Assembly (NCBI GenBank): GCA_017449675.1
Contig: JAFTFG010000017.1
Coordinates: 1 to 59,512, forward strand
Direction: 5' to 3'
DNA length: 59,512 bases
DNA from: Prevotella sp.
GTDB taxonomy: Bacteria; Bacteroidota; Bacteroidia; Bacteroidales; Bacteroidaceae
In this document: piece after piece, positions 1 through 59,512 of the stretch
How the letters are laid out: each line of letters opens with the position of its first letter
How positions within the stretch are numbered: position 1 is the first letter of the stretch
The notes under the pieces: model-generated
The model's input: only the letters and a program-made list of their open reading frames with translations
Database searches by the model: none
What the model was told of the DNA's origin: nothing
Position numbers and translations under genes: made by a program

Positions 1-11
1 GACGAAAGTGG

Positions 12-19
12 TATCTTTG
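12..19 (+). promoter_or_regulatory. Possible rightward -7 box (TATCTTTG)
   Basis: TATCTTTG matches the Bacteroidota -7 box TAnnTTTG. The -33 element would lie outside the window. Downstream on this strand there is no ORF, only two stem-loops (arms 41-46 with 56-61, and 69-76 with 93-100), so any transcript would be a small RNA or the leader of something lost. This is weak evidence for a real unit. Confidence 0.3.
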
Positions 20-68
20 CATAACATTGATTTTGATGTTGTAAAGATACTAAAACTTTACGACATAA

Positions 69-100
69 CAAAGCCCTGGCTTGAGAAAGTCGGGGCTTTG
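69..100. other. GC-rich stem-loop
   Basis: CAAAGCCC at 69-76 pairs perfectly with GGGCTTTG at 93-100, leaving a 16-nt loop. Neither side has a T tract on the strand that would need it, so it is not a textbook intrinsic terminator. It could be the body of a small RNA started at the box at 12-19. Confidence 0.4.
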
Positions 101-102
101 CG

Positions 103-141
103 ATAAAAAAAGAGGATGTGCCTATTTTGACACACCCTCTT
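103..141 (-). terminator. Leftward intrinsic terminator
   Basis: Read on the minus strand, an 11-bp stem (plus-strand arms 110-120 and 131-141, one G-U wobble, 10-nt loop) is followed by a run of U residues (plus-strand A run 105-110). It ends leftward transcription coming from the 21-codon ORF at 187-252 and probably from the ABC transporter operon upstream. Confidence 0.75.
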
Positions 142-172
142 CCCTTATTCTCTCAATCTTTCCAATCTTTCT
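137..172. repeat. Possible four-unit 9-bp array (degenerate)
   Basis: The last two units are AATCTTTCC (155-163) and AATCTTTCT (164-172). The two 9-mers before them are pyrimidine-rich but only loosely similar. It is listed because clearer four-unit arrays occur elsewhere in the window. On its own it could be chance. Confidence 0.3.
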
Positions 173-186
173 AAAAACATGCTCGC

Positions 187-252
187 TTATTTCCTAATCA
201 TGGAAATTGCTTTATTAGCGAGCGAAACTACTACATAATTCAAAATAATCAT
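187..252 (-). CDS. Candidate 21-aa peptide ORF behind the exporter operon
   Basis: A 21-codon ORF (begins MIILNYVVV, ends SMIRK) reads in the same direction as the ABC transporter that ends at 385. It has its own full set of signals: a -7 box TACCTTTG at 299-306, a purine-rich Shine-Dalgarno stretch (AAGGAAG) just before the ATG at 252, a TAA stop, and a strong terminator about 46 bp further on. The peptide is hydrophobic in its first half and ends basic. An inverted repeat (181-187 with 217-223) spans its end. I recognise no family. Next to a PqqD/kinase-peptidase/ABC operon it might be a substrate or accessory peptide, but that is inference from position only. It could equally be a small RNA with a chance ORF. 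Confidence 0.4.
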   Translation of the reverse strand: MIILNYVVVSLANKAISMIRK

Positions 253-298
253 AATCTTCTTCCTTTTTGTTATACCTGAAACTTGTCTTTTGACGATG

Positions 299-338
299 CA
301 AAGGTAGTAATTGTGTGCGAACACAGCAAGCAAAGTTA
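299..338 (-). promoter_or_regulatory. Leftward promoter(s) for the 21-codon ORF
   Basis: On the minus strand TACCTTTG (306 to 299) is a consensus Bacteroidota -7 box, with CTTG exactly 20 bp upstream (330-327) as a near-match -33. A second box, TAACTTTG, lies at 338-331. Transcription would begin around 292, just downstream of the ABC transporter stop codon. Confidence 0.6.
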
Positions 339-384
339 TCCTTTTTAGTAAGACACTGTCATCTTCTTGACGTATATCAAAGAA

Positions 385-2046
385 TCAGTCGCTCAAACGG
401 GGAATACGCACCACCGCATCACATAATTGAGCAACAGTAGAGCGATGCGTTATCAAGATGATGGTCTTGTCTGCATAAGCGGCAAATAGACGCGTAAATA
501 GTTCTCGCTCCGTCTGTTCGTCCAGAGAGGCACTAATCTCATCCAACAGGAGGACACCACCGGGACGCAGCAGTCCTCGAGCGATGGCGATGCGTTGAGC
601 CTGTCCCTCACTGAATCCCATGCCACGCTCACCACAGGGAGTATCCAGCCCTTGCGGAAGATCGAAGACGAAATCAGCGACAGCCACATGAAGCACATGT
701 CGCATCTCCTCCTCTGTAGCCTGAGGACAAGCCAGTTGCAGGTTATAACGGACTGTACCGCTCATCAGGGTATTGCCTTGGGGAACAAACACAAAATTAC
801 GACGAGTCTCACTGGCAACAGGAACCCATTCTTGACTATCATACACCTCTATGCCTCCTTCTTGTGGAGTGATTAGTGCCAACATCATACGGAACAAGGT
901 GGTCTTCCCTGCCCCCGTCTCCCCCATCAGAGCGGTACGACTACCTGGCAGGAAATCATGAGAGAACTCCCGAAGCACCTGACGCTTATCCTGTTGATAA
1001 CGATAGGAGACACCTTTGACAGAAACACCCAATCGATCTGTCAGCAACCTAGTGTGGAGCATCTCCTGTTCGGCATCCTTCCCCTCAAGTTCTTCCAAAC
1101 GGTCCACACTGGCTGACGCATGAATCAACTGAGGAACCATATTGAGCAGGTCGAGGATGGGATGCTGTATTTGAGCGACCAGTTGCAGGAAGGCTGTCAT
1201 CACACCAAAGGTAATCACGCCATCACGCAACTGTAGTCCTCCCCACACAAAAGCCAACAGATAGCCAAACCCGAAGCATACCGCCATCACCGTACGAGCG
1301 GCCAAGGTGAAACGGGTACGCCGCTCTATTTTAGAAAGTAATCCCTGTTGCATGCCATCTAACTGACTGGTAAGCCAACTCCCGCTTTCCATCACACGCA
1401 ACATCGCATTATGCTCCATTCCTTCCTGTACTAGCATCTGGATACGACTATCCTGTTGACGGACATCATGGGTCATTGTGCGCAGACGAAAGGCAAATAG
1501 TTTTCCCATCACAACCAAAAAGGGCGTAGAAAGCAACAGCATCCATGCCAGTTGACGATCCATAGAATAAAGTAACACAAAAGCCCCTGTCAATTTGGCC
1601 GTAGTGACCACCAACTGCGGCAAGGTACCGGCTACGGCCTCACTGATGGCAGAGACATCCGTTTCCAGACGAGAGGTGATATCACCTGAGTGAAGCGGTG
1701 CGTCATCATATATCCGCCGACGAAGAAGATGACCGAAGATACGCAGACGAACCGCATTCGACTGATAGGCAGTAGCACGTATGGTCATATAGAAATACAG
1801 TTGCCGTAAAGCAATATTCCCTGCAACGACCAACACCAATTCACAGATGGTGGTCACCAGAACTTCTGACGAAGTACCCCTGATGGCGACATCTATGAAA
1901 TAACGGCAAAGCCACACCATCAACAGGGCCAGAGAGACCTGCCCTACCCCCACGATGATGCGTAAGAAAATATTACCTCTTACACCCAAGGTGTTATGCC
2001 ACAGCCATCTTAAATATCTCACTCCACAATCCCTATCTTCTGCCAT
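385..2046 (-). CDS. ABC transporter, fused permease and ATPase (peptide-exporter-like)
   Basis: A 553-aa half-transporter of the inner membrane. A six-helix exporter domain fills roughly residues 20-310. The ATPase domain has Walker A GETGAGKTT (375-383), a non-standard signature FSEGQ (478-482) in place of LSGGQ, Walker B ending LLLDE (about 499-503) and an H-loop in ITHR. There is no N-terminal C39 peptidase domain, so any cleavage of cargo must come from another protein, perhaps the peptidase-like domain of the kinase fusion two genes upstream. The ATG at 2046 lies inside the end of the PqqD gene (28-bp overlap), which indicates translational coupling. Exporters coupled to PqqD and HPr-kinase-like proteins are common in modified-peptide (RiPP) loci. 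The cargo here is unknown. Confidence 0.88.
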   Translation of the reverse strand: MAEDRDCGVRYLRWLWHNTLGVRGNIFLRIIVGVGQVSLALLMVWLCRYFIDVAIRGTSSEVLVTTICELVLVVAGNIALRQLYFYMTIRATAYQSNAVRLRIFGHLLRRRIYDDAPLHSGDITSRLETDVSAISEAVAGTLPQLVVTTAKLTGAFVLLYSMDRQLAWMLLLSTPFLVVMGKLFAFRLRTMTHDVRQQDSRIQMLVQEGMEHNAMLRVMESGSWLTSQLDGMQQGLLSKIERRTRFTLAARTVMAVCFGFGYLLAFVWGGLQLRDGVITFGVMTAFLQLVAQIQHPILDLLNMVPQLIHASASVDRLEELEGKDAEQEMLHTRLLTDRLGVSVKGVSYRYQQDKRQVLREFSHDFLPGSRTALMGETGAGKTTLFRMMLALITPQEGGIEVYDSQEWVPVASETRRNFVFVPQGNTLMSGTVRYNLQLACPQATEEEMRHVLHVAVADFVFDLPQGLDTPCGERGMGFSEGQAQRIAIARGLLRPGGVLLLDEISASLDEQTERELFTRLFAAYADKTIILITHRSTVAQLCDAVVRIPRLSD

Positions 2047-2288
2047 TCTTGCAGCATCTGCTCCACATCTTGAAGTGCCTGCTCACGACTGACATCATAT
2101 TCCTCACATAACTTCTCTACCAACTGGTCTGCTGTAAAATCACCCAATGCGGATGCTTGCTTCCAAAGGAATGCTGCACTCTCATTCAGGCTCAATAACT
2201 TATTGAAGTTGACCACCTCAAGACCCTCTGCCACGATCACTGTCTCGCCACAGACCTCACGTAATGTAAATCCTTTCTTCTGTCTCAT
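2019..2288 (-). CDS. PqqD-like RiPP recognition protein
   Basis: An 89-aa protein of the PqqD family: an N-terminal beta-hairpin region, then the typical LNESAAFLWK motif (about 34-43) and a C-terminal winged-helix portion. PqqD proteins bind the leader of a precursor peptide and hand it to a modifying enzyme. The start overlaps the kinase-peptidase stop by 4 bp and its end overlaps the ABC transporter start by 28 bp, so the three genes form a tight operon. No PQQ pathway genes are nearby, so it is not the PQQ-biosynthesis PqqD itself. Confidence 0.88.
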   Translation of the reverse strand: MRQKKGFTLREVCGETVIVAEGLEVVNFNKLLSLNESAAFLWKQASALGDFTADQLVEKLCEEYDVSREQALQDVEQMLQEWQKIGIVE

Positions 2289-3619
2289 ATACGATTTCTA
2301 AATATTGTCCTTCTTAATACAGCAAGTATCCAACGCCGAATGGGACGCAGGGTATTCCAGACCTTCCACCAGAACAGTTGAGAACGACTGTATAAAGGGG
2401 TTTGTGAACCGTCTGAGTGTATTACAGTCTCCGCACGTGCCACCACATCACCCAAACCACAGTATTCTTTTCCCGCTATGTTGCCATCGCCCATTAAGAC
2501 CAGATGACCATCTGCCCTTATCTCTATAATACGATGAAGGACATAACGGCAGTTGTCAACCCAAGCCAAGATAGCGTCACCAATAAATAACGGTCCCTTC
2601 GGTATCACCAGTTCCACGCTATCACGACTACCGATGATAAAAGGTAACATACTCTGTCCTTTGACTGGAAGGATTACCTTATGTCCCTCTTTCAACAGAC
2701 TGGCAACCTCGGCTATCGCCTCGTTATTATCCACCGTCTTCAAACGACTGGCCTCCACTGTCGGAGCGACAGCACGCATACAAGTTAGTGCAGCCTCCTC
2801 ATTGGGAAGACAACGCAGATGATACATCGGAACATGCCCTACTATCCAGTTCTCGGTCTCATGCAGTCCGTCGGCAATACGCCTGTCCCATCGTTTTCCT
2901 GAGACAGCAGGTACCAAATCCGCATAGGCCTCAATACCCTTGATACGACGAATCTCATTCACAGGTGCCTGACTCAGTTGGACAAAGGCCCCTATGGGAT
3001 AATGGACATTCCGATAACAGGGTGTCTTACCGCTCCATGGAGAACCGTATACTACAGCCCTGCCATCAACGATACGCACGACAGGATTGTCGTCATTGAC
3101 CAATTCCGTCCCTGCTATATGCGTTAACCACAAATGCGTGTGGGTACTTTTTCCAGTACCACTCTTCCCCAGCATCAGATAAGCCCCCCCCTGATAACTA
3201 ACGACAGAAGCATGCATCAGTAATGTCTGCTGCTCTGCCGTACTCAAGGCAAACATCACCATTAAAGCATCATTCAGTCCGAACAAACGGTCACCTTCCG
3301 CATATAATGTGCCCTCTTGATAATTATCACTCGTCAACAAGCGGGCTTGCCATTTCCCACATAACAGGAAATCGAAACAGGGATGTCCATCCACTCGTCC
3401 CGCAGAGATCTCCGAACCATCATCATCCTGATGTGTCTCAGGAAGGAAGGCTCCTGCCTGTAATTGAGAGACCACCTGAAGACGGAATACCGGTTCTATA
3501 TCGTCTTTAAAAGTCCTGAACGGAGCATATTGACTGATTCTCTCATGCAACGGGTCGTCTTGTGGAAGTGACAACTCAAATACATGTCCTGCTACTTGAT
3601 ATTTATACTTCTCCTGCAT
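2285..3619 (-). CDS. HPr-kinase-like domain fused to a Sec11/SipW-like signal-peptidase domain
   Basis: A 444-aa protein with two recognisable parts. Residues 130-285 look like the HPr kinase/PEPCK fold, with P-loop GKSGTGKST (151-159) and a following NDDNP (175-179). Residues 305-405 look like an S24/S26 serine peptidase: GQSMLPF with Ser323, LHRI with His362 and GDGN at 377-380, which matches the Ser-His arrangement of Sec11/SipW signal peptidases rather than the Ser-Lys of LepB. The C-terminus is basic and amphipathic (415-444) and has no clear transmembrane helix. HPr-kinase-like proteins phosphorylate precursors in some lasso-peptide loci. Here the kinase and a possible leader protease would be one polypeptide. 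It is the first gene of the operon, and its promoter is at 3658-3690. Substrate and activity are inferred. Confidence 0.8.
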   Translation of the reverse strand: MQEKYKYQVAGHVFELSLPQDDPLHERISQYAPFRTFKDDIEPVFRLQVVSQLQAGAFLPETHQDDDGSEISAGRVDGHPCFDFLLCGKWQARLLTSDNYQEGTLYAEGDRLFGLNDALMVMFALSTAEQQTLLMHASVVSYQGGAYLMLGKSGTGKSTHTHLWLTHIAGTELVNDDNPVVRIVDGRAVVYGSPWSGKTPCYRNVHYPIGAFVQLSQAPVNEIRRIKGIEAYADLVPAVSGKRWDRRIADGLHETENWIVGHVPMYHLRCLPNEEAALTCMRAVAPTVEASRLKTVDNNEAIAEVASLLKEGHKVILPVKGQSMLPFIIGSRDSVELVIPKGPLFIGDAILAWVDNCRYVLHRIIEIRADGHLVLMGDGNIAGKEYCGLGDVVARAETVIHSDGSQTPLYSRSQLFWWKVWNTLRPIRRWILAVLRRTIFRNRI

Positions 3620-3657
3620 TAACAGCCTTTTCTAATACAATTGACATATTCAGATGA

Positions 3658-3690
3658 CAAAGTTACGAAGTTTTTTGTAGTAGGACAAAT
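3658..3690 (-). promoter_or_regulatory. Promoter of the kinase-PqqD-ABC operon
   Basis: Read leftward: TTTG at 3690-3687, a 20-bp spacer-like gap, then TAACTTTG at 3665-3658, about 38 bp before the ATG at 3619. This matches the Bacteroidota TTTG/TAnnTTTG promoter. Confidence 0.7.
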
Positions 3691-3737
3691 GTTGCGCATT
3701 TTTCTCTGTTAATTGTTCTTAAATATGAGATTTTTGA

Positions 3738-3769
3738 TTTGGCTAGTTGAAATTATCAGCGTAATTTTG
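3738..3769 (+). promoter_or_regulatory. Promoter of the IscU-like/GGGtGRT operon
   Basis: TTTG (3738-3741), a 20-bp spacer, then TAATTTTG (3762-3769), 42 bp before the ATG at 3812. It is divergent from the operon to the left. Confidence 0.7.
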
Positions 3770-3811
3770 CAAAACTATAAAGACACATTATTTATTTAAA
3801 TAGATATAGCA

Positions 3812-4513
3812 ATGATTTATTCAACAGAAGTGAAAAACATGTGTAGCGTCTGCAAAGGTGCCTACCATGGACCTGCACCCATTCCCGAGGAAGGTAAATG
3901 GATCCAGGCAAAAGAGATCAAGGACATTTCAGGTTACACACACGGTATCGGTTGGTGTGCACCACAACAGGGTGCATGCAAACTGAGTCTGAATGTCAAG
4001 GATGGTATTATTCAGGAAGCACTCGTTGAGACAATTGGTTGTACGGGTATGACCCACTCTGCCGCTATGGCCAGTGAGATTCTGCCCGGCAAGACCCTGT
4101 TAGAGGCTCTGAATACCGACTTGGTATGCGATGCTATCAATACCGCTATGCGTGAGTTGTTCCTGCAGATTGTCTACGGACGTACACAGAGTGCCTTCTC
4201 TGAGGGTGGTCTGGCTATCGGTGCCGGTTTGGAAGACCTTGGTAAGGGACTCCGCTCACAGACTGGTACACTCTATGGCACTGTTGCCAAGGGTACCCGC
4301 TATCTGGAGTTGACCGAGGGTTACATCACCAAGATGTACCTTGATGCCAACAATGAGGTTTGTGGTTATGAGTATGTACATCTCGGCAAGATGATGGAAG
4401 CCATCAAGAACGGCATGGATGCCAATGAGGCTATGAAGAAGAATACTGGCAGTTATGGTCGCACAACCGAGGACCAGGGTGCAGTAAAGGCTATTGACCC
4501 ACGTAAAGAATAA
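3812..4513 (+). CDS. IscU/NifU-like iron-sulfur scaffold protein
   Basis: A 233-aa protein resembling the NifU N-terminal/IscU scaffold fold, which holds a nascent Fe-S cluster. Cysteines visible are Cys11 and Cys14 (CSVC), Cys49, Cys56, Cys77 (IGCTGM) and Cys106; the three classical IscU ligands are not obvious in their usual spacing. It is longer than IscU (about 128 aa), with an extra C-terminal half (about 130-233) that I do not recognise. It is followed after 13 bp by the GGGtGRT gene, an arrangement I recall as recurrent in Bacteroidota and some Firmicutes. The pair probably acts together on a cluster or a thiol, but the role is unknown. Confidence 0.78.
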   Translation: MIYSTEVKNMCSVCKGAYHGPAPIPEEGKWIQAKEIKDISGYTHGIGWCAPQQGACKLSLNVKDGIIQEALVETIGCTGMTHSAAMASEILPGKTLLEALNTDLVCDAINTAMRELFLQIVYGRTQSAFSEGGLAIGAGLEDLGKGLRSQTGTLYGTVAKGTRYLELTEGYITKMYLDANNEVCGYEYVHLGKMMEAIKNGMDANEAMKKNTGSYGRTTEDQGAVKAIDPRKE

Positions 4514-4519
4514 GGAGGA
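4511..4519 (+). promoter_or_regulatory. Strong Shine-Dalgarno deciding the GGGtGRT start
   Basis: TAAGGAGGA lies 7 bp before the ATG at 4527. SD sequences this strong are unusual in Bacteroidota. It rules in 4527 rather than the in-frame upstream ATG at 4494, which lies inside the preceding gene. Confidence 0.7.
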
Positions 4520-4526
4520 CACGACG

Positions 4527-5543
4527 ATGATTAGAAAAGTACAGTTTGAGAGTCAAGAGCGCCGTATCAACCAAGTTCTTGCTGCGCTGAAAGAGAATGG
4601 CATCAACAGTATTGAAGAGGCCAATGAGATTTGTGATAAGGCTGGAGTTGATCCCTATCTAATGTGTGAGGAGACTCAGCGTATCTGTTTTGAGAATGCT
4701 AAATGGGCCTACGTTTGTGGTGCCGCTATCGCTATCAAGAAGGGTGTGAAGAATGCTGCCGACGCTGCCGAAGCCATCGGTATTGGTCTGCAGAGTTTCT
4801 GTATCCCTGGATCTGTTGCTGATGACCGTAAGGTTGGTCTGGGTCATGGTAACCTGGCTGCCCGTCTGCTGCGCGAGGAGACTGAGTGCTTTGCCTTCCT
4901 GGCTGGTCACGAGAGTTTCGCTGCTGCCGAAGGTGCTATCAAGATTGCCGAGATGGCTAATAAGGTACGCCAGAAACCCCTCCGTGTCATCCTGAACGGT
5001 CTGGGTAAGGACGCTGCTCAGATTATCAGCCGCATCAACGGTTTTACCTATGTACAGACTCAGTTCGACTACTTCACCTCTGAGTTGAAGGTAGTGAAGG
5101 AAGTTCCTTATGGTAACAACCCCAGCCGTCTGAAGGTAAAATGCTATGGTGCTGATGATGTTCGTGAGGGTGTCGCTATCCTGTGGAAGGAGAATGTAGA
5201 CGTGTCTATCACGGGTAACTCTACCAACCCCACCCGCTTCCAGCATCCTGTGGCAGGTACCTATAAGAAGGAGCGCACTCTGGCCGGAAAGCCCTACTTC
5301 TCAGTAGCCAGCGGTGGTGGTACAGGTCGTACGCTGCACCCCGATAACATGGCAGCAGGTCCCGCTTCTTACGGTATGACTGACACCATGGGTCGTATGC
5401 ACAGTGACGCTCAGTTTGCAGGTAGTTCTTCTGTTCCTGCTCACGTGGAGATGATGGGCTTCCTCGGTATTGGAAACAACCCGATGGTGGGTGCTACTGT
5501 TGCCATCGCCGTAGCCATCGACCTTGCTCTGAATAAGAAGTAA
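4527..5543 (+). CDS. GGGtGRT protein
   Basis: A 338-aa protein of the family named after its motif, seen here as GGGTGRT at about residues 263-269, followed by LHP. The protein is glycine- and alanine-rich, with conserved cysteines near the N-terminus (Cys37, Cys47, Cys54, Cys64 in the 338-aa numbering) and no signal peptide or membrane segment. Biochemical function is not established for the family. It is in an operon with the IscU-like gene 13 bp upstream, and a terminator follows at 5582-5612. The start at 4527 is chosen because of the strong SD directly before it. Confidence 0.88.
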   Translation: MIRKVQFESQERRINQVLAALKENGINSIEEANEICDKAGVDPYLMCEETQRICFENAKWAYVCGAAIAIKKGVKNAADAAEAIGIGLQSFCIPGSVADDRKVGLGHGNLAARLLREETECFAFLAGHESFAAAEGAIKIAEMANKVRQKPLRVILNGLGKDAAQIISRINGFTYVQTQFDYFTSELKVVKEVPYGNNPSRLKVKCYGADDVREGVAILWKENVDVSITGNSTNPTRFQHPVAGTYKKERTLAGKPYFSVASGGGTGRTLHPDNMAAGPASYGMTDTMGRMHSDAQFAGSSSVPAHVEMMGFLGIGNNPMVGATVAIAVAIDLALNKK

Positions 5544-5544
5544 A

Positions 5545-5572
5545 TTGGCTATTAGCAGTTAGCAATTGACTA
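5545..5572. repeat. Four-unit 7-bp array
   Basis: Four consecutive heptamers of the form TTRRCWR; the first is TTGGCTA and the last TTGACTA. It begins one base after the GGGtGRT stop codon and ends 9 bp before the terminator hairpin. The unit is nearly the same as in the array inside cysS (26687-26714). Confidence 0.6.
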
Positions 5573-5581
5573 AAAGCAATA

Positions 5582-5612
5582 AAAAAGCCTCGCCGAATGG
5601 CGGGGCTTTTTC
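5582..5612. terminator. Bidirectional terminator between GGGtGRT and Dabb genes
   Basis: An arm at 5583-5594 (AAAAGCCTCGCC) pairs with 5599-5610 across a 4-nt loop GAAT, with an A run before it and a T run after it. It can serve both the rightward operon and the leftward Dabb gene that ends at 5616. Confidence 0.85.
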
Positions 5613-5615
5613 TTT

Positions 5616-5921
5616 CTAGATCTCAAAATCCAAACATGAGCGCAGAACGGTATAGGGGCGCACCTTTGAGTTTGCCACCGCCACATGCTCAGGATGCTTG
5701 GAATAGCCTTTCAGCGCATCCTCACTCTCCAAGGTGCTGTCGAGCATCACGTCTGCATTAGAAGAGGCTAAGTGCCCATCAATATGCACTTTGACATCGA
5801 CAAGTCCTGGTACTTTACCTACCAAGCCTTCTAAACCTGCTTTAATACCTGCCTTTACGGCCTTCTTCTCCTCTTCGGAGAGTTCTGGATTCAATGTCCA
5901 GAGAATAATGTGCTTAACCAT
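5616..5921 (-). CDS. Dabb-family (stress-responsive alpha/beta barrel) protein
   Basis: A 101-aa protein starting MVKHIILWTL, with the ferredoxin-like dimeric alpha/beta-barrel pattern: first strand with the conserved His4, central helix rich in Lys/Glu (about 14-33), and a C-terminal motif around HPEHVAVANSKVRP. Members act as small dimeric enzymes or ligand-binding proteins; the substrate cannot be read from sequence. It lies downstream of the RluA-like gene, from which it is separated by only 32 bp, mostly a heptamer array, and it is probably co-transcribed. Confidence 0.85.
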   Translation of the reverse strand: MVKHIILWTLNPELSEEEKKAVKAGIKAGLEGLVGKVPGLVDVKVHIDGHLASSNADVMLDSTLESEDALKGYSKHPEHVAVANSKVRPYTVLRSCLDFEI

Positions 5922-5929
5922 ACGATTGT

Positions 5930-5957
5930 ATTTTAAAGATTAAATACTAAACATTAA
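5930..5957. repeat. Four-unit 7-bp array filling the rluA-like/Dabb spacer
   Basis: Four heptamers of the form ANNNTAA (for example AGATTAA, ATACTAA). They occupy nearly all of the 32-bp gap between the two leftward genes and include the RluA-like stop codon (5954-5956). Confidence 0.6.
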
Positions 5958-7300
5958 AAGGGAAGAGGTGCGACGAAGTGCATGTCCTCACCTGTAACGG
6001 GATGGTGAAACCATATTTGTTCTGCGTGCAGATAGAGACGATTGGCTTTCATGCCATACAGTTCATCACCCTTGATGGGTCTGCCCAGCCCTTCTGGATG
6101 GGCACAATGAATTCGTAACTGATGGGTACGCCCGGTCTGTGGCTCAAGAGCCACCATATCATCACTGAGAAACTCATAGTCTGTGACTGCTCGTTTACCA
6201 TGCTCGTCATCCACCACCTGACGCGGACGGTTCATGGGGTCAGGACGGAGTGGGAGACTGATTGTCCCCTTCTTGGGAATACCAGAGACCCTGGAATGTT
6301 CCAGCATAGCCAGGTAACGCTTCTTTACTTGATGTTTGATAAACTGCTGCTGAAGAGCATGATATGCTTCCATCGACTTCGCAACAATCAGTAATCCAGA
6401 GGTCCACATATCCAATCGATGGGCGACATGACTTTCAGGATAACGCTCTCGCATTAAAGTCTCCACACTATATTGCTCCATTCGTCCCGGGACACTGAGC
6501 AGACCGGAGGGTTTGTCAATCACCACAATGGCTTGGTCCTCGTAGACTGTTTTGACTTCTAACCGTGAGAAGCCAAAGGTCTCAGGGTCAGGATCGACCT
6601 CCAACCCTTGTAACATCCATGTCAGGATTGGCTTACATTTTCCTCGGCATGCAGGATAGAAATTCCCATGCTGTCGCAGTTCCTCTTTGGTGGACTGTCC
6701 CCACCAGAACTCCGCCATACAGACAGGCTTCAGTCCTTGCTGATAGGCGTATTGCAGAAGTTTTGGAGCACAGCAATCACCCGTTCCTCCAGGTGGTAGT
6801 GGGAATTTGCGTCGCAGTTTTTCCCGACTGTAATAAGACTGCCAGATAGCCACCAGGTCGTTCTCCTCACCCCGCGCATTCGACAACTGATACTGGTGAA
6901 AAAGCCACAACTGGAGATCTTGGGACATCTCCTTGGTATCGCCGGACTCTTTGGATAAGCAGGAAATCTCCCGCTCCTTGGTTTTAAAATAACCATCGGG
7001 CTGTTGAGCGTCAAAGACAGGAGGCACAAAATAGTCCCAGTCATTACGACCTGCCAACAGTCCGCTATAGGCGGCGAGGAAATAATATGGGGCTGATGGG
7101 TTTAATGGGGTTGATGGGGTGACGATGAGAACTCCGAACATCTTCCCTCGGTCGGCATCCTCCCTGATCTCTTCATGGCTACCGACATACGCCTGTACCT
7201 CCTTGGCCGCTAACTGACACAGCGGATGAGGCTCATAACAGAAAGGATACGTAAACCTCTCTGGCTTCGGGATGTCGGTATATAAGGGATGCATCTTCAT
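5954..7300 (-). CDS. RluA-family pseudouridine synthase with N-terminal extension
   Basis: A 448-aa enzyme that converts uridine to pseudouridine in rRNA and/or tRNA. The C-terminal catalytic domain (about 225-448) carries HRLDMWTSGLLIVAK with the catalytic Asp, then the RTHQLRIH motif. The N-terminal half is a region with conserved-looking Cys residues (GDCCAPK, YPACRGKC) that might bind a metal; it is seen in Bacteroidota homologues. Start: ATG at 7300 (alternative 7294), because the open frame further upstream runs through both divergent promoters. A -7 box ends only 9 bp before this ATG, so the mRNA may be almost leaderless. A four-unit 9-bp array encodes a Pro/Thr/Ser-rich linker at 7087-7122. 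Confidence 0.85.
   Translation of the reverse strand: MKMHPLYTDIPKPERFTYPFCYEPHPLCQLAAKEVQAYVGSHEEIREDADRGKMFGVLIVTPSTPLNPSAPYYFLAAYSGLLAGRNDWDYFVPPVFDAQQPDGYFKTKEREISCLSKESGDTKEMSQDLQLWLFHQYQLSNARGEENDLVAIWQSYYSREKLRRKFPLPPGGTGDCCAPKLLQYAYQQGLKPVCMAEFWWGQSTKEELRQHGNFYPACRGKCKPILTWMLQGLEVDPDPETFGFSRLEVKTVYEDQAIVVIDKPSGLLSVPGRMEQYSVETLMRERYPESHVAHRLDMWTSGLLIVAKSMEAYHALQQQFIKHQVKKRYLAMLEHSRVSGIPKKGTISLPLRPDPMNRPRQVVDDEHGKRAVTDYEFLSDDMVALEPQTGRTHQLRIHCAHPEGLGRPIKGDELYGMKANRLYLHAEQIWFHHPVTGEDMHFVAPLPF
7087..7122. repeat. Four-unit 9-bp array inside the RluA-like gene
   Basis: Four nonamers beginning ATGGG: ATGGGGCTG, then ATGGGTTTA, and two more. On the coding strand they give a Pro-rich linker (TPSTPLNPSAP) in the poorly conserved N-terminal extension. 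The array is 36 bp, so it keeps the frame. Confidence 0.75.
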
Positions 7301-7309
7301 TTTAACATG

Positions 7310-7317
7310 CAAATATA
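7310..7317 (-). promoter_or_regulatory. -7 box of the RluA-like gene
   Basis: TATATTTG read leftward (7317 to 7310). The first base of the ATG at 7300 lies 9 bp further on, leaving room for a leader of only a few bases. No clear -33 TTTG. Confidence 0.5.
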
Positions 7318-7338
7318 CATTATTTATTTTTATTTTCG

Positions 7339-7346
7339 TACCTTTG
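7339..7346 (+). promoter_or_regulatory. -7 box of the pectate lyase gene
   Basis: TACCTTTG, 33 bp before the ATG at 7380; divergent from the RluA-like promoter. No good TTTG at -33, so regulation by an activator is possible. Confidence 0.55.
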
Positions 7347-7379
7347 TCATCGAAAACTAAGACTAAAACAAAATAACAG

Positions 7380-10076
7380 ATGAAAAACCTACTATTGACA
7401 ACCGTATTCTGTGCCTGCGCTATGACGATAATGGCACAGAACATCGATTTCGACTTTCCTGGCAAGACGAATCCAGACAAACATACTGAGACAGGGTTCA
7501 CATCATGGGCTGTAGGACGTGTGGCATCTGACAGCAAGACCTTTGATAATGGTGTCACCATCACGCTGACACCTGGTGGCGCAGCAACATCGTTGGGTTC
7601 CAACTGGAGCAAACTGGACGTAGAAACCAACAAGTTGAAACTCATTGGCGAACATGTGCTGGTAACTAATCTGAACAACGGAAACCTGACAACTATCACA
7701 GACCAGTCAACTTCGCTGACCCTGACTATTGAGGGTCTGACGGCAGGAGAGCATACGCTGAAGGCCTATCACAACAACTCTGACAAGAATCAGGTGCAGC
7801 CCGACTTCGACATCAGTGTCAATGGAACCATTGTTGCCACAGGACAGAAAATATCCTCATCAGCACAAAGTATCAAGGATGCCGGCCAGTCATTCGTTTC
7901 CTTTACAGCAATAGAAGGACAGCCAGTAGTCATTACCTATACCACTAAACTCAAGGATGGAGAGACATACACCAGCACACGGATGCTGATTTGTGGATTG
8001 GAGTTTGATGTGGCAGCCATTACCGCCACAGACCCTCAGCCCGCTAACAAAGATTTCCACGCAGGAACCGATGATGGCACTGTACACTTCTCATGGAAAG
8101 CACCTGAGGGTATTACGACGCACAAACTCATACTGGGAACTAATGAGCATGAGGTTGCCACATCCACCACTTATGAATATGAGGGTACTCTTGCGGAATA
8201 TACCAAGACCAACCTATACTCCATGCAAACCTATTACTGGCGTGTGGACGAAGTGGAGTCTGACGGAATGGTGCATAAGGGCAACGTGTGGAGTTTCAAG
8301 CCCCGTCAACTGGCATTCCCCGAGGCAGAAGGCTATGGCCGCTACGCCATCGGCGGACGCGGTGGCATCGTCTATCACGTCACAAACCTCAGCGGTGACC
8401 CCGACACACCCGGCTCATTCCTCTACGGACTTGTCAATATCGACGAACCACGATACATCGTCTTTGACGTGAGTGGTATCATCGAACTGGACATTGAAGG
8501 CATCATTGCCAACAACACTGCCGGCAACGATCCGAAGAGTTTTCCCTCACGCTTCTCCAAGAACTTTGCCTATATAGCAGGACAGACTGCACCAGGAAAA
8601 GGTATCTGCATCAAATCGTCGAACATCGGACTGGGTTCTGATGTCATCTGTCGCCACATGCGTTTCAAGCGAGGCGGCAACGGAGGAACTGGTAATGCCC
8701 TGGGGTGTGGTAACGACCATACCATTATTGACCATACTACAGCGGCATGGGGTACTGACGAGACACTTTCCACACGCGGTGCCAAGAATGTCACCTTCCA
8801 ATACTCTATGATTACCGAGGCCTTGGGCATCACTGGCCATAAGAACTACAGCGATGGAAGTAACCATGGCTTTGCTGCTACCATTGGCGGCAGTATTGGT
8901 TCGTTTAGCCATAACCTACTGGTGAATTGTCAAGGACGTAACTGGTCAATGGGTGGCGGTCTGGACGGTGCTGGCAATGCTGCTGGTGAACTGGATATGT
9001 TCAATAACGTTTGCTATAACTGGGGAGGGCGCACCACTGACGGAGGTGCTCTCCACATGCAGTTTGTCAACAACTACTACAAGATGGGCGAGGCCTCATC
9101 TAACAAGTACTTGTTTACTGCCCAGAACGAAGATTTCGACCATCGCTCGCAGTTTGCATACGTGAGTGGTAATATCCGTGAGAACAAAAACCATACACTG
9201 ACCACCGATCTATTGAATGAGACCTATAGAGCAACTGGTCCTGAACCAGAACTGACTTGGTATGACAAACCTTTCTTCGAATCAGAAGCCAAAATACATG
9301 ATGCCAAGGATGCCTTTAAGATTGTAACGAGTTATGCCGGAGCGACAATGCCTGCCAGAGACGACCAGCACCTCCGGAATATCAAGGAGACACTGGAAGG
9401 TTCATGGACATACAAAGGCAGTCGCTCCGGCATCAAAGGTGAGATAGATCACGAGGACGACGCAGGCGGTTGGGAGACCTATCCTGAGGAGACCCGTGCT
9501 GCCGACTTCGACACAGATAAGGACGGTATGCCCGACTGGTATGAGAAGATGAGGGGCAGCGATCCTAATACCCCTAACCAGAATGACGACCCCAACGGAG
9601 ATGGTTGGACTTTGCTAGAAGACTATCTGGAATTGATGGCACATCCCTATCTCATCATTGAGCCCAGTGCCACTAAGACGATGGATGTAAAACCCTATTT
9701 CATCGGTTTCTATGGACAGAACGGTAATAGTGTGACTCCCACCTTTAGCGTTGCCACTGAGAGTACTCTCTTCACACCTTCCATTGCCGGCTCTGTCATC
9801 ACCGTTAAGGCTAAGGAGACAGGCGGTGTAGGTATTGTCAATGTGACCGTCAACGACGGTGAGACCACCTGGACACAGCGTTTCTATGTCGCCGTGACTG
9901 GTGAGACCACCGGTATTCCCTCTGTCTGGAGTGAGGAGAATATCAAAGTCGCCAAGCGTGAGTTCTTCACCATTGACGGCAAACAGGTCAGTCAATTGCA
10001 ACAGCATGGTGTCTATATCATGAAGGTTACAGACACCAATGGCGGCATCCACACCATGAAGATTATTAAGGATTAA
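7380..10076 (+). CDS. Secreted PL1-type pectate lyase with FN3-like and type IX secretion-like domains
   Basis: An 898-aa secreted enzyme expected to cleave pectate by beta-elimination. Order: signal peptide (1-19, ending IMAQ); a beta-sandwich, carbohydrate-binding-like domain (about 20-210); an FN3-like domain (about 215-310, ending GNVWSFKPR); the PL1 parallel beta-helix (about 313-640, starting FPEAEGYG); a calcium-binding-type segment DTDKDGMPDWYE followed by DPNGDG (about 705-735); then a C-terminal beta domain ending FTIDGKQV...KIIKD that looks like a type IX secretion sorting domain. This fits an outer-membrane-attached or extracellular pectinase. Its stop codon overlaps the next gene's ATG by 1 bp. 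GH28 (37.2 kb) and a beta-helix protein (22.7 kb) are other likely pectin genes in the window. No SusC/SusD pair is visible. Confidence 0.9.
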   Translation: MKNLLLTTVFCACAMTIMAQNIDFDFPGKTNPDKHTETGFTSWAVGRVASDSKTFDNGVTITLTPGGAATSLGSNWSKLDVETNKLKLIGEHVLVTNLNNGNLTTITDQSTSLTLTIEGLTAGEHTLKAYHNNSDKNQVQPDFDISVNGTIVATGQKISSSAQSIKDAGQSFVSFTAIEGQPVVITYTTKLKDGETYTSTRMLICGLEFDVAAITATDPQPANKDFHAGTDDGTVHFSWKAPEGITTHKLILGTNEHEVATSTTYEYEGTLAEYTKTNLYSMQTYYWRVDEVESDGMVHKGNVWSFKPRQLAFPEAEGYGRYAIGGRGGIVYHVTNLSGDPDTPGSFLYGLVNIDEPRYIVFDVSGIIELDIEGIIANNTAGNDPKSFPSRFSKNFAYIAGQTAPGKGICIKSSNIGLGSDVICRHMRFKRGGNGGTGNALGCGNDHTIIDHTTAAWGTDETLSTRGAKNVTFQYSMITEALGITGHKNYSDGSNHGFAATIGGSIGSFSHNLLVNCQGRNWSMGGGLDGAGNAAGELDMFNNVCYNWGGRTTDGGALHMQFVNNYYKMGEASSNKYLFTAQNEDFDHRSQFAYVSGNIRENKNHTLTTDLLNETYRATGPEPELTWYDKPFFESEAKIHDAKDAFKIVTSYAGATMPARDDQHLRNIKETLEGSWTYKGSRSGIKGEIDHEDDAGGWETYPEETRAADFDTDKDGMPDWYEKMRGSDPNTPNQNDDPNGDGWTLLEDYLELMAHPYLIIEPSATKTMDVKPYFIGFYGQNGNSVTPTFSVATESTLFTPSIAGSVITVKAKETGGVGIVNVTVNDGETTWTQRFYVAVTGETTGIPSVWSEENIKVAKREFFTIDGKQVSQLQQHGVYIMKVTDTNGGIHTMKIIKD

Positions 10077-11941
10077 TGTCACTACAAGCATCACCTATAC
10101 AAGTACTCCAACAGCAACGACTCCTGTTGCAGTTGGAGTACAATACAGAAAAGGAGGCTTTCCGCAAACAGACCGAGGAGATGGGAGTGCAACGGAAAGT
10201 CAAACGGGGTGATGCGTGGTATCCGTTAAAAATTGGTAAGAGTTATTATAACTCCCTCAACCAACTCGCTATTGAGGTGTACCGTACTGCCGACCAAGAC
10301 ATCGAACACACCTTCGAGTTTGGTAAGACGGTGATGTTCTTCCATCTGGAAGATACCAATATCAAATACTTATCGTTTACAGCCACTGTCAGTTATGTGG
10401 ACGGCGACCGTATGGTATGTATCCTCCCTAACAACGGTTATCTGATTACCTTGCAAAATACGGAGAATCTTGGTGTACAACTCTCCTTTGACGAGACCAG
10501 TTATCGTTTGATGATGGAGGCTCTCGACCGCACGATCAAAGGGAAAGGACGTCTTGGTTATCTGCGTGACCTCTTCTATTCCCGTCAGAAAGCAGAGACC
10601 TTTGTCTTCCCACCGATGCATTTCCCCTATCTGAACCCCACCCAGGAGGAAGCCGTCAACTTAGTGCTACGAGCGAAAGATGTGGCAATCGTGCATGGTC
10701 CTCCCGGCACTGGAAAGACGACAACACTGGTGGAGGCGATTCGTGAGACTTTGATGCGAGAAAGTCAGGTATTGGTATGTGCGCAAAGTAATATGGCTGT
10801 CGACTGGATATCAGAGAAACTGGTTGACCGAGGCATCAACGTACTGCGCATCGGTAATCCTACACGTGTCAATGACAAGATGCTTAGTTTTACTTACGAG
10901 CGACGCTTTGAAGCCCATCCCGACTACCCCCATCTCTGGGCTATCCGCAAAGCCATCCGTGAGTTACGTGCACATCGGAAGAGAGGGGATGAGAGATACC
11001 ATCAGAAACTGGAAAGTCTGAAGGGCAGAGCCACCGAACTGGAAATCCGCATCAACAACGAACTGTTCAGCGAGGCTCGTGTCATTGCCTGTACACTGGT
11101 AGGTGCCGCCAACCGACTGTTAGACGGACAGAAGTTCGGCACCTTATTCATCGATGAGGCTGCACAGGCACTAGAGGCCGCCTGTTGGATACCCATCCGT
11201 CGTGTCAGTCGTGTCGTCCTAGCCGGTGACCATTGTCAGTTACCCCCTACTGTCAAGAGCATCGCCGCCCTAAAGGCCGGCCTAGGTATAACCCTTATGG
11301 AACGTATTGTAGAGAACAAACCCGAAGTCGTTACTCTCTTGAGAATACAATATCGCATGAACGATGATATCATGCGTTTCTCATCCAACTACTTCTACGA
11401 TGGTCAGGTAGAGAGTGCTCCTGTCGTCAAATATCGGGGAATCCTCGATCTAGACATCCCGATAGAGTGGCTCGACACCTCTGTCTACGAATTCAAAGAA
11501 GAGTTCGTCGGAGAGTCGTTCGGTCGTATCAACAAAGACGAGGCAGAACTGACCCTGAACACCCTACAACAGTATTTCGAGCGTATCGGTAAGCAACGGT
11601 TACTGGACGAGCATATTGACGTAGGTATCATCTCCCCCTATCGGGCACAGGTACAATACTTACGCCGACTCCTGATGAAACGGGAGTTCTTTAAACCGTT
11701 CCGTCGTCAGATAAGCATCAATACCGTAGACGGTTTCCAAGGACAGGAGCGTGACATCATTATCATCTCTATGGTACGTGCCAATGAAGAAGGACAAATA
11801 GGATTCCTCCGTGACCTCCGCCGCATGAATGTCGCTATCACCAGAGCACGTATGAAACTTATCATCCTCGGTGATGTGCCCACCATGACCCGTCATCCTT
11901 TCTATCGACAACTCTGGCAATACATCCAGTCGTTGTCATGA
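10076..11941 (+). CDS. SF1 helicase of the UPF1/IGHMBP2 (DNA2/NAM7) type
   Basis: A 621-aa AAA-type superfamily 1 helicase. Residues 1-180 hold a beta-barrel-like region. Walker A is GPPGTGKTTT (208-217). Further motifs are DEAAQALE (motif II), GDHCQLPPT (motif III), QYRMNDDI (motif IV), VDGFQGQERD (motif V) and NVAITRAR (motif VI). It probably translocates 5' to 3' on single-stranded nucleic acid; whether it acts on RNA or DNA is not readable. The ATG shares one base with the pectate lyase stop (TAATG), so it is translationally coupled to a secreted carbohydrate enzyme, an odd pairing. Its end overlaps the convergent ispG end by 6 bp. Confidence 0.9.
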   Translation: MSLQASPIQVLQQQRLLLQLEYNTEKEAFRKQTEEMGVQRKVKRGDAWYPLKIGKSYYNSLNQLAIEVYRTADQDIEHTFEFGKTVMFFHLEDTNIKYLSFTATVSYVDGDRMVCILPNNGYLITLQNTENLGVQLSFDETSYRLMMEALDRTIKGKGRLGYLRDLFYSRQKAETFVFPPMHFPYLNPTQEEAVNLVLRAKDVAIVHGPPGTGKTTTLVEAIRETLMRESQVLVCAQSNMAVDWISEKLVDRGINVLRIGNPTRVNDKMLSFTYERRFEAHPDYPHLWAIRKAIRELRAHRKRGDERYHQKLESLKGRATELEIRINNELFSEARVIACTLVGAANRLLDGQKFGTLFIDEAAQALEAACWIPIRRVSRVVLAGDHCQLPPTVKSIAALKAGLGITLMERIVENKPEVVTLLRIQYRMNDDIMRFSSNYFYDGQVESAPVVKYRGILDLDIPIEWLDTSVYEFKEEFVGESFGRINKDEAELTLNTLQQYFERIGKQRLLDEHIDVGIISPYRAQVQYLRRLLMKREFFKPFRRQISINTVDGFQGQERDIIIISMVRANEEGQIGFLRDLRRMNVAITRARMKLIILGDVPTMTRHPFYRQLWQYIQSLS

Positions 11942-13312
11942 CAAGTCTTGATTGATGAGTTCCAGTAACTTCTCAACAGCCTCTTCCTCCGGGATGTTCT
12001 TCTGGACACAGACCTTCTGCTTATACAAAGAAATCTTACCACGACCGGCACCTACATAACCATAGTCTGCGTCAGCCATCTCACCAGGACCATTGACAAT
12101 ACAACCCATAATACCAATCTTCAAACCTACTAGATGACCTGTTGCCGCTTTGATACGGGCGATGGTCTCCTGCAGATTATAAAGGGTACGACCACACCCT
12201 GGACAAGAGATATACTCCGTCTTGGTGAACTTGATACGGGCAGCCTGTAGGATAGCGTCTGCAAGACTCGTTAATCTGGAGTCATTAAATGCACTGGAAT
12301 GAATAATCAATTTTGTCGCTTTGCGATCAATGAGCAAAGCACCTACTGTCATGGCCGCCTTCAACTGGAGCGTCTCCCAGTCTGGTTCATCAATTGTCAA
12401 CGTAATGGTATCATCATGGATAGAAGCCTCGGCCTCAGCACGCCGACGGGCACACTCCTCGACAGCGTCGACCAACTGACGAGCAACAGGAATCTCACAT
12501 TCTGGCTCCTCAGAGAGGGATACTCGGATGGTGTCACCGATACCTTCAGTCAGAAGAGCACCAATACCTACGGCACTCTTGATACGACCGTCCTCACCTT
12601 CTCCGGCCTCTGTCACTCCAAGGTGCAAGGGATAATGCATATCCTCCTTGTCCATCGTCTCCACCAACAACCGAACCGTCGTCACCATCACCACCGTATT
12701 CGATGCTTTGATAGAAATGACAATATCATTGAAATGCTCCCGTTTACAAATACGCAGGAACTCCATACAACTCTCTACGATACCTGCCGGTGTGTCGCCA
12801 TAGCGTGACATGATCCGATCAGACAAGGAGCCATGATTCACACCGATACGAATAGCCGTATGATGCTCTTTACAGATATTCAGGAAAGGGATCAGTTTGG
12901 CCTCTATCTTCTTCAACTCCTCTGTATACTCCTCTTCCGTATATTCCAAATGTTTGAACACACGGCCGGGATCAACGTAATTGCCAGGATTGATACGTAC
13001 TTTTTCACAATACTGCGCCGCTACATCAGCCACATGAGCCGTGAAATGTACGTCGGCCACCAAGGGTGTCATATAGCCATCCGCCTTCAGACGGTCAGAG
13101 ATACATTTCATATTCTCCGCCTCACGAGTACCTTGTGTGGTAAAACGGACAAGTTCACCACCGGCATCAATGATTCGCTTCGCTTGGGCCACACACCCCT
13201 CCGTATTGTTGGTGTCCACCGTCCCCATCGACTGGATGCGGATGGGGTTTTGACCACCGATCAGGATATTCCCGACACGGGTGACCGAGGAGATTCTTCG
13301 TTGATAGATCAT
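11936..13312 (-). CDS. ispG: 4-hydroxy-3-methylbut-2-en-1-yl diphosphate synthase (IspG/GcpE)
   Basis: A 458-aa Fe-S enzyme of the MEP isoprenoid pathway. The N-terminal TIM-barrel half is complete (IRIQSMGTVDT near the start; HLGVTEAGEGEDGRIKSAVGIGALL). The C-terminal half has the 4Fe-4S cysteines in ISCPGCGRT and GCIVNGPGE. Bacteroidota and plant enzymes usually carry a large central insert and are about 600 aa or longer, while E. coli IspG is about 372 aa. This one is intermediate: about 90-100 residues remain between RVSLSEEPE and EYISCPGC. It starts directly after the purE stop with no gap and is the last gene of a five-gene operon. Confidence 0.93.
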   Translation of the reverse strand: MIYQRRISSVTRVGNILIGGQNPIRIQSMGTVDTNNTEGCVAQAKRIIDAGGELVRFTTQGTREAENMKCISDRLKADGYMTPLVADVHFTAHVADVAAQYCEKVRINPGNYVDPGRVFKHLEYTEEEYTEELKKIEAKLIPFLNICKEHHTAIRIGVNHGSLSDRIMSRYGDTPAGIVESCMEFLRICKREHFNDIVISIKASNTVVMVTTVRLLVETMDKEDMHYPLHLGVTEAGEGEDGRIKSAVGIGALLTEGIGDTIRVSLSEEPECEIPVARQLVDAVEECARRRAEAEASIHDDTITLTIDEPDWETLQLKAAMTVGALLIDRKATKLIIHSSAFNDSRLTSLADAILQAARIKFTKTEYISCPGCGRTLYNLQETIARIKAATGHLVGLKIGIMGCIVNGPGEMADADYGYVGAGRGKISLYKQKVCVQKNIPEEEAVEKLLELINQDLS

Positions 13313-13819
13313 CTAATTAGTCTTAAATGAATATTTCACATCTGCCAACTCCTTATTGGCTTTTTCTATCTTCGCCTTTAACCCGGCTTTATAATCGGCC
13401 AGACGCTGTGCGACAGCCTCATCAGAGAGTGCCAACATCTCAACAGCCAGAATAGCAGCATTCTGAGCACCATTAACACCTACTGTTGCCACAGGGATTC
13501 CCGGTGGCATCTGGATAATAGAAAGCATCGCATCAAGTCCGTCGAGCATACCCTTGATAGGAACACCTATCACAGGGAGTGTAGTCGATGCCGCAATGAC
13601 ACCAGGAAGTGCCGCAGCCATTCCGGCTGCTGCGATAATGACCTTAATACCACGTCCTTTGGCATGACGGGCAAACGCCTCTACAGCCTCCGGCGTACGA
13701 TGTGCCGAAAGGGCATTCACTTCAAACGGTACCTGCATCTCATCTAAAAGTTTACAGGCTTTCTCCATAACGGGCAGATCACTTGTACTACCCATAATAA
13801 CACTGACAATTGGTTCCAT
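13313..13819 (-). CDS. purE: 5-(carboxyamino)imidazole ribonucleotide mutase (PurE)
   Basis: A 168-aa class I PurE, which moves the carboxyl group of N5-CAIR to give CAIR in purine synthesis. It shows the signature MGSTSDLPVM (9-18), the SAHRTP motif (about 38-43) and AAGMAAALPGV (about 63-73). Start: ATG at 13819, since the upstream open frame overlaps the PAP2-like gene. A four-unit 8-bp array fills the gap between this start and the PAP2-like stop codon. No purK is in the window. Confidence 0.93.
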   Translation of the reverse strand: MEPIVSVIMGSTSDLPVMEKACKLLDEMQVPFEVNALSAHRTPEAVEAFARHAKGRGIKVIIAAAGMAAALPGVIAASTTLPVIGVPIKGMLDGLDAMLSIIQMPPGIPVATVGVNGAQNAAILAVEMLALSDEAVAQRLADYKAGLKAKIEKANKELADVKYSFKTN

Positions 13820-13825
13820 ATTCTT

Positions 13826-13857
13826 TGATATTTTGTTATTCCGATATTTCGATATTC
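13826..13857. repeat. Four-unit 8-bp array between PAP2-like gene and purE
   Basis: Four octamers of consensus YGWTATTY (for example TGATATTT and CGATATTC) occupy 32 of the 38 bp between the two genes, ending exactly at the PAP2-like stop codon. It sits just upstream of the purE ATG, where a ribosome-binding region would be. Confidence 0.75.
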
Positions 13858-14481
13858 CTATATAAAAAGGATAGAGACGGCCGCACAGACAAACCCAACC
13901 CAGAATCCTCCTATCACCTGAGAGAGCGAATGCTGGCGGAGTATCATACGACAAGTACCCAAAATACCGGCCACTAAAAAGACGACACACATCCACCATA
14001 CTGGGTTAAAACCCAGATATTCCGCAAAGGCGAACAAGGCACCTCCGACTCCTCCAATGGCTGCTGTATGAGTGGATATCTTCCACCACACATTGATAAT
14101 CGCACAGATAATCTGCACCATCAATGCCGCTATCACAATAGAGATGATGAAATGCGGTATGTGCAACCGATTCATTACATAGACACAGGAGAAATAACAA
14201 ACGATAGAAAGCACATAAGGTATCATTCGACGCTCCCGATGTCCCAGTTCTATCAGGTTCCATCCCTGATAACGGCGATAGAGATGGATCATCACCGTAG
14301 GCAACAATATGGTGAAAAGGTAAACCATGATAAGTACCTGCAACTTATATGCCCATGGGAAGATACTCATATAACTGAATGTAAACAACGCTATCAGTCC
14401 GATAATAGGTAGATAGAATGGTGTGAAGAGCATGCTAATCACCCTGGCTGCTAAGATTATCTGTTGGTTTCTCCTCATCAT
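13858..14481 (-). CDS. PAP2-family membrane protein, degenerate active site
   Basis: A 207-aa protein with about six membrane helices. It resembles PAP2 (type 2 phosphatidic acid phosphatase) proteins: KISTHTAAIGG stands where PSGH normally is, and RMILRQHSLSQVIGG where the SRxxxxxHxxxD motif is. The usual final Asp is Gln, and the first KxxxxxxRP motif is not clear (RERRMIPY). Catalysis is therefore uncertain. It lies between rpoN (7-bp gap) and purE in the operon, and may act on undecaprenyl or lipid phosphates. Confidence 0.72.
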   Translation of the reverse strand: MMRRNQQIILAARVISMLFTPFYLPIIGLIALFTFSYMSIFPWAYKLQVLIMVYLFTILLPTVMIHLYRRYQGWNLIELGHRERRMIPYVLSIVCYFSCVYVMNRLHIPHFIISIVIAALMVQIICAIINVWWKISTHTAAIGGVGGALFAFAEYLGFNPVWWMCVVFLVAGILGTCRMILRQHSLSQVIGGFWVGFVCAAVSILFI

Positions 14482-14488
14482 CTTCTCT

Positions 14489-15988
14489 TTATTTCCTTAG
14501 TCTGGCAACTGGAATACCCAGTTGTTCTCTGTATTTGGCTACCGTGCGACGAGCAATAGGATATCCTTTTTCTGCCAACATCTTACCCAAGGCCTCATCA
14601 CTGAAAGGTTTCTGTTTGTCCTCGGCATCAATGATATCCTGCAAAGTCGCTTTGATTTCTCTGGTGGAGAGTTCATCACCCTCCGACGTGGTATAGCCAT
14701 CACTGAAGAAATGACGTAGCGAGAAAGTTCCCCAACGAGTCTGTGCGTATTTAGAGTTACAGACACGTGAGATCGTACTCAGGTTAAGTCCCGTCTTCTC
14801 TGCGATGTCTTTCAGTATCATAGGACGCAGCAGTGCCTCGTCCCCTTCCTCAAAATAACGGTGTTGCCACTGAATAATAGCCCTCATCGTTGCTGTGAGT
14901 GTCTGACGACGAACACGTATCGCCTCTATAAAGTTCTGAGCAGCATCCACCTTCTTCTTCGTGTAAAGCAGTGTCTCTTTCATCTGCCTACTCATGTGCT
15001 CCTTGTTGCCTTGGTATTCTCGCAAAGTATCCGTAAACGACTGTGACACATGTAACTCAGGTACTTCACCGATATTCAATTGAAACGTCACCGTCCCATC
15101 ATCATGCGTGTCAATAATAAAGTCAGGCGTTATCTGCTGCATGGAGCGTCCGATGGCCTCTCCCATAGAGGCACCCGGCTTAGGATTGAGTTTGCGTAGT
15201 TCTTTCATCAGTGCTTCCGCCTGCATACGGTTCAGTTGCAGCGACTGTTGAATTTTCTGCCAGTGTTTCTTGGTGAAGGCCTCAAAATAATGTTCTACCA
15301 CTTGGGTCATCAGGTCACGCAACCGAGACGGTTCTCGACGACGAATCTGCAGTAGAAGACACTCCTGAAGAGAACGACCGCCGATACCGGCAGGGTCAAA
15401 CTCCTGTAATTGATGGAGCACCTGCTCTATCTCCTGAGGAGTGGCATCAACCGCTTGGTAGATAGCCAACTCATCGCTGATGGTATCCAGAGACTTACGC
15501 AATAGTCCGTCATCATCCAACGATCCTATCAGATATTCCATAATATCATGTTGTCTCTCATCCAAGTCAATCACCCCCATCTGCTCTTTAAGTTGATCAT
15601 AAAACGACCGCGTCTCTCCATAGACCATCTCCTCACGTTCCTCATGACTGGGATGTCCACCTTGATAGACTGGAAGGTCCTCATCGTCTCTGCCGATATT
15701 CTCTAAAGCCGCATCTAATGCCGACTGACGCTCTTCTCGCTCGCTTCTAGTATTAAAGTCTTCTTCCAACGCATCATCGACATTGTTGTCCTCCTTCCAG
15801 TCATTATTGTCTTCACCTGCATCGATTTCTAACGCAGGATTGTCATCCATCTCCGTATTCACACGTTCCAACAACTGTGCGACTGGCAATTCTATAAGTT
15901 GCGCCTGCAACAGTTGTTGCTGCGTGATACTCTGCGTCTGTTTTAACGTCTGCGTTAGTTGCTGTTCCTGTATCTGCTCCTGCGCCAT
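14489..15988 (-). CDS. rpoN: RNA polymerase sigma-54 factor
   Basis: A 499-aa sigma-54. The N-terminal Gln-rich activator-interaction region (QTLKQTQSITQQQLLQAQL) is followed by an acidic stretch (about 60-110), the core-binding domain, a helix-turn-helix, and at the C-terminus the RpoN box ARRTVAKYREQLGIP, which reads the -24 promoter element. It needs an AAA+ enhancer-binding protein, and none is encoded here. The start overlaps the upstream gene's stop by 1 bp (TAATG). Confidence 0.96.
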   Translation of the reverse strand: MAQEQIQEQQLTQTLKQTQSITQQQLLQAQLIELPVAQLLERVNTEMDDNPALEIDAGEDNNDWKEDNNVDDALEEDFNTRSEREERQSALDAALENIGRDDEDLPVYQGGHPSHEEREEMVYGETRSFYDQLKEQMGVIDLDERQHDIMEYLIGSLDDDGLLRKSLDTISDELAIYQAVDATPQEIEQVLHQLQEFDPAGIGGRSLQECLLLQIRRREPSRLRDLMTQVVEHYFEAFTKKHWQKIQQSLQLNRMQAEALMKELRKLNPKPGASMGEAIGRSMQQITPDFIIDTHDDGTVTFQLNIGEVPELHVSQSFTDTLREYQGNKEHMSRQMKETLLYTKKKVDAAQNFIEAIRVRRQTLTATMRAIIQWQHRYFEEGDEALLRPMILKDIAEKTGLNLSTISRVCNSKYAQTRWGTFSLRHFFSDGYTTSEGDELSTREIKATLQDIIDAEDKQKPFSDEALGKMLAEKGYPIARRTVAKYREQLGIPVARLRK

Positions 15989-16635
15989 TATTTGAAGTAC
16001 TCTTTTAGTTGTTTCGCATAAGATGCCAACTGTTCTGTATCACTATTACCATAACGCTGCCATATCTCTAGGCAAGCAGGATACAGTTCACTGTCTACTA
16101 CCTCTTTGCGGTGGAGATAGGGATCACAATGCTGATAGAGCGTCATTACATCAACAATTTCACTGACTGACACTTTCATCAGACTCGCCAATTGTCGTAT
16201 CTCCGGAGTCTCTGCCACCATCGTGATAGGAGTCAGACGGAAATACTGGTCTAAGATCAGAATCAGCATGACAGGAGTCATCTTACTATGTGGTAATACC
16301 GGACGGAAATCACGTTCGAAGGTCTCTTGGACATCCACTCCTTCATAGAAATCCTCCTGTCTTCCAAATCCCTTCATCTGACGTAACAGACTAACGGCAC
16401 GACTCAGTCGACGGGGATTCTTACCGTATTCCTGCCAGATACGTTCGATACGAGGTGTCTCCAAATTGGCAATCGCACACATCTTATTAAACAGATCCTG
16501 TGGGGTAACATGCAGTTCCATGCCCAGATCTACCATCGCTTTACTGTACATCGGTTTTACGCCCACCGGTTTCTTCAGATACAACTGCATCAGGAGAAGC
16601 CAGTCGTCATCTATCCAATTCCTATTTTTTGCCAT
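15988..16635 (-). CDS. Conserved protein of unknown function preceding rpoN
   Basis: A 215-aa soluble, helix-rich protein (begins MAKNRNWIDDDWLLLMQLY), without signal peptide or membrane helix. I do not recognise a named domain. The 1-bp overlap with rpoN and the shared promoter at 16661-16691 tie it to sigma-54 expression. Confidence 0.8.
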   Translation of the reverse strand: MAKNRNWIDDDWLLLMQLYLKKPVGVKPMYSKAMVDLGMELHVTPQDLFNKMCAIANLETPRIERIWQEYGKNPRRLSRAVSLLRQMKGFGRQEDFYEGVDVQETFERDFRPVLPHSKMTPVMLILILDQYFRLTPITMVAETPEIRQLASLMKVSVSEIVDVMTLYQHCDPYLHRKEVVDSELYPACLEIWQRYGNSDTEQLASYAKQLKEYFK

Positions 16636-16660
16636 ACCGCTTTCTGTTTGATTCTATCGG

Positions 16661-16691
16661 CAAAGTTAGCGATAAAAAGGCAAAAAACAAA
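16661..16691 (-). promoter_or_regulatory. Promoter of the rpoN-purE-ispG operon
   Basis: Leftward TTTG (16691-16688), 19-bp spacer, TAACTTTG (16668-16661), 26 bp before the ATG at 16635. Confidence 0.7.
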
Positions 16692-16731
16692 GAAAATGTA
16701 AAATAATTGCATACTTCTCAACTAATTTTCG

Positions 16732-16739
16732 TATCTTTG
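16732..16739 (+). promoter_or_regulatory. Promoter -7 box of the phosphatase operon
   Basis: TATCTTTG, 24 bp before the ATG at 16764. A weak TTG lies about 22 bp upstream. Divergent from the rpoN operon. Confidence 0.6.
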
Positions 16740-16763
16740 CAGTATCTTTACAGAAAGTTTTTC

Positions 16764-18050
16764 ATGAAACAACTAATATTCAGCCTGGCATTCTTAGGAC
16801 TGACCACTGGCGTATCAGCACAAATTGCGAAAGAAGAGATACAACAGGATGTCCACCGTTCTGGTAGTAATCAATTGGCCTATCCAGGTCCGAAACAGGT
16901 ACACCTGTCTGATGCTCCCAAGGGAAAGAAACCTTTCTATATCAGTCATTATGGTCGTCATGGCTCTCGTTTCCTGATAGAGAAAAAAGACTATGACTTC
17001 CCCTATCAGACATTGGCAAAGGCAGACTCTGCAGGAAAGTTGACCGCATTAGGGAAAAGCGTACTGGAACGTGTTACATTGCTCCGTGAGGAATCAGACA
17101 ACCGAAGGGGAGAGTTGACCCCATTAGGGGCTTTACAGCATCAACAGATAGCCAAACGTATGGCAGAGCGATTCCCTGAGGTGTTTGAGGGCGATCCCGT
17201 TATTGATGCCAAGAGTACGGTAGTGATTCGTTGTATCCTCTCCATGGAGAATGCCTTACTGCAATTATTGGCTATCAATCCCAAACTGCATATCCGCCAT
17301 GACGCTTCTTACCATGACATGTATTATATGAACTTGCATGATAACAAATTGAAAGCCCTGAAGATGGACTCTACCGTCAAGGAGGTTTATCGTGAGTTCA
17401 CGAAGAAGTATGAGCGGGGAGATGCCCTCATGTCCAAACTGTTTAATGATATGGAATACGTTAAACAGGAAATACAGGCACAGCCCTTGGCCAATGCGCT
17501 CTTCAACCTGGCTTCAAACATCCAGAATACGGAGTTGCGTAAGAAAATAACGCTCTACGATATCTTTACCGACGAGGAACTCTACTGCTATTGGAAGATG
17601 AGTAATGCCTGGTGGTATATCAACTATGGAGGATGTACCCTAAATGGCGGTACACAACCCTATAGTCAGCGTAACCTGTTACGGAAAATCATCGAAGAGG
17701 CCGACAGTTGTATTCGTTTAGACCATCCTGGAGCCACCCTGCGTTTCGGTCATGAAACGATGGTACTCCCCTTGACGTGTCTGCTTGACTTGAACGGCTA
17801 TGGCATGCAGACGGACAACCTGGATGCACTGGACCGCAAGGGGTGGATTAACTTCAATATTTTCCCCATGGCTGCCAATATCCAGTTTATCTTCTACCGC
17901 AGTAATCCGCAAGACCAGGATGTTCTGGTGAAGGTATTACTCAATGAGAACGAGGCTGAACTTCCTGTTAAGAGTAAGGAGAAACCTTATTATAGATGGA
18001 GTGACGTACGTGAATACTATTTAGAGAAACTCAACGCTTATCATGACTGA
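16764..18050 (+). CDS. Secreted histidine acid phosphatase (MINPP/phytase-like), copy 1
   Basis: A 428-aa exported phosphatase of the histidine acid phosphatase clan. Signal peptide 1-19 ends VSAQ. Catalytic RHGSR at 65-69; the downstream acid motif is GHET, with the proton donor following the His. The family removes phosphate from inositol polyphosphates or other monoesters; the substrate here is inferred. The ATG at 16764 fits the signal peptide better than the upstream ATG at 16707. It overlaps copy 2 by 8 bp. Copies 1-3 share segments such as KPFYISHY, KADSAGKLT, RKIIEEADSC and VLVKVLLNE, so they arose by tandem duplication. Confidence 0.86.
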   Translation: MKQLIFSLAFLGLTTGVSAQIAKEEIQQDVHRSGSNQLAYPGPKQVHLSDAPKGKKPFYISHYGRHGSRFLIEKKDYDFPYQTLAKADSAGKLTALGKSVLERVTLLREESDNRRGELTPLGALQHQQIAKRMAERFPEVFEGDPVIDAKSTVVIRCILSMENALLQLLAINPKLHIRHDASYHDMYYMNLHDNKLKALKMDSTVKEVYREFTKKYERGDALMSKLFNDMEYVKQEIQAQPLANALFNLASNIQNTELRKKITLYDIFTDEELYCYWKMSNAWWYINYGGCTLNGGTQPYSQRNLLRKIIEEADSCIRLDHPGATLRFGHETMVLPLTCLLDLNGYGMQTDNLDALDRKGWINFNIFPMAANIQFIFYRSNPQDQDVLVKVLLNENEAELPVKSKEKPYYRWSDVREYYLEKLNAYHD

Positions 18051-19368
18051 AAGACGATATGGCCGGCTCTTTACTGTTGTCATCCTACTATGCGGTATGG
18101 TGACATCAGGACTCGCACAGTCTCTTTCGGCCTACGACCGTATCAGTAAAGACCGCCGTTTCTCAGCCAGTAACTATTGCATCTATCCTGATACCATCGT
18201 GTTCAAATATACGCCCCCTCCTACGGGAAAACGACCTTTCTATATCAGTCATTATAGCCGTCACGGTTCACGTTATCTAAGTAACAGGAAAGGCTATGAT
18301 ATCCCCTATAAAATGCTTCAAAAAGCAGACTCCGCAGGAAAACTGACACCCATAGGCAAGAATGTGATGGAGCAACTGGCCAGTATTATCAGCGACTCAG
18401 AAGGACGTTGGGGAGATCTGACAGAACTGGGGAAACAGCAACAACGAGGTATTGCCCGTCGCATGATGACACGGTTTCCGGAAGTCTTCGAGGGGAAGGC
18501 ACATATCAATGCCAGGAGTACGACCGTCAATCGTTGTATCCTTTCAATGGGGTCTGCCGTGCAAGGTATGATGTCGAAGAATCCCAAGTTGCAGATCAGT
18601 ATGGATGCTTCCCGCCATGACATGGAGTATATGAACCATCAGGATCAGGTATTGCGAGACAGTATGACATCCATCCATGCCAAGAAGATCTATGACGCTT
18701 ACTGTACAAATCGTGAACATAACCCCAGGTTGATTGCCTTGCTCTTCAATGATTCCGTCTATGCCAAGGAGAATGTCGATGAGGTATGGTTTAACTATTA
18801 CCTCCTGAAATCTGCCTTGATACAGCAGAATACCAGAATGGGCCATCATATCAACTATCTGGACTTATTCACCTTTGAGGATATCCACCAATACTGGCAG
18901 AAAGAAAATGCGTGGTGGTATTTTATGTATGGGCCGGCCTTGATTAACGGAGGGAAGCAGCCTTTTACACAACGCTACCTGCTCCGTAAGATCATTGAGG
19001 AGGCTGACAGTTGTCTGCGGCTGAAGAAACCGGGAGTACAGTTACGTTTCGGCCATGAGACGATCATCCTGCCACTGACCTGTCTGATGGAAATCAATCA
19101 TTTCGGTTATCAGACGACCGACCTGGAGACCCTGGAGGAGCATGGCTGGTGGGCCTGTATGGTATTCCCAATGGCTTCCAATATCCAGTTTGTCTTCTAT
19201 CGGGAAGATTTCTATGACAAGGACGTTCTGGTAAAGGTCCTCTTAAATGAGGAAGAGGCCACACTACCTGTCAAGAGTGATATCGCACCTTATTACCATT
19301 GGGCAGATGTCCGTGACTATTATCTCCAAAAACTGGAACAATACGAGAGAGAAAGAAGTGGGAAGTAA
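18043..19368 (+). CDS. Secreted histidine acid phosphatase, copy 2
   Basis: A 441-aa paralogue of its neighbours. Signal peptide about 1-26 ending GLAQ; catalytic motif SRHGSR; acid motif GHET (LRFGHETIILPL). It differs from copies 1 and 3 in having YSRHG rather than YGRHG. The ATG lies inside the last codons of copy 1, and it overlaps copy 3 by 11 bp. Such tight coupling suggests the three are made together in the periplasm or at the outer membrane. Confidence 0.86.
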   Translation: MTERRYGRLFTVVILLCGMVTSGLAQSLSAYDRISKDRRFSASNYCIYPDTIVFKYTPPPTGKRPFYISHYSRHGSRYLSNRKGYDIPYKMLQKADSAGKLTPIGKNVMEQLASIISDSEGRWGDLTELGKQQQRGIARRMMTRFPEVFEGKAHINARSTTVNRCILSMGSAVQGMMSKNPKLQISMDASRHDMEYMNHQDQVLRDSMTSIHAKKIYDAYCTNREHNPRLIALLFNDSVYAKENVDEVWFNYYLLKSALIQQNTRMGHHINYLDLFTFEDIHQYWQKENAWWYFMYGPALINGGKQPFTQRYLLRKIIEEADSCLRLKKPGVQLRFGHETIILPLTCLMEINHFGYQTTDLETLEEHGWWACMVFPMASNIQFVFYREDFYDKDVLVKVLLNEEEATLPVKSDIAPYYHWADVRDYYLQKLEQYERERSGK

Positions 19369-20683
19369 CAGCATACGACGACTGATAACCATCATTTGCT
19401 TTTCCTGTCTGGTGAGCATCGTTTGGGCACAGACTGTCCTTGAGGAGATAGCCAAGACTCCTTTCCTGTCGTCTAACAACTATTGTGTCTATCCTGATCG
19501 GGACGACCATCAATACACAGAGGCCCCTGCAGGAAAGAAACCGTTCTATATCAGTCATTATGGCCGTCACGGATCCCGATACCTAAGTCGCCAGCATGCT
19601 TATGACATCCCCTTCGGAATACTTAGTAAGGCTGACTCTGCAGGGAAACTGACTCCTCTGGGGAAGGATGTCTTCCGTCAGGTGATTATTGCCCGTGAGG
19701 ATGTGAAAGATCGCAACGGAGAACTGACAGAACTGGGAAACCGACAGCATCACCATATCGCTCGAAGAATGATGGAGCATTTCCCTGAAGTCTTTGAGGG
19801 GAAAGCCCATATCGATGCCCGCAGCACCACGAAGATACGCTGTATCCTCTCAATGGGTGCCGCCCTGCAACAGATGGTGTCACTCAATCCTGAACTACAG
19901 ATCCACCGCATGGATGCCTCCCAGCATGACATGTGGTATATGAACTACCAAGACCAACTATTGAAGAAGAGCAGGATGACACCTGCTGCCAACGATGCCT
20001 ATACCGCCTTTACGAAGAAACGGGAGCATAACGAGCGACTGATGTCCATCCTCTTCAATGATACGGCCTATGTCCGTCAGGAGGTAGATGACGCTACCTT
20101 GAACTATTATTTGTTTAAGGTAGCCTCCATCCAACAGAATACCCACCTCTCTGACAGTCTTCACCTGTTGGATATCTTCACCAACGAAGAACTCTACCGT
20201 ATCTGGCAAAAGGAGAATGTCTGGTGGTATATCAATTTCGGAGCGTGTCTTCTGAATGGAGGAAAACAGCCTTTTACCCAACGTAACCTGCTAAGAAAGA
20301 TCATCGAGGAGGCCGACAGTTGTATCGCTCTCACACAACATGGGGCCACTCTGCGCTATGGTCATGAGACCATCGTCCTGCCCTTGACATGTCTCTTGGA
20401 ACTGAACGGCTATGGTATGCAGACCATGGACCTGGAGGAAGTGGAAAAGAACGGGTGGGTGGCCTACCGTGTCTTCCCAATGGGCACTAACCTACAGTTT
20501 ATCTTTTATCGGACTGACCCCTTCGACCATGATGTCATCATAAAAGTATTACTCAATGAAGAGGAGGCAACACTGCCCATCCAGACAGACATCGCCCCCT
20601 ATTACCATTGGAGTGATTTCAAGGACTACTACTTGAAGAAACTCGATGACTACGAACGGTCTATAACCCCTCCTTTGCCTTGA
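19358..20683 (+). CDS. Secreted histidine acid phosphatase, copy 3 (GTG start)
   Basis: A 441-aa third paralogue, the same length as copy 2. I place the start at the GTG at 19358: it follows a purine-rich AGAGAGAAAGAA stretch and gives a good signal peptide (GSNSIRRLITI...VWAQ). The ATGs upstream lie deep in copy 2. RHGSR and GHET motifs are intact. Its end overlaps the convergent sufE end by 23 bp. The perfect 7-bp inverted repeat around 20675-20689 might slow polymerase but lacks a T tract. Confidence 0.84.
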   Translation: MGSNSIRRLITIICFSCLVSIVWAQTVLEEIAKTPFLSSNNYCVYPDRDDHQYTEAPAGKKPFYISHYGRHGSRYLSRQHAYDIPFGILSKADSAGKLTPLGKDVFRQVIIAREDVKDRNGELTELGNRQHHHIARRMMEHFPEVFEGKAHIDARSTTKIRCILSMGAALQQMVSLNPELQIHRMDASQHDMWYMNYQDQLLKKSRMTPAANDAYTAFTKKREHNERLMSILFNDTAYVRQEVDDATLNYYLFKVASIQQNTHLSDSLHLLDIFTNEELYRIWQKENVWWYINFGACLLNGGKQPFTQRNLLRKIIEEADSCIALTQHGATLRYGHETIVLPLTCLLELNGYGMQTMDLEEVEKNGWVAYRVFPMGTNLQFIFYRTDPFDHDVIIKVLLNEEEATLPIQTDIAPYYHWSDFKDYYLKKLDDYERSITPPLP

Positions 20684-21089
20684 AGGCAAGGGCATACATC
20701 CGCATCTGTTTCACCATTGCCAACAGACCATTACTACGTGTTGGCGACAGATGATCCTTCAACCCTATCTGATCGATGAAATAGAGTTCGGCATCGAGGA
20801 TCTCCTGAGGAGTATGACCACTGAATACTCGTATCAACAAGGTAACAATACCCTTGACTATCAAGGCATCACTCTCTGCCGTGAAGTCGATGATGCCGTC
20901 ATGATAGTCGGCTTGCAGCCATACCCTGCTCTGACAACCATCTATCAGGTTACTCTCTATTTTATATTTCTCGTCAAGAGGTGCTTGGTCATTACCCAGG
21001 TCAATGAGTAACTGGTATTTGTCCATCCAGTCGTCAAAACCGGCAAACTCCTCGATAATCTCGTCTTGTGTTTCGTTAATCGTCGCCAT
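20661..21089 (-). CDS. sufE: SufE-family cysteine desulfuration protein
   Basis: A 142-aa sulfur acceptor that takes persulfide from the SufS desulfurase for Fe-S cluster assembly. The acceptor cysteine is Cys52 in IDGCQSRVW, the family's key motif. The ATG at 21089 is chosen because the promoter at 21132-21163 lies downstream of the longer ORF start. No sufS/sufBCD genes are close by. Confidence 0.9.
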   Translation of the reverse strand: MATINETQDEIIEEFAGFDDWMDKYQLLIDLGNDQAPLDEKYKIESNLIDGCQSRVWLQADYHDGIIDFTAESDALIVKGIVTLLIRVFSGHTPQEILDAELYFIDQIGLKDHLSPTRSNGLLAMVKQMRMYALAFKAKEGL

Positions 21090-21131
21090 GATGACATTCC
21101 ATTTTATGCTATACTTGCAGATATTTCTTTG

Positions 21132-21163
21132 CAAAGTTAAGTCTTTTATTGTTGACAACAAAA
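21132..21163 (-). promoter_or_regulatory. sufE promoter
   Basis: Leftward TTTG (21163-21160), 19-bp spacer, TAACTTTG (21139-21132), 43 bp before the sufE ATG. Confidence 0.7.
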
Positions 21164-21177
21164 TGATTTACTAAAAT

Positions 21178-21209
21178 TTTGGCATTTTACTCACTTATTC
21201 GTACCTTTG
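21178..21209 (+). promoter_or_regulatory. Duplicated promoter, distal copy
   Basis: A perfect consensus promoter (TTTG, 20-bp spacer, TACCTTTG). The whole 32 bp is repeated exactly at 21251-21282, 73 bp downstream. From this copy the U32 mRNA would have a leader of about 75 nt. Confidence 0.8.
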
Positions 21210-21215
21210 ACTTTG

Positions 21216-21247
21216 TCGAAAGAACTCACGTTCGAAAATGCTCAAAT
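21216..21247. repeat. Possible 16-bp (2 x 8) repeat between the two promoter copies
   Basis: TCGAAAGA at 21216 and TCGAAAAT at 21232 head two similar 16-mers. It might be a four-unit 8-bp array like those elsewhere, but the even-numbered units match poorly. Confidence 0.25.
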
Positions 21248-21250
21248 ATA

Positions 21251-21282
21251 TTTGGCATTTTACTCACTTATTCGTACCTTTG
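21251..21282 (+). promoter_or_regulatory. Duplicated promoter, proximal copy
   Basis: Exact copy of 21178-21209. Its -7 box ends 8 bp before the ATG at 21291, so initiation at the usual distance would give a nearly leaderless U32 mRNA. Confidence 0.8.
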
Positions 21283-21290
21283 TCTCCTGA

Positions 21291-22544
21291 ATGGAAAATA
21301 GTATCAAAGATTTCGAGATTATGGCACCAGTAGGTAGCCGTGACTCTCTGGCCGCTGCACTAAAAGCAGGAGCAGGAAGCGTGTATTTCGGCGTGGAGCA
21401 GTTGAACATGCGGTCACACTCTGCCAACCATTTCACGATTGATGACCTGCGGGAAATAGCCGCTACTTGCGAGGAGCATGGGGTAAAAAGTTATCTCACC
21501 GTGAATACGATTATCTATGGAGAGGACATTGAACTGATGCACCAGATCATCGATGCCGCTGTCGAGGCTCATATCTCTGCTGTCATCGCCTGCGACATCG
21601 CTGTGATGACCTACTGCCGGCAGAAGGGGATGGAGGTACACCTCTCCACACAACTGAATATCTCGAATATCGAGGCTTTGAAGTTCTATGCCCAGTTTGC
21701 TGATGTCGTCGTCCTTGCCCGTGAGTTGAACCTCGACCAGGTGGCGGAGATCTATCGGCAGATAGAGGAGCAGCATATCTGTGGACCCTCTGGTGAACAA
21801 ATCCGTATCGAGATGTTCTGTCATGGTGCTCTCTGTATGGCTGTCAGCGGCAAGTGCTATATGAGTCTCGATAATACAGGACGCTCTGCCAACCGTGGAG
21901 AGTGCATGCAGATTTGTCGTCGCTCTTATATCGTGACAGACCGTGAGACAGGAACGGAACTGGAGATAGACAATAAGTATATTATGAGTCCGAAGGACCT
22001 GAAGACCATCCGCTTCATCGACCGTCTGATGAAAAGTGGTGTGAGGGTCTTTAAGATTGAGGGACGTGCCCGAGGACCGGAATATGTGATGACCGTGGTG
22101 CAATGCTACAAGGAAGCCATACAAGCGGTACTCGACAATACCTTCACGGAAGAGAAGAAAAATGCATGGGACGAGCGTCTTGCCACCGTCTTCAATCGTG
22201 GTTTCTGGGACGGCTACTACCAAGGACAGCAATTAGGAGAGTGGAACAAGCACTATGGCTCCTGCGCCACGGAACGTAAGCAATATGTGGGAAAAGGGGT
22301 GAAGTATTTCTCTAAACTCGGCGTTGCAGAATTTACTTGCGAGGCTTGTGAGTTCTCGGTGGGTGATAAGATGCTTATCACAGGGCCAACAACGGGTGCC
22401 CTCTATGTTACCGTTGACGAGATACATGATGACGTGCAGGCGGTACAGACAGCACAGAAAGGAACACGTGTCAGCATCAAAGTACCAGAGAAGGTGCGCC
22501 CCAGTGATAAATTGTTTAAGATACTAAAGGTAAAGGAAGATTAG
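21291..22544 (+). CDS. U32-family peptidase-like protein (RlhA/TrhP type)
   Basis: A 417-aa U32 family protein. The signature EMFCHGALCMAVSGKCYMS is at about 183-201, followed by further cysteines (CMQICRRSY). Family members RlhA and TrhP are needed for 5-hydroxycytidine in 23S rRNA and 5-hydroxyuridine in tRNA; peptidase activity is doubtful. The C-terminal beta-barrel (about 330-417) is present. It is transcribed from two identical tandem promoters. Confidence 0.88.
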   Translation: MENSIKDFEIMAPVGSRDSLAAALKAGAGSVYFGVEQLNMRSHSANHFTIDDLREIAATCEEHGVKSYLTVNTIIYGEDIELMHQIIDAAVEAHISAVIACDIAVMTYCRQKGMEVHLSTQLNISNIEALKFYAQFADVVVLARELNLDQVAEIYRQIEEQHICGPSGEQIRIEMFCHGALCMAVSGKCYMSLDNTGRSANRGECMQICRRSYIVTDRETGTELEIDNKYIMSPKDLKTIRFIDRLMKSGVRVFKIEGRARGPEYVMTVVQCYKEAIQAVLDNTFTEEKKNAWDERLATVFNRGFWDGYYQGQQLGEWNKHYGSCATERKQYVGKGVKYFSKLGVAEFTCEACEFSVGDKMLITGPTTGALYVTVDEIHDDVQAVQTAQKGTRVSIKVPEKVRPSDKLFKILKVKED

Positions 22545-22588
22545 GTAAGAGAAATATCCCTAAGATTACATACTTTTTCCTTCTGACC

Positions 22589-22620
22589 TTTGGAGTATTA
22601 AGAAAATATTCCTATCTTTG
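22589..22620 (+). promoter_or_regulatory. Promoter of the beta-helix/papain operon
   Basis: TTTG (22589-22592), 20-bp spacer, TATCTTTG (22613-22620), 40 bp before the ATG at 22661. Confidence 0.75.
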
Positions 22621-22660
22621 TGCCTGACTAATCCAATAACACAAAAATAACCATATAGTT

Positions 22661-25648
22661 ATGAGACTTTTTAAGACACTTATCACTACGCTTTTGCTGA
22701 CAACAGGACTGTCGGCATCGGCACAATACCTGAACATTACAGGCAACGTCAATGGCGAACAGAATTCCACTTATCACATCGATATCTCGAAGGTCAAGGA
22801 CATCAGTTTCCCAAAGACTTCCGATGGTAAATTCAACATGCATTTGAAGTTTAAAGATGATACGGAATGGGATGTTCAGGATGTGAGTCAAGTGGGAGAC
22901 ATGACGAATACCGAGGAGATCGTGACCACCACGCCTCAGGTGATGTACTGCTGGTATGACCCTAATAAACCCATCAAGATGCTACCCGTCTATGGACATG
23001 ACGGCTTATACCACTATCTCTTCTGGCTGTCAGACGAGAGTTATATCTATTATAGTGATAAACTGCCCAGTGAGGGAGGTGCGGAGACTGCCAAAAAGAT
23101 TGCGAATCCCTATTTCGTTGGCTGGAATAGCATGTACTTAAATACTGTCGAGAATTATGCCAATATCTCAACTTGGCGTACCAGCGGATTCGGAGTCTAC
23201 CTCAATGGCAAGAATAGTAGGGTCAAGATGAGTATTCCTCTCAAGGGAAATGCCTACTGGGCCTCTCCCACCTTTACGGAAGACGATGAGGTGTGGGGTT
23301 ATAATACGGTAGCCGCTGGCAGTGAAGTGGTAAACGGAGGAATGGCGACGGCCTTTACTGCCAAAGACGGGAAGATCCGTTGGATAGACAGCAACGACCT
23401 GCCCAGTATTGAGTCTCAACTGAATAACGGACAGGGTATCAAGGTGCCCGCCGGTAAGAAGGTATACATCAACTTCGAGACAGGGGATGTCCTCGTCTCT
23501 ACTCCTGACGAGGTTCCCTTTGGTTTGGAGAGTCCGTTGTTCATACAAAACAATGATGGTAGCGGCACTGGGATTAAGAACTTGAATACAGCCTACCTGA
23601 AATGGAATGCCATAGACGGTGCGTCCGGCTATCGGATCAAAGTGGCTTTGGCATCAAAGGTCAGTGGTGGTGGTGATCTATGGGACGACCCCAATAACCT
23701 GATCAGTGACCAGACGGTAGGGGCCAACCAACAGGAACTCACGATTGCAGGACTGAATTATTATACTGACTATCAGTTTGCTATCCAAGCCCTGTCCCCC
23801 CGTGGAGAGGCCTATCACTCAGACTGGTATGGTGTGGGGGATCTCAGAAACTGGTATGCCTACTGCCGACTTGTAACGAATGCCCGCTATGCCGTGCCGA
23901 CTGTTCTGAAAGTATCCTATAACAGTCTCACCAAGACAGGAATGCGGGTGAATATCAACCGTACGGTCAATAGCAACACGTATACTGATGCAGAGATCGA
24001 GACCTTTAAAGAGCATTTCAACTTCATCGATGATAACAAGACACAACTCCGAGTGGACTATCTGACCATTACTCCTACTGAGTCCAACCCCAATGCAACG
24101 GTTCCTGAGAAATACAAGAAGTACCAGTTGTCGGAGGAGGAACTGGCTCAGGGTTATATCGAGGTGGACGGTCTCTCTGAGAACTCGCTCTATCATATCC
24201 AGGCTTGGGATCAGACGATTACGCCATCCATTGATGCCTGCTATAATTCTGTCATGGTACGCACCAAGGGTACCCCGGGGCCTCCCATCCCCATCAACCA
24301 TGTGGCGACCCTTGAGGATACACAGTCTAATATCACTGGTGACATCTCCGCTTGGGAGTCGATGAAACTGGATGATATCCTGAATGAGTATGCAAACAAC
24401 AACGACTTGGCGGAAGGACAGGAATACTATCTGGAGGGCGGAAAGGCTTATCATATCTCCAACTATGTCAGTATCACCAAGGGAATCACCTTGCGTACCA
24501 ATCCTGCCGACCTTGCCCAAGGTAAAAGGGCCAAACTCTATCTGGGAGGTCTGCTGAAAGAAGGCAATAATGCCTCCTCTACAAACTTTATGATAGGACG
24601 CTCGCCTATAGCCGGTGAAGATCCCACGATTGTGGCACATATTGAGGCCATCCGATTCCTGGATCTGGATATCGATTGTCCTCTGGCTCAGAACTACGGA
24701 AACCAAATAGAAGGAACGGGTTCTTCCACTGGTAACTATTTCATGAACATGTTCTCCAATGGCTTGAGTGTCGATATCGATCTGATCGAGTGGAACAATT
24801 GCACCTTCCAAGGGATGATCAGAGGTTTTATGCGTATTCAGGGAAGCTATGATTTCAATATCCGCCAACTCAAGATGATTGACTGTGAGCATTATAATAG
24901 CGGATATTATGATAATGCGGGTAGAGGTTATAGTTATATTTATGCAGACCACGGCAGCAAGCCGAAGTCGAATGTTCTGGAAAATGTAGAGATTTCCGGT
25001 TGTGTGTTCTATGACAGTCCGAGGGGTAATCTGATTACTGACCATAACCGTGACCTGACATGGGATGAAAGTGTACGTTGGAACATCAACATTCACCACA
25101 ATACCTTCGTGAACTTCTGTACACGCGCTAATACGGCAATCCTCAATACCCGTTATATCCCTGGTGGCTCAGTACTGGCCTTCCACGACAATGTTATCAT
25201 CAATACCAAGGATGAGGCGGACGAGAACCGTACTATGTATTGTGCAGGATGGGATGCCCGTAATATCCAAGGCGGTGACGGCTCAGGTGCTTGTACGTTC
25301 GATATCTACAACAACTGGACGACCAATGACAACCTGACTAACGACCAACCGTTTACGGCCAATGCGTTCAATGCGTCTTCCAACAGTCCATATAAATCAG
25401 CATGGCGCACTACCTGTACCTATCCTCATGGTACTAATGAACTGGTTGTACATAAGGACAACCTGAAGGCCACGGAGTTGATGGCCAGTCCCAACCCACA
25501 GCATCATATTGGTGCAACAGCCAGTCATCTGGACCACCACACCGATACAGGTATCGACGGTCTGTACTATCAACAGACAAGTACTGTTTTGAACTCTGAT
25601 ATCTACAAGAGCGGAGCAGGCGCACCCAAGTTGCGCAACGGTAAATAA
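22661..25648 (+). CDS. Large secreted beta-helix protein (DUF4957/DUF5123-like)
   Basis: A 995-aa exported protein. Signal peptide 1-21 (ending SASAQ), then a short Prevotella-type N-terminal module with KVKDISFPK. Residues about 75-280 hold a beta-rich domain resembling SusE/F-like starch-binding modules (weak recognition). Two FN3-like domains follow (about 295-400 and 410-550), and then a right-handed beta-helix (about 560-960) with repeated short strands, like the pectin-locus DUF4957/DUF5123 proteins. No type IX-like tail and no lipobox are visible. It probably binds or cleaves a pectic polysaccharide; this is inference from family company. The stop overlaps the next ATG by 1 bp. Confidence 0.78.
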   Translation: MRLFKTLITTLLLTTGLSASAQYLNITGNVNGEQNSTYHIDISKVKDISFPKTSDGKFNMHLKFKDDTEWDVQDVSQVGDMTNTEEIVTTTPQVMYCWYDPNKPIKMLPVYGHDGLYHYLFWLSDESYIYYSDKLPSEGGAETAKKIANPYFVGWNSMYLNTVENYANISTWRTSGFGVYLNGKNSRVKMSIPLKGNAYWASPTFTEDDEVWGYNTVAAGSEVVNGGMATAFTAKDGKIRWIDSNDLPSIESQLNNGQGIKVPAGKKVYINFETGDVLVSTPDEVPFGLESPLFIQNNDGSGTGIKNLNTAYLKWNAIDGASGYRIKVALASKVSGGGDLWDDPNNLISDQTVGANQQELTIAGLNYYTDYQFAIQALSPRGEAYHSDWYGVGDLRNWYAYCRLVTNARYAVPTVLKVSYNSLTKTGMRVNINRTVNSNTYTDAEIETFKEHFNFIDDNKTQLRVDYLTITPTESNPNATVPEKYKKYQLSEEELAQGYIEVDGLSENSLYHIQAWDQTITPSIDACYNSVMVRTKGTPGPPIPINHVATLEDTQSNITGDISAWESMKLDDILNEYANNNDLAEGQEYYLEGGKAYHISNYVSITKGITLRTNPADLAQGKRAKLYLGGLLKEGNNASSTNFMIGRSPIAGEDPTIVAHIEAIRFLDLDIDCPLAQNYGNQIEGTGSSTGNYFMNMFSNGLSVDIDLIEWNNCTFQGMIRGFMRIQGSYDFNIRQLKMIDCEHYNSGYYDNAGRGYSYIYADHGSKPKSNVLENVEISGCVFYDSPRGNLITDHNRDLTWDESVRWNINIHHNTFVNFCTRANTAILNTRYIPGGSVLAFHDNVIINTKDEADENRTMYCAGWDARNIQGGDGSGACTFDIYNNWTTNDNLTNDQPFTANAFNASSNSPYKSAWRTTCTYPHGTNELVVHKDNLKATELMASPNPQHHIGATASHLDHHTDTGIDGLYYQQTSTVLNSDIYKSGAGAPKLRNGK

Positions 25649-26472
25649 TGAGGAAAGTGCTGTTGATTCTCTTGACCATCGGTCTGGTAAGTTGTCAGAA
25701 GCGATCGAATCTTGTCTTTACAGATGAGGTACGATTGCCGATGACTCCTGTGAAGGATCAAGGGAACTCAGAATTTTGTTGGGCCTATGCCATGCTGTCT
25801 ACCATAGAGACGGAGCATCTGCTCCAAGGTGACTCTGTTCATCTCTCACCATCCTATATCGAGCGAGTGACACGTCGCAGACATCTGCGCGGCATGGGTT
25901 CTACCTTATTAAATATGATAGCCCGTCATGGGATTGTCAGTTATGACGCTTATCCGGACGCTTCCTACCACAAACTGCCACGTCCCAAGTGGGTCTTTAT
26001 GCTGGGAGCACGCTACACCCCATTGGAGTTTGCCCATAGTGTCTGTGCCCCTGACGAGTATATCGCTGTGACGAGTAATGAGAAATATCCCTATTATCAA
26101 GAAGTGGTGCTTGACTTGCCAGACAACTGGGAGCATAACCGTTTTCTGAATATCCCCAAAGACTCCCTGTTGGCCCATGTGGAGCGAGCCATCCGCAACC
26201 GGCATGCCGTATGCTGGGAAGGAGATACGGACGAGTGTGGTTTCTCTTTTGAGGATGGTATTGCCGATAGTCACGACAGTACCACTCCCACAGACAACCA
26301 CTGCATGGCGATTATCGGACTGGCACGTGATCCGCATCAGCGCCTGTTCTTCACTATGAAAAACTCATGGGGAACAGCCAACCCATACGATGGACTGATG
26401 TATATGTCGGAGGCGTATCTGCGTGACAAGACCGTTGCTGTGTATATGACTCGTGAGGCATATGGACAATAA
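25648..26472 (+). CDS. Papain-like C1 peptidase (bleomycin-hydrolase type) lipoprotein
   Basis: A 274-aa lipoprotein: signal peptide with lipobox LVSC, Cys16 lipidated. The catalytic set of clan CA family C1 is complete: Gln38 and Cys44 in VKDQGNSEFCWAYA, His218 in NHCMAIIG and Asn239 in KNSWG. The spacing around the nucleophile resembles the bleomycin hydrolase/aminopeptidase C branch, which is normally cytosolic and about 450 aa; this protein is shorter and envelope-anchored. It is translationally coupled (TAATG) to the beta-helix protein, which it might process or protect, though that is speculative. Confidence 0.85.
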   Translation: MRKVLLILLTIGLVSCQKRSNLVFTDEVRLPMTPVKDQGNSEFCWAYAMLSTIETEHLLQGDSVHLSPSYIERVTRRRHLRGMGSTLLNMIARHGIVSYDAYPDASYHKLPRPKWVFMLGARYTPLEFAHSVCAPDEYIAVTSNEKYPYYQEVVLDLPDNWEHNRFLNIPKDSLLAHVERAIRNRHAVCWEGDTDECGFSFEDGIADSHDSTTPTDNHCMAIIGLARDPHQRLFFTMKNSWGTANPYDGLMYMSEAYLRDKTVAVYMTREAYGQ

Positions 26473-26473
26473 A

Positions 26474-26503
26474 AAAGCCGAGGTAATCAATCCTCGGCTT
26501 TCT
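26474..26503. terminator. Bidirectional terminator
   Basis: Ten-bp perfect stem (26474-26483 AAAGCCGAGG with 26492-26501), 8-nt loop, A run on the left and T-rich stretch on the right. It serves the papain gene and the convergent cysS. Confidence 0.9.
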
Positions 26504-26505
26504 CT

Positions 26506-28008
26506 TTATTTATTCAGTCGCCATGTCACTCCGTCTTTGGTGTCCTTGACCTCAAAGCCGGCAGCGGCAAGTTCATCACGGATCTTGTCGGAGGTTGCCC
26601 AGTCTTTGTCTGCCTTTGCCTTGGCACGCAGGTCGAGAACCATGTCGACTACTTTTCCAAAAGCCTCCTCTCTCTCGTTAGTGCCATTGGCTGTTGACTG
26701 TTGGCTGTTGGCTTTCAGTCCGAGAATGTCGAAAGCGAAGAGGTGCATGGTCTCTGTGAGTTCCTTCAGGCAATCGGCACAGATAGTAGCCTTGTGGTCG
26801 ACGAGTTTGTTGACGACGGTGCATGCCTCGAAGAGATGGCTGATGACCTGTGGGGTGGCAAAGTCATCATTCATCGCATCATAGCATTTCTGACGCAACG
26901 CTTTCACGATTTTCTCAGTCTCTGCGTCACACTTGTCGCTAGCCTGTACCCTGTCTAAGTCGCTGATGGCATTCATCAGTTTCTCCAGTCCCTTCTCCGC
27001 TGCCTGCAGTGCCTCGTTGGAGAAGTCGACCGTACCACGATAGTGGGCGGAGAGCACGAAGAAACGGATGGTCATCGCTGTATAAGCCTTCTCCAGCAAT
27101 GGATGGTTGCCCGTGAAGAACTGCTCCAGGGTGATGAAGTTATTATACGACTTACCCATCTTCTGTCCGTTAATGGTCAGCATGTTGTTGTGCATCCAGT
27201 ACTTGACAGCCTGATGTCCCATCGATGCGGTAGCCTGGGCGATCTCACACTCATGATGGGGGAAGACAAGGTCCATACCGCCACCATGAATATCAAAGGT
27301 CTCTCCTAAGTATTTACGACCCATCGCCGTACACTCACAGTGCCAGCCAGGGAAACCGTCTGACCAAGGAGAGGGCCAGCGCATGATATGCTCGGGTTGT
27401 GCTTTCTTCCAAAGGGCGAAGTCTGCCTGGTTGTGTTTCTCCCCCACACCAGCGAGTTCACGGCTCTCGTCCTTGATGTTCTCCAAGGAGCGACCGCTTA
27501 GGATTCCATACTTATATTTCTTGTTGTAAGCCTCGATATCGAAATAGATAGAACCGTTCGACTCATAGGCGAAACCATTGTCCAGAATCTGCTGTACCAG
27601 TTGCTGCTGCTCGATGATATGCCCTGTGGCATGGGGCTCGATAGAGGGGGGCAGCACGTTCAGTGCATCCATCGCCTGATGATAGCGGTTGGTATAGTAC
27701 TGGGCGATTTCCATCGGCTCCAACTGCTCCAGCCGTGCCTTCTTGGCTATCTTGTCCTCTCCCTCGTCAGCGTCATGCTCCAAATGACCTACATCCGTGA
27801 TATTACGGACATAGCGCACCTTATAGCCTAAGTGCTTCAGGTAACGGAACACCAAGTCGAAGGTGATGGCAGGACGGGCATGCCCCAGATGGGGATCACC
27901 ATAGACGGTAGGACCACAGACATACATACCCACATGAGGGGCATTGATAGGTTCGAAACGCTCTTTCTGGCGTGTCAGCGTATTGTAGATAACCAGTTTT
28001 GATTCCAT
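26506..28008 (-). CDS. cysS: Cysteinyl-tRNA synthetase
   Basis: A 500-aa class I aminoacyl-tRNA synthetase charging tRNA-Cys. HIGH motif is HLGH in DPHLGHARP, and KMSKS is KMGKS. Zinc ligands are visible: the Cys in VCGPTVYG, and Cys/His in WHCEC and PHHECE. ATG at 28008 ([10 protein letters not shown]) matches relatives better than the ATG two codons upstream. Near the C-terminus, just after FDILGLKAN, a heptamer array (26687-26714) encodes a short Ser/Gln/Thr/Asn linker before the last helical domain. Confidence 0.95.
26687..26714. repeat. Four-unit 7-bp array inside cysS
   Basis: Plus-strand heptamers TTGGCTG, TTGACTG, TTGGCTG and TTGGCTT follow one another. The unit is a variant of that at 5545-5572 and, in the other orientation, close to that at 49438-49465. 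It encodes part of a variable linker (NSQQSTANG) between conserved domains of CysS. Confidence 0.8.
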
Positions 28009-28030
28009 ACACATAAATTTATTTTGGCTG

Positions 28031-28038
28031 CAAATTTA
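28031..28038 (-). promoter_or_regulatory. cysS -7 box
   Basis: TAAATTTG read leftward, 22 bp before the cysS ATG at 28008. Confidence 0.6.
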
Positions 28039-28046
28039 CGAAAAAA

Positions 28047-28074
28047 TATGCATTATGAACTATGAATTATGAAT
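28047..28074. repeat. Four-unit 7-bp array in the cysS/CoA-transferase promoter region
   Basis: Four heptamers: TATGCAT, TATGAAC, then TATGAAT twice. The array covers the place where the -33 element of the rightward promoter (box at 28082) should be, and no TTTG is found there. Confidence 0.8.
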
Positions 28075-28081
28075 TATTTTG

Positions 28082-28089
28082 TACCTTTG
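28082..28089 (+). promoter_or_regulatory. CoA-transferase -7 box
   Basis: TACCTTTG, 29 bp before the ATG at 28119. The -33 position falls inside a heptamer array. Confidence 0.65.
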
Positions 28090-28118
28090 CAACCAAAATC
28101 ATAAAATATTAATAAGGT

Positions 28119-29624
28119 ATGGCTTATACACGTATGACGGCTGCCGAGGCTGCAGCACTGATTAAGAATGGCGATAATCTCGCTATGAGTGGCTTCACAC
28201 CTGCTGGTGTGGCAAAGGCGACAACCAAGGAACTGGCAAAGATTGCAGTAGCGGAGCATGAGGCTGGACGTGAGTTCAAGGTGGGTATCTTCACAGGTGC
28301 CTCTACAGGACAGTCTACTGATGGTGACCTTGCCGCTGCTGGTGCTATCAAGTATCGTGCTCCTTATACGACCAACCCTGATTTCCGTAAGCATGTGAAC
28401 ATGGGTGAGATTCCCTATAACGACCTGCATCTGAGCCACATGGCACAGGAGTTGCGCTATGGTTTCTACGGACAGGTCGACTGGGCTATTCTGGAGGTCT
28501 GCGACATCGAGGAGGTAGGCAACGACTATCATGTCTATCTGACTGCCGCAGGCGGTATCTCTCCTACGGCTGCTCGTCTTGCCAAGCACGTCATCCTGGA
28601 ACTTAACTCGTTCCATAACCCCAATGCGAAGTATATCCACGACGTGTATGAGCCGTTGGATCCTCCTTACCGCAAGCCCATCCCCATCGTGAATGTCAGC
28701 GACCGTATCGGTCAGCCCTATGTCTCTATCCCCAAGGACAAGGTGGTGGGTGTCGTAGAGTGCAACATCCCTGATGAGGCTCGTGCTTTCAAGGACAGTG
28801 ATCCTGTGACGGATAAGATTGGCTATCTCACCGCTGAGTTCCTGGTGGAGGAGATGCACAAGGGACGTATCCCCAAGGAGTTCCTGCCTTTGCAGAGTGG
28901 TGTGGGCTCAACGGCTAACGCTATCCTTGGTGCCCTCGGACAGGATAAGCACGTGCCCGACTTCAATATTTATACAGAGGTATTGCAGGACGCTGTGGTA
29001 GAGATGATGCTGAACGGTCGTGTGAAGGATGCCTCGGCATGCTCTCTGACGGTCTCTAACGACTGTCTGATGCAGGTATATGATAACATGGACCACTTCA
29101 AGAACCATCTGACCCTGCGCCAGAGTGAGATATCCAACAGTCCAGAGGTCATCCGTCGACTGGGTGTCATCGCCATCAATACCGCTATCGAGTGTGACAT
29201 CTATGGTAATGCCAACTCCACCCATATCAGTGGTGTGAAGATGATGAATGGTATCGGTGGCTCTGGCGACTTCATCCGCAATGCCTACCTGAGCATCTTC
29301 ACCTGTCCTTCTACTGCGAAGGGTGGGGTCATCTCCAGCATCGTTCCTTTCGTCAGCCATCAGGATAGTTCTGAGCATGACGTGAACATCATCGTCACAG
29401 AACAGGGTATCGCTGACCTGCGTGGTAAGAGTCCCGCCCAGCGTGCCGAGATTATCATCGAGAACTGTGCGCATCCTGACTACAAGCAGTTGTTGTGGGA
29501 TTACCTGAAGATTGCGAAGATGGGGCAGACACGCCATAACCTGCCTGCTGCTTTCGCCATGCACGACACCTTGGCTCGCAAGGGCGACATGAAGTTGACG
29601 GACTTTGCAGAGTACGTAAAATAA
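28119..29624 (+). CDS. Acetyl-CoA hydrolase/transferase family (succinate CoA-transferase type)
   Basis: A 501-aa class I-like CoA transferase. The catalytic glutamate is expected at Glu287 in IYTEVLQDA, as in the AarC/ScpC/Cat1 family. Conserved GVGSTANA and GIGGSGDF loops are present. In succinate/propionate-forming Bacteroidota such enzymes move CoA between succinate and acetate or propionate. Which pair is used cannot be told from sequence. It is a single-gene unit, followed by hairpin-rich 22-bp repeats. Confidence 0.9.
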   Translation: MAYTRMTAAEAAALIKNGDNLAMSGFTPAGVAKATTKELAKIAVAEHEAGREFKVGIFTGASTGQSTDGDLAAAGAIKYRAPYTTNPDFRKHVNMGEIPYNDLHLSHMAQELRYGFYGQVDWAILEVCDIEEVGNDYHVYLTAAGGISPTAARLAKHVILELNSFHNPNAKYIHDVYEPLDPPYRKPIPIVNVSDRIGQPYVSIPKDKVVGVVECNIPDEARAFKDSDPVTDKIGYLTAEFLVEEMHKGRIPKEFLPLQSGVGSTANAILGALGQDKHVPDFNIYTEVLQDAVVEMMLNGRVKDASACSLTVSNDCLMQVYDNMDHFKNHLTLRQSEISNSPEVIRRLGVIAINTAIECDIYGNANSTHISGVKMMNGIGGSGDFIRNAYLSIFTCPSTAKGGVISSIVPFVSHQDSSEHDVNIIVTEQGIADLRGKSPAQRAEIIIENCAHPDYKQLLWDYLKIAKMGQTRHNLPAAFAMHDTLARKGDMKLTDFAEYVK

Positions 29625-29642
29625 CTGAACGAATCAAAATAG

Positions 29643-29664
29643 GTCAGCAGCGAGTGCTGCTGAC
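29643..29664 (+). terminator. Stem-loop after the CoA-transferase gene
   Basis: GTCAGCAGC (29643-29651) pairs perfectly with GCTGCTGAC (29656-29664) across GAGT, followed by TTTGG. It is also part of the first 22-bp repeat unit. A second perfect 11-bp stem (29671-29681 with 29692-29702) follows. Termination is plausible, although the T tract is short. Confidence 0.5.
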
Positions 29665-29798
29665 TTTGGTAGCGCCCGCTGTCAATATTAGCAGCGGGCG
29701 CTGCTAATAATAGCACCGCCCGCCACTATACCAGAAAGAACGTTACTTACACCCAGAAAGTGCCATCCTTTCACCCTTAAAACTGCCGTTCTTTCCCC
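29645..29798. repeat. 22-bp-period repeat block (about seven units, two sub-types)
   Basis: This fills most of the intergenic gap. Units start near 29645, 29667, 29689 and 29711 (core like AGCAGCGGGCGCTGCT, self-complementary), then 29733, 29755 and 29777 (core like AGAAAGTGCCATCCTTTC, also nearly self-complementary). The core at 29646-29661 recurs at 29690-29705, exactly 44 bp on; AGAAAG recurs at 29733 and 29755. I read it as one four-unit array followed by a second, more degenerate one. It is not CRISPR: there are no unrelated spacers. Confidence 0.65.
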
Positions 29799-29806
29799 CT
29801 CAAGCA

Positions 29807-30070
29807 ATGGCTCATTTACTCCATAGAAAGCATTGGAACGAAGTGCAACTATGGGTGCAGAGATTTAAGTCCAAAATGGGTCAAGAAACAGATTCGCAAA
29901 TTTTACCGATAAAGAAAATTGTCGAATTATTTGGAGGTAATGAATTATTACCTATCTTTGCAAAAAGAAACAGAGATATGCCGACAATATTTACCTTACT
30001 TGGATATAGATTCTGGTTTTACGCCAATGATCATACGCCTATTCACATTCTTTTCAATAATAACAAATAA
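29807..30070 (+). CDS. Short DUF4160-like protein, possibly shortened
   Basis: An 87-codon ORF. The part MPTIFTLLGYRFWFYANDHTPIHI (from 29978) is the typical DUF4160 start, but the usual 40-50 residues after the PIHI motif are missing and the protein ends at once with LFNNNK. This looks like an internal deletion or truncation. Starts at 29807, 29876 and 29978 are possible; a TATCTTTG box at 29953-29960 lies just before the last. DUF4160 genes commonly precede DUF2442 genes in toxin-antitoxin-like pairs, as here. It may be non-functional. Confidence 0.4.
   Translation: MAHLLHRKHWNEVQLWVQRFKSKMGQETDSQILPIKKIVELFGGNELLPIFAKRNRDMPTIFTLLGYRFWFYANDHTPIHILFNNNK
29953..29960 (+). promoter_or_regulatory. 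Possible promoter box of the DUF4160/DUF2442 pair
   Basis: TATCTTTG, 17 bp before the internal ATG at 29978. It lies inside the longer ORF, so it may be chance. Confidence 0.35.
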
Positions 30071-30081
30071 GGAGGATGCCT

Positions 30082-30483
30082 ATGGAGAAGATTGTTAAGA
30101 TTTGGCTGACTGATACTGCAGTATGGATTCAGACGGAGAGTGGTAGAGAGGCTTGCGAGCACTTTAATGACTATCCTCGTCTTAAATATGCTACCCAAGA
30201 GCAACGGGAAAGATATGAAGCCGATGAATATGGCATTCATTGGGAGGATATTGATGAGGATCTTAGTTTTGAGGGCTTTTTCGAGAAACATGAAACCACA
30301 GAACTATACAAATTATTTATGGCTCATCCAGAATTGAATGTCTCTGCTCTTGCTAGGCGAATGGGTATTTCCCAAAGTCTTATGGCTCAGTATGTGAGCG
30401 GAAAAAAGAAAGCAAGTGCAGAAAGAATAAGCCGTATTTATGAGGCTGTTCGAGAAGTGGGACGTGAACTTGTAGCAGTCTGA
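30082..30483 (+). CDS. DUF2442-like domain with C-terminal helix-turn-helix
   Basis: A 133-aa protein. The N-terminal DUF2442-like part (about 1-65) contains IWLTDTAVWIQTESG and the acidic IHWEDIDEDLSF. The C-terminal 50 residues contain a clear HTH: SALARRMGISQSLMAQYVSGKKKAS. It may bind DNA and repress its own promoter, like an antitoxin. AAGGAGG at 30069-30075 is well spaced for the ATG at 30082; the ATG at 30076 is too close. The partner gene is the shortened DUF4160 ORF. Confidence 0.72.
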   Translation: MEKIVKIWLTDTAVWIQTESGREACEHFNDYPRLKYATQEQRERYEADEYGIHWEDIDEDLSFEGFFEKHETTELYKLFMAHPELNVSALARRMGISQSLMAQYVSGKKKASAERISRIYEAVREVGRELVAV

Positions 30484-30554
30484 AGCAGGAGGATAAGTTA
30501 CTAATGTTACTGAAAACTCAGATTATTCTGAATTGACTCTATTTGCCCACAATC
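30484..30554. other. Short convergent gap
   Basis: Seventy-one bases between the DUF2442-HTH gene and the convergent trhA. Only a weak TCAGA/TCTGA stem is visible, without a T tract. Confidence 0.3.
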
Positions 30555-31205
30555 TTAGAGATACTCCATCAGTACATCCCAGACGGCGATGATATGGCAG
30601 ATGCTGCCTGCGAGGACGAAGAAGTGGAAGACACTGTGCATGTACCGTTTCTTGTGGAAAGTGTAGAAGGCGGCACCTGTGATATAGCATACTCCCTCGG
30701 CGATGATCCAGATGACGGCGGCGGTGGATACGGAGTCGATCAGAGGTTTGAAGGCTACCAACACACTCAACCCCATGCCGATAAAACAGAACGTCTCGAT
30801 GTTGGAATGCTCCTTGAGTTTGATGAAACTGACGATAGTTCCTGCGATGGCACAAGCCCAGACGAAGCAAAAAAGACTCCAACCCCAATAGCCCTGTGTC
30901 CTCAACGCCACCAGAGTCAAAGGAGAATAGGAGCCTGCGATATGCCAGTAGATAGCGGCATGGTCCCATCGGCGCAGCCGCTCCTTCCATTTCGAACGGC
31001 GAGGGAGGGTGTGGTATATCGTAGAGGCAACATAACTTCCTAACATACCAAAGAGGTAGAGACACACACCCAATCGTGCCCAAGGGTTGTCACCCTTGAA
31101 CGCCATCACCAGGAACACGATACCGAAAGCCACTCCCATGACGATACCGCCCGCATGGCTCCAGGCATTCCACAGTTCTTCCTTATGTGTATATCGGATA
31201 GCCAT
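30555..31205 (-). CDS. trhA: TrhA/hemolysin III (PAQR) membrane protein
   Basis: A 216-aa protein with seven predicted membrane helices, of the PAQR family. The N-terminal EELWNAWSHAGG, the central YHTLPR, HIAGSYSP, and the C-terminal HSVFHFFVLAG with paired histidines are the family's metal-site motifs. Bacterial members help keep membrane fluidity; the hemolysin name is historical. ATG at 31205; the -7 box ends only 7 bp upstream. Confidence 0.9.
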   Translation of the reverse strand: MAIRYTHKEELWNAWSHAGGIVMGVAFGIVFLVMAFKGDNPWARLGVCLYLFGMLGSYVASTIYHTLPRRSKWKERLRRWDHAAIYWHIAGSYSPLTLVALRTQGYWGWSLFCFVWACAIAGTIVSFIKLKEHSNIETFCFIGMGLSVLVAFKPLIDSVSTAAVIWIIAEGVCYITGAAFYTFHKKRYMHSVFHFFVLAGSICHIIAVWDVLMEYL

Positions 31206-31211
31206 CGCCTG

Positions 31212-31219
31212 CAAAAGTA
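31212..31219 (-). promoter_or_regulatory. trhA -7 box
   Basis: TACTTTTG read leftward; only 6 bases separate it from the trhA ATG, implying a nearly leaderless mRNA. No clear -33. Confidence 0.5.
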
Positions 31220-31263
31220 CGAAATAATTGTGAATTATAGATGGTCGGTTGTTAATTATTTCG

Positions 31264-31271
31264 TATCTTTG
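31264..31271 (+). promoter_or_regulatory. -7 box of the THUMP-like methyltransferase gene
   Basis: TATCTTTG; 5 bases separate it from the ATG at 31277, again implying a nearly leaderless mRNA. No clear -33. Confidence 0.5.
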
Positions 31272-31276
31272 CAGAG

Positions 31277-32503
31277 ATGATGGATGAAGCGACACGGAAA
31301 TATATACTTGCACACCGCCATGAGGATGTGCGGCAACTGGCACTAAGCGGCAGGAATGCCGAGGTGGACATGCCGATGGCACTCCAGCAGATCGCAGGGT
31401 GGCAGACAGCACAGAAGAAGTTACCGTCATGGGCCGCTGTAGAAGACATCCTCTACCCGCCTCATCTGAATATGGAGCAATGTTCCAGTGAGCAGACGGC
31501 TCGTTATAAGGCAAAAGTCGTTGCTCGAAATATTGATATCTCGAAATCCCATCAGGTCTTTGTCGACCTGACAGGTGGATTTGGTATTGACTTCTCCTTC
31601 ATGTCACGTCCGTTTAGGAAACGGATTTATGTGGAGCGTAATATGGAACTCTGCGAGATAGCCCGACATAATTTCCAACTCTTGGGGTTGGAGGCAGAGA
31701 TCGTGTGTGACAATGCAGAGGAATATCTTGCCCGGATGCCCCATGCCAACGTGGTATTCTTGGACCCTGCACGAAGGGATGCGCATGGCAGTCGTACCTA
31801 TGGTATTGAGGACTGCACCCCTAATGTTATCGAACTCCTGCCTTTGTTGAAGGAGAAAGCCGACACGATCATCCTGAAACTATCGCCCATGCTCGACTGG
31901 CGCAAGGCGGTCAGCGACTTAGGAGGGGTCAGTGAGGTGCATATCGTCAGTGTTGACAATGAGTGCAAAGAACTATTACTGGTCATCCGCCAAGACCTTC
32001 CCACCGCTCCCTTAATGGTTTGTGTCAACGGAGATAGGAGTCTACGGATAGTTTCCAACGTGGAAACGAATAGTTTCTCCCATGAAAACTCACAGTTTCT
32101 TCCGAAAAGACTGATAGTTTCTGCCGTAGAAACTATTCAGAGACTAACGCTTCTTGAGCCGAATGCCAGTATCATGAAGGCTGGATGCTTCAAGGAGATA
32201 GAACAGATGTTCGGTATCCAGCAGTTGTCGGCTAACTCCCATCTCTTCGTATCAGAACATGAGATCCCCGATTTCCCTGGCAGACAATTCCGGATAGAGA
32301 CCGTCACCTCCATGAACAAGCAGGAACTGAAGGCGGCGTTGCAGGGAATCGAACGAGCAAATATCACTGTTCGTAACTTCCCGATGACGGTAGATTCCCT
32401 GAGAAAGAAACTGAAGGTGAAAGACGGTGGTGAGATGTTTATTTTCGGAACAACCATGTCGGATGGTTCACACAAGTTACTTATTTGCCGTAAAATAGGT
32501 TAA
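31277..32503 (+). CDS. Class I SAM methyltransferase-like protein with THUMP-like domain
   Basis: A 408-aa protein. The central Rossmann methyltransferase has VDLTGGFGID (SAM-binding loop, about 94-103) and FLDPARRD (about 160-167). A C-terminal THUMP-like domain (about 330-408) would bind RNA. Target unknown. Two arrays fall in frame here: an 8-bp one (31518-31549) just before the SAM loop, and a 4 x 22-bp one (32051-32138) between the two domains. The start could be either of two adjacent ATGs (31277, 31280). Confidence 0.82.
   Translation: MMDEATRKYILAHRHEDVRQLALSGRNAEVDMPMALQQIAGWQTAQKKLPSWAAVEDILYPPHLNMEQCSSEQTARYKAKVVARNIDISKSHQVFVDLTGGFGIDFSFMSRPFRKRIYVERNMELCEIARHNFQLLGLEAEIVCDNAEEYLARMPHANVVFLDPARRDAHGSRTYGIEDCTPNVIELLPLLKEKADTIILKLSPMLDWRKAVSDLGGVSEVHIVSVDNECKELLLVIRQDLPTAPLMVCVNGDRSLRIVSNVETNSFSHENSQFLPKRLIVSAVETIQRLTLLEPNASIMKAGCFKEIEQMFGIQQLSANSHLFVSEHEIPDFPGRQFRIETVTSMNKQELKAALQGIERANITVRNFPMTVDSLRKKLKVKDGGEMFIFGTTMSDGSHKLLICRKIG
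31518..31549. repeat. Four-unit 8-bp array inside the THUMP-like gene
   Basis: Octamers from 31518; units 2-4 are CGAAATAT, TGATATCT and CGAAATCC, related to the 13826-13857 unit (CGATATTC). Unit 1 is weaker. It encodes the variable stretch before VDLTGG. Confidence 0.5.
32051..32138. repeat. Four-unit 22-bp array inside the THUMP-like gene
   Basis: GTTTC recurs at 32051, 32073, 32095 and 32117, exactly 22 bp apart. Each unit has a GTTTC...GAAAC dyad around a CCGT-like centre (unit 4: AGTTTCT and AGAAACT around GCCGT). The 88 bp encode a low-complexity linker (IVSNVETNSFSHEN... and IVSAVETI) between the methyltransferase and THUMP-like domains. Confidence 0.85.
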
Positions 32504-32506
32504 ATA

Positions 32507-32538
32507 TTTGGGATTTCTCATGATTTTCACTACCTTTG
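32507..32538 (+). promoter_or_regulatory. Promoter of the GNAT-parE-S41 operon
   Basis: TTTG (32507-32510), 20-bp spacer, TACCTTTG (32531-32538), 31 bp before the ATG at 32570. Confidence 0.75.
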
Positions 32539-32569
32539 CCATCAATAAATCCACAAACAAGAACCCATC

Positions 32570-33724
32570 ATGTCATCAGTAGAAATTCGGAAGGTTACCG
32601 ACAAGAAGGGACTGGAGGCCTTTATCCAGTTTCACTATGACTTATACCGTGACAACCCTTACGATGCTCCCAATCTACATAATGATGAGGTACACACCCT
32701 GAGTAAGAACAAGAATGCCGCCTTTGAGTTTTGTGAGGCAGAATACTTTCTGGCCTACCGAGACGGGAAGGTCGTAGGACGCGTTGCCGGTATCATCAAC
32801 CGTCGTGCCAACGAGCGTTGGAACCGCCAGAGTGTGCGCTTTGGATGGATAGATTTCGTGGATGACCTGGAAGTGTCGCGTGCCTTACTCGCTGCCGTAG
32901 AGCAATGGGGTAGAGAGAAAGGGATGACAGAGTTGGTTGGGCCTCTGGGATTCACTGATATGGATCCGGAGGGTATGCTGATTGAGGGTTTCGACCAACT
33001 GGGTACGATGGCTACCATCTATAATTACGACTATTACCCCCGTCATATGGAACAGTTGGGTGGTTGGGAGAAAGACAACGACTATGTAGAGTATAAACTC
33101 ATCGTACCCAAGGACGGTATGCCCGAGAAATACCAAAAGGTGGCTCAGATGGTGATGAAACGCTATAACCTGCACACCTTCCACCCTAAGCGCAGTCAGG
33201 TATTCGGCAAAGAGCAGTATGGCCGTAAGGTGCTGGATGTCGTCAACAAGTCGTTTGGCCATCTCTATGGCTACTCCCAGATGACAGAGGCACAGATAGA
33301 CGAGTACCTGAGAATGTATTTCCCCATGCTTGATATGAATATGCTCTGCCTTATCGAGGACTGGAACACTCCCGACCATAAACTGATAGGTGTTGGCATC
33401 AGTATCACCTCCATGACACGTGCCCTCCAGAAATGCCGTAACGGCAGACTGTTTCCCTTTGGCTGGTGGCATTGTCTGCGAGCCCTCAAGTTCCACAAAG
33501 CCGAATGTCTCGATCTGATGCTTATCGGCATCCTCCCCGAATACCAGCAGAAAGGAGCCAATGCCCTCCTCTTCTACGACCTGATACCTTGGTATCAGAA
33601 ATACGGATTCAAATGGGGGGAGACCAATGTGGAGATGGAGACCAATGAGAAAGTACAGAGCCAGTGGCAGTATCTGGAGCATGAGCAGCATAAGCGCCGC
33701 CGTTGTTATAAGAAAAGTTTATAA
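32570..33724 (+). CDS. GNAT-like N-acetyltransferase family protein
   Basis: A 384-aa cytosolic protein resembling the GNAT superfamily proteins often found in Bacteroidota. N-terminal GNAT-like fold with EYFLAYRDGKVVGRVAGI (about 57-74) and GPLGFTDMDPEGM; a second acyltransferase-like half has LMLIGILPEYQQKGANALL (about 319-337), which resembles the acetyl-CoA-binding A motif. Substrate unknown. Six bases separate it from parE. Confidence 0.75.
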   Translation: MSSVEIRKVTDKKGLEAFIQFHYDLYRDNPYDAPNLHNDEVHTLSKNKNAAFEFCEAEYFLAYRDGKVVGRVAGIINRRANERWNRQSVRFGWIDFVDDLEVSRALLAAVEQWGREKGMTELVGPLGFTDMDPEGMLIEGFDQLGTMATIYNYDYYPRHMEQLGGWEKDNDYVEYKLIVPKDGMPEKYQKVAQMVMKRYNLHTFHPKRSQVFGKEQYGRKVLDVVNKSFGHLYGYSQMTEAQIDEYLRMYFPMLDMNMLCLIEDWNTPDHKLIGVGISITSMTRALQKCRNGRLFPFGWWHCLRALKFHKAECLDLMLIGILPEYQQKGANALLFYDLIPWYQKYGFKWGETNVEMETNEKVQSQWQYLEHEQHKRRRCYKKSL

Positions 33725-33730
33725 AGAGAT

Positions 33731-35662
33731 ATGAGCGAAGAGAAGAATATCGTGGAGAATCAGGAGACTGTCAACTATGATGAGGGTAACATACAGACCC
33801 TGACAGGACTACAGCATATCAGGTTACGTCCGGGAATGTATATCGGACGACTGGGTGACGGCTCCTCCGCAGAAGACGGTATCTATGTATTGTTGAAAGA
33901 GGTTTTCGACAACTCCATCGATGAGTTTAAGATGAAGGCGGGTGACCGTATCGAGGTGAATGTGGAGGACAATCTCCGCATCTCCGTCCGTGACTATGGT
34001 CGTGGCATCCCACAGGGCAAACTCATCGAGTCGGTCAGTATTCTGAACACCAGTGGTAAGTTCGACTCGAAGGCTTTCAAGAAGTCTATCGGACTGAATG
34101 GCGTGGGTGTGAAAGCCGTCAATGCATTGAGCAGTCATTTTGAGGTACATAGTTATCGTGACGGTAAGGTGCGAAAAGCACTGTTTGAGTGTGGCGAGTT
34201 AGTCAGTGATGTGACGGAGCCCACCCAGGACGAGAATGGCACCTACATCTATTTCGAGCCTGACAATACGAAGTTCGTCAATTATCAGTTCCACGATGAG
34301 ATCGTGGAGAACATGCTCCGCAACTATACCTATCTGAATATCGGACTGACCATCATGTATAACGGTCGGCGCATCCTCAGCCGTCATGGACTGGAGGACT
34401 TACTGAAAGACCGTATGACCAACGACGCACTCTATCCCATCATCCATCTGCAAGGAGATGATATCGAGATCGCCTTTACCCATGCCAACCAGTATGGAGA
34501 GGAATACTACTCCTTCGTCAACGGACAGCATACCACACAGGGAGGTACCCACCAGAGTGCCTTCAAGGAGCATATCGCCCGTACAATCAAGGAATACTTT
34601 GGCAAATACGAATATGGGGATATCCGCACAGGTATCGTGGCCGCCATCTCTATCAATGTAGAGGAACCTATCTTCGAGAGTCAGACAAAGATCAAGTTAG
34701 GCTCTACGACGATGTCACCCGACGGGGTGAGCATCAATAAGTATATTGGTGACTTCGTAAAACAGGAGGTTGACAACTACCTGCATATCCACCAGGACGT
34801 GGCCGATGTCATTGAGAACAAGGTGAAGGAGAGTGAGCGGGAGCGCAAGGCGATGGCCGGTGTGACGAAACTGGCCCGTGACCGTGCCAAGAAAGCCAAC
34901 CTGCATAACCGTAAGTTGCGCGACTGCCGCATCCATTTCAGTGATGCCAAGAACGACCGCAAGGAAGAGTCTTGTATCTTTATTACTGAGGGTGACTCTG
35001 CCAGCGGAAGTATCACCAAGAGCCGTGACGTGAATACCCAGGCGGTATTCTCTTTGCGAGGCAAACCCTTGAACTCCTTCGGACTGACCAAGAAGGTTGT
35101 CTATGAGAATGAGGAGTTTAACCTGTTGCAGGCAGCATTGGACATCGAGGAGGGACTGGACACCCTCAGATATAATAAAGTGATTGTGGCAACAGATGCC
35201 GATGTCGACGGCATGCATATCCGCCTATTGATCATCACGTTCTTCCTGCAGTTCTTCCCCGAACTCATCAAGAAAGGACATGTGTATGTGTTGCAGACCC
35301 CCTTGTTCCGTGTTCGTAACCGTCGTACCAAGATTCGGAAGAAGGAGATGCGTGAGGATGGTAAAAAGGGTGACTTTGTCACTCGTTACTGCTATAGCGA
35401 GGAAGAGCGTCAGAAGGCTATCCAAGAGTTAGGTCCCGATCCGGAGATTACCCGCTTTAAAGGTCTTGGTGAGATCAGTCCGGAGGAGTTTGCAGGCTTT
35501 ATCGGTCCGGATATCCGATTGGAACAGGTCACCCTCCATAAGAATGATCAGGTGCAGAAACTCTTGGAGTATTATATGGGTAAGAACACGATGGAGCGCC
35601 AGAACTTCATCATCGACAACCTCGTCATCGAGGAAGACCGTCCAGAAGAAGACTATGAATAA
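33731..35662 (+). CDS. parE: DNA topoisomerase IV subunit B
   Basis: A 643-aa type IIA topoisomerase ATPase subunit. GHKL ATPase domain: RPGMYIG, DNSIDE, DYGRGIP and [19 protein letters not shown] domain: TEGDSASGS and the acidic [12 protein letters not shown]. It resembles GyrB, but its length, lack of the GyrB insertion and the gene's setting favour ParE. parC is not adjacent. The stop overlaps the S41 protease start by 8 bp. Confidence 0.9.
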
Positions 35663-37238
35663 AAGGAAAGCCCTGTATGCAGCGATATTATCACTGCTCT
35701 CCCTAACTGCCTCTGCCCAGATCCGTATCAATATGGGTGAGGACAGTCCCCTGCGTAAGTTACAGATAGCGGAGATGGCTATCAGTAACCTTTATGTGGA
35801 TAGTGTTGATGAGCAGATACTCGTCGAGAACGGTATCCGGGGAATGATCGAGAAACTCGACCCCCATAGCAGTTATATGACAGCCAAGGAGGTGAAGGAA
35901 GCCAATGAGCCCCTTCAAGGAAACTTCGAGGGCATCGGGGTCCAGTTTAATATGGTGGAGGATACCCTGTTGGTCATCCAACCCGTCACAGGAGGTCCTT
36001 CGGAGAAACGGGGAATCTTGGCAGGCGACCGTATCGTATCCGTCAATGACACGGCCATTGCGGGAGTCTCCATGCCCAAGGAGGAGATCATGCGCCGTCT
36101 GCGCGGTCCTAAGGGTACGAAGGTCAACCTTGGTGTGGTCAGACGGGGAATCACTGATACACTCCGTTTCGTCATCACACGTGACAAGATTCCTGTCAAA
36201 TCCATTGATGCCGCCTATATGATCCGTCCGGGTATCGGCTATATCCGTATTGGTAGTTTCGGGGCCCAGACCCATGAGGAGTTCTGTCAGAGTCTGATGA
36301 AACTGACAGGAGAAGGGATGCAGTCGCTGATTCTCGACCTACAGGAGAACGGTGGTGGTTATCTGCATGCCGCTGTCGAAATCGCCAATGAGTTCCTGGC
36401 AAGCAACGACCTGATTGTCTATACCCAAGGACGCAGAGTCCCTCGTAACGACTATCTGGCACAGGGTGACGGGCTCTTTACCAAAGGGAAGGTAGTGGTA
36501 TTGGTAGACAGTTATTCTGCCTCTGCCGCTGAGATCGTGACGGGTGCCATCCAAGACCATGACCGTGGTGTGGTCGTGGGCAGACGTACCTTCGGAAAAG
36601 GACTGGTACAACGACCTATCGACCTGCCTGACGGTTCGATGATCCGTCTGACCATCGCACATTACTATACTCCCTCAGGACGTTGTATCCAGAAACCCTA
36701 TGAGAAAGGGAAGGCGAAAGACTATGCGATGGATGTGATGAACCGTTTGAAGAGCGGAGAACTGATGCATGCTGACAGCATCCATTTTGATGACTCCCTC
36801 AAATACTACACGTTGAAAGAACACCGGGTGGTCTATGGCGGCGGCGGTATCATGCCTGACTATTACGTGCCGTTGGACACGATGAAGTATACACGCTTCC
36901 ACAGGGAACTCTCTGCCCGTTCCTTTATCATCAATGCCAGTCTCCGTTATGTTGACCAGCATCGTAAACAACTCAAGAAACGGTATACTACCTTCTCCGC
37001 TTTCCAACAGCAGTTTGAGATTCCTGCATCCGTAACAGACGGTATCATCGCTGAGGCTGAGAAACAGAAGATCAAACCCAAGGATCAGGAGGAGTTACAG
37101 AAGACTCTCCCCTATCTACGCCTGCAACTCAAAGCATTGGTGGCTCGTGACCTCTGGGAACCCAGCCAGTATTTCGCCATTATGAACGAGACCAACGATG
37201 TGGTGCGTCGTGCTTTAGAGTTGATGGAATCGCAGTAA
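35655..37238 (+). CDS. S41-family C-terminal processing protease
   Basis: A 527-aa exported serine protease (Ctp/Tsp family). Signal peptide 1-22 (ending ASAQ), PDZ domain (about 85-178, GEGIGVQFN-like start), S41 catalytic domain with Ser290 in SYSASAAE and Lys315 in FGKG. The C-terminal helical tail (about 410-527) is typical of Bacteroidota members. ATG at 35655 lies inside the last codons of parE. Acts in the periplasm on protein C-termini. Confidence 0.92.
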
Positions 37239-37252
37239 CCGTATAATGGAGG

Positions 37253-38680
37253 TTATTCCACGTCTTCGCGCACAATCTCCGGACGTACATCAGGTGCTGT
37301 GGTGTGTATGTCGATAGCATCGAAACTAACACCACGAGCGTGACGCACATAAAAACCCTTGGCAGGTAGAGGTCCCCACATGGTTGCCTCAGGGTACTCG
37401 GCAACCTTCTCGTCCTTCAATGAGGTGTTGATGGCATCAAGGTCAGCCGTCTTGATATCCCCACGATGATGGATACTGATATGGGAGAGATGGACATCCT
37501 CCACAGGATAACCAGACAATCCTGTAATACTGCAACCATAATTACCGGCATCCCTCACGCGTACATTATTTATATATACCCCACACATCCGTCCTATAGT
37601 TTCCACACTATCCGGCTTTTGAGACTGTGTAGCCCCCTCGTTGCCTCCGCTCACATGCTGCGTCAAGAAGGCATCAACTCCACTCTTGTTGAATGTCCAG
37701 CCACGACCACGATGTCCGAGGCGCACGAAGATAGGAGACTCTGTTCCTGTAACTGTCATATCACTGACAGATACATTCTCCATGATACCTCCATCGACAA
37801 TCTCCAGAGAGAGTGCGGAAGTCCCGATAGGTCTACCAAAGAACCGGCTCGACTGGTCGATACTGGGCTTGACAACAATCCCCCGAATCAAGATATTACG
37901 GAAGCCACCGTTGGTCTCCGTACCCAACTTGACAGCATTACAGTGACTGGAGACGATACAGTTCTGGATGGTGATGTCCTCACACAGGCGTGGTGAGGTG
38001 GATTTGAGCGTGATACCGTCATCATCAGAGTCAGCAATCATACCCGTTACCACCACATCATGACAACCATCTAGGTCTAAAGCGTCATTGTTGTAGTTGT
38101 TGCGGTTTGTTACTTTGATGTCATCAATACGCAAACGGTCACAGGCAAGATAGTGCTGCATCCAGCAACCACTGTTTCTGAGCGTAATATCCTTCACTAC
38201 GATATTACGACTCTGGATAAACCGTAACAGATGGGGACGGGTAATACCCTCATCGTTCCACGATAGTTTTGGAAAAACACAGCCTCGTCCGTCAATGGTA
38301 CCATAGCCATCAATCACTACATTCTCCACAGAATCGGCATAGATGAGTTGTATCGTCTCCGTATGGGTACGCAGTGACAGGTAAGAAGACTTCACCTTAC
38401 GATAGTCTTTCAAATCAGTACTTCCATAGAGGGTAGCCCCCGATGCCAGATGCAGGTGTACATTGCTTTTCAGTATGATAGTACCAGTGGTATAATCGCC
38501 TGTAGGGATTATCACACGTCCGCCACCATCGGCAGAGCATCGGTCAATACACTGCTGCAGAGCATCTGTACACAACAGGGTCGTGTCGCTTTTGGCTCCG
38601 TAATCAGTAATCACATAATCACGAGCAGGCGCGAGCAGACTGTTACACAATAGCAACGAGCAAAACAGGAGTCTGTTCAT
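37253..38680 (-). CDS. GH28 polygalacturonase-like glycoside hydrolase
   Basis: A 475-aa exported enzyme (signal peptide about 1-19). The right-handed beta-helix carries GH28 motifs: NNDALDLDG (197-205), DSDDDGITLK (217-226) with the catalytic aspartates, and SSHCNAVKLGTET with His246. It would hydrolyse galacturonan or rhamnogalacturonan. Its ATG overlaps the OPT transporter stop by 4 bp, so it is last in a four-gene operon with DUF3737, MalY and OPT genes. Confidence 0.9.
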   Translation of the reverse strand: MNRLLFCSLLLCNSLLAPARDYVITDYGAKSDTTLLCTDALQQCIDRCSADGGGRVIIPTGDYTTGTIILKSNVHLHLASGATLYGSTDLKDYRKVKSSYLSLRTHTETIQLIYADSVENVVIDGYGTIDGRGCVFPKLSWNDEGITRPHLLRFIQSRNIVVKDITLRNSGCWMQHYLACDRLRIDDIKVTNRNNYNNDALDLDGCHDVVVTGMIADSDDDGITLKSTSPRLCEDITIQNCIVSSHCNAVKLGTETNGGFRNILIRGIVVKPSIDQSSRFFGRPIGTSALSLEIVDGGIMENVSVSDMTVTGTESPIFVRLGHRGRGWTFNKSGVDAFLTQHVSGGNEGATQSQKPDSVETIGRMCGVYINNVRVRDAGNYGCSITGLSGYPVEDVHLSHISIHHRGDIKTADLDAINTSLKDEKVAEYPEATMWGPLPAKGFYVRHARGVSFDAIDIHTTAPDVRPEIVREDVE

Positions 38681-40554
38681 CGTTTGGTGGCTTTAATGAA
38701 ATAGATAATCAGTAGTATATAAGCAATTAATGAACAGAGTTCACTCAGGGGATTACTCCACCATCCACCATACTCAAACTGAATACCGCCAAAACGTAGC
38801 AAGGCACTGATGACACCCATCAAGGCACCACCGGCAATAAAGCCAGAGGCAATGAGGTTGCCTTTCTCTCCACGCTCCTTGTTGACCTCTGCATCTTTGG
38901 AGCGAGTAGTCACATACCAGTTGATGGCTCCACCGATGACCAAGGGGACATTCAGTTCCATGGGGATGAACATACCCAAGGCAAAGGCAAGGGCGGGAAT
39001 CTTACAGAGTGTGAGGATGATGGCTATCGCAGCACCAATGGCATAGAGTGCCCATGGAGCACCTACCCCATTCATCAACGGGTCGATTACCGCAGCCATC
39101 GCATTAGCCTGTGGAGCAGCAAGGGCACCAGAGGCAAAGCCGTAGGTCTCGTTAAGGAGCATCATCACGCCACCGACAGTGGCAGCACTTACCAATGTTC
39201 CCAGGAACTTCCATGTCTCCTGCTTCTTAGGCAACGTGTCAGTCCAGTAACCAATCTTCAAATCGGTAATGAAAGAGCCAGCCATCGAGAGTGCCGTACA
39301 AACTACTCCACCCATGACCAGTGCCGCTACCATTCCGCCTGTTCCTTTCAATCCAACGGCGACCATCACCACAGAGGCGAGAATCAGAGTCATGAGCGTC
39401 ATGCCCGATACGGGGTTACTGCCTACAATAGCAATAGCATTTGCCGCAACAGTAGTAAAGAGGAAAGCGATAACGGCTGTGAGGATAATGGCGACAGCAG
39501 CGAAAAGCAGGTTACCATCCATCACCCCAAACCAGAAGAAAAGGAAAGTGATGATGAGGGTGATACCTGCGGCAAAGGCAATAAACTTAAACGGCAGGTC
39601 CTGTTGTGTCTGTTGTGAATCTGCCGCAGCCCCGGCCTTGGTGGCTAGTCCCACCGCACTCTTGATAACACCCCATGACTTGATGATACCGATGATACCT
39701 GCCATCGCTATAGCACCAATACCAATCGACTTGCCATAAGAGGTGAAGATTTGTTCTGGTGACATATCACCGACGGCCGTCGTGATAGCAGGGTTCCACT
39801 GGTTCAGGACGGTATCACCAAAGATCAGTGCCATGCCAGGGACAACAAGCCACCAGACAAACAAGGAGCCCAAGGTGATGATCAAAGCATAACGGAAACC
39901 AATGATATAGCCAAGTCCTAAGACGGCTGCGCCCGTATTGTTCTTAAATACCAACTTTACCTTTTCGGCAAGATCCTCCCCAAAGGGAATCATACGACTG
40001 GTGACATTCTCATTCCACCATCCGAAGGTTGCCACGATGAAGTCATAGAGTCCTCCTACCAGTCCTGCTATTAATAGAGGTTTAGCCTGTGAGCCACCCT
40101 TATCACCACTCTTCAATACCTGTGTGGTTGCCGTAGCCTCAGGGAAAGGGAATTGCTCTTGAGGTGCCTCTACGAAATACTTACGGAAGGGGATCAGGAA
40201 GAGAATGCCCAAGATGCCACCTAATAAGGAGGCTATGAATATCTTGAGGAAGTCGGCAGACATCTCAGGATATTTCGCCTGGAGAATATAAATGGCAGGT
40301 AAAGTGAAGATAGCACCAGCCACCACGGCACCAGAACAGGCACCGATAGACTGGATGATGACATTCTCACGAAGAGCATTAGAACGCTTGGCCGCAGCAG
40401 AGACTCCTACGGCAATGATAGCGATAGGGATTGCCGCCTCGAAAACCTGTCCTACCTTCAGTCCCAGATAGGCGGCAGCGGCAGAAAAGAGTATTGCCAT
40501 TAGCACGCCCCATGTCACAGACCATGTGTTTACCTCACTTCTTTGTTTCATCAT
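38677..40554 (-). CDS. OPT-family oligopeptide/metal-chelate transporter
   Basis: A 625-aa polytopic membrane protein with about 14-16 helices. The start NTWSVTWGVLMAILFSAAAAYLGLKVGQ and the internal NPVSGMT are typical of bacterial OPT proteins. These take up small peptides or siderophore-like metal complexes by proton symport. It overlaps both neighbours by 4 bp (MalY upstream, GH28 downstream). Confidence 0.88.
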   Translation of the reverse strand: MMKQRSEVNTWSVTWGVLMAILFSAAAAYLGLKVGQVFEAAIPIAIIAVGVSAAAKRSNALRENVIIQSIGACSGAVVAGAIFTLPAIYILQAKYPEMSADFLKIFIASLLGGILGILFLIPFRKYFVEAPQEQFPFPEATATTQVLKSGDKGGSQAKPLLIAGLVGGLYDFIVATFGWWNENVTSRMIPFGEDLAEKVKLVFKNNTGAAVLGLGYIIGFRYALIITLGSLFVWWLVVPGMALIFGDTVLNQWNPAITTAVGDMSPEQIFTSYGKSIGIGAIAMAGIIGIIKSWGVIKSAVGLATKAGAAADSQQTQQDLPFKFIAFAAGITLIITFLFFWFGVMDGNLLFAAVAIILTAVIAFLFTTVAANAIAIVGSNPVSGMTLMTLILASVVMVAVGLKGTGGMVAALVMGGVVCTALSMAGSFITDLKIGYWTDTLPKKQETWKFLGTLVSAATVGGVMMLLNETYGFASGALAAPQANAMAAVIDPLMNGVGAPWALYAIGAAIAIILTLCKIPALAFALGMFIPMELNVPLVIGGAINWYVTTRSKDAEVNKERGEKGNLIASGFIAGGALMGVISALLRFGGIQFEYGGWWSNPLSELCSLIAYILLIIYFIKATKR

Positions 40555-41723
40555 ATTATTGTTTTTATTCTTTTCAATCCTTCCATCATCTGACTCTTGG
40601 GGCAGGCGATATTAATACGGATATAGCCTTTCCCGCTTTCGGCTCCATACATCGTTCCGGGGTTGACCCATACCTTTCCTTCTTGGAGTAGACGGTCACA
40701 AAGTTTCTCCACGTTGTCGTATGCTGCGGCCGTGTCGCAGTAATATGAGACATCCACCCAGACGAGATAGGTACCCTCTAATGGACATACTTTACATCGT
40801 GGCAACTCTTCCGTAAAGAACTGAAGAAGTGCTTGGTAGTTCTTCCAAAGATATTGGTTGAGTTCGTCAATCCAGTCCTCACTCTCATTATAGGCTGCCT
40901 TTAAGGCAACAGGTCCGAAGGGGTTGACATCACATACCTCATTGATATTGATAGCACGGTCGATACGGCGGTGCCACTCTGGTTGAGAGCAAATGATATT
41001 GGCAATCTGCAGTCCTGCGATATTAAAGGACTTAGTGGGCGAGTTGAGAATAATCGCATCAGGGGCGACGGTTCCCATCGGACAGAATTGATGTCCTGGC
41101 ATGATGAGTTCGCCATGGATCTCGTCTGAGATAATATGAACATGATGGCGATGACAGATCTCTGCCATACGCCCTAATTCCTCTTTGGTCCACACACGTC
41201 CTGTAGGATTATGAGGATTACACAACAGGAATGCTGTCGTTTTCTCATCCGCACACCGCTCTTCAAAGTCTTCCCAGTCCACCTCAAACCCGTGTTCCTG
41301 TATGTTGCGCCCAGGTCGCAACACAGACTCAGACACCTCACAGCCATTATTACGGATGGAGGAGAAGAAACAGTTATAGTCTGGAGAGAGTATCAACACT
41401 TTCTCCCCTGGCATGGTCAATGCCTTGATAGCACACGACATAGCAGGGATAACACCTGTGGTATAGAGGATGTCCTCTCGCTGAATCGTCCAGTGATGGC
41501 GACGCTGGAACCATGAGATGATAGCGTCGTAATAGTCTTCCTCCACGATAGTATAGCCAAAGACTCCATGCGCTGCTCGTTTACTGACAGCGTCTAAGAT
41601 AGCAGGAGCAGCCTTGAAGTCCATATCGGCAACCCACATGGGAATGACATCCGCACCACTTTCATCCCATTTCACACAACCAGTACCCCGTCTTTCAACG
41701 AGTTCATCAAAATTGTAAGTCAT
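40551..41723 (-). CDS. MalY/PatB-type aminotransferase (C-S beta-lyase)
   Basis: A 390-aa fold type I PLP enzyme. The Schiff-base lysine is in NSPTKSFNIAGLQ; PLP-contacting NPHNPTGRVW and DEIHGELI are also present. Family members cleave cystathionine or cysteine conjugates to release a thiol, pyruvate and ammonia. Together with the OPT transporter it may use imported sulfur-containing peptides (inference). Confidence 0.88.
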   Translation of the reverse strand: MTYNFDELVERRGTGCVKWDESGADVIPMWVADMDFKAAPAILDAVSKRAAHGVFGYTIVEEDYYDAIISWFQRRHHWTIQREDILYTTGVIPAMSCAIKALTMPGEKVLILSPDYNCFFSSIRNNGCEVSESVLRPGRNIQEHGFEVDWEDFEERCADEKTTAFLLCNPHNPTGRVWTKEELGRMAEICHRHHVHIISDEIHGELIMPGHQFCPMGTVAPDAIILNSPTKSFNIAGLQIANIICSQPEWHRRIDRAININEVCDVNPFGPVALKAAYNESEDWIDELNQYLWKNYQALLQFFTEELPRCKVCPLEGTYLVWVDVSYYCDTAAAYDNVEKLCDRLLQEGKVWVNPGTMYGAESGKGYIRINIACPKSQMMEGLKRIKTII

Positions 41724-41732
41724 GGCAAACTG

Positions 41733-42578
41733 TCACTTTCTGACCTCTATTACACAGTTATTTGGCTGACGCACGTTCTCGTCAATGGTTATCGAACCAA
41801 TAGAGTCGGCGATGATATGTCCACTGGTGGGGTTCTTGATATTCTCAATATGTCCACGGATGTCAGCCTCAACGGTAGAGTATTCAAAGACACGGTCACA
41901 CATCCTGTCGAACGTACAGTTCTCCAAGACTAGATTCTGGGTATAGCACAGCAATTGCTCACCAGCCAGATGACAATTGACCAGTCGCACGTTCTTAGAA
42001 TGCCATGCAAGATACTCACCGTCCAAAACAGAATCATAGACTGTCACGTTCTCACACTCCCAGAAAGAGTCTTTGGTAAGAATATCAGCATGATGCACTT
42101 CTACGTTCTTACAATACTGGAACACATACTTGGCATCACTCTTCAACCCATCCACATAGATATTCTCCGAGAACATAAAGGGATAAGTGCCACCATGCAG
42201 GGTGACATTCTTTAATCGTAAGTCGTTGACTTTCCAGAAAGTCTCATCCGCATCAGTAATAACCACATCCTCCAGTTCCACATGATTCATCTCACGAAAG
42301 AACTTAGGACCATCAATACGGCATCGACGCATGACGAGGTCATTCGTATACCAGATTGCAGAACGTGATCCCAGAGCAAAATAACAATCCTCTATCAGTG
42401 CACCATCCACATGCCACCAAGGATATTTTCCATAGAACCTACAATTGTGTGCCTCCATATTCTGGCATTGCTTAATACCACTCTCACCATCTGTAATGGT
42501 GATGTTTTCCAATCGAAGGTCATGGGTGGCAAACAACGGACGCTCACCACCAAATTCTTTATCTTTGATTATTTCCAT
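41733..42578 (-). CDS. DUF3737 pentapeptide/beta-helix-like protein
   Basis: A 281-aa soluble protein made of short repeated strands (for example LRLENITIT, MEAHNCRFYG, LVMRRCRID, LRLKNVTLHG), forming a predicted right-handed beta-helix without a signal peptide. It belongs to DUF3737, function unknown. First gene of the MalY-OPT-GH28 operon, 9 bp upstream of malY. Confidence 0.87.
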   Translation of the reverse strand: MEIIKDKEFGGERPLFATHDLRLENITITDGESGIKQCQNMEAHNCRFYGKYPWWHVDGALIEDCYFALGSRSAIWYTNDLVMRRCRIDGPKFFREMNHVELEDVVITDADETFWKVNDLRLKNVTLHGGTYPFMFSENIYVDGLKSDAKYVFQYCKNVEVHHADILTKDSFWECENVTVYDSVLDGEYLAWHSKNVRLVNCHLAGEQLLCYTQNLVLENCTFDRMCDRVFEYSTVEADIRGHIENIKNPTSGHIIADSIGSITIDENVRQPNNCVIEVRK

Positions 42579-42622
42579 ATATCTTTAAGAAGAAAACATG
42601 AAGTTTAGGCTAAATATCGATG

Positions 42623-42654
42623 CAAAAATACAAAAAAGTTAGTAACTTTGCAAG
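42623..42654 (-). promoter_or_regulatory. Promoter of the DUF3737-MalY-OPT-GH28 operon
   Basis: Leftward CTTG (42654-42651), 20-bp spacer, TATTTTTG (42630-42623), 44 bp before the ATG at 42578. It overlaps the divergent miaB promoter. Confidence 0.6.
42643..42650 (+). promoter_or_regulatory. miaB operon -7 box
   Basis: TAACTTTG, 19 bp before the ATG at 42670; no clear -33. It overlaps the leftward promoter, so the two may compete. Confidence 0.55.
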
Positions 42655-42669
42655 CAAAAAGAAAAAAAC

Positions 42670-43983
42670 ATGAAGAAACTCTATATAGAGACTTACGGTT
42701 GTCAGATGAATGTCGCTGACTCAGAGGTGGTAGCCAGTGTGATGCAAATGGCCGGCTATGAGTCGACAGAGGATATCAATGAAGCGGATGCCGTATTCCT
42801 GAATACCTGCTCCGTCAGAGACAATGCGGAGCAGAAGATATATCATCGCCTGGATGCGCTGGCTGCCATGAAAAAGAAACACCCGTTAATCATCGGTGTT
42901 CTTGGTTGTATGGCGGAACGCGTGAAAGACGACCTGTTGGAAAATCACCATTGTGATTTGGTGGCTGGTCCTGACGCTTATCTCTCCCTACCTGACTTGA
43001 TAGCACAAGCGGAGACTGGACATAAGGCAATGAATATTGAACTGTCGACCTCAGAGACTTACAGGGATGTCGTTCCGCAACGGATAGGACTGGGGCATAA
43101 GATTGGTGGCTTTGTCAGTATCATGCGAGGATGCAACAATTTCTGCCATTATTGTATTGTTCCTTATACCCGAGGCCGGGAGCGTTCCAGAGACATTGAG
43201 AGTATTCTGCGTGAAGTTCGCGACTTAAGAGACAGAGGATTTAAAGAAGTGACGCTGCTGGGGCAGAATGTGAATAGTTATCGCCTAGACAACCTAGAAC
43301 CTCTAGGATTTCCTAGATTATTAAGAAAGGTAGCCGAAGAGGCCCCCCAGATGCGTATCCGTTTCACGACCTCACACCCGAAGGATATGAGTGATGAGAC
43401 GTTGCGGGTCATCGCTGAGATGCCTAATGTCTGTAAGCATATTCATCTGCCTGTACAGAGTGGCAGTGACAGAATTCTGAAACTGATGAACCGCAAATAT
43501 ACCCGTGAGTGGTATCTCGACCGTGTGGCGGCTATTCGTCGCATCATCCCTGACTGTGGACTGTCGACGGATATCTTCGTAGGCTATCACTCAGAAACGG
43601 AGGAGGACCATCAACTTAGTTTGGACCTGATGCGTGAGGTAGGCTATGACTCTGCCTTTATGTTCAAATATTCTGAGCGACCAGGCACTTATGCCTCCAA
43701 ACATCTGCCTGACGACGTACCAGAGGAAGAAAAGATTCGTCGTCTGAATGAACTCATCGCTCTGCAGACAGAAATCTCTGCCCAACAGAACAAGAAAGAC
43801 GAGGGCAAGGAGTTTGATGTCTTGGTAGAAGGCTTCTCGAAACGTAGCCGTCAGCAACTCTGTGGACGTACCGAGCAAAACAAGATGGTGGTATTCGACA
43901 AAGGTTCCCATCATATTGGGGAGACAGTGCGTGTGAGAATCACCAATAGTACCAGTGCAACTTTATTTGGAGAAGAGGTATGA
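42670..43983 (+). CDS. miaB: tRNA-2-methylthio-N6-dimethylallyladenosine synthase
   Basis: A 437-aa radical-SAM methylthiotransferase that adds the 2-methylthio group to i6A37 of tRNA. N-terminal UPF0004 domain with three cluster cysteines (ETYGCQMN, LNTCSVR, GVLGCMAE), radical-SAM CNNFCHYC in the middle, and a TRAM domain at the C-terminus. A four-unit 9-bp array (43284-43319) encodes RLDNLEPLGFPRL after GQNVNSY, a position that varies among relatives. It overlaps the ABC gene by 4 bp. Confidence 0.95.
   Translation: MKKLYIETYGCQMNVADSEVVASVMQMAGYESTEDINEADAVFLNTCSVRDNAEQKIYHRLDALAAMKKKHPLIIGVLGCMAERVKDDLLENHHCDLVAGPDAYLSLPDLIAQAETGHKAMNIELSTSETYRDVVPQRIGLGHKIGGFVSIMRGCNNFCHYCIVPYTRGRERSRDIESILREVRDLRDRGFKEVTLLGQNVNSYRLDNLEPLGFPRLLRKVAEEAPQMRIRFTTSHPKDMSDETLRVIAEMPNVCKHIHLPVQSGSDRILKLMNRKYTREWYLDRVAAIRRIIPDCGLSTDIFVGYHSETEEDHQLSLDLMREVGYDSAFMFKYSERPGTYASKHLPDDVPEEEKIRRLNELIALQTEISAQQNKKDEGKEFDVLVEGFSKRSRQQLCGRTEQNKMVVFDKGSHHIGETVRVRITNSTSATLFGEEV
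43284..43319. repeat. Four-unit 9-bp CTAG array inside miaB
   Basis: CTAG occurs at 43285, 43294, 43303 and 43313 (steps of 9, 9 and 10). It contains the perfect inverted repeat CCTAGA/TCTAGG around ACC (43293-43307). CTAG is rare in most bacterial genomes, so four in 32 bp stands out. The first three give Leu codons in frame. Confidence 0.65.
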
Positions 43984-45809
43984 AGGATTTTATGCAAATT
44001 TTAAGGCGTTTTGTAATGCCTTATAAAAAATATGTAGCACTGTCTATCGTCTTCAATATTTTATCGGCATTGCTGAACATTTTCTCCTTTGCGGCCTTGA
44101 TACCTATCTTGCAAATTCTTTTTAAGACAGGAGATAATGTTGAGGTGACGACATTGATGGAATGGGGTGACGGCAGTTTCAAAGATGTCGCTATTAACAA
44201 CATCTACTACTACATCAATCAGTATATTAGTGAGATGGGGTCTACCACTACCCTCCTCTTTATCGGTATTTTCCTGATTCTTGCCACGTTATTGAAGACA
44301 GCGACCTATTTTCTGGCATCCTCAAGTGTTGTTCCTATCCGTACCGGTGTTGTCAGAGATATGCGCAACCAATTGTATAATAAGATTGTAAGTCTGCCAC
44401 TTGGCTTCTTTACGGAAGAGCGTAAGGGTGACATCATTGCCCGTATGACAGGTGATGTACAGGAAGTTGAAACTAGTATCATGTCTTCTCTCGACCTGAT
44501 GTTCAAGAACCCCATCCTTATCATCTCCTACTTCACCACATTGATCGTTATTTCTTGGGAGTTGACACTATTCTCCGTCATCATCATTCCCGCCATCGGC
44601 TGGTTTATGGGATGGATTGGTCGCAAATTAAAGGCGCAGAGCATCAAGGCACAAGCATTATGGAGCGATACCATGAGTGTGGTGGATGAGACGCTGGGAG
44701 GATTACGTATTATTAAGGCTTTTTGTGCAGAAGATAAGATGCGGGAAAAGTTCAACAATATCAACTCCACTTACCGGAATGACATCATGCGCGTAAATAT
44801 CCGTCAGAACATCGGCCATCCATTATCTGAGTTTCTGGGCACCTGTATGATTGTCATTGTCTTGTGGTTTGGGGGGGTACTTGTTTTGAACAACCACTCC
44901 CTATCCGGTCCTACCTTTATCTATTATATGGTGATTCTCTATTCTATCATCAACCCGCTGAAAGAGGTGTCTAAAGTAGGTTATAATATCCCCAAGGGAC
45001 TTGCCTCCATGGAACGTATTGATAAGATCCTGCTTGCCGAGAACACCATTAAGGAACCAGCCCAGCCGAAACATATCGCATCCTTTGAGCAGCAGATAGA
45101 GTTCCGTGATGTATCATTCCGCTATGGAGACAAATGGATCCTTCGTCATATCAATCTGGTGATTCCCAAAGGGAAAACCATAGCCATCGTCGGACAGAGC
45201 GGTAGTGGCAAGTCAACGATGGTAGATCTGATACCTCGTTATTATGATGTACAGGAGGGCGAGGTGCTGATTGACGGTATCAATGTCAAGGACTTAGGTA
45301 TTCAAGATCTTCGCCAGTTGATTGGTAATGTCAACCAAGAGGCTATCCTCTTCAATGACACCTTTAAGAATAATATCTCTTTCGGTGTTGAGGCTGCTAC
45401 AGATGAACAAATTATGGAGGCAGCAAAGATTGCCAATGCCTATGACTTTATCATGCAGAGTGAGCACCAGTTTGAAACAAATATAGGAGACCGTGGTGGC
45501 AGACTGAGTGGTGGACAGCGTCAACGTGTATCCATTGCCCGTGCCATCCTGAAGAATCCTCCTATCCTGATTCTCGACGAGGCAACCTCTGCTTTGGACA
45601 CAGAGAGTGAGCGACTGGTGCAGGATGCCCTGGAGCGACTGATGAAGACACGTACGACAGTAGCCATTGCCCATCGTTTGTCGACTATCAAGAATGCCGA
45701 CGAGATATGTGTCCTGCACGAAGGACAGATTGTTGAGCGTGGTACACATGATGAACTGCTGAATATCGATGGCTATTACAAAAAATTGAACGATATGCAG
45801 AGCCTATGA
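43980..45809 (+). CDS. ABC transporter, MsbA-like lipid exporter
   Basis: A 609-aa half-transporter: six membrane helices (about 15-330), Walker A GQSGSGKST, signature LSGGQRQR, Walker B ILILDEATSALD and H-loop AHRLST. The overall form resembles MsbA, which flips lipid A-core or other lipid-linked glycans across the inner membrane. Translationally coupled to miaB before it and to the LtaS-like gene after it (4 bp each), so it probably moves the lipid substrate that the two membrane enzymes modify. Confidence 0.88.
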   Translation: MKDFMQILRRFVMPYKKYVALSIVFNILSALLNIFSFAALIPILQILFKTGDNVEVTTLMEWGDGSFKDVAINNIYYYINQYISEMGSTTTLLFIGIFLILATLLKTATYFLASSSVVPIRTGVVRDMRNQLYNKIVSLPLGFFTEERKGDIIARMTGDVQEVETSIMSSLDLMFKNPILIISYFTTLIVISWELTLFSVIIIPAIGWFMGWIGRKLKAQSIKAQALWSDTMSVVDETLGGLRIIKAFCAEDKMREKFNNINSTYRNDIMRVNIRQNIGHPLSEFLGTCMIVIVLWFGGVLVLNNHSLSGPTFIYYMVILYSIINPLKEVSKVGYNIPKGLASMERIDKILLAENTIKEPAQPKHIASFEQQIEFRDVSFRYGDKWILRHINLVIPKGKTIAIVGQSGSGKSTMVDLIPRYYDVQEGEVLIDGINVKDLGIQDLRQLIGNVNQEAILFNDTFKNNISFGVEAATDEQIMEAAKIANAYDFIMQSEHQFETNIGDRGGRLSGGQRQRVSIARAILKNPPILILDEATSALDTESERLVQDALERLMKTRTTVAIAHRLSTIKNADEICVLHEGQIVERGTHDELLNIDGYYKKLNDMQSL

Positions 45810-47614
45810 AGCAAGGAGCGTTCTATCTGGTGAAGTTCTATCTGGTGACGGTACTGTTGTTTCTCGTTGCCAAGGTTTTCTTTATGCTCTATCACCATAG
45901 CACTCATGATTTTTCGTTCACGGATGTCATGCAAGTGATTCAACATGGTCTTTCCCTAGACCTCAGTTTCTCTCTCTATCTTTTCATTATTCCTTTTTTG
46001 GCTACAGCCATCTCTCTATGGACAAATATACCTCGATGGATATTCAATACCTACTATCTTCTGCTGGCTATTCTTCTCTCATTGGCTTTCGTGGCAGACA
46101 CCAGTCTTTATGAGTTCTGGATGTTCAAACTCGATGCCTCATGCCTGCAGTATCTAGAGACACCGACAGAGGCGATGGCGAGTGTTAGTACAGGTTATAT
46201 TATTATTCGACTGTTATGTCTGATCCTTTCTTCATGTATCATCTATTGGATCTATTATCGACTGACTACCCAATATCAGTCCGTAAACTTTCGACAGCGT
46301 ATCGCAGGCACAATATCCGCCATATTACTTATTCCCCTTATCATCATTGGTATTAGAGGTGGATTAGGTGAGTCAACCACGAATATCGGACAAGTGTATT
46401 ATTCACAGAATCAGTTTCTGAATCATTCTGCTGTCAATCCGGTATTCTCCTTCTTTGCCTCTTTTGAAAAGACTGCCAGCAATCATGTGACCTATCATTT
46501 TATGGATGATGCTACATGTGAGAAAATTATTCAAGAACTATACAATACACAGAGCATTGACAGCGATACCTTGTTGACAACACAAACTCCCAATATCATC
46601 GTTATCTTATTGGAAAGTTGCGGGGGTGAGTTTACGGAAATAGGAGGTAGAACAGATATTACCCCTAACTTAAATCGTTTTGCCAAAGAAGGGATTTATT
46701 TCACGAATTGCTATGGGAATACCTGGCGTACCGACCGTGGTACAGTTTGCACATGGAGCGGCTATCCCTCATTCCCAACGATGTCAGTCATGAAGATTCC
46801 CTCCAAGTCACATACCTTACCGAACATAGCCCGAACCTTACAGACAGAACGAGGCTATAATACCCATTATCTCTATGGTGGTGACATTAATTTCACCAAC
46901 ATGCGTAGTTATCTTGTTTCGGGGGGCTTTGGTGATTTGACATGGAAAGACGATTATACCCAGGAAATGCAAAACACTGCAAAATGGGGCGTTCGAGACG
47001 ACATCACCTTTGAAACGCTTTACCAGTTGACTACGACGATGCACCAACCTTATCTGATTGGCTATTCTACACTAAGTAGTCATTCTCCTTGGGATGTCCC
47101 TATTCATCATTTTGACGACGAGGTACTGAATGCGTTCTATTATCTCGATCAGTGTGTAGGACAGTTTATAGAGAAATTGAGGAAGAGTAAAGAATGGGAG
47201 AATACATTGGTGATTATGTTACCAGATCATGGTGTCTTTTATCAGGATCTTGACGAATCCAATCCTTTGTTGAACCACATTCCCATGATCTGGATGGGAG
47301 GAGTTGTGAAAGAACCTCGTCGCATAGAACAAATATGTAACCAGACAGATCTGCCTGCCACACTTTTAGGACAACTGGGTATCAACCATGACGAGTATAC
47401 TTTCAGCCGTGATGTCCTGAGTGCCAGTTATACACATCCTTTGGGTATTCACACCTATGATGACGGCTTTACAATGATTGACAGTGCCGGCTTCGTCAAC
47501 TATGATTTTATTAGTAATCAGGTCATCACACAACAAGGTACAGGGATACAAAAACTCATCCAACAGGCAAAAGCAATCTTACAGGCTGCAACAAAAGACT
47601 TGAATGAAAGATGA
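45806..47614 (+). CDS. LtaS-like membrane phosphotransferase/sulfatase, first copy
   Basis: A 602-aa enzyme: five N-terminal membrane helices (within about 1-190) and a large periplasmic alkaline-phosphatase-superfamily domain. Metal and active-site residues: Glu in VILLESCGGEF, a Thr within RTDRGT as likely nucleophile, and Asp-His in MLPDHG. LtaS makes lipoteichoic acid, which a Gram-negative does not have. Relatives transfer phosphoglycerol or phosphoethanolamine to glycans or lipid A; that is the likely role. Confidence 0.82.
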   Translation: MKQGAFYLVKFYLVTVLLFLVAKVFFMLYHHSTHDFSFTDVMQVIQHGLSLDLSFSLYLFIIPFLATAISLWTNIPRWIFNTYYLLLAILLSLAFVADTSLYEFWMFKLDASCLQYLETPTEAMASVSTGYIIIRLLCLILSSCIIYWIYYRLTTQYQSVNFRQRIAGTISAILLIPLIIIGIRGGLGESTTNIGQVYYSQNQFLNHSAVNPVFSFFASFEKTASNHVTYHFMDDATCEKIIQELYNTQSIDSDTLLTTQTPNIIVILLESCGGEFTEIGGRTDITPNLNRFAKEGIYFTNCYGNTWRTDRGTVCTWSGYPSFPTMSVMKIPSKSHTLPNIARTLQTERGYNTHYLYGGDINFTNMRSYLVSGGFGDLTWKDDYTQEMQNTAKWGVRDDITFETLYQLTTTMHQPYLIGYSTLSSHSPWDVPIHHFDDEVLNAFYYLDQCVGQFIEKLRKSKEWENTLVIMLPDHGVFYQDLDESNPLLNHIPMIWMGGVVKEPRRIEQICNQTDLPATLLGQLGINHDEYTFSRDVLSASYTHPLGIHTYDDGFTMIDSAGFVNYDFISNQVITQQGTGIQKLIQQAKAILQAATKDLNER

Positions 47615-49542
47615 AACAACTATTGAACAAGACATATGCTCCCTTATCGGCTGTGCTCTGGAACCTGCTCTTGGTTTTTATAGTCTATCAAGTTGCAAGA
47701 CTGGAGTATTATCTGGAGAATATCAATTATCTATCTTATGACTTTGAGATTTTTCGCGGTGGACTACTCTTTGATACCTCTGCCATTCTCTATACAAATG
47801 TTGTTTATGTCGTAATGATGCTCTTTCCGTATCACAAAAAGGAAAACAAACTATATCATCAAATCTGTAAATGGCTGTATCTTAGTATCAATAGTCTGGC
47901 ATTAGCCAGTAACTTGATGGACTCTGTCTATTTTCAATATACAATGCGCCGCACTACCACCACTGTTTTTGAGGAATTTTCCAATGAACAGAATTTGGGA
48001 GGTATTATCGGAACAGAATTGTTACATCATTGGTACCTGGTACTCTTGTTTATACTCTTAGTTGCCGCTTGGTGGAAACTCTATGCAAAACCTCAACAGA
48101 GTCATCAAGAACTAATCTGGTGGAGGTATGACCTCCTCTGTCTGGCATCTTTATTCTTATTCACTCCTTTCTGTATTGCCGGTATGCGAGGTGGTTTTAC
48201 TACTGCTGTGCGACCTATCACCATATCCAATGCCAACCAATATGCCAATAGACCTATAGACGCTGCATTAGTACTGAATACGCCCTTCTCCTTGATTCGC
48301 ACCATAGGAAAAAGCGTGTTTATCGTTCCACATTATTATAATAGTGAACAAGAATTGGAAGCGGTATATTCTCCAATACATACTAGTTCTACTACTCTTT
48401 CTAGTTCTACTAGAAAGAATATTGTCATCCTCATTGTCGAGAGTTTTGGGCGAGAATATATCGGTGCTTTGAACAAAGACCTTGAGGGTGGGAGATACAA
48501 AGGATATACCCCTTGTGTCGATTCCTTGATTAGTCATAGCACGACTTTCCGTTATAGTTTCTGCAATGGTCGTAAGAGTATCGATGGCATGCCAAGCATC
48601 CTGTCAAGTATTCCGATGTTTGTAGAGCCATTTATCCTTACGCCTGCCTCAATGAATGACTATACAGGATTGGCAGGAATCTTAGGAGCAGAGGGTTATG
48701 AGACGGCATTCTTCCATGGCGCACAGAATGGCTCGATGGGTTTTCAGGCTTTTGCGCAGAAAACGGGGTTTCAGCACTATTACGGTCGCACGGAATATGA
48801 GGCAACCAAAGGCACATCTGATTTCGATGGTACCTGGGCTATTTGGGATGAGCCTTTCCTACAGTATTATGCAGAGGAAATGGGTAGGATGAAAGAGCCT
48901 TTTATGACTGCCGTCTTCACGGCATCCAGCCATCACCCTTTCGTGGTGCCAGAGAAATATAAGGCACAATTCCCTGAGGAGCATCTGGAAATCCAGAAAT
49001 GTATCAGATATACAGATATGTCTATCGGTAAGTTCTTTGAGACAGCAAGTAGACAACCCTGGTATGAGAACACCATCTTTATTCTCACCAGTGATCATAC
49101 CAATATGAGTGATCATGCGGAATATCAAACAGACCTTGGGGGCTTCTGCTCACCAATTATTATCTTTGAGCCAAGTAACCCCATAGGTGAAGTGCAGGAT
49201 AAAATCGCTCAGCAAATAGACATTCTGCCAACAGTGTTAGGTAAGTTAGGTTATCCTAAGAAATATTTTGGTTTTGGTATTGATGTGCTGAACACGCCCA
49301 AGGAAGACACTTGGGCCGTCAATTACCTCAACGGCATCTACCAGTATGTGAAGAATGGATATGTACTCCAGTTTGACGGGCAGCGTACTAAAGGATTGTA
49401 TGCCCTTACAGACTCCCTGATGCAGCACAACCTCATACATCAGCCATCAGCCATTAGCCATCAGCCCCAGATGGAGAAAGAGTTGAAGGCGATTATCCAG
49501 CAGTATATGGAACGGATGACACAGAATGCTTTACGACCTTAG
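47611..49542 (+). CDS. LtaS-like membrane phosphotransferase/sulfatase, second copy
   Basis: A 643-aa paralogue of the preceding gene, overlapping it by 4 bp. About five N-terminal membrane helices, then the catalytic domain: Glu in ILIVESFGREY, likely nucleophile Ser or Thr near GRKSIDGMPS, and Asp-His in LTSDHTNMSDH. Two repeat arrays lie in frame: 48383-48418 encodes a Ser/Thr-rich linker just before the catalytic domain, and 49438-49465 encodes a His/Gln/Pro/Ser tail. Its end overlaps the convergent acyltransferase by 50 bp. Confidence 0.82.
   Translation: MKQLLNKTYAPLSAVLWNLLLVFIVYQVARLEYYLENINYLSYDFEIFRGGLLFDTSAILYTNVVYVVMMLFPYHKKENKLYHQICKWLYLSINSLALASNLMDSVYFQYTMRRTTTTVFEEFSNEQNLGGIIGTELLHHWYLVLLFILLVAAWWKLYAKPQQSHQELIWWRYDLLCLASLFLFTPFCIAGMRGGFTTAVRPITISNANQYANRPIDAALVLNTPFSLIRTIGKSVFIVPHYYNSEQELEAVYSPIHTSSTTLSSSTRKNIVILIVESFGREYIGALNKDLEGGRYKGYTPCVDSLISHSTTFRYSFCNGRKSIDGMPSILSSIPMFVEPFILTPASMNDYTGLAGILGAEGYETAFFHGAQNGSMGFQAFAQKTGFQHYYGRTEYEATKGTSDFDGTWAIWDEPFLQYYAEEMGRMKEPFMTAVFTASSHHPFVVPEKYKAQFPEEHLEIQKCIRYTDMSIGKFFETASRQPWYENTIFILTSDHTNMSDHAEYQTDLGGFCSPIIIFEPSNPIGEVQDKIAQQIDILPTVLGKLGYPKKYFGFGIDVLNTPKEDTWAVNYLNGIYQYVKNGYVLQFDGQRTKGLYALTDSLMQHNLIHQPSAISHQPQMEKELKAIIQQYMERMTQNALRP
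48383..48418. repeat. Four-unit 9-bp CTA(G/C) array inside the second LtaS-like gene
   Basis: Nonamers at 48383, 48392, 48401 and 48410; CTAGTTCTA is present twice (units 1 and 3). It includes the perfect dyad CTTTCTAGT/ACTAGAAAG around TCT (48397-48417). Similar in step and in CTAG content to the miaB array. Confidence 0.75.
49438..49465. repeat. Four-unit 7-bp array inside the second LtaS-like gene
   Basis: CATCAGC, CATCAGC, CATTAGC and CATCAGC in a row. In reverse complement (TGGCTGA) this is one base from the cysS unit (TGGCTGT). It encodes HQPSAISHQ near the protein's C-terminus. Confidence 0.85.
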
Positions 49543-50458
49543 GCATCACTTTTCCATTAATGACTTCAAAACGTTCATTAAACTCTTCATGTGTCCGTTT
49601 CCATCGATTATGACTCCATAACCAGTACTCAGGAGCCCTTCTTATACTATCCTCCAACATCTGGAAATAGCGGTCTGTCACCTCAAACTCATCCAACAAT
49701 TGTGGTTCACGCGTAATTAACTTAAACGTTGCCTCATAGTATCCTCGACGTATACATTGCACATCCAAATAGAAAACGGCGTGATTCATCTTTCGAGCAA
49801 TACGTTCTGTTCCCGTTAGTACTGGAGTGTCATGGTTCAGAAAATCACACCAGTGATGGATATTCGTCCACAAGGGAACTTGATCAGAAATATACCCAAT
49901 GACGACAGGTCGTTGTTGTTGTCGAAATTCTGTCAGTCTCCTTAACGATTCTGCCATAGGGATACATACAGAACCCATACGCTGGCGAATATGGAGAAAC
50001 AACAGGTCGAAAGCCTTATCCTCCAAGGGATGATAAAATTGTCCGCACTGTGCCTCTGGTGTTATCCATAGTGGTAATGAGGTAATCCATTCCCAGTTGC
50101 AGTAATGCCCCAGGAAGACAGCACACGACTGACCGTCCTTGACTGCGGCTTCTACCAGTTCACAACCCTTGAATACCATTCTCTTTTTTAGATTCTCCTT
50201 CTTAATAGTTAATAGTTTGACACTTTCAACAATATAATCGCAAAAGAAATGATAGTATCGTTGCTCTATCGCATGCAACTCCCTTCCCTCTTTCTCTAGG
50301 AAAGATGTCTTTAGGTTATTCCGAACAACCCGAAGACGATATCTCACAAGATAATAAAGGATGTAATACAAGATGTCAGATATTACATAATGTACCCTCA
50401 AGGGCAAAATCGAGAGCATATAGGATACGATAAAGTAAAAGTTGTATCTGATTTTCAT
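49493..50458 (-). CDS. LpxL/HtrB-like lipid A acyltransferase
   Basis: A 321-aa inner-membrane acyltransferase of the lysophospholipid acyltransferase superfamily. The catalytic HX4E motif is in GHYCNWEW (about residues 117-124), after an N-terminal membrane helix. It adds a secondary acyl chain to lipid A or a related lipid. It fits the surrounding surface-lipid genes. Its last 50 bp overlap the convergent LtaS-like gene. Confidence 0.88.
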   Translation of the reverse strand: MKIRYNFYFIVSYMLSILPLRVHYVISDILYYILYYLVRYRLRVVRNNLKTSFLEKEGRELHAIEQRYYHFFCDYIVESVKLLTIKKENLKKRMVFKGCELVEAAVKDGQSCAVFLGHYCNWEWITSLPLWITPEAQCGQFYHPLEDKAFDLLFLHIRQRMGSVCIPMAESLRRLTEFRQQQRPVVIGYISDQVPLWTNIHHWCDFLNHDTPVLTGTERIARKMNHAVFYLDVQCIRRGYYEATFKLITREPQLLDEFEVTDRYFQMLEDSIRRAPEYWLWSHNRWKRTHEEFNERFEVINGKVMPKVVKHSVSSVPYTAG

Positions 50459-50480
50459 CCTATAATCTGGTTTAGATGTA

Positions 50481-50512
50481 CAAAGGTAACATTTTCATGG
50501 ATAATAGACAAA
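50481..50512 (-). promoter_or_regulatory. Acyltransferase promoter
   Basis: Leftward TTTG (50512-50509), 20-bp spacer, TACCTTTG (50488-50481), 22 bp before the ATG at 50458. Confidence 0.75.
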
Positions 50513-50526
50513 TATTTAAATCAAAT

Positions 50527-50558
50527 TTTGCCTAGTCCCATAAAAAATAGTACTTTTG
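50527..50558 (+). promoter_or_regulatory. Promoter of the GT90-GT11-DUF6492 operon
   Basis: TTTG (50527-50530), 20-bp spacer, TACTTTTG (50551-50558), 21 bp before the ATG at 50580. Confidence 0.75.
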
Positions 50559-50579
50559 CAACTGTAAGACAGAAGCCTG

Positions 50580-51578
50580 ATGAAATTGAAGCGAAAGATA
50601 TACTATCTGCTACATAGTGGCAAAAACAGTAACCAGAAATATTTTGCCAAAGCCTACCTTAGGAAATGCATACCTTCCTGTATCACACGTATGCTTCTAA
50701 AAAGAGAGTTGGCAAAACTGGATGACTATCCTGACAAGGATGACATTCTCAAAAGGGTAGATTACTATTGTAAACTATCTTTCCGTACTCCTTTTGACCG
50801 TCCACAATGGGAACAGCAGGCTGTCAGTATCCGTAAACAACCCGTATTGCCTCAAAAGGTATACTATTTCGATGCTATGGAGATCGCACGCTATTTCAAT
50901 CAAGATCTACGATGGATCTTGAAATCAGGAGATATCATCGATCTTCAACCTGCTCCAACATTACTCAAGAGCCGCCCTTTGGGTGACGACAATCAAAACT
51001 CTGTATTGATGAAATTAGTGAAAGTGCGCCATTTCCTTTTCGTCAATGATCAGAAACCTTGGCGAGAGAAAAAGGATATGGCTATCTTCCGTGGGGATTT
51101 GGGTGATGTGAAATACAATCGTGATGTTTTCATGAATCGATGGTATGGACACCCGATGATAGATGCAGCGGCTACAAATATTGTTCCTGAACATCCTGAA
51201 TGGCAACGAGAGAAGTTAACCATAGGAGAACATCTGGATTATAAGTTTGTGATGTCACTAGAAGGTAATGATGTCGCCTCCAATCTCAAATGGATTATGT
51301 CCTCCAACTCTATAGCCGTTACTCCTAGGTTAACATGTGAAACATGGTTTATGGAAGGGACACTGATCCCCAATTACCATTATATTGAAATCAAGGATGA
51401 CTTTTCTGATTTGGAAGAACGTCTTACCTATTATATCGAACATCCTGATGAGGCAGAGGCAATTATCCGTCATGCCCATGAGTACGTCAAACCCTTCAAG
51501 GACCAGAAACGCGAGAAACTCATTTCCTTACTTGTTTTGAAAAAATACCTTGAAGTCACTAATCAAGTTTCCCTATGA
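50580..51578 (+). CDS. GT90/CAP10-like glycosyltransferase
   Basis: A 332-aa cytosolic glycosyltransferase of the CAP10/GT90 type (LPS-modifying). Diagnostic stretch: KFVMSLEGNDVASNLKWIMSSNSI followed by ETWFMEG and HYIEI (about 222-278). Probably adds xylose or glucose to a surface glycan; donor and acceptor unknown. Overlaps the GT11-like gene by 4 bp. Confidence 0.85.
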   Translation: MKLKRKIYYLLHSGKNSNQKYFAKAYLRKCIPSCITRMLLKRELAKLDDYPDKDDILKRVDYYCKLSFRTPFDRPQWEQQAVSIRKQPVLPQKVYYFDAMEIARYFNQDLRWILKSGDIIDLQPAPTLLKSRPLGDDNQNSVLMKLVKVRHFLFVNDQKPWREKKDMAIFRGDLGDVKYNRDVFMNRWYGHPMIDAAATNIVPEHPEWQREKLTIGEHLDYKFVMSLEGNDVASNLKWIMSSNSIAVTPRLTCETWFMEGTLIPNYHYIEIKDDFSDLEERLTYYIEHPDEAEAIIRHAHEYVKPFKDQKREKLISLLVLKKYLEVTNQVSL

Positions 51579-52402
51579 TATTTGCCAGAGATAAGAGTCA
51601 GATGTGCAACAACCTGTTGCAGTATGGACATGTCTATGCCTGGGGCAGAGAACATGGCCGTAAGGTTATTTCCATGCGCTTCAGTTATAAATATCAGTAT
51701 TTTCATATCTGCCATACCTCATTGACTGGTTTTGGATGGTACCTTCTTGCTAAATACTTAGCGGCCATCAGACTCCTTCCAACGGCTAGTTTCAAGTATC
51801 GTAATTGTAATAAAGAGGTCTTGGAACAGAAGATGCTTAAGCATAAGCATATCGTGGTGAGCGGCTGGTTTGTTCGTTATTACAATCTCTTTCTGAAATA
51901 TCGAGATGAGATTTGTAAACTATTCACATTAGATAGTCAGTATACGGAACCTGTCAAAATTAAAATGCAAGAGGCAGAGGCCTCAAAAGAGAATATCATC
52001 CGTTTGGGCGTACATATCCGACGTGGTGATTATGCAAAATGGCATGATGGTGCGTTTTTCTATGATGATGAGGTATATGTCCGACATATTAATCGCTTTC
52101 AAGAGTGGTATCCGAATAAAACTCTACATGTCTATCTCTCCACCAACGATTCTTCTGTTACAAAAGAATCGTTTCAGAAGCAGTGTCCCTCAGCAAAGAT
52201 ACACCATCTACAGGGCAGTGCCCCAGAAGATCTTTTTATGCTTTCTGAGTGTGACTACCTCATAGGGCCACCTAGTACGTTCTCTCTTGTTGCTGCTATG
52301 TATCGGGATATCCCTATTTATAGGATGGACAGTAGTGATGTCAGTCAAATGACACCTGATGCCTTCCGTTTGTTTGACTATTTATTCAGCCATATGGTAT
52401 AA
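51575..52402 (+). CDS. GT11-like alpha-1,2-fucosyltransferase
   Basis: A 275-aa GT-B-type enzyme. The GVHIRRGDY motif (about 147-155) is the GDP-fucose-binding HxRRGDY of GT11 fucosyltransferases. Near the N-terminus, MCNNLLQYGHVYAWG is the usual GNQLFQYA-like start in altered form. Likely adds a terminal fucose to the glycan built by its neighbours. Confidence 0.8.
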   Translation: MIFARDKSQMCNNLLQYGHVYAWGREHGRKVISMRFSYKYQYFHICHTSLTGFGWYLLAKYLAAIRLLPTASFKYRNCNKEVLEQKMLKHKHIVVSGWFVRYYNLFLKYRDEICKLFTLDSQYTEPVKIKMQEAEASKENIIRLGVHIRRGDYAKWHDGAFFYDDEVYVRHINRFQEWYPNKTLHVYLSTNDSSVTKESFQKQCPSAKIHHLQGSAPEDLFMLSECDYLIGPPSTFSLVAAMYRDIPIYRMDSSDVSQMTPDAFRLFDYLFSHMV

Positions 52403-52407
52403 CGGTT

Positions 52408-53241
52408 ATGTCACAAATTAGAAAAATCAGATATCGCCTGTTTACCTGGCGGAAATTCCCTAAGTTGACACCTGCTACAGACCCTATTGATGTGGTCATA
52501 CCCATTATTGCTAAAGATTTGCATATCTTACCACTCTGTCTGGAGGGGGTTCGCAATTGTGTATCACATCCTATTAAGGAGATTTATATCGTGGCTCCAG
52601 CCCAACAGGAGATTATTCGGTTTTGTGAAACACACCAGTTAAGATTCGTAGATGAAACTAGTGTTCTAGGCTTCTCTCCAAAAGAGTTGGATCTTATCAT
52701 TCACAATCCCGATGGCTCTACCCGTGACCGTAGTGGATGGCTCTTCCAACAGTTAGTAAAACTTTGCGGAGAAATCGGTACCTGCCGCTATTATCTCTGC
52801 ATTGACGCAGACCATGTACTTATCCACCCACATGTTTTCCTGACAGAAGACCAGAAAACAGTATTCTATATGAGTTATGAAGAGCATCAACCCTATTATG
52901 AGAATATCCATCGTCTATTACCTGATGTCGCTTTAGACACTCTGTCATATGTAGACCATAAGATGCTATTCGACAAAGAACAACTGACTCTCCTCCACCA
53001 AACACTTAGTGAACAGTCTGGAAAATCATGGGTCGACACCATCATAGATAGTTATGACCGTACCAATTTTGCAGGTTTCTCTGAGTTTGAGACCTATGGT
53101 AATTTCGTACAGAGGAAAGTACGCCGTCCTTGGTTACAAAAACGCCTGTCGTACAAGAAACTGGCGGATTATGAGACACTGAGGAAGAAATGGAGTAAGT
53201 CTCGCTGGTCGTTGACTTTCCCGGAGTATATGAACAAATAA
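52408..53241 (+). CDS. DUF6492-like glycosyltransferase
   Basis: A 277-aa protein with a GT-A-like core: DVVIPIIAKDL at the start, SGWLFQQLVKL, and the nucleotide-sugar/metal motif YLCIDADHVLI (DxD, about 131-141). Matches the DUF6492 family of putative glycosyltransferases. Five bases after the GT11-like stop; ends 2 bp before a convergent gene, with no terminator visible. Confidence 0.78.
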   Translation: MSQIRKIRYRLFTWRKFPKLTPATDPIDVVIPIIAKDLHILPLCLEGVRNCVSHPIKEIYIVAPAQQEIIRFCETHQLRFVDETSVLGFSPKELDLIIHNPDGSTRDRSGWLFQQLVKLCGEIGTCRYYLCIDADHVLIHPHVFLTEDQKTVFYMSYEEHQPYYENIHRLLPDVALDTLSYVDHKMLFDKEQLTLLHQTLSEQSGKSWVDTIIDSYDRTNFAGFSEFETYGNFVQRKVRRPWLQKRLSYKKLADYETLRKKWSKSRWSLTFPEYMNK

Positions 53242-53243
53242 TC

Positions 53244-54236
53244 CTATCGGTCGCCTGAGAGGATGGCATAAAGTCTGTGAACTTTCTCATCTAGAAAATA
53301 AGCAACAGACACACAAAGAAAAACCACCAAAGGAGGTATCAGGAGATAAGCAATCCAACATCCCACCGTATTTCCCATATTGGCAATCACATAGCGTTGT
53401 AAGACATGCACAGGAATATAGTGAGTCGCATACAGGAAAAACGAATACCGATATATCCTGTGGGGAGCAAAATGAAACACTTTGTCCAGGAGATCGTAAA
53501 GACCGATATAGAAAAAGACGGAAGTCCAGGCCCTGAGATTCACACATAACATACTGTCGTATTGATGACTGAGCCATACGGAAACCGGAAAAGCAACAAG
53601 GGCCAAAAATGTAATCCATAAAGGTTGGGGCTTAAACAGATAGTCGTTATAATGTACACCTAACAAGGCTCCCATCATATAGATGGACATCCACACCAAT
53701 GGACTGGCAAACGGATGATGGAAGGCAATTCCGATGATCAAGAAAATGATGACAGCAATGACTGCTGTCCGCAAACTACGAGCCAGATAATAGAAAACAG
53801 GAGCGGCAAGGGCATAAACGATGATGACCCCGACATACCACAGAACCGTATATTTACAACCAAGAATATTCCCGATTACCTCCGTCCAGGAATCGAAATA
53901 AAAACGGTCACTCACATACTGATTACCCGTAGACGATATCACCAAGAACCATGCTAGGGCACCAAGGGCATTCCACAACAAATAAGGAATGACCAAAGAG
54001 CGGAATCTGGTCTTCAGTTTCTCTGAATACTTATTGATGTGAAAATTACGGAAAAAGAGGAAACCTGTTATCAAGAAGAATGGAGCAACAGCGTCCTCTC
54101 CTATCTCGTTAAAGATCAGCAGTTGTTGGAAATAATCCGGTACTATCTCCCATCGGGGCAGACGGGAATGAGTCCACACAATGGCAAGCATCATGAAGAA
54201 AGAGAGATTCTGTATCTTGATAGAACGCTGTTTCAT
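53244..54236 (-). CDS. Acyltransferase 3 family membrane protein (OafA/YrhL-like)
   Basis: A 330-aa integral membrane protein with about ten helices. The N-terminal LSFFMMLAIVWTHSR contains the catalytic-type His, and the family pattern FFLITGFLFFR follows. Such proteins O-acetylate surface sugars. Third gene of the leftward GT2-GT87-acyltransferase operon, 8 bp after the fused gene. Confidence 0.85.
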   Translation of the reverse strand: MKQRSIKIQNLSFFMMLAIVWTHSRLPRWEIVPDYFQQLLIFNEIGEDAVAPFFLITGFLFFRNFHINKYSEKLKTRFRSLVIPYLLWNALGALAWFLVISSTGNQYVSDRFYFDSWTEVIGNILGCKYTVLWYVGVIIVYALAAPVFYYLARSLRTAVIAVIIFLIIGIAFHHPFASPLVWMSIYMMGALLGVHYNDYLFKPQPLWITFLALVAFPVSVWLSHQYDSMLCVNLRAWTSVFFYIGLYDLLDKVFHFAPHRIYRYSFFLYATHYIPVHVLQRYVIANMGNTVGCWIAYLLIPPLVVFLCVSVAYFLDEKVHRLYAILSGDR

Positions 54237-54244
54237 GATTTCTA

Positions 54245-56128
54245 CTATCTGACTGATAATGCTAGTCGGAATCCTACTTCCATCCTACGGCGACGTTGGT
54301 CGTACATAAAACGGTTGGTGACTCGACTATACACAGAAGAACAATCATAGGCACCACCACGGATGACATGAAAATCGGTAGAAGCCTTTCCTGTTGGTGT
54401 CTTACGATACCAGTCCTCGCAAAACTCCCATACGTTACCAGACATATCATACAGACCTAACTCATTAGGTCTTAACTGTCCTACTGGCTTGTGGTGATCA
54501 TCAAAGTCATTCTCCAATGTATAGGCTACCTCCCTGAAATTATTACTACCAGCATAAAGATAACCCTTCGATTTCCTACCTCCTCTGGCAGCATATTCCC
54601 ATTCTGCCTCTGTCGGTAAACGGAAAACTAACCCTGTCATAATATTAAGCCTGACTATAAATTCTTGACACTGGTCATATGTAACGTATTCAACAGGCAT
54701 CTTCGCTCCTTTCTGTTTTGAACGATTCTTGGACATCACTTTATCCCATAACTCCTGAGTCACCTCTGTCTCCCCGATATAGTAGTCAGTCAACGTTATT
54801 TGATGGCGCACTTCGTCAGCATCAGCAAGGGTGTCGTTTGGAAGGGCTCCCATGGTAAACGTACCTCCTTGTACTTGTATCATCCGGAATGTCACTCCTT
54901 TCAATTTAATAATCTTCTTATTTTGAGCCACCACTCCCAAAGGCAATATGAAAAGGAATAAACAAATAAGCATTCCTCTAACCTCTAACCGCTTACCTTT
55001 AACTTCTTCAACGGGTCCGACAGCCCACCAGATAACACGAAGCCAACAGAAGAAATAGGTATATACATCCAACCAAAACGTACGGTGAATGAAATTATGC
55101 AACCAAGCAGGACAGAGAACATCAGTGGGCAGGATACAGAAATTAACGACCAATGACCAGAACAATGTCCAATCCAACCAAGTACGCTTGGGCTGCAACC
55201 AAAACGCCATAGCATAGAACGGTAGACAAATCACATAGGTATGGGTCTCAGGACAGTCACTGAAGAGAATCATAAAACCAGTCAGTACCGCTAATGCCTG
55301 AACACGGAAACGAAATTCTTTCCAACGCTTATAACGCCAGAAGAAAAGAATACCCAGTATCACCATGACGATGACCTGTACTATACGATAGTTTGGTAAC
55401 AAGAAAGGCTTAAGTCCTATGGCAAAGAGAATTCCGATATAGTCGGAGTCACTATGATGTGCCGCTATCATATCGAACATCTGTTGATAGAGTACAAAAG
55501 GATTGTCGAAGTTGGGATTTAACAAAGGTAAACACAAGAAGAATGCACCACATAGGATGGCATAGCCAAAATTACGCCATACTTTCGGATAACAGAACAG
55601 AATAGCAAGTTCTGCGGCTCCGTAAATCTTTGTCGTGGCTGATAACATAATGAGGAAAACTGCCCAGAAACCCTTACCTCGCTCTAATAGGATAAAGGCG
55701 AACAAGTAGATATAGGCTACAATGATGTTATGCTGATAGCAGAAGACTGTCTGCAGCACCACAGAGAGCATGAACACAAAGATATACAATTTATACTTGT
55801 CAAGTTGCTGTGGCAACCATTTAACAGCAAGTGAGAAAAGCGTATAATTACCGATATTCCATATATATGGTCCTAACCACCATGGCAGATAGAAGATGGG
55901 AGCGAAGAGGACACTGAACACAGGAGAGTAGAGAAAATATATCTGATGTGCCTGTGCATACTCTAAATTATAAGGACTCAAACCTTCCCAGAACATACGA
56001 GTGGAGTCCTGATAGTCGAAGTAGTTGGTGTTACGTCCACGAAACACTTCTACAGAGGTAGCGATGAGGACGATCAGCAGTCCTAAGCCCCACCAGAAAT
56101 ATTTGCTCGAGAAGATTTTCTTACTCAT
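54245..56128 (-). CDS. Apparent fusion: GT87-like membrane protein plus FGE-sulfatase-domain protein
   Basis: A single 627-codon frame that reads like two genes. Residues 1-373 form a GT87/DUF2029-like membrane glycosyltransferase with about ten helices, similar to the protein at 57105-58286. Residues 374-385 (VEEVKGKRLEVR-like) come from a heptamer array. From the ATG at 54973 (residue 386) a typical signal peptide begins (MLICLFLFILPLGVVAQ), followed by a complete SUMF1/FGE-sulfatase domain: GGTFTMG, YYIGETEVTQELW, RLPTEAEWEYAARGG, GLYDMSGNVWEFCEDW and RGGAY...GFRLAL. An internal signal peptide makes a natural fusion unlikely. Either the second part starts separately at 54973, or the repeat removed a stop codon. 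The FGE part is more likely structural than a true formylglycine enzyme. Confidence 0.8.
   Translation of the reverse strand: MSKKIFSSKYFWWGLGLLIVLIATSVEVFRGRNTNYFDYQDSTRMFWEGLSPYNLEYAQAHQIYFLYSPVFSVLFAPIFYLPWWLGPYIWNIGNYTLFSLAVKWLPQQLDKYKLYIFVFMLSVVLQTVFCYQHNIIVAYIYLFAFILLERGKGFWAVFLIMLSATTKIYGAAELAILFCYPKVWRNFGYAILCGAFFLCLPLLNPNFDNPFVLYQQMFDMIAAHHSDSDYIGILFAIGLKPFLLPNYRIVQVIVMVILGILFFWRYKRWKEFRFRVQALAVLTGFMILFSDCPETHTYVICLPFYAMAFWLQPKRTWLDWTLFWSLVVNFCILPTDVLCPAWLHNFIHRTFWLDVYTYFFCWLRVIWWAVGPVEEVKGKRLEVRGMLICLFLFILPLGVVAQNKKIIKLKGVTFRMIQVQGGTFTMGALPNDTLADADEVRHQITLTDYYIGETEVTQELWDKVMSKNRSKQKGAKMPVEYVTYDQCQEFIVRLNIMTGLVFRLPTEAEWEYAARGGRKSKGYLYAGSNNFREVAYTLENDFDDHHKPVGQLRPNELGLYDMSGNVWEFCEDWYRKTPTGKASTDFHVIRGGAYDCSSVYSRVTNRFMYDQRRRRMEVGFRLALSVR
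54975..55002. repeat. Four-unit 7-bp array at the GT87/FGE junction
   Basis: Plus-strand heptamers CCTCTAA, CCTCTAA, CCGCTTA and CCTTTAA end 2 bp from the second gene's probable ATG (54973). On the coding strand they give the basic linker EVKGKRLEVRG. It lies where an intergenic spacer would be expected. Confidence 0.75.
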
Positions 56129-57051
56129 TCAAAGTTCAGTTTTTCGTCAATGATATAGGAAGGACGGTGCTTCACCTCATCGAAAATATTACCGATATAA
56201 ACTGCCACCACCCCTATTACTGTAACAAGGATTCCTGCAATGAACCACATAGAGACGAACAAAGTGACCCATCCACTGACATCAATACCAGTCACTAACG
56301 TTTTGATGACTAGGAAAAGTGCCAAGAGAATTGCGACAAAGGTGATGACAACACCAAAGTATACTATCAGTCGCAACGACTTGGTAGAGAAAGAGACGGC
56401 TGTAGTGACTGCCAAATCTATACGTTTCCGCATAGAGTATGATGACTCTTTACCGTCCGTCCGCTCATCATGATTCACCAGTACTTTGGCTGTCTTAAAA
56501 CCCACCCACTGATTCATCAATGGATAATAACGGCGATAGTCACCCATCTGTGCCATAGCATTTATTACTTTCCTGCGGTAGATGGCAAATTCGGCAAGTG
56601 ACTCATCTTGCTTGGTGTCTGTCAGGAATCCCATCAGTTTATTAAAGAGATGTGACCCTTGTGTCATGAAGAAATTATCCGGACGGTTCTGCCTGCTGGC
56701 AAACACGATGTCATAGCCTTCCCGAATTTTCTCGTAGAGGTCTTTGATCTGTGCTGGCGGGTTCTGAAGGTCACAGTCCAGAGTCACCACATAATCACCT
56801 GTCGAGACATCGAAACCAGCATTCAGTGCGTATTGTTGTCCGAAGTTACGACTCAGGAAGACACCTTTCACCTTCTTGTTAGTTTGACAAATCTCCGTGA
56901 TAATCTCACGACTATTGTCTGGACTATGGTCTTCCACCAGAATAATCTCATAGGCTGTAGTCAACTGACTAACCGTTGTCTCTATCTGTCGAACTAACTC
57001 ACGCAAAAGGGTTGGTGCTCCATATACAGGACTGATGACTGATATTTCCAT
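56125..57051 (-). CDS. GT2 glycosyltransferase, polyprenyl-phosphate type (GtrB/DPM1-like)
   Basis: A 308-aa enzyme: an N-terminal GT-A domain with SVISPVYG, EDHSPDNS and the metal-binding DCDLQNPP, and two C-terminal membrane helices (about 230-295). Such enzymes put a sugar on undecaprenyl phosphate at the inner membrane. The product could feed the GT87-like membrane glycosyltransferases on both sides, which use polyprenyl-phosphate sugars. Overlaps the fused gene by 4 bp. Confidence 0.9.
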   Translation of the reverse strand: MEISVISPVYGAPTLLRELVRQIETTVSQLTTAYEIILVEDHSPDNSREIITEICQTNKKVKGVFLSRNFGQQYALNAGFDVSTGDYVVTLDCDLQNPPAQIKDLYEKIREGYDIVFASRQNRPDNFFMTQGSHLFNKLMGFLTDTKQDESLAEFAIYRRKVINAMAQMGDYRRYYPLMNQWVGFKTAKVLVNHDERTDGKESSYSMRKRIDLAVTTAVSFSTKSLRLIVYFGVVITFVAILLALFLVIKTLVTGIDVSGWVTLFVSMWFIAGILVTVIGVVAVYIGNIFDEVKHRPSYIIDEKLNFE

Positions 57052-57067
57052 TTTTTCTATTTTTGTG

Positions 57068-57075
57068 CAAAAATA
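57068..57075 (-). promoter_or_regulatory. -7 box of the GT2 operon
   Basis: TATTTTTG read leftward, 16 bp before the ATG at 57051. Confidence 0.5.
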
Positions 57076-57088
57076 CGAAAATTATTTG

Positions 57089-57096
57089 TAATTTTG
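57089..57096 (+). promoter_or_regulatory. -7 box of the second GT87-like gene
   Basis: TAATTTTG, 8 bp before the ATG at 57105, so the leader would be very short. A TTTG lies 23 bp upstream (57062-57065). Confidence 0.5.
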
Positions 57097-57104
57097 CAGC
57101 GAGT

Positions 57105-58286
57105 ATGAAACAAATTCGCAAATTCCTCTCAAAACCCTTCCTCCGAGACTACAGAACACTATTCGGATTGTGGATGTTGTTACCCATCATCATGTGGATC
57201 ATGAAGATGACACGTGCTAATAACTACAACATCTACAGAGGGTCTTTCTGGAATGCGGTAAGGGGATGGAATCTCTATATGCCTAACCCCGAGGAATATG
57301 GTGACTTACACCATTATGGACCGTTCTTTTCCCTGCTGTTTGCTCCCTTTGCCATAGGACCTAAATGGGTAGGATTGTTATTGTGGGGAATTGTGCTGAC
57401 CCTGTTCCTCTATTGGGCCATCCGTAAATCACAGTTTACGAAATACCAACAAATCTTCATCCTGTGGTTCTGTGCCCATGAGATGTTGACGGCCCTTTTC
57501 ATGCAACAGTTTAATATTGCCATTGCCGCTACGATACTTCTCACCTATTATCTGATAGAGAAGGAAAAAGACTTCTGGGCAGCATTCTTTATCATGTTGG
57601 GCACTTTTGTCAAAGTATACAGTATTGTGGGACTGGCTTTCTTCTTTTTCTCCAAGCACAAAGGAAAACTGATTGGCGGACTGGTTTTCTGGGCAGTAAT
57701 CATGTTTTTAGCCCCTATGCCTTTCTTTCACGGTTGGGACTATATCGTGTCACAGTATCATGAATGGTATATCTCGTTGGTGAGCAAGAATGCACAGAAC
57801 ACCGTTAATATCATGAACAACATATCACTCCTAGGTATGGTTCACCGTATCTCAGGCGTATGGTTCAATGACCTTTGGCTCATTGTCCCTGGGCTGGTAT
57901 TGTTTGCCCTACCCTATTTACGCATATCACAATACCAATATGTCGCCTTCCGACAGACACTGCTAGCATCCGTTCTGATGTTCGTAGTATTATTCTCCAC
58001 AGGTAGTGAGTCCAGTGGTTATATCATTCCATTTATTGGTCTTGTCATTTGGTATACCGCCGCCCCTTGGAAGCGAAATGGTTGGGATATTTTCCTATTG
58101 GTCTTCGCCTTTATCCTTTCGAGTATGTCGCCCAGTGACCTGTTCCCAGCCTATATCCGTAAGCAGTATGTACAGCCATACGCCCTCAAAGCATTACCTG
58201 TCACTATCATTTGGTTGAAACTCTGCTATGAGATGCTAACCATGGACTATCGTCCTACGGCTGTCATTGAAGATAAGGAAGATTAA
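57105..58286 (+). CDS. GT87/DUF2029-like membrane glycosyltransferase
   Basis: A 393-aa polytopic protein, about ten helices, paralogous to residues 1-373 of the fused protein (shared order: NAVRGWNLYMPNPEEY, HHYGPFFSLLFAPF, and KDFWAAFFIMLGTFVKVYSIVGLAFF). GT87 enzymes are polyprenyl-phosphate-mannose-type mannosyltransferases facing the periplasm. ATG at 57105 chosen because the upstream ATG at 57063 precedes the -7 box. Divergent from the GT2 operon. Confidence 0.82.
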   Translation: MKQIRKFLSKPFLRDYRTLFGLWMLLPIIMWIMKMTRANNYNIYRGSFWNAVRGWNLYMPNPEEYGDLHHYGPFFSLLFAPFAIGPKWVGLLLWGIVLTLFLYWAIRKSQFTKYQQIFILWFCAHEMLTALFMQQFNIAIAATILLTYYLIEKEKDFWAAFFIMLGTFVKVYSIVGLAFFFFSKHKGKLIGGLVFWAVIMFLAPMPFFHGWDYIVSQYHEWYISLVSKNAQNTVNIMNNISLLGMVHRISGVWFNDLWLIVPGLVLFALPYLRISQYQYVAFRQTLLASVLMFVVLFSTGSESSGYIIPFIGLVIWYTAAPWKRNGWDIFLLVFAFILSSMSPSDLFPAYIRKQYVQPYALKALPVTIIWLKLCYEMLTMDYRPTAVIEDKED

Positions 58287-58294
58287 TAACTTTG
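58287..58294 (+). promoter_or_regulatory. Possible -7 box of the FkbM-like gene
   Basis: TAACTTTG directly after the GT87 stop codon, 15 bp before the ATG at 58310; no good -33. The gene may instead be read through from upstream. Confidence 0.4.
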
Positions 58295-58309
58295 TCTAAA
58301 TTCATAAAG

Positions 58310-59125
58310 ATGAGTAAATTCGTTCAAGGCTTTAAGAAAATCATTTATGGATATATTCCATTCTACTATGCGAAGACTTTCAATCCACACTCAGCCAGTT
58401 TACCCTATTATAAGTATGTGATTGATTATCATAATGCCCATCACTTATTCCTCTTCCGTCATGAATATGAAGACATGGAGGTGTATGTTGAAGTGGATCA
58501 AGAGTCCGGACTACCTTATGTCTTCCTCCCTGACAGCCAGAAAAAACTTTTCTTCAGTAAGAGGATGACTCATGAAGCGATTAAAAAACTCTATATCACC
58601 TTATTAATGGAACAGGATCCCCGCTCACCTCATCGCTACTTTGACCAGATAGAAGAGTTTAAGGGTAAGACCCTTCTTGACGTAGGAGCAGCAGAAGGTA
58701 TTTTGTCATTGATGGCTATTGAACAAGTAAATCATGTCTATCTTTTCGAATGCGCCGAGGACTGGATTGATGCATTAACCAAAACTTTTGAACCTTGGAA
58801 AGAGAAGATTACCATCGTGAGAAAATATGTAAGTGATAAAAATGATGATAATCATGTCACATTAGATACTTTCTTCAAAGACCACCCCCAACAAAACTTG
58901 TTCTTGAAGATGGATATAGAAGGGATGGAGAGATTGGCACTTGCAGGATGTCGACAACTGTTCGCAACACCTGGTAATGTCTGTTTCGCCATATGTACTT
59001 ATCATCGGAAAGATGATTTGAGTGTCATTTCCTCTTTCCTTAACACGTTCCATTGCAAATATACCAATCAGACGGGTTTCTTTGCACATCGCCTTAAAAG
59101 TATTTTGTTGAGAGGCTTTAATTAA
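58310..59125 (+). CDS. FkbM-like methyltransferase
   Basis: A 271-aa SAM-dependent methyltransferase-like protein. SAM loop TLLDVGAAEG (about 123-132), the acidic residue in FECAEDW, and the FkbM motif LFLKMDIEGME (about 196-206). FkbM proteins often O-methylate sugars in glycan loci, which fits here. ATG at 58310 preferred to the TTG at 58292, which lies in a promoter box. Confidence 0.8.
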   Translation: MSKFVQGFKKIIYGYIPFYYAKTFNPHSASLPYYKYVIDYHNAHHLFLFRHEYEDMEVYVEVDQESGLPYVFLPDSQKKLFFSKRMTHEAIKKLYITLLMEQDPRSPHRYFDQIEEFKGKTLLDVGAAEGILSLMAIEQVNHVYLFECAEDWIDALTKTFEPWKEKITIVRKYVSDKNDDNHVTLDTFFKDHPQQNLFLKMDIEGMERLALAGCRQLFATPGNVCFAICTYHRKDDLSVISSFLNTFHCKYTNQTGFFAHRLKSILLRGFN

Positions 59126-59137
59126 AAATTCAAGAAT

Positions 59138-59512
59138 ATGTCATATCTATTTTCATCAGAATCCGTATCAGAGGGACATCCCGATAAGGTGTCCGACCAG
59201 ATCAGTGATGCCTTGCTGGACCAGTTTCTGGCCTATGACGGGCACGCCCGTTGTGCCATCGAGACCTTTGTTACCACCGGTCAGGTGGTCATCATGGGTG
59301 AGGTACGCAGCGAGGAGTATATCGACTTGCAGACGATAGCCCGCAACACGATTAAGAAGATTGGCTACACGAAGGCCGAGTACCAGTTCGACGGTGACTC
59401 CTGCGGCATCCTGACTGCCATCCACGAGCAGAGCGATGACATCAACCGCGGTGTCGACCGTGAGGATGACGAGGACCAAGGGGCTGGCGACCAGGGGATG
59501 ATGTTCGGCTAC
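59138..59512 (+). CDS. metK: S-adenosylmethionine synthetase, N-terminal part (cut by window end)
   Basis: The first 125 codons of MetK, which makes SAM from methionine and [24 protein letters not shown] (ATP-binding His in GHPDK) and [11 protein letters not shown] at the window edge are diagnostic. Twelve bp after the FkbM-like gene. The rest of the gene is outside the window. Confidence 0.95.

What the first reader, a model, noticed from the sequence alone, without database searches (positions are those of the whole stretch)
5545..55002. A dispersed class of four-unit tandem mini-arrays with unit lengths 7, 8, 9 and 22 bp
At least a dozen sites hold a short tandem block with about four imperfect units: 7 bp (5545, 5930, 26687, 28047, 49438, 54975), 8 bp (13826, 31518), 9 bp (7087, 43284, 48383), 22 bp (29645, 32051). 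The units differ from site to site, but several heptamers are related (TTGGCTA, TTGGCTG, TGGCTGA) and both octamers are YGATAT-like. They occur in spacers and in frame in linkers of essential genes. Total lengths cluster at 28, 32, 36 and 88 bp. This suggests a common process (insertion of a fixed-size element, or a replication/repair product) rather than ordinary slippage, which would give variable copy numbers. I found them by eye, so selection for four may be biased. I know of no described element with this rule.
Basis: partly seen in the sequence, partly recalled or inferred. Interest (0 to 1): 0.85.

Follow-up and report, generated by a model that had tools for sequence, protein, structure and literature searches.

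The report
Heptad and palindromic repeats in Prevotella
Rumen Prevotella genomes are rich in short head-to-tail repeats of 7, 8 and 22 letters; there is no fixed four-unit element, and inside genes the count of four is best explained by the reading frame, because adding three 7-letter units is the smallest change that leaves the protein readable.

Summary
The window lies in a genome whose closest named relatives are rumen Prevotella. Seven of the 13 listed sites beat every Markov control, one nearly does (1 of 20), and five do not. In 1.42 Mb of named Prevotella loci, tandem arrays peak at periods 7 (160 vs 3.0 expected), 22 (62 vs 2.0) and 8 (45 vs 1.3), besides multiples of 7 and of 3. They are rare in the other Bacteroidales families sampled.

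They are not one class with a fixed count. Heptad arrays run from 2 to about 14 units. Near-perfect heptad arrays between genes decline with copy number (14 of 59 have 4.0-4.9 units). Inside genes they spike there (15 of 22, p=0.0005; 12 of 18 without the CysRS linker, p=0.0014). So four in genes fits the smallest in-frame expansion (1+3 units), not a mobile element of set size.

The 22-bp class is separate: palindromic, hairpin-forming, species-specific dispersed repeats.

Surprising residue: orthologous sites carry arrays with unrelated units in different species, and 13 of 46 CysRS linkers hold one, in the cases tested without a visible local precursor. Best placed as a new variant of known heptanucleotide and minisatellite repeats.

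The parts
5545..5572 (+). degenerate heptad array just after the stop codon of the GGGtGRT gene (4494-5543)
   Evidence: 14 of 21 period matches, reached in 14 of 20 Markov windows: not significant on its own
5933..5958 (+). heptad array TTAAACA-like between a Dabb gene and the pseudouridine synthase gene; the related species G053 has a different heptad array (TTTGATG) at the same place
   Evidence: marginal alone (4 of 20 Markov windows)
7087..7120 (-). 9-bp repeat in the pseudouridine synthase gene (5954-7699), before its recognised domain; related species have other sequence there
   Evidence: period divisible by 3, so codon-compatible
13824..13863 (-). octad array (CGATATTT-like) at the 5' end of the AIR carboxylase ORF, before the recognised domain
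26687..26713 (-). heptad array AGCCAAC x4 (gene sense), in frame in the variable linker of cysteinyl-tRNA synthetase (26506-28014)
28047..28077 (+). heptad array TATGAAT x4.4 between the divergent cysS and acetyl-CoA hydrolase genes, just upstream of a TACCTTTG promoter-like box; related species carry arrays of other units at the same place
29671..29723 (.). 22-bp palindromic units (AGCGCCCGCTG / CAGCGGGCGCT in inverted order) after the acetyl-CoA hydrolase gene
31518..31549 (+). degenerate octads in frame near the N-terminus of the THUMP-like gene (31277-32503); L102 has 24 nt (three octads) more there
   Evidence: chance level alone
32051..32138 (+). four 22-bp palindromic units in frame in a linker of the THUMP-like gene; four units in all five close species, with different sequence in each
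43284..43319 (+). claimed 9-bp units in a MiaB-like radical SAM gene linker; G051 has heptads (AGTTCAT) at this place
   Evidence: chance level alone
48381..48413 (+). claimed 9-bp units in a sulfatase gene linker; G051 has a CTCACCT heptad array and two other species (L186, L188) have other heptad-like runs at this place
   Evidence: chance level alone
49438..49466 (+). heptad array CATCAGC x4.1 in frame near the C-terminus of the sulfatase gene (47611-49542); G053 has CATCAGC units there, G051 has CTTCACT units
54975..55007 (-). heptad array CCTCTAA-like in the ORF 54245-56128, between the GT87 and FGE-sulfatase domains
   Evidence: 1 of 20 Markov windows as good

Best explanation
Two unrelated kinds of repeat are mixed. 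(A) Heptad and octad mini-satellites: DNA synthesis or repair in this genus readily makes local tandem duplications in steps of 7-8 bp (inferred). They appear and vanish quickly in spacers and unstructured protein linkers, and their units are replaced or homogenised over time (shown by orthologs with different units at one site). Copy number is open-ended between genes. In genes only gains divisible by three survive, so the smallest surviving expansion of a 7-, 8- or 22-bp unit is from one to four copies (frame filter shown statistically for heptads; the 1-to-4 step is inferred). (B) The 22-bp arrays are palindromic, hairpin-forming repeats whose unit is specific to each species where tested and dispersed at many sites per genome, mostly intergenic and occasionally in frame inside a gene.
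For: Period-specific excess. Broad heptad copy number. Near-perfect arrays with at least 2.5 copies: 15 of 22 coding against 14 of 59 intergenic have 4.0-4.9 units, Fisher p=0.0005; without the CysRS linker, where several arrays are at one orthologous site, 12 of 18, p=0.0014. All arrays of score 10 or more: 44 of 58 coding against 79 of 147 intergenic have 3.5-4.9 units, p=0.004; in N-free loci without CysRS 36 of 49 against 77 of 145, p=0.013. Ortholog length differences divisible by three: 258 of 265 coding pairs against 45 of 114 intergenic pairs; 212 of the coding pairs are CysRS (205 divisible), the other 53 at 11 sites are all divisible. L125:5007 is 21 nt longer than all 30 of its array-free orthologs; L102 has 24 nt more than the window at the octad site. 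Intergenic example: 8 nt in L107 against a 44-nt GAGGGAA array in L126 at the same point. 22-bp class: units more palindromic than shuffled (0.584 vs 0.504); long self-complementarity in 35 of 97 arrays against 2 of 97 random stretches; 218 hits of the G016 theme in G016 against 0-7 in nine other genomes; 111 hits of the G040 theme in G040 (13 with the pattern reversed) against 1-5 in seven others. The 22-bp units are more alike within than between genomes (0 of 2000 permutations as high).
Against: In 11 of 11 coding heptad sites tested (8 of them the CysRS linker), the nearest array-free ortholog shows no significant local precursor of the unit (p from 0.17 to 1.0), which simple slippage would predict; of 20 intergenic heptad sites 7 do show one at p below 0.05. 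Net gains at coding sites are often 3, 6, 9, 12 or 15 nt rather than 21, so sequence was also lost or replaced. Two nearly identical 35-bp arrays (34 of 35) sit in the CysRS genes of L103 and L126, while L126's close relative L107 has none. Among all (imperfect) intergenic heptad arrays a mode at four remains, only partly explained by detection. Smaller palindromy excesses exist at periods 18, 21, 23, 42 and 44. Gene calls were ORF-based, so some 'coding' arrays may lie in false upstream extensions.
Confidence: 0.68

Rival explanations
1. The arrays are a mobile or templated element: preformed blocks of about four to five units are inserted into, or overwrite, linkers and spacers, for example by a repair polymerase or reverse transcriptase adding repeats at breaks.
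For: No significant local precursor in the nearest array-free ortholog of 11 of 11 coding heptad sites tested, 8 of them the CysRS linker. Same array (34 of 35 bases) in the CysRS genes of L103 and L126 with L126's close relative L107 array-free. Identical heptad units are shared by 180 genome pairs against 36.5 in shuffles.
Against: Broad copy number with partial units. No fixed added length: coding differences to array-free orthologs range from -30 to +36. 7 of 20 intergenic heptad sites do show a local precursor. Heptad units are only weakly more alike within a genome (96 of 2000 permutations as high). Target-site duplications were not tested systematically; I noticed none in the alignments read.
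Confidence: 0.12
2. Array-bearing alleles arose rarely and spread between Prevotella species by short-tract homologous recombination, giving the patchy distribution.
For: Unit classes (AGCCAAC, TCAATGG, AGTCAGG) are scattered over the cysS tree. L103 and L126 share an almost identical array although L126's flanks are 92% identical to array-free L107.
Against: Different sites in a species carry different units, and the same site in related species often carries unrelated units and even another period, so much turnover is local. No recombination test was run.
Confidence: 0.2
3. The arrays are selected regulatory sites, such as promoter spacers or protein-binding arrays, whose length is held near 30 bp.
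For: At the acetyl-CoA hydrolase promoter 7 species (window, L102, L103, L104, L117, L132, L152) have arrays of 4.3-4.7 copies 41-45 nt before the ATG despite different units; L102 and L104 are degenerate, score 8. Four 22-bp units are kept in five species with compensatory changes in the arms.
Against: Only 23 of 79 orthologous upstream regions carry a period-7 or period-8 array of score 10 or more, at several different positions. Arrays also sit in protein linkers.
Confidence: 0.15
4. The 22-bp class is a REP/BIME family moved by a Y1 (RAYT) transposase.
For: Palindromic, dispersed and in alternating orientation. Two Y1 genes of G016 lie next to 22-bp theme units.
Against: G040, a single-contig genome with its own 22-bp family, has no Y1 match. 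33 fetched Y1 loci (105 kb) hold 2 period-22 arrays, 19 per Mb, not above the 29 per Mb background. That scan is insensitive: it missed the degenerate theme units beside the two G016 genes.
Confidence: 0.08
5. Chance, low complexity or assembly artefact.
For: Five of the 13 listed sites are matched in 4 or more of 20 Markov windows. Loci of four isolates hold few arrays.
Against: Strong excess over Markov controls in the Prevotella sets, including single-contig G016 for periods 7 and 22.
Confidence: 0.03

Closest known systems
Heptanucleotide simple-sequence repeats (LSSR of Mrazek et al. 2007, and the TAACTGA repeats of Beggiatoaceae, Cyanobacteria and some Bacteroidetes; PMC4679880: abstract, passages and section 12 seen; the 2007 paper itself not held)
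   Same: Seven is the favoured unit length, arrays are mostly intergenic and short, copy number varies and related species differ. The 2007 study, as cited there, proposed a polymerase-related preference for 7 nt.
   Different: Here the units are many and degenerate rather than one heptamer. Octads are enriched too, many arrays are in frame in protein linkers, and the in-gene count peaks at four.
G-rich heptad repeats of Xanthomonas and Nostoc, and the three repeated heptanucleotides of Calothrix (PMC4692102, passages seen)
   Same: Intergenic heptad arrays whose length and sequence vary between related species at the same gene pair.
   Different: Mostly not G-rich, found also in coding linkers, no single consensus.
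BrickBuilt MITE minisatellite of Porphyromonas gingivalis (PMC4596501, passages seen)
   Same: Bacteroidales, tandem units of about the same length (23 nt), dispersed through the genome, variable copy number, predicted long stem loops.
   Different: Unit is 22 bp, the unit differs between Prevotella species, one array lies inside a gene, and no leader, tail or terminal inverted repeats were established.

Membership tests
Heptanucleotide simple-sequence repeats (LSSR/STRR type) | unit of 7 nt favoured over neighbouring unit lengths | tested here: met
   period 7 160 arrays; 6: 29; 8: 45; 9: 38; 10: 23 (expected 1.3-3.0)
Heptanucleotide simple-sequence repeats (LSSR/STRR type) | mainly intergenic | tested here: met
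   563 per Mb intergenic against 30 per Mb in ORFs (ORF-based calls, which overstate coding)
Heptanucleotide simple-sequence repeats (LSSR/STRR type) | copy number varies between species | tested here: met
TAACTGA repeat family | one heptamer sequence dominates and near variants are rare as repeats | tested here: not met
   many units; the commonest (AAAAGTG) makes 13 of 153 genome-by-unit types
BrickBuilt-type MITE | tandem units of about 23 nt forming long stem loops, dispersed | tested here: met
   (for the 22-bp class only; unit is 22 nt)
BrickBuilt-type MITE | conserved leader and tail with terminal inverted repeats | tested here: inconclusive
   36 flank-flank hits among 53 G016 clusters, which may be further degenerate units; not resolved
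BrickBuilt-type MITE | exclusively intergenic | tested here: not met
   in frame inside the THUMP-like gene in five species
REP/BIME moved by RAYT | linked Y1 tyrosine transposase | tested here: not met
   none in G040; no enrichment of period-22 arrays in 33 Y1 loci (insensitive scan); two G016 Y1 genes do lie beside theme units

The most novel reading that the evidence does not exclude
Rumen Prevotella has a process that writes preformed heptad arrays (about four to five units, in part from a shared pool of units) into linkers and spacers, overwriting about 20 nt of older sequence rather than growing from a local seed, and returns to the same sites in different lineages. In parallel, each species maintains its own 22-bp palindromic repeat family.
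Probability: 0.12. Interest if true: 0.85.

Novelty: new variant of a known kind. Interest (0 to 1): 0.48.

Why it matters
If the frame explanation holds, it gives a simple reason for a count of four in coding mini-satellites and shows protein linkers, even in a tRNA synthetase, evolving by repeated gain and replacement of out-of-phase repeats. The 22-bp families, different between species yet built alike and kept palindromic, are a good system for asking how dispersed repeats are homogenised. The missing local precursors at coding sites make the origin of heptad arrays directly testable in close strains.

Tried and rejected
Inverted partners for heptad arrays within 250 bp: 6 of 50 arrays score 13 or more against 2 of 50 in the reversed control, and none in the own genome, so hairpins are not the rule for heptads, though 9 of 97 heptad surroundings are strongly self-complementary against 1 of 97 random stretches. 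Genome-specific heptad themes: suggestive at first, weak once arrays closer than 1 kb were dropped (96 of 2000 permutations; octads 39 of 2000). RAYT as driver of the 22-bp class: not supported as a general rule. A shared 5' or 3' position: heptads lie equally often nearer the stop and nearer the start in tandem gene pairs (33 and 33). Stop-codon traps: 93% of 122 intergenic heptad units hold a stop triplet on some strand against 86% (s.d. 2%) in shuffles, a small effect. Known RNA families: none in the window at gathering scores. In one search the copy-number table for near-perfect arrays had a contaminated control (runs of N read as A); it was redone without the four loci with N and only one search is used. 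Literature: ten searches found no description of these Prevotella arrays in the held library; most subscription papers are not held.
Full report
WHAT WAS CHECKED. The window is contig 29 of a 1.80 Mb, 54% complete genome. Its closest named relatives are mostly rumen Prevotella genomes. The 13 listed sites were read, scanned with TRF and each compared with 20 order-3 Markov copies of the window. Seven of 13 were never matched, one was matched in 1 of 20 copies, one in 4 of 20, and four in 12 to 20 of 20. So about half to two thirds of the list is solid and the weaker entries are what an eye finds by chance.

THE CLASS IS REAL AT GENOME SCALE. I scored local stretches where a base equals the base one period later. 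In the window, period 7 gives 5 arrays against 0.8 expected. In 376,656 bp of other stretches of this genome, periods 7, 8 and 22 stand out (21, 16 and 15 arrays against 1.4, 1.6 and 3.4); three of the 20 stretches were chosen because of pattern hits. In 80 named Prevotella loci (1,415,853 bp) the counts are 160, 45 and 62 against 3.0, 1.3 and 2.0. Multiples of 7 (14, 21, 42) and of 3 (such as 15, 18, 24) are high too, and 9, 10 and 11 are weaker (38, 23 and 18). Single-contig genomes agree in part: G016 (400 kb) has period 7 11 vs 2.6 and period 22 29 vs 2.4, but period 8 only 1 vs 1.8; G040 (120 kb) has 8 period-22 arrays but 1 of period 7 and none of period 8. Four isolate loci of 21.5 kb hold few arrays: two have none of these three periods, and ne3005 and khp7 have period-8 arrays, ne3005 also one of period 7. 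About 308 kb from other Bacteroidales families gives 4, 3 and 1 arrays (expected 1.6, 0.8 and 0.4), so the abundance looks like a feature of this genus within what was sampled.

COPY NUMBER. Of 182 heptad arrays (neighbours merged, score 12 or more) 85 have 4.0-4.99 copies, the median is 4.6 and the maximum 18.3; the longest unmerged one has 13.7. After subtracting controls the heptad excess peaks at 4.0; periods 9 and 10 decline, period 8 is nearly flat up to 4.5 in one scan, and period 22 declines apart from a bump at 3.5-3.9 in the laxer scan. Simulation shows that imperfect arrays below about 3.5 copies are under-detected, so I repeated the count on near-perfect arrays only, in 146 of 150 loci (those without runs of N, 2,703,553 bp), split by ORF-based gene calls. 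Intergenic: 29 (5.7 expected), 16, 12, 12, 6 and 8 arrays at 2.0, 2.5, 3.0, 3.5, 4.0 and 4.5 copies, then 5 more above that: a decline, no clear peak. Coding: 28 (36 expected), 1, 2, 1, 7 and 8 at the same steps, then 3: a gap and then a spike at four. With at least 2.5 copies, 15 of 22 coding and 14 of 59 intergenic arrays have 4.0-4.9 units (Fisher p=0.0005). Four of the 22 coding arrays lie in the CysRS linker; without them it is 12 of 18 (p=0.0014).

WHY FOUR IN GENES. Lengths of 7, 8 and 22 are not divisible by three, so an array inside a gene can gain units only in threes (21, 24 or 66 nt) unless other indels compensate. From one unit, four is the first allowed count. Aligned to orthologs, coding heptad sites differ in length by multiples of three in 258 of 265 pairs (19 sites), intergenic ones in 45 of 114 (34 sites). 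These pairs are not independent: 212 of the 265 are of the CysRS linker (8 sites, 205 divisible); the other 11 sites give 53 of 53. One site (L125:5007) is exactly 21 nt longer than all 30 of its array-free orthologs, and at the octad site L102 is exactly 24 nt longer than the window. The frame filter is shown; that arrays start from one unit is inferred. Many coding sites gained 3, 6, 9, 12 or 15 nt net, so neighbouring sequence was also lost or replaced.

SAME PLACE, DIFFERENT UNITS. Related species often carry an array at the very place of a window array but with another unit: site 49438 is CATCAGC in the window and in G053 but CTTCACT in G051; site 48383, weak in the window, is CTCACCT in G051; site 5930 is TTTGATG in G053. 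Others are array-free there. In the CysRS linker 13 of 46 orthologs show an array (score 9 or more) with at least four unit classes scattered over the gene tree, while many others share a short array-free linker. L103 and L126 have arrays identical at 34 of 35 bases, yet L126's flanks are 92% identical to those of array-free L107. For 11 of 11 coding heptad sites compared with the nearest array-free ortholog (8 of them CysRS; sites whose ortholog has under 10 nt there were left out), that ortholog holds no significant precursor of the unit; for intergenic sites 7 of 20 do, some because the 'empty' relative holds a decayed array. Identical heptad units recur across genomes (180 sharing pairs against 36.5, s.d. 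5.8, in shuffles). These facts fit fast turnover plus some recombination between species, but they are also what a writing or insertion process would leave; this is the open part.

PROMOTER SITE. Upstream of the acetyl-CoA hydrolase gene 23 of 79 sequences, the window included, carry a period-7 or period-8 array of score 10 or more (my count from its table). In seven species including the window an array (two of them degenerate) lies 41-45 nt before the ATG, next to a TAnnTTTG box (Bacteroidetes promoter consensus, recalled). In other species it lies after the upstream stop codon or in the leader. In the syntenic subset of 23 the spacer is longer with an array of score 10 or more (median 103, n=13) than without any (82, n=8); two rows with weaker arrays were left out.

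THE 22-BP CLASS IS SEPARATE. Its units are palindromic (mean 0.584 against 0.504 shuffled, 80 arrays; smaller excesses exist at some other periods), and whole arrays form long hairpins (35 of 97 against 2 of 97). Units are alike within a genome and unlike between genomes (0 of 2000 permutations as high). A theme read from G016 has 218 hits in that genome, 0 in the reversed control and 0-7 in nine others. Another theme from G040 has 111 hits there, against 13 in its control and 1-5 in seven others. In the 420-kb G016 sample, 56 loci hold 1, 2, 3, 4 or 5 units (22, 18, 6, 8 and 2 loci), so four is not preferred. At the window's THUMP-like gene the four units are kept in all five close species with equal total length but different sequence, and the paired arms change together. 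The other readable orthologs lack such an array, except that L205 shows three palindromic units by my reading (23 rows, one of them empty). G040 has no Y1 transposase, and 33 Y1 loci show no excess of period-22 arrays, so a RAYT does not explain the class in general, although two Y1 genes of G016 lie beside theme units which that scan was too coarse to see.

COMPARISON AND NOVELTY. Heptads as the favoured long repeat unit in bacteria, and a polymerase-based suggestion for it, are in print (Mrazek 2007 as cited in passages of PMC4679880 and PMC4692102). Tandem 23-nt units with long stem loops are known in Porphyromonas (PMC4596501, passages). What I did not find in ten searches of the held library is the Prevotella arrays themselves, the in-gene count of four with its frame explanation, the replacement of units at orthologous sites, or species-specific 22-bp families. 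I therefore file this as a new variant of a known kind.

Noticed in passing
window 28020-28110: The divergent cysS and acetyl-CoA hydrolase genes appear to have back-to-back promoter boxes (GGCTGCAAATTTAC and GTACCTTTGCA) with the heptad array between them.
   Followed up: partly
L269 (G016:C1:610881-611222) and L271 (G016:C1:624154-624495): Two Y1-type transposase genes of G016 lie next to clusters of the genome's 22-bp theme units, arranged in opposite orientations around a 33-bp step.
   Followed up: partly
L210, THUMP-like gene linker: The same linker that holds the 22-bp array in the window's close relatives holds a long near-perfect hairpin (GTAACAGGGGGACGGTTC... and its complement) in this species.
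   Followed up: no
L126 and L107, spacer aligned to L140:5143-5201 and L075:8600-8628: Heptad arrays lie next to REP-like hairpins such as CACCGCTTCGCGGTTC.
   Followed up: no
window 54245-56128: One ORF joins a GT87 glycosyltransferase domain and an FGE-sulfatase domain, with the heptad array between them; it may be a fusion or two genes joined by a lost stop.
   Followed up: no
window 13824-13863, L102:12584, L103:5237, L158:7331: Octad arrays in several species share a CGnnATnn-like pattern, unlike the heptads.
   Followed up: partly
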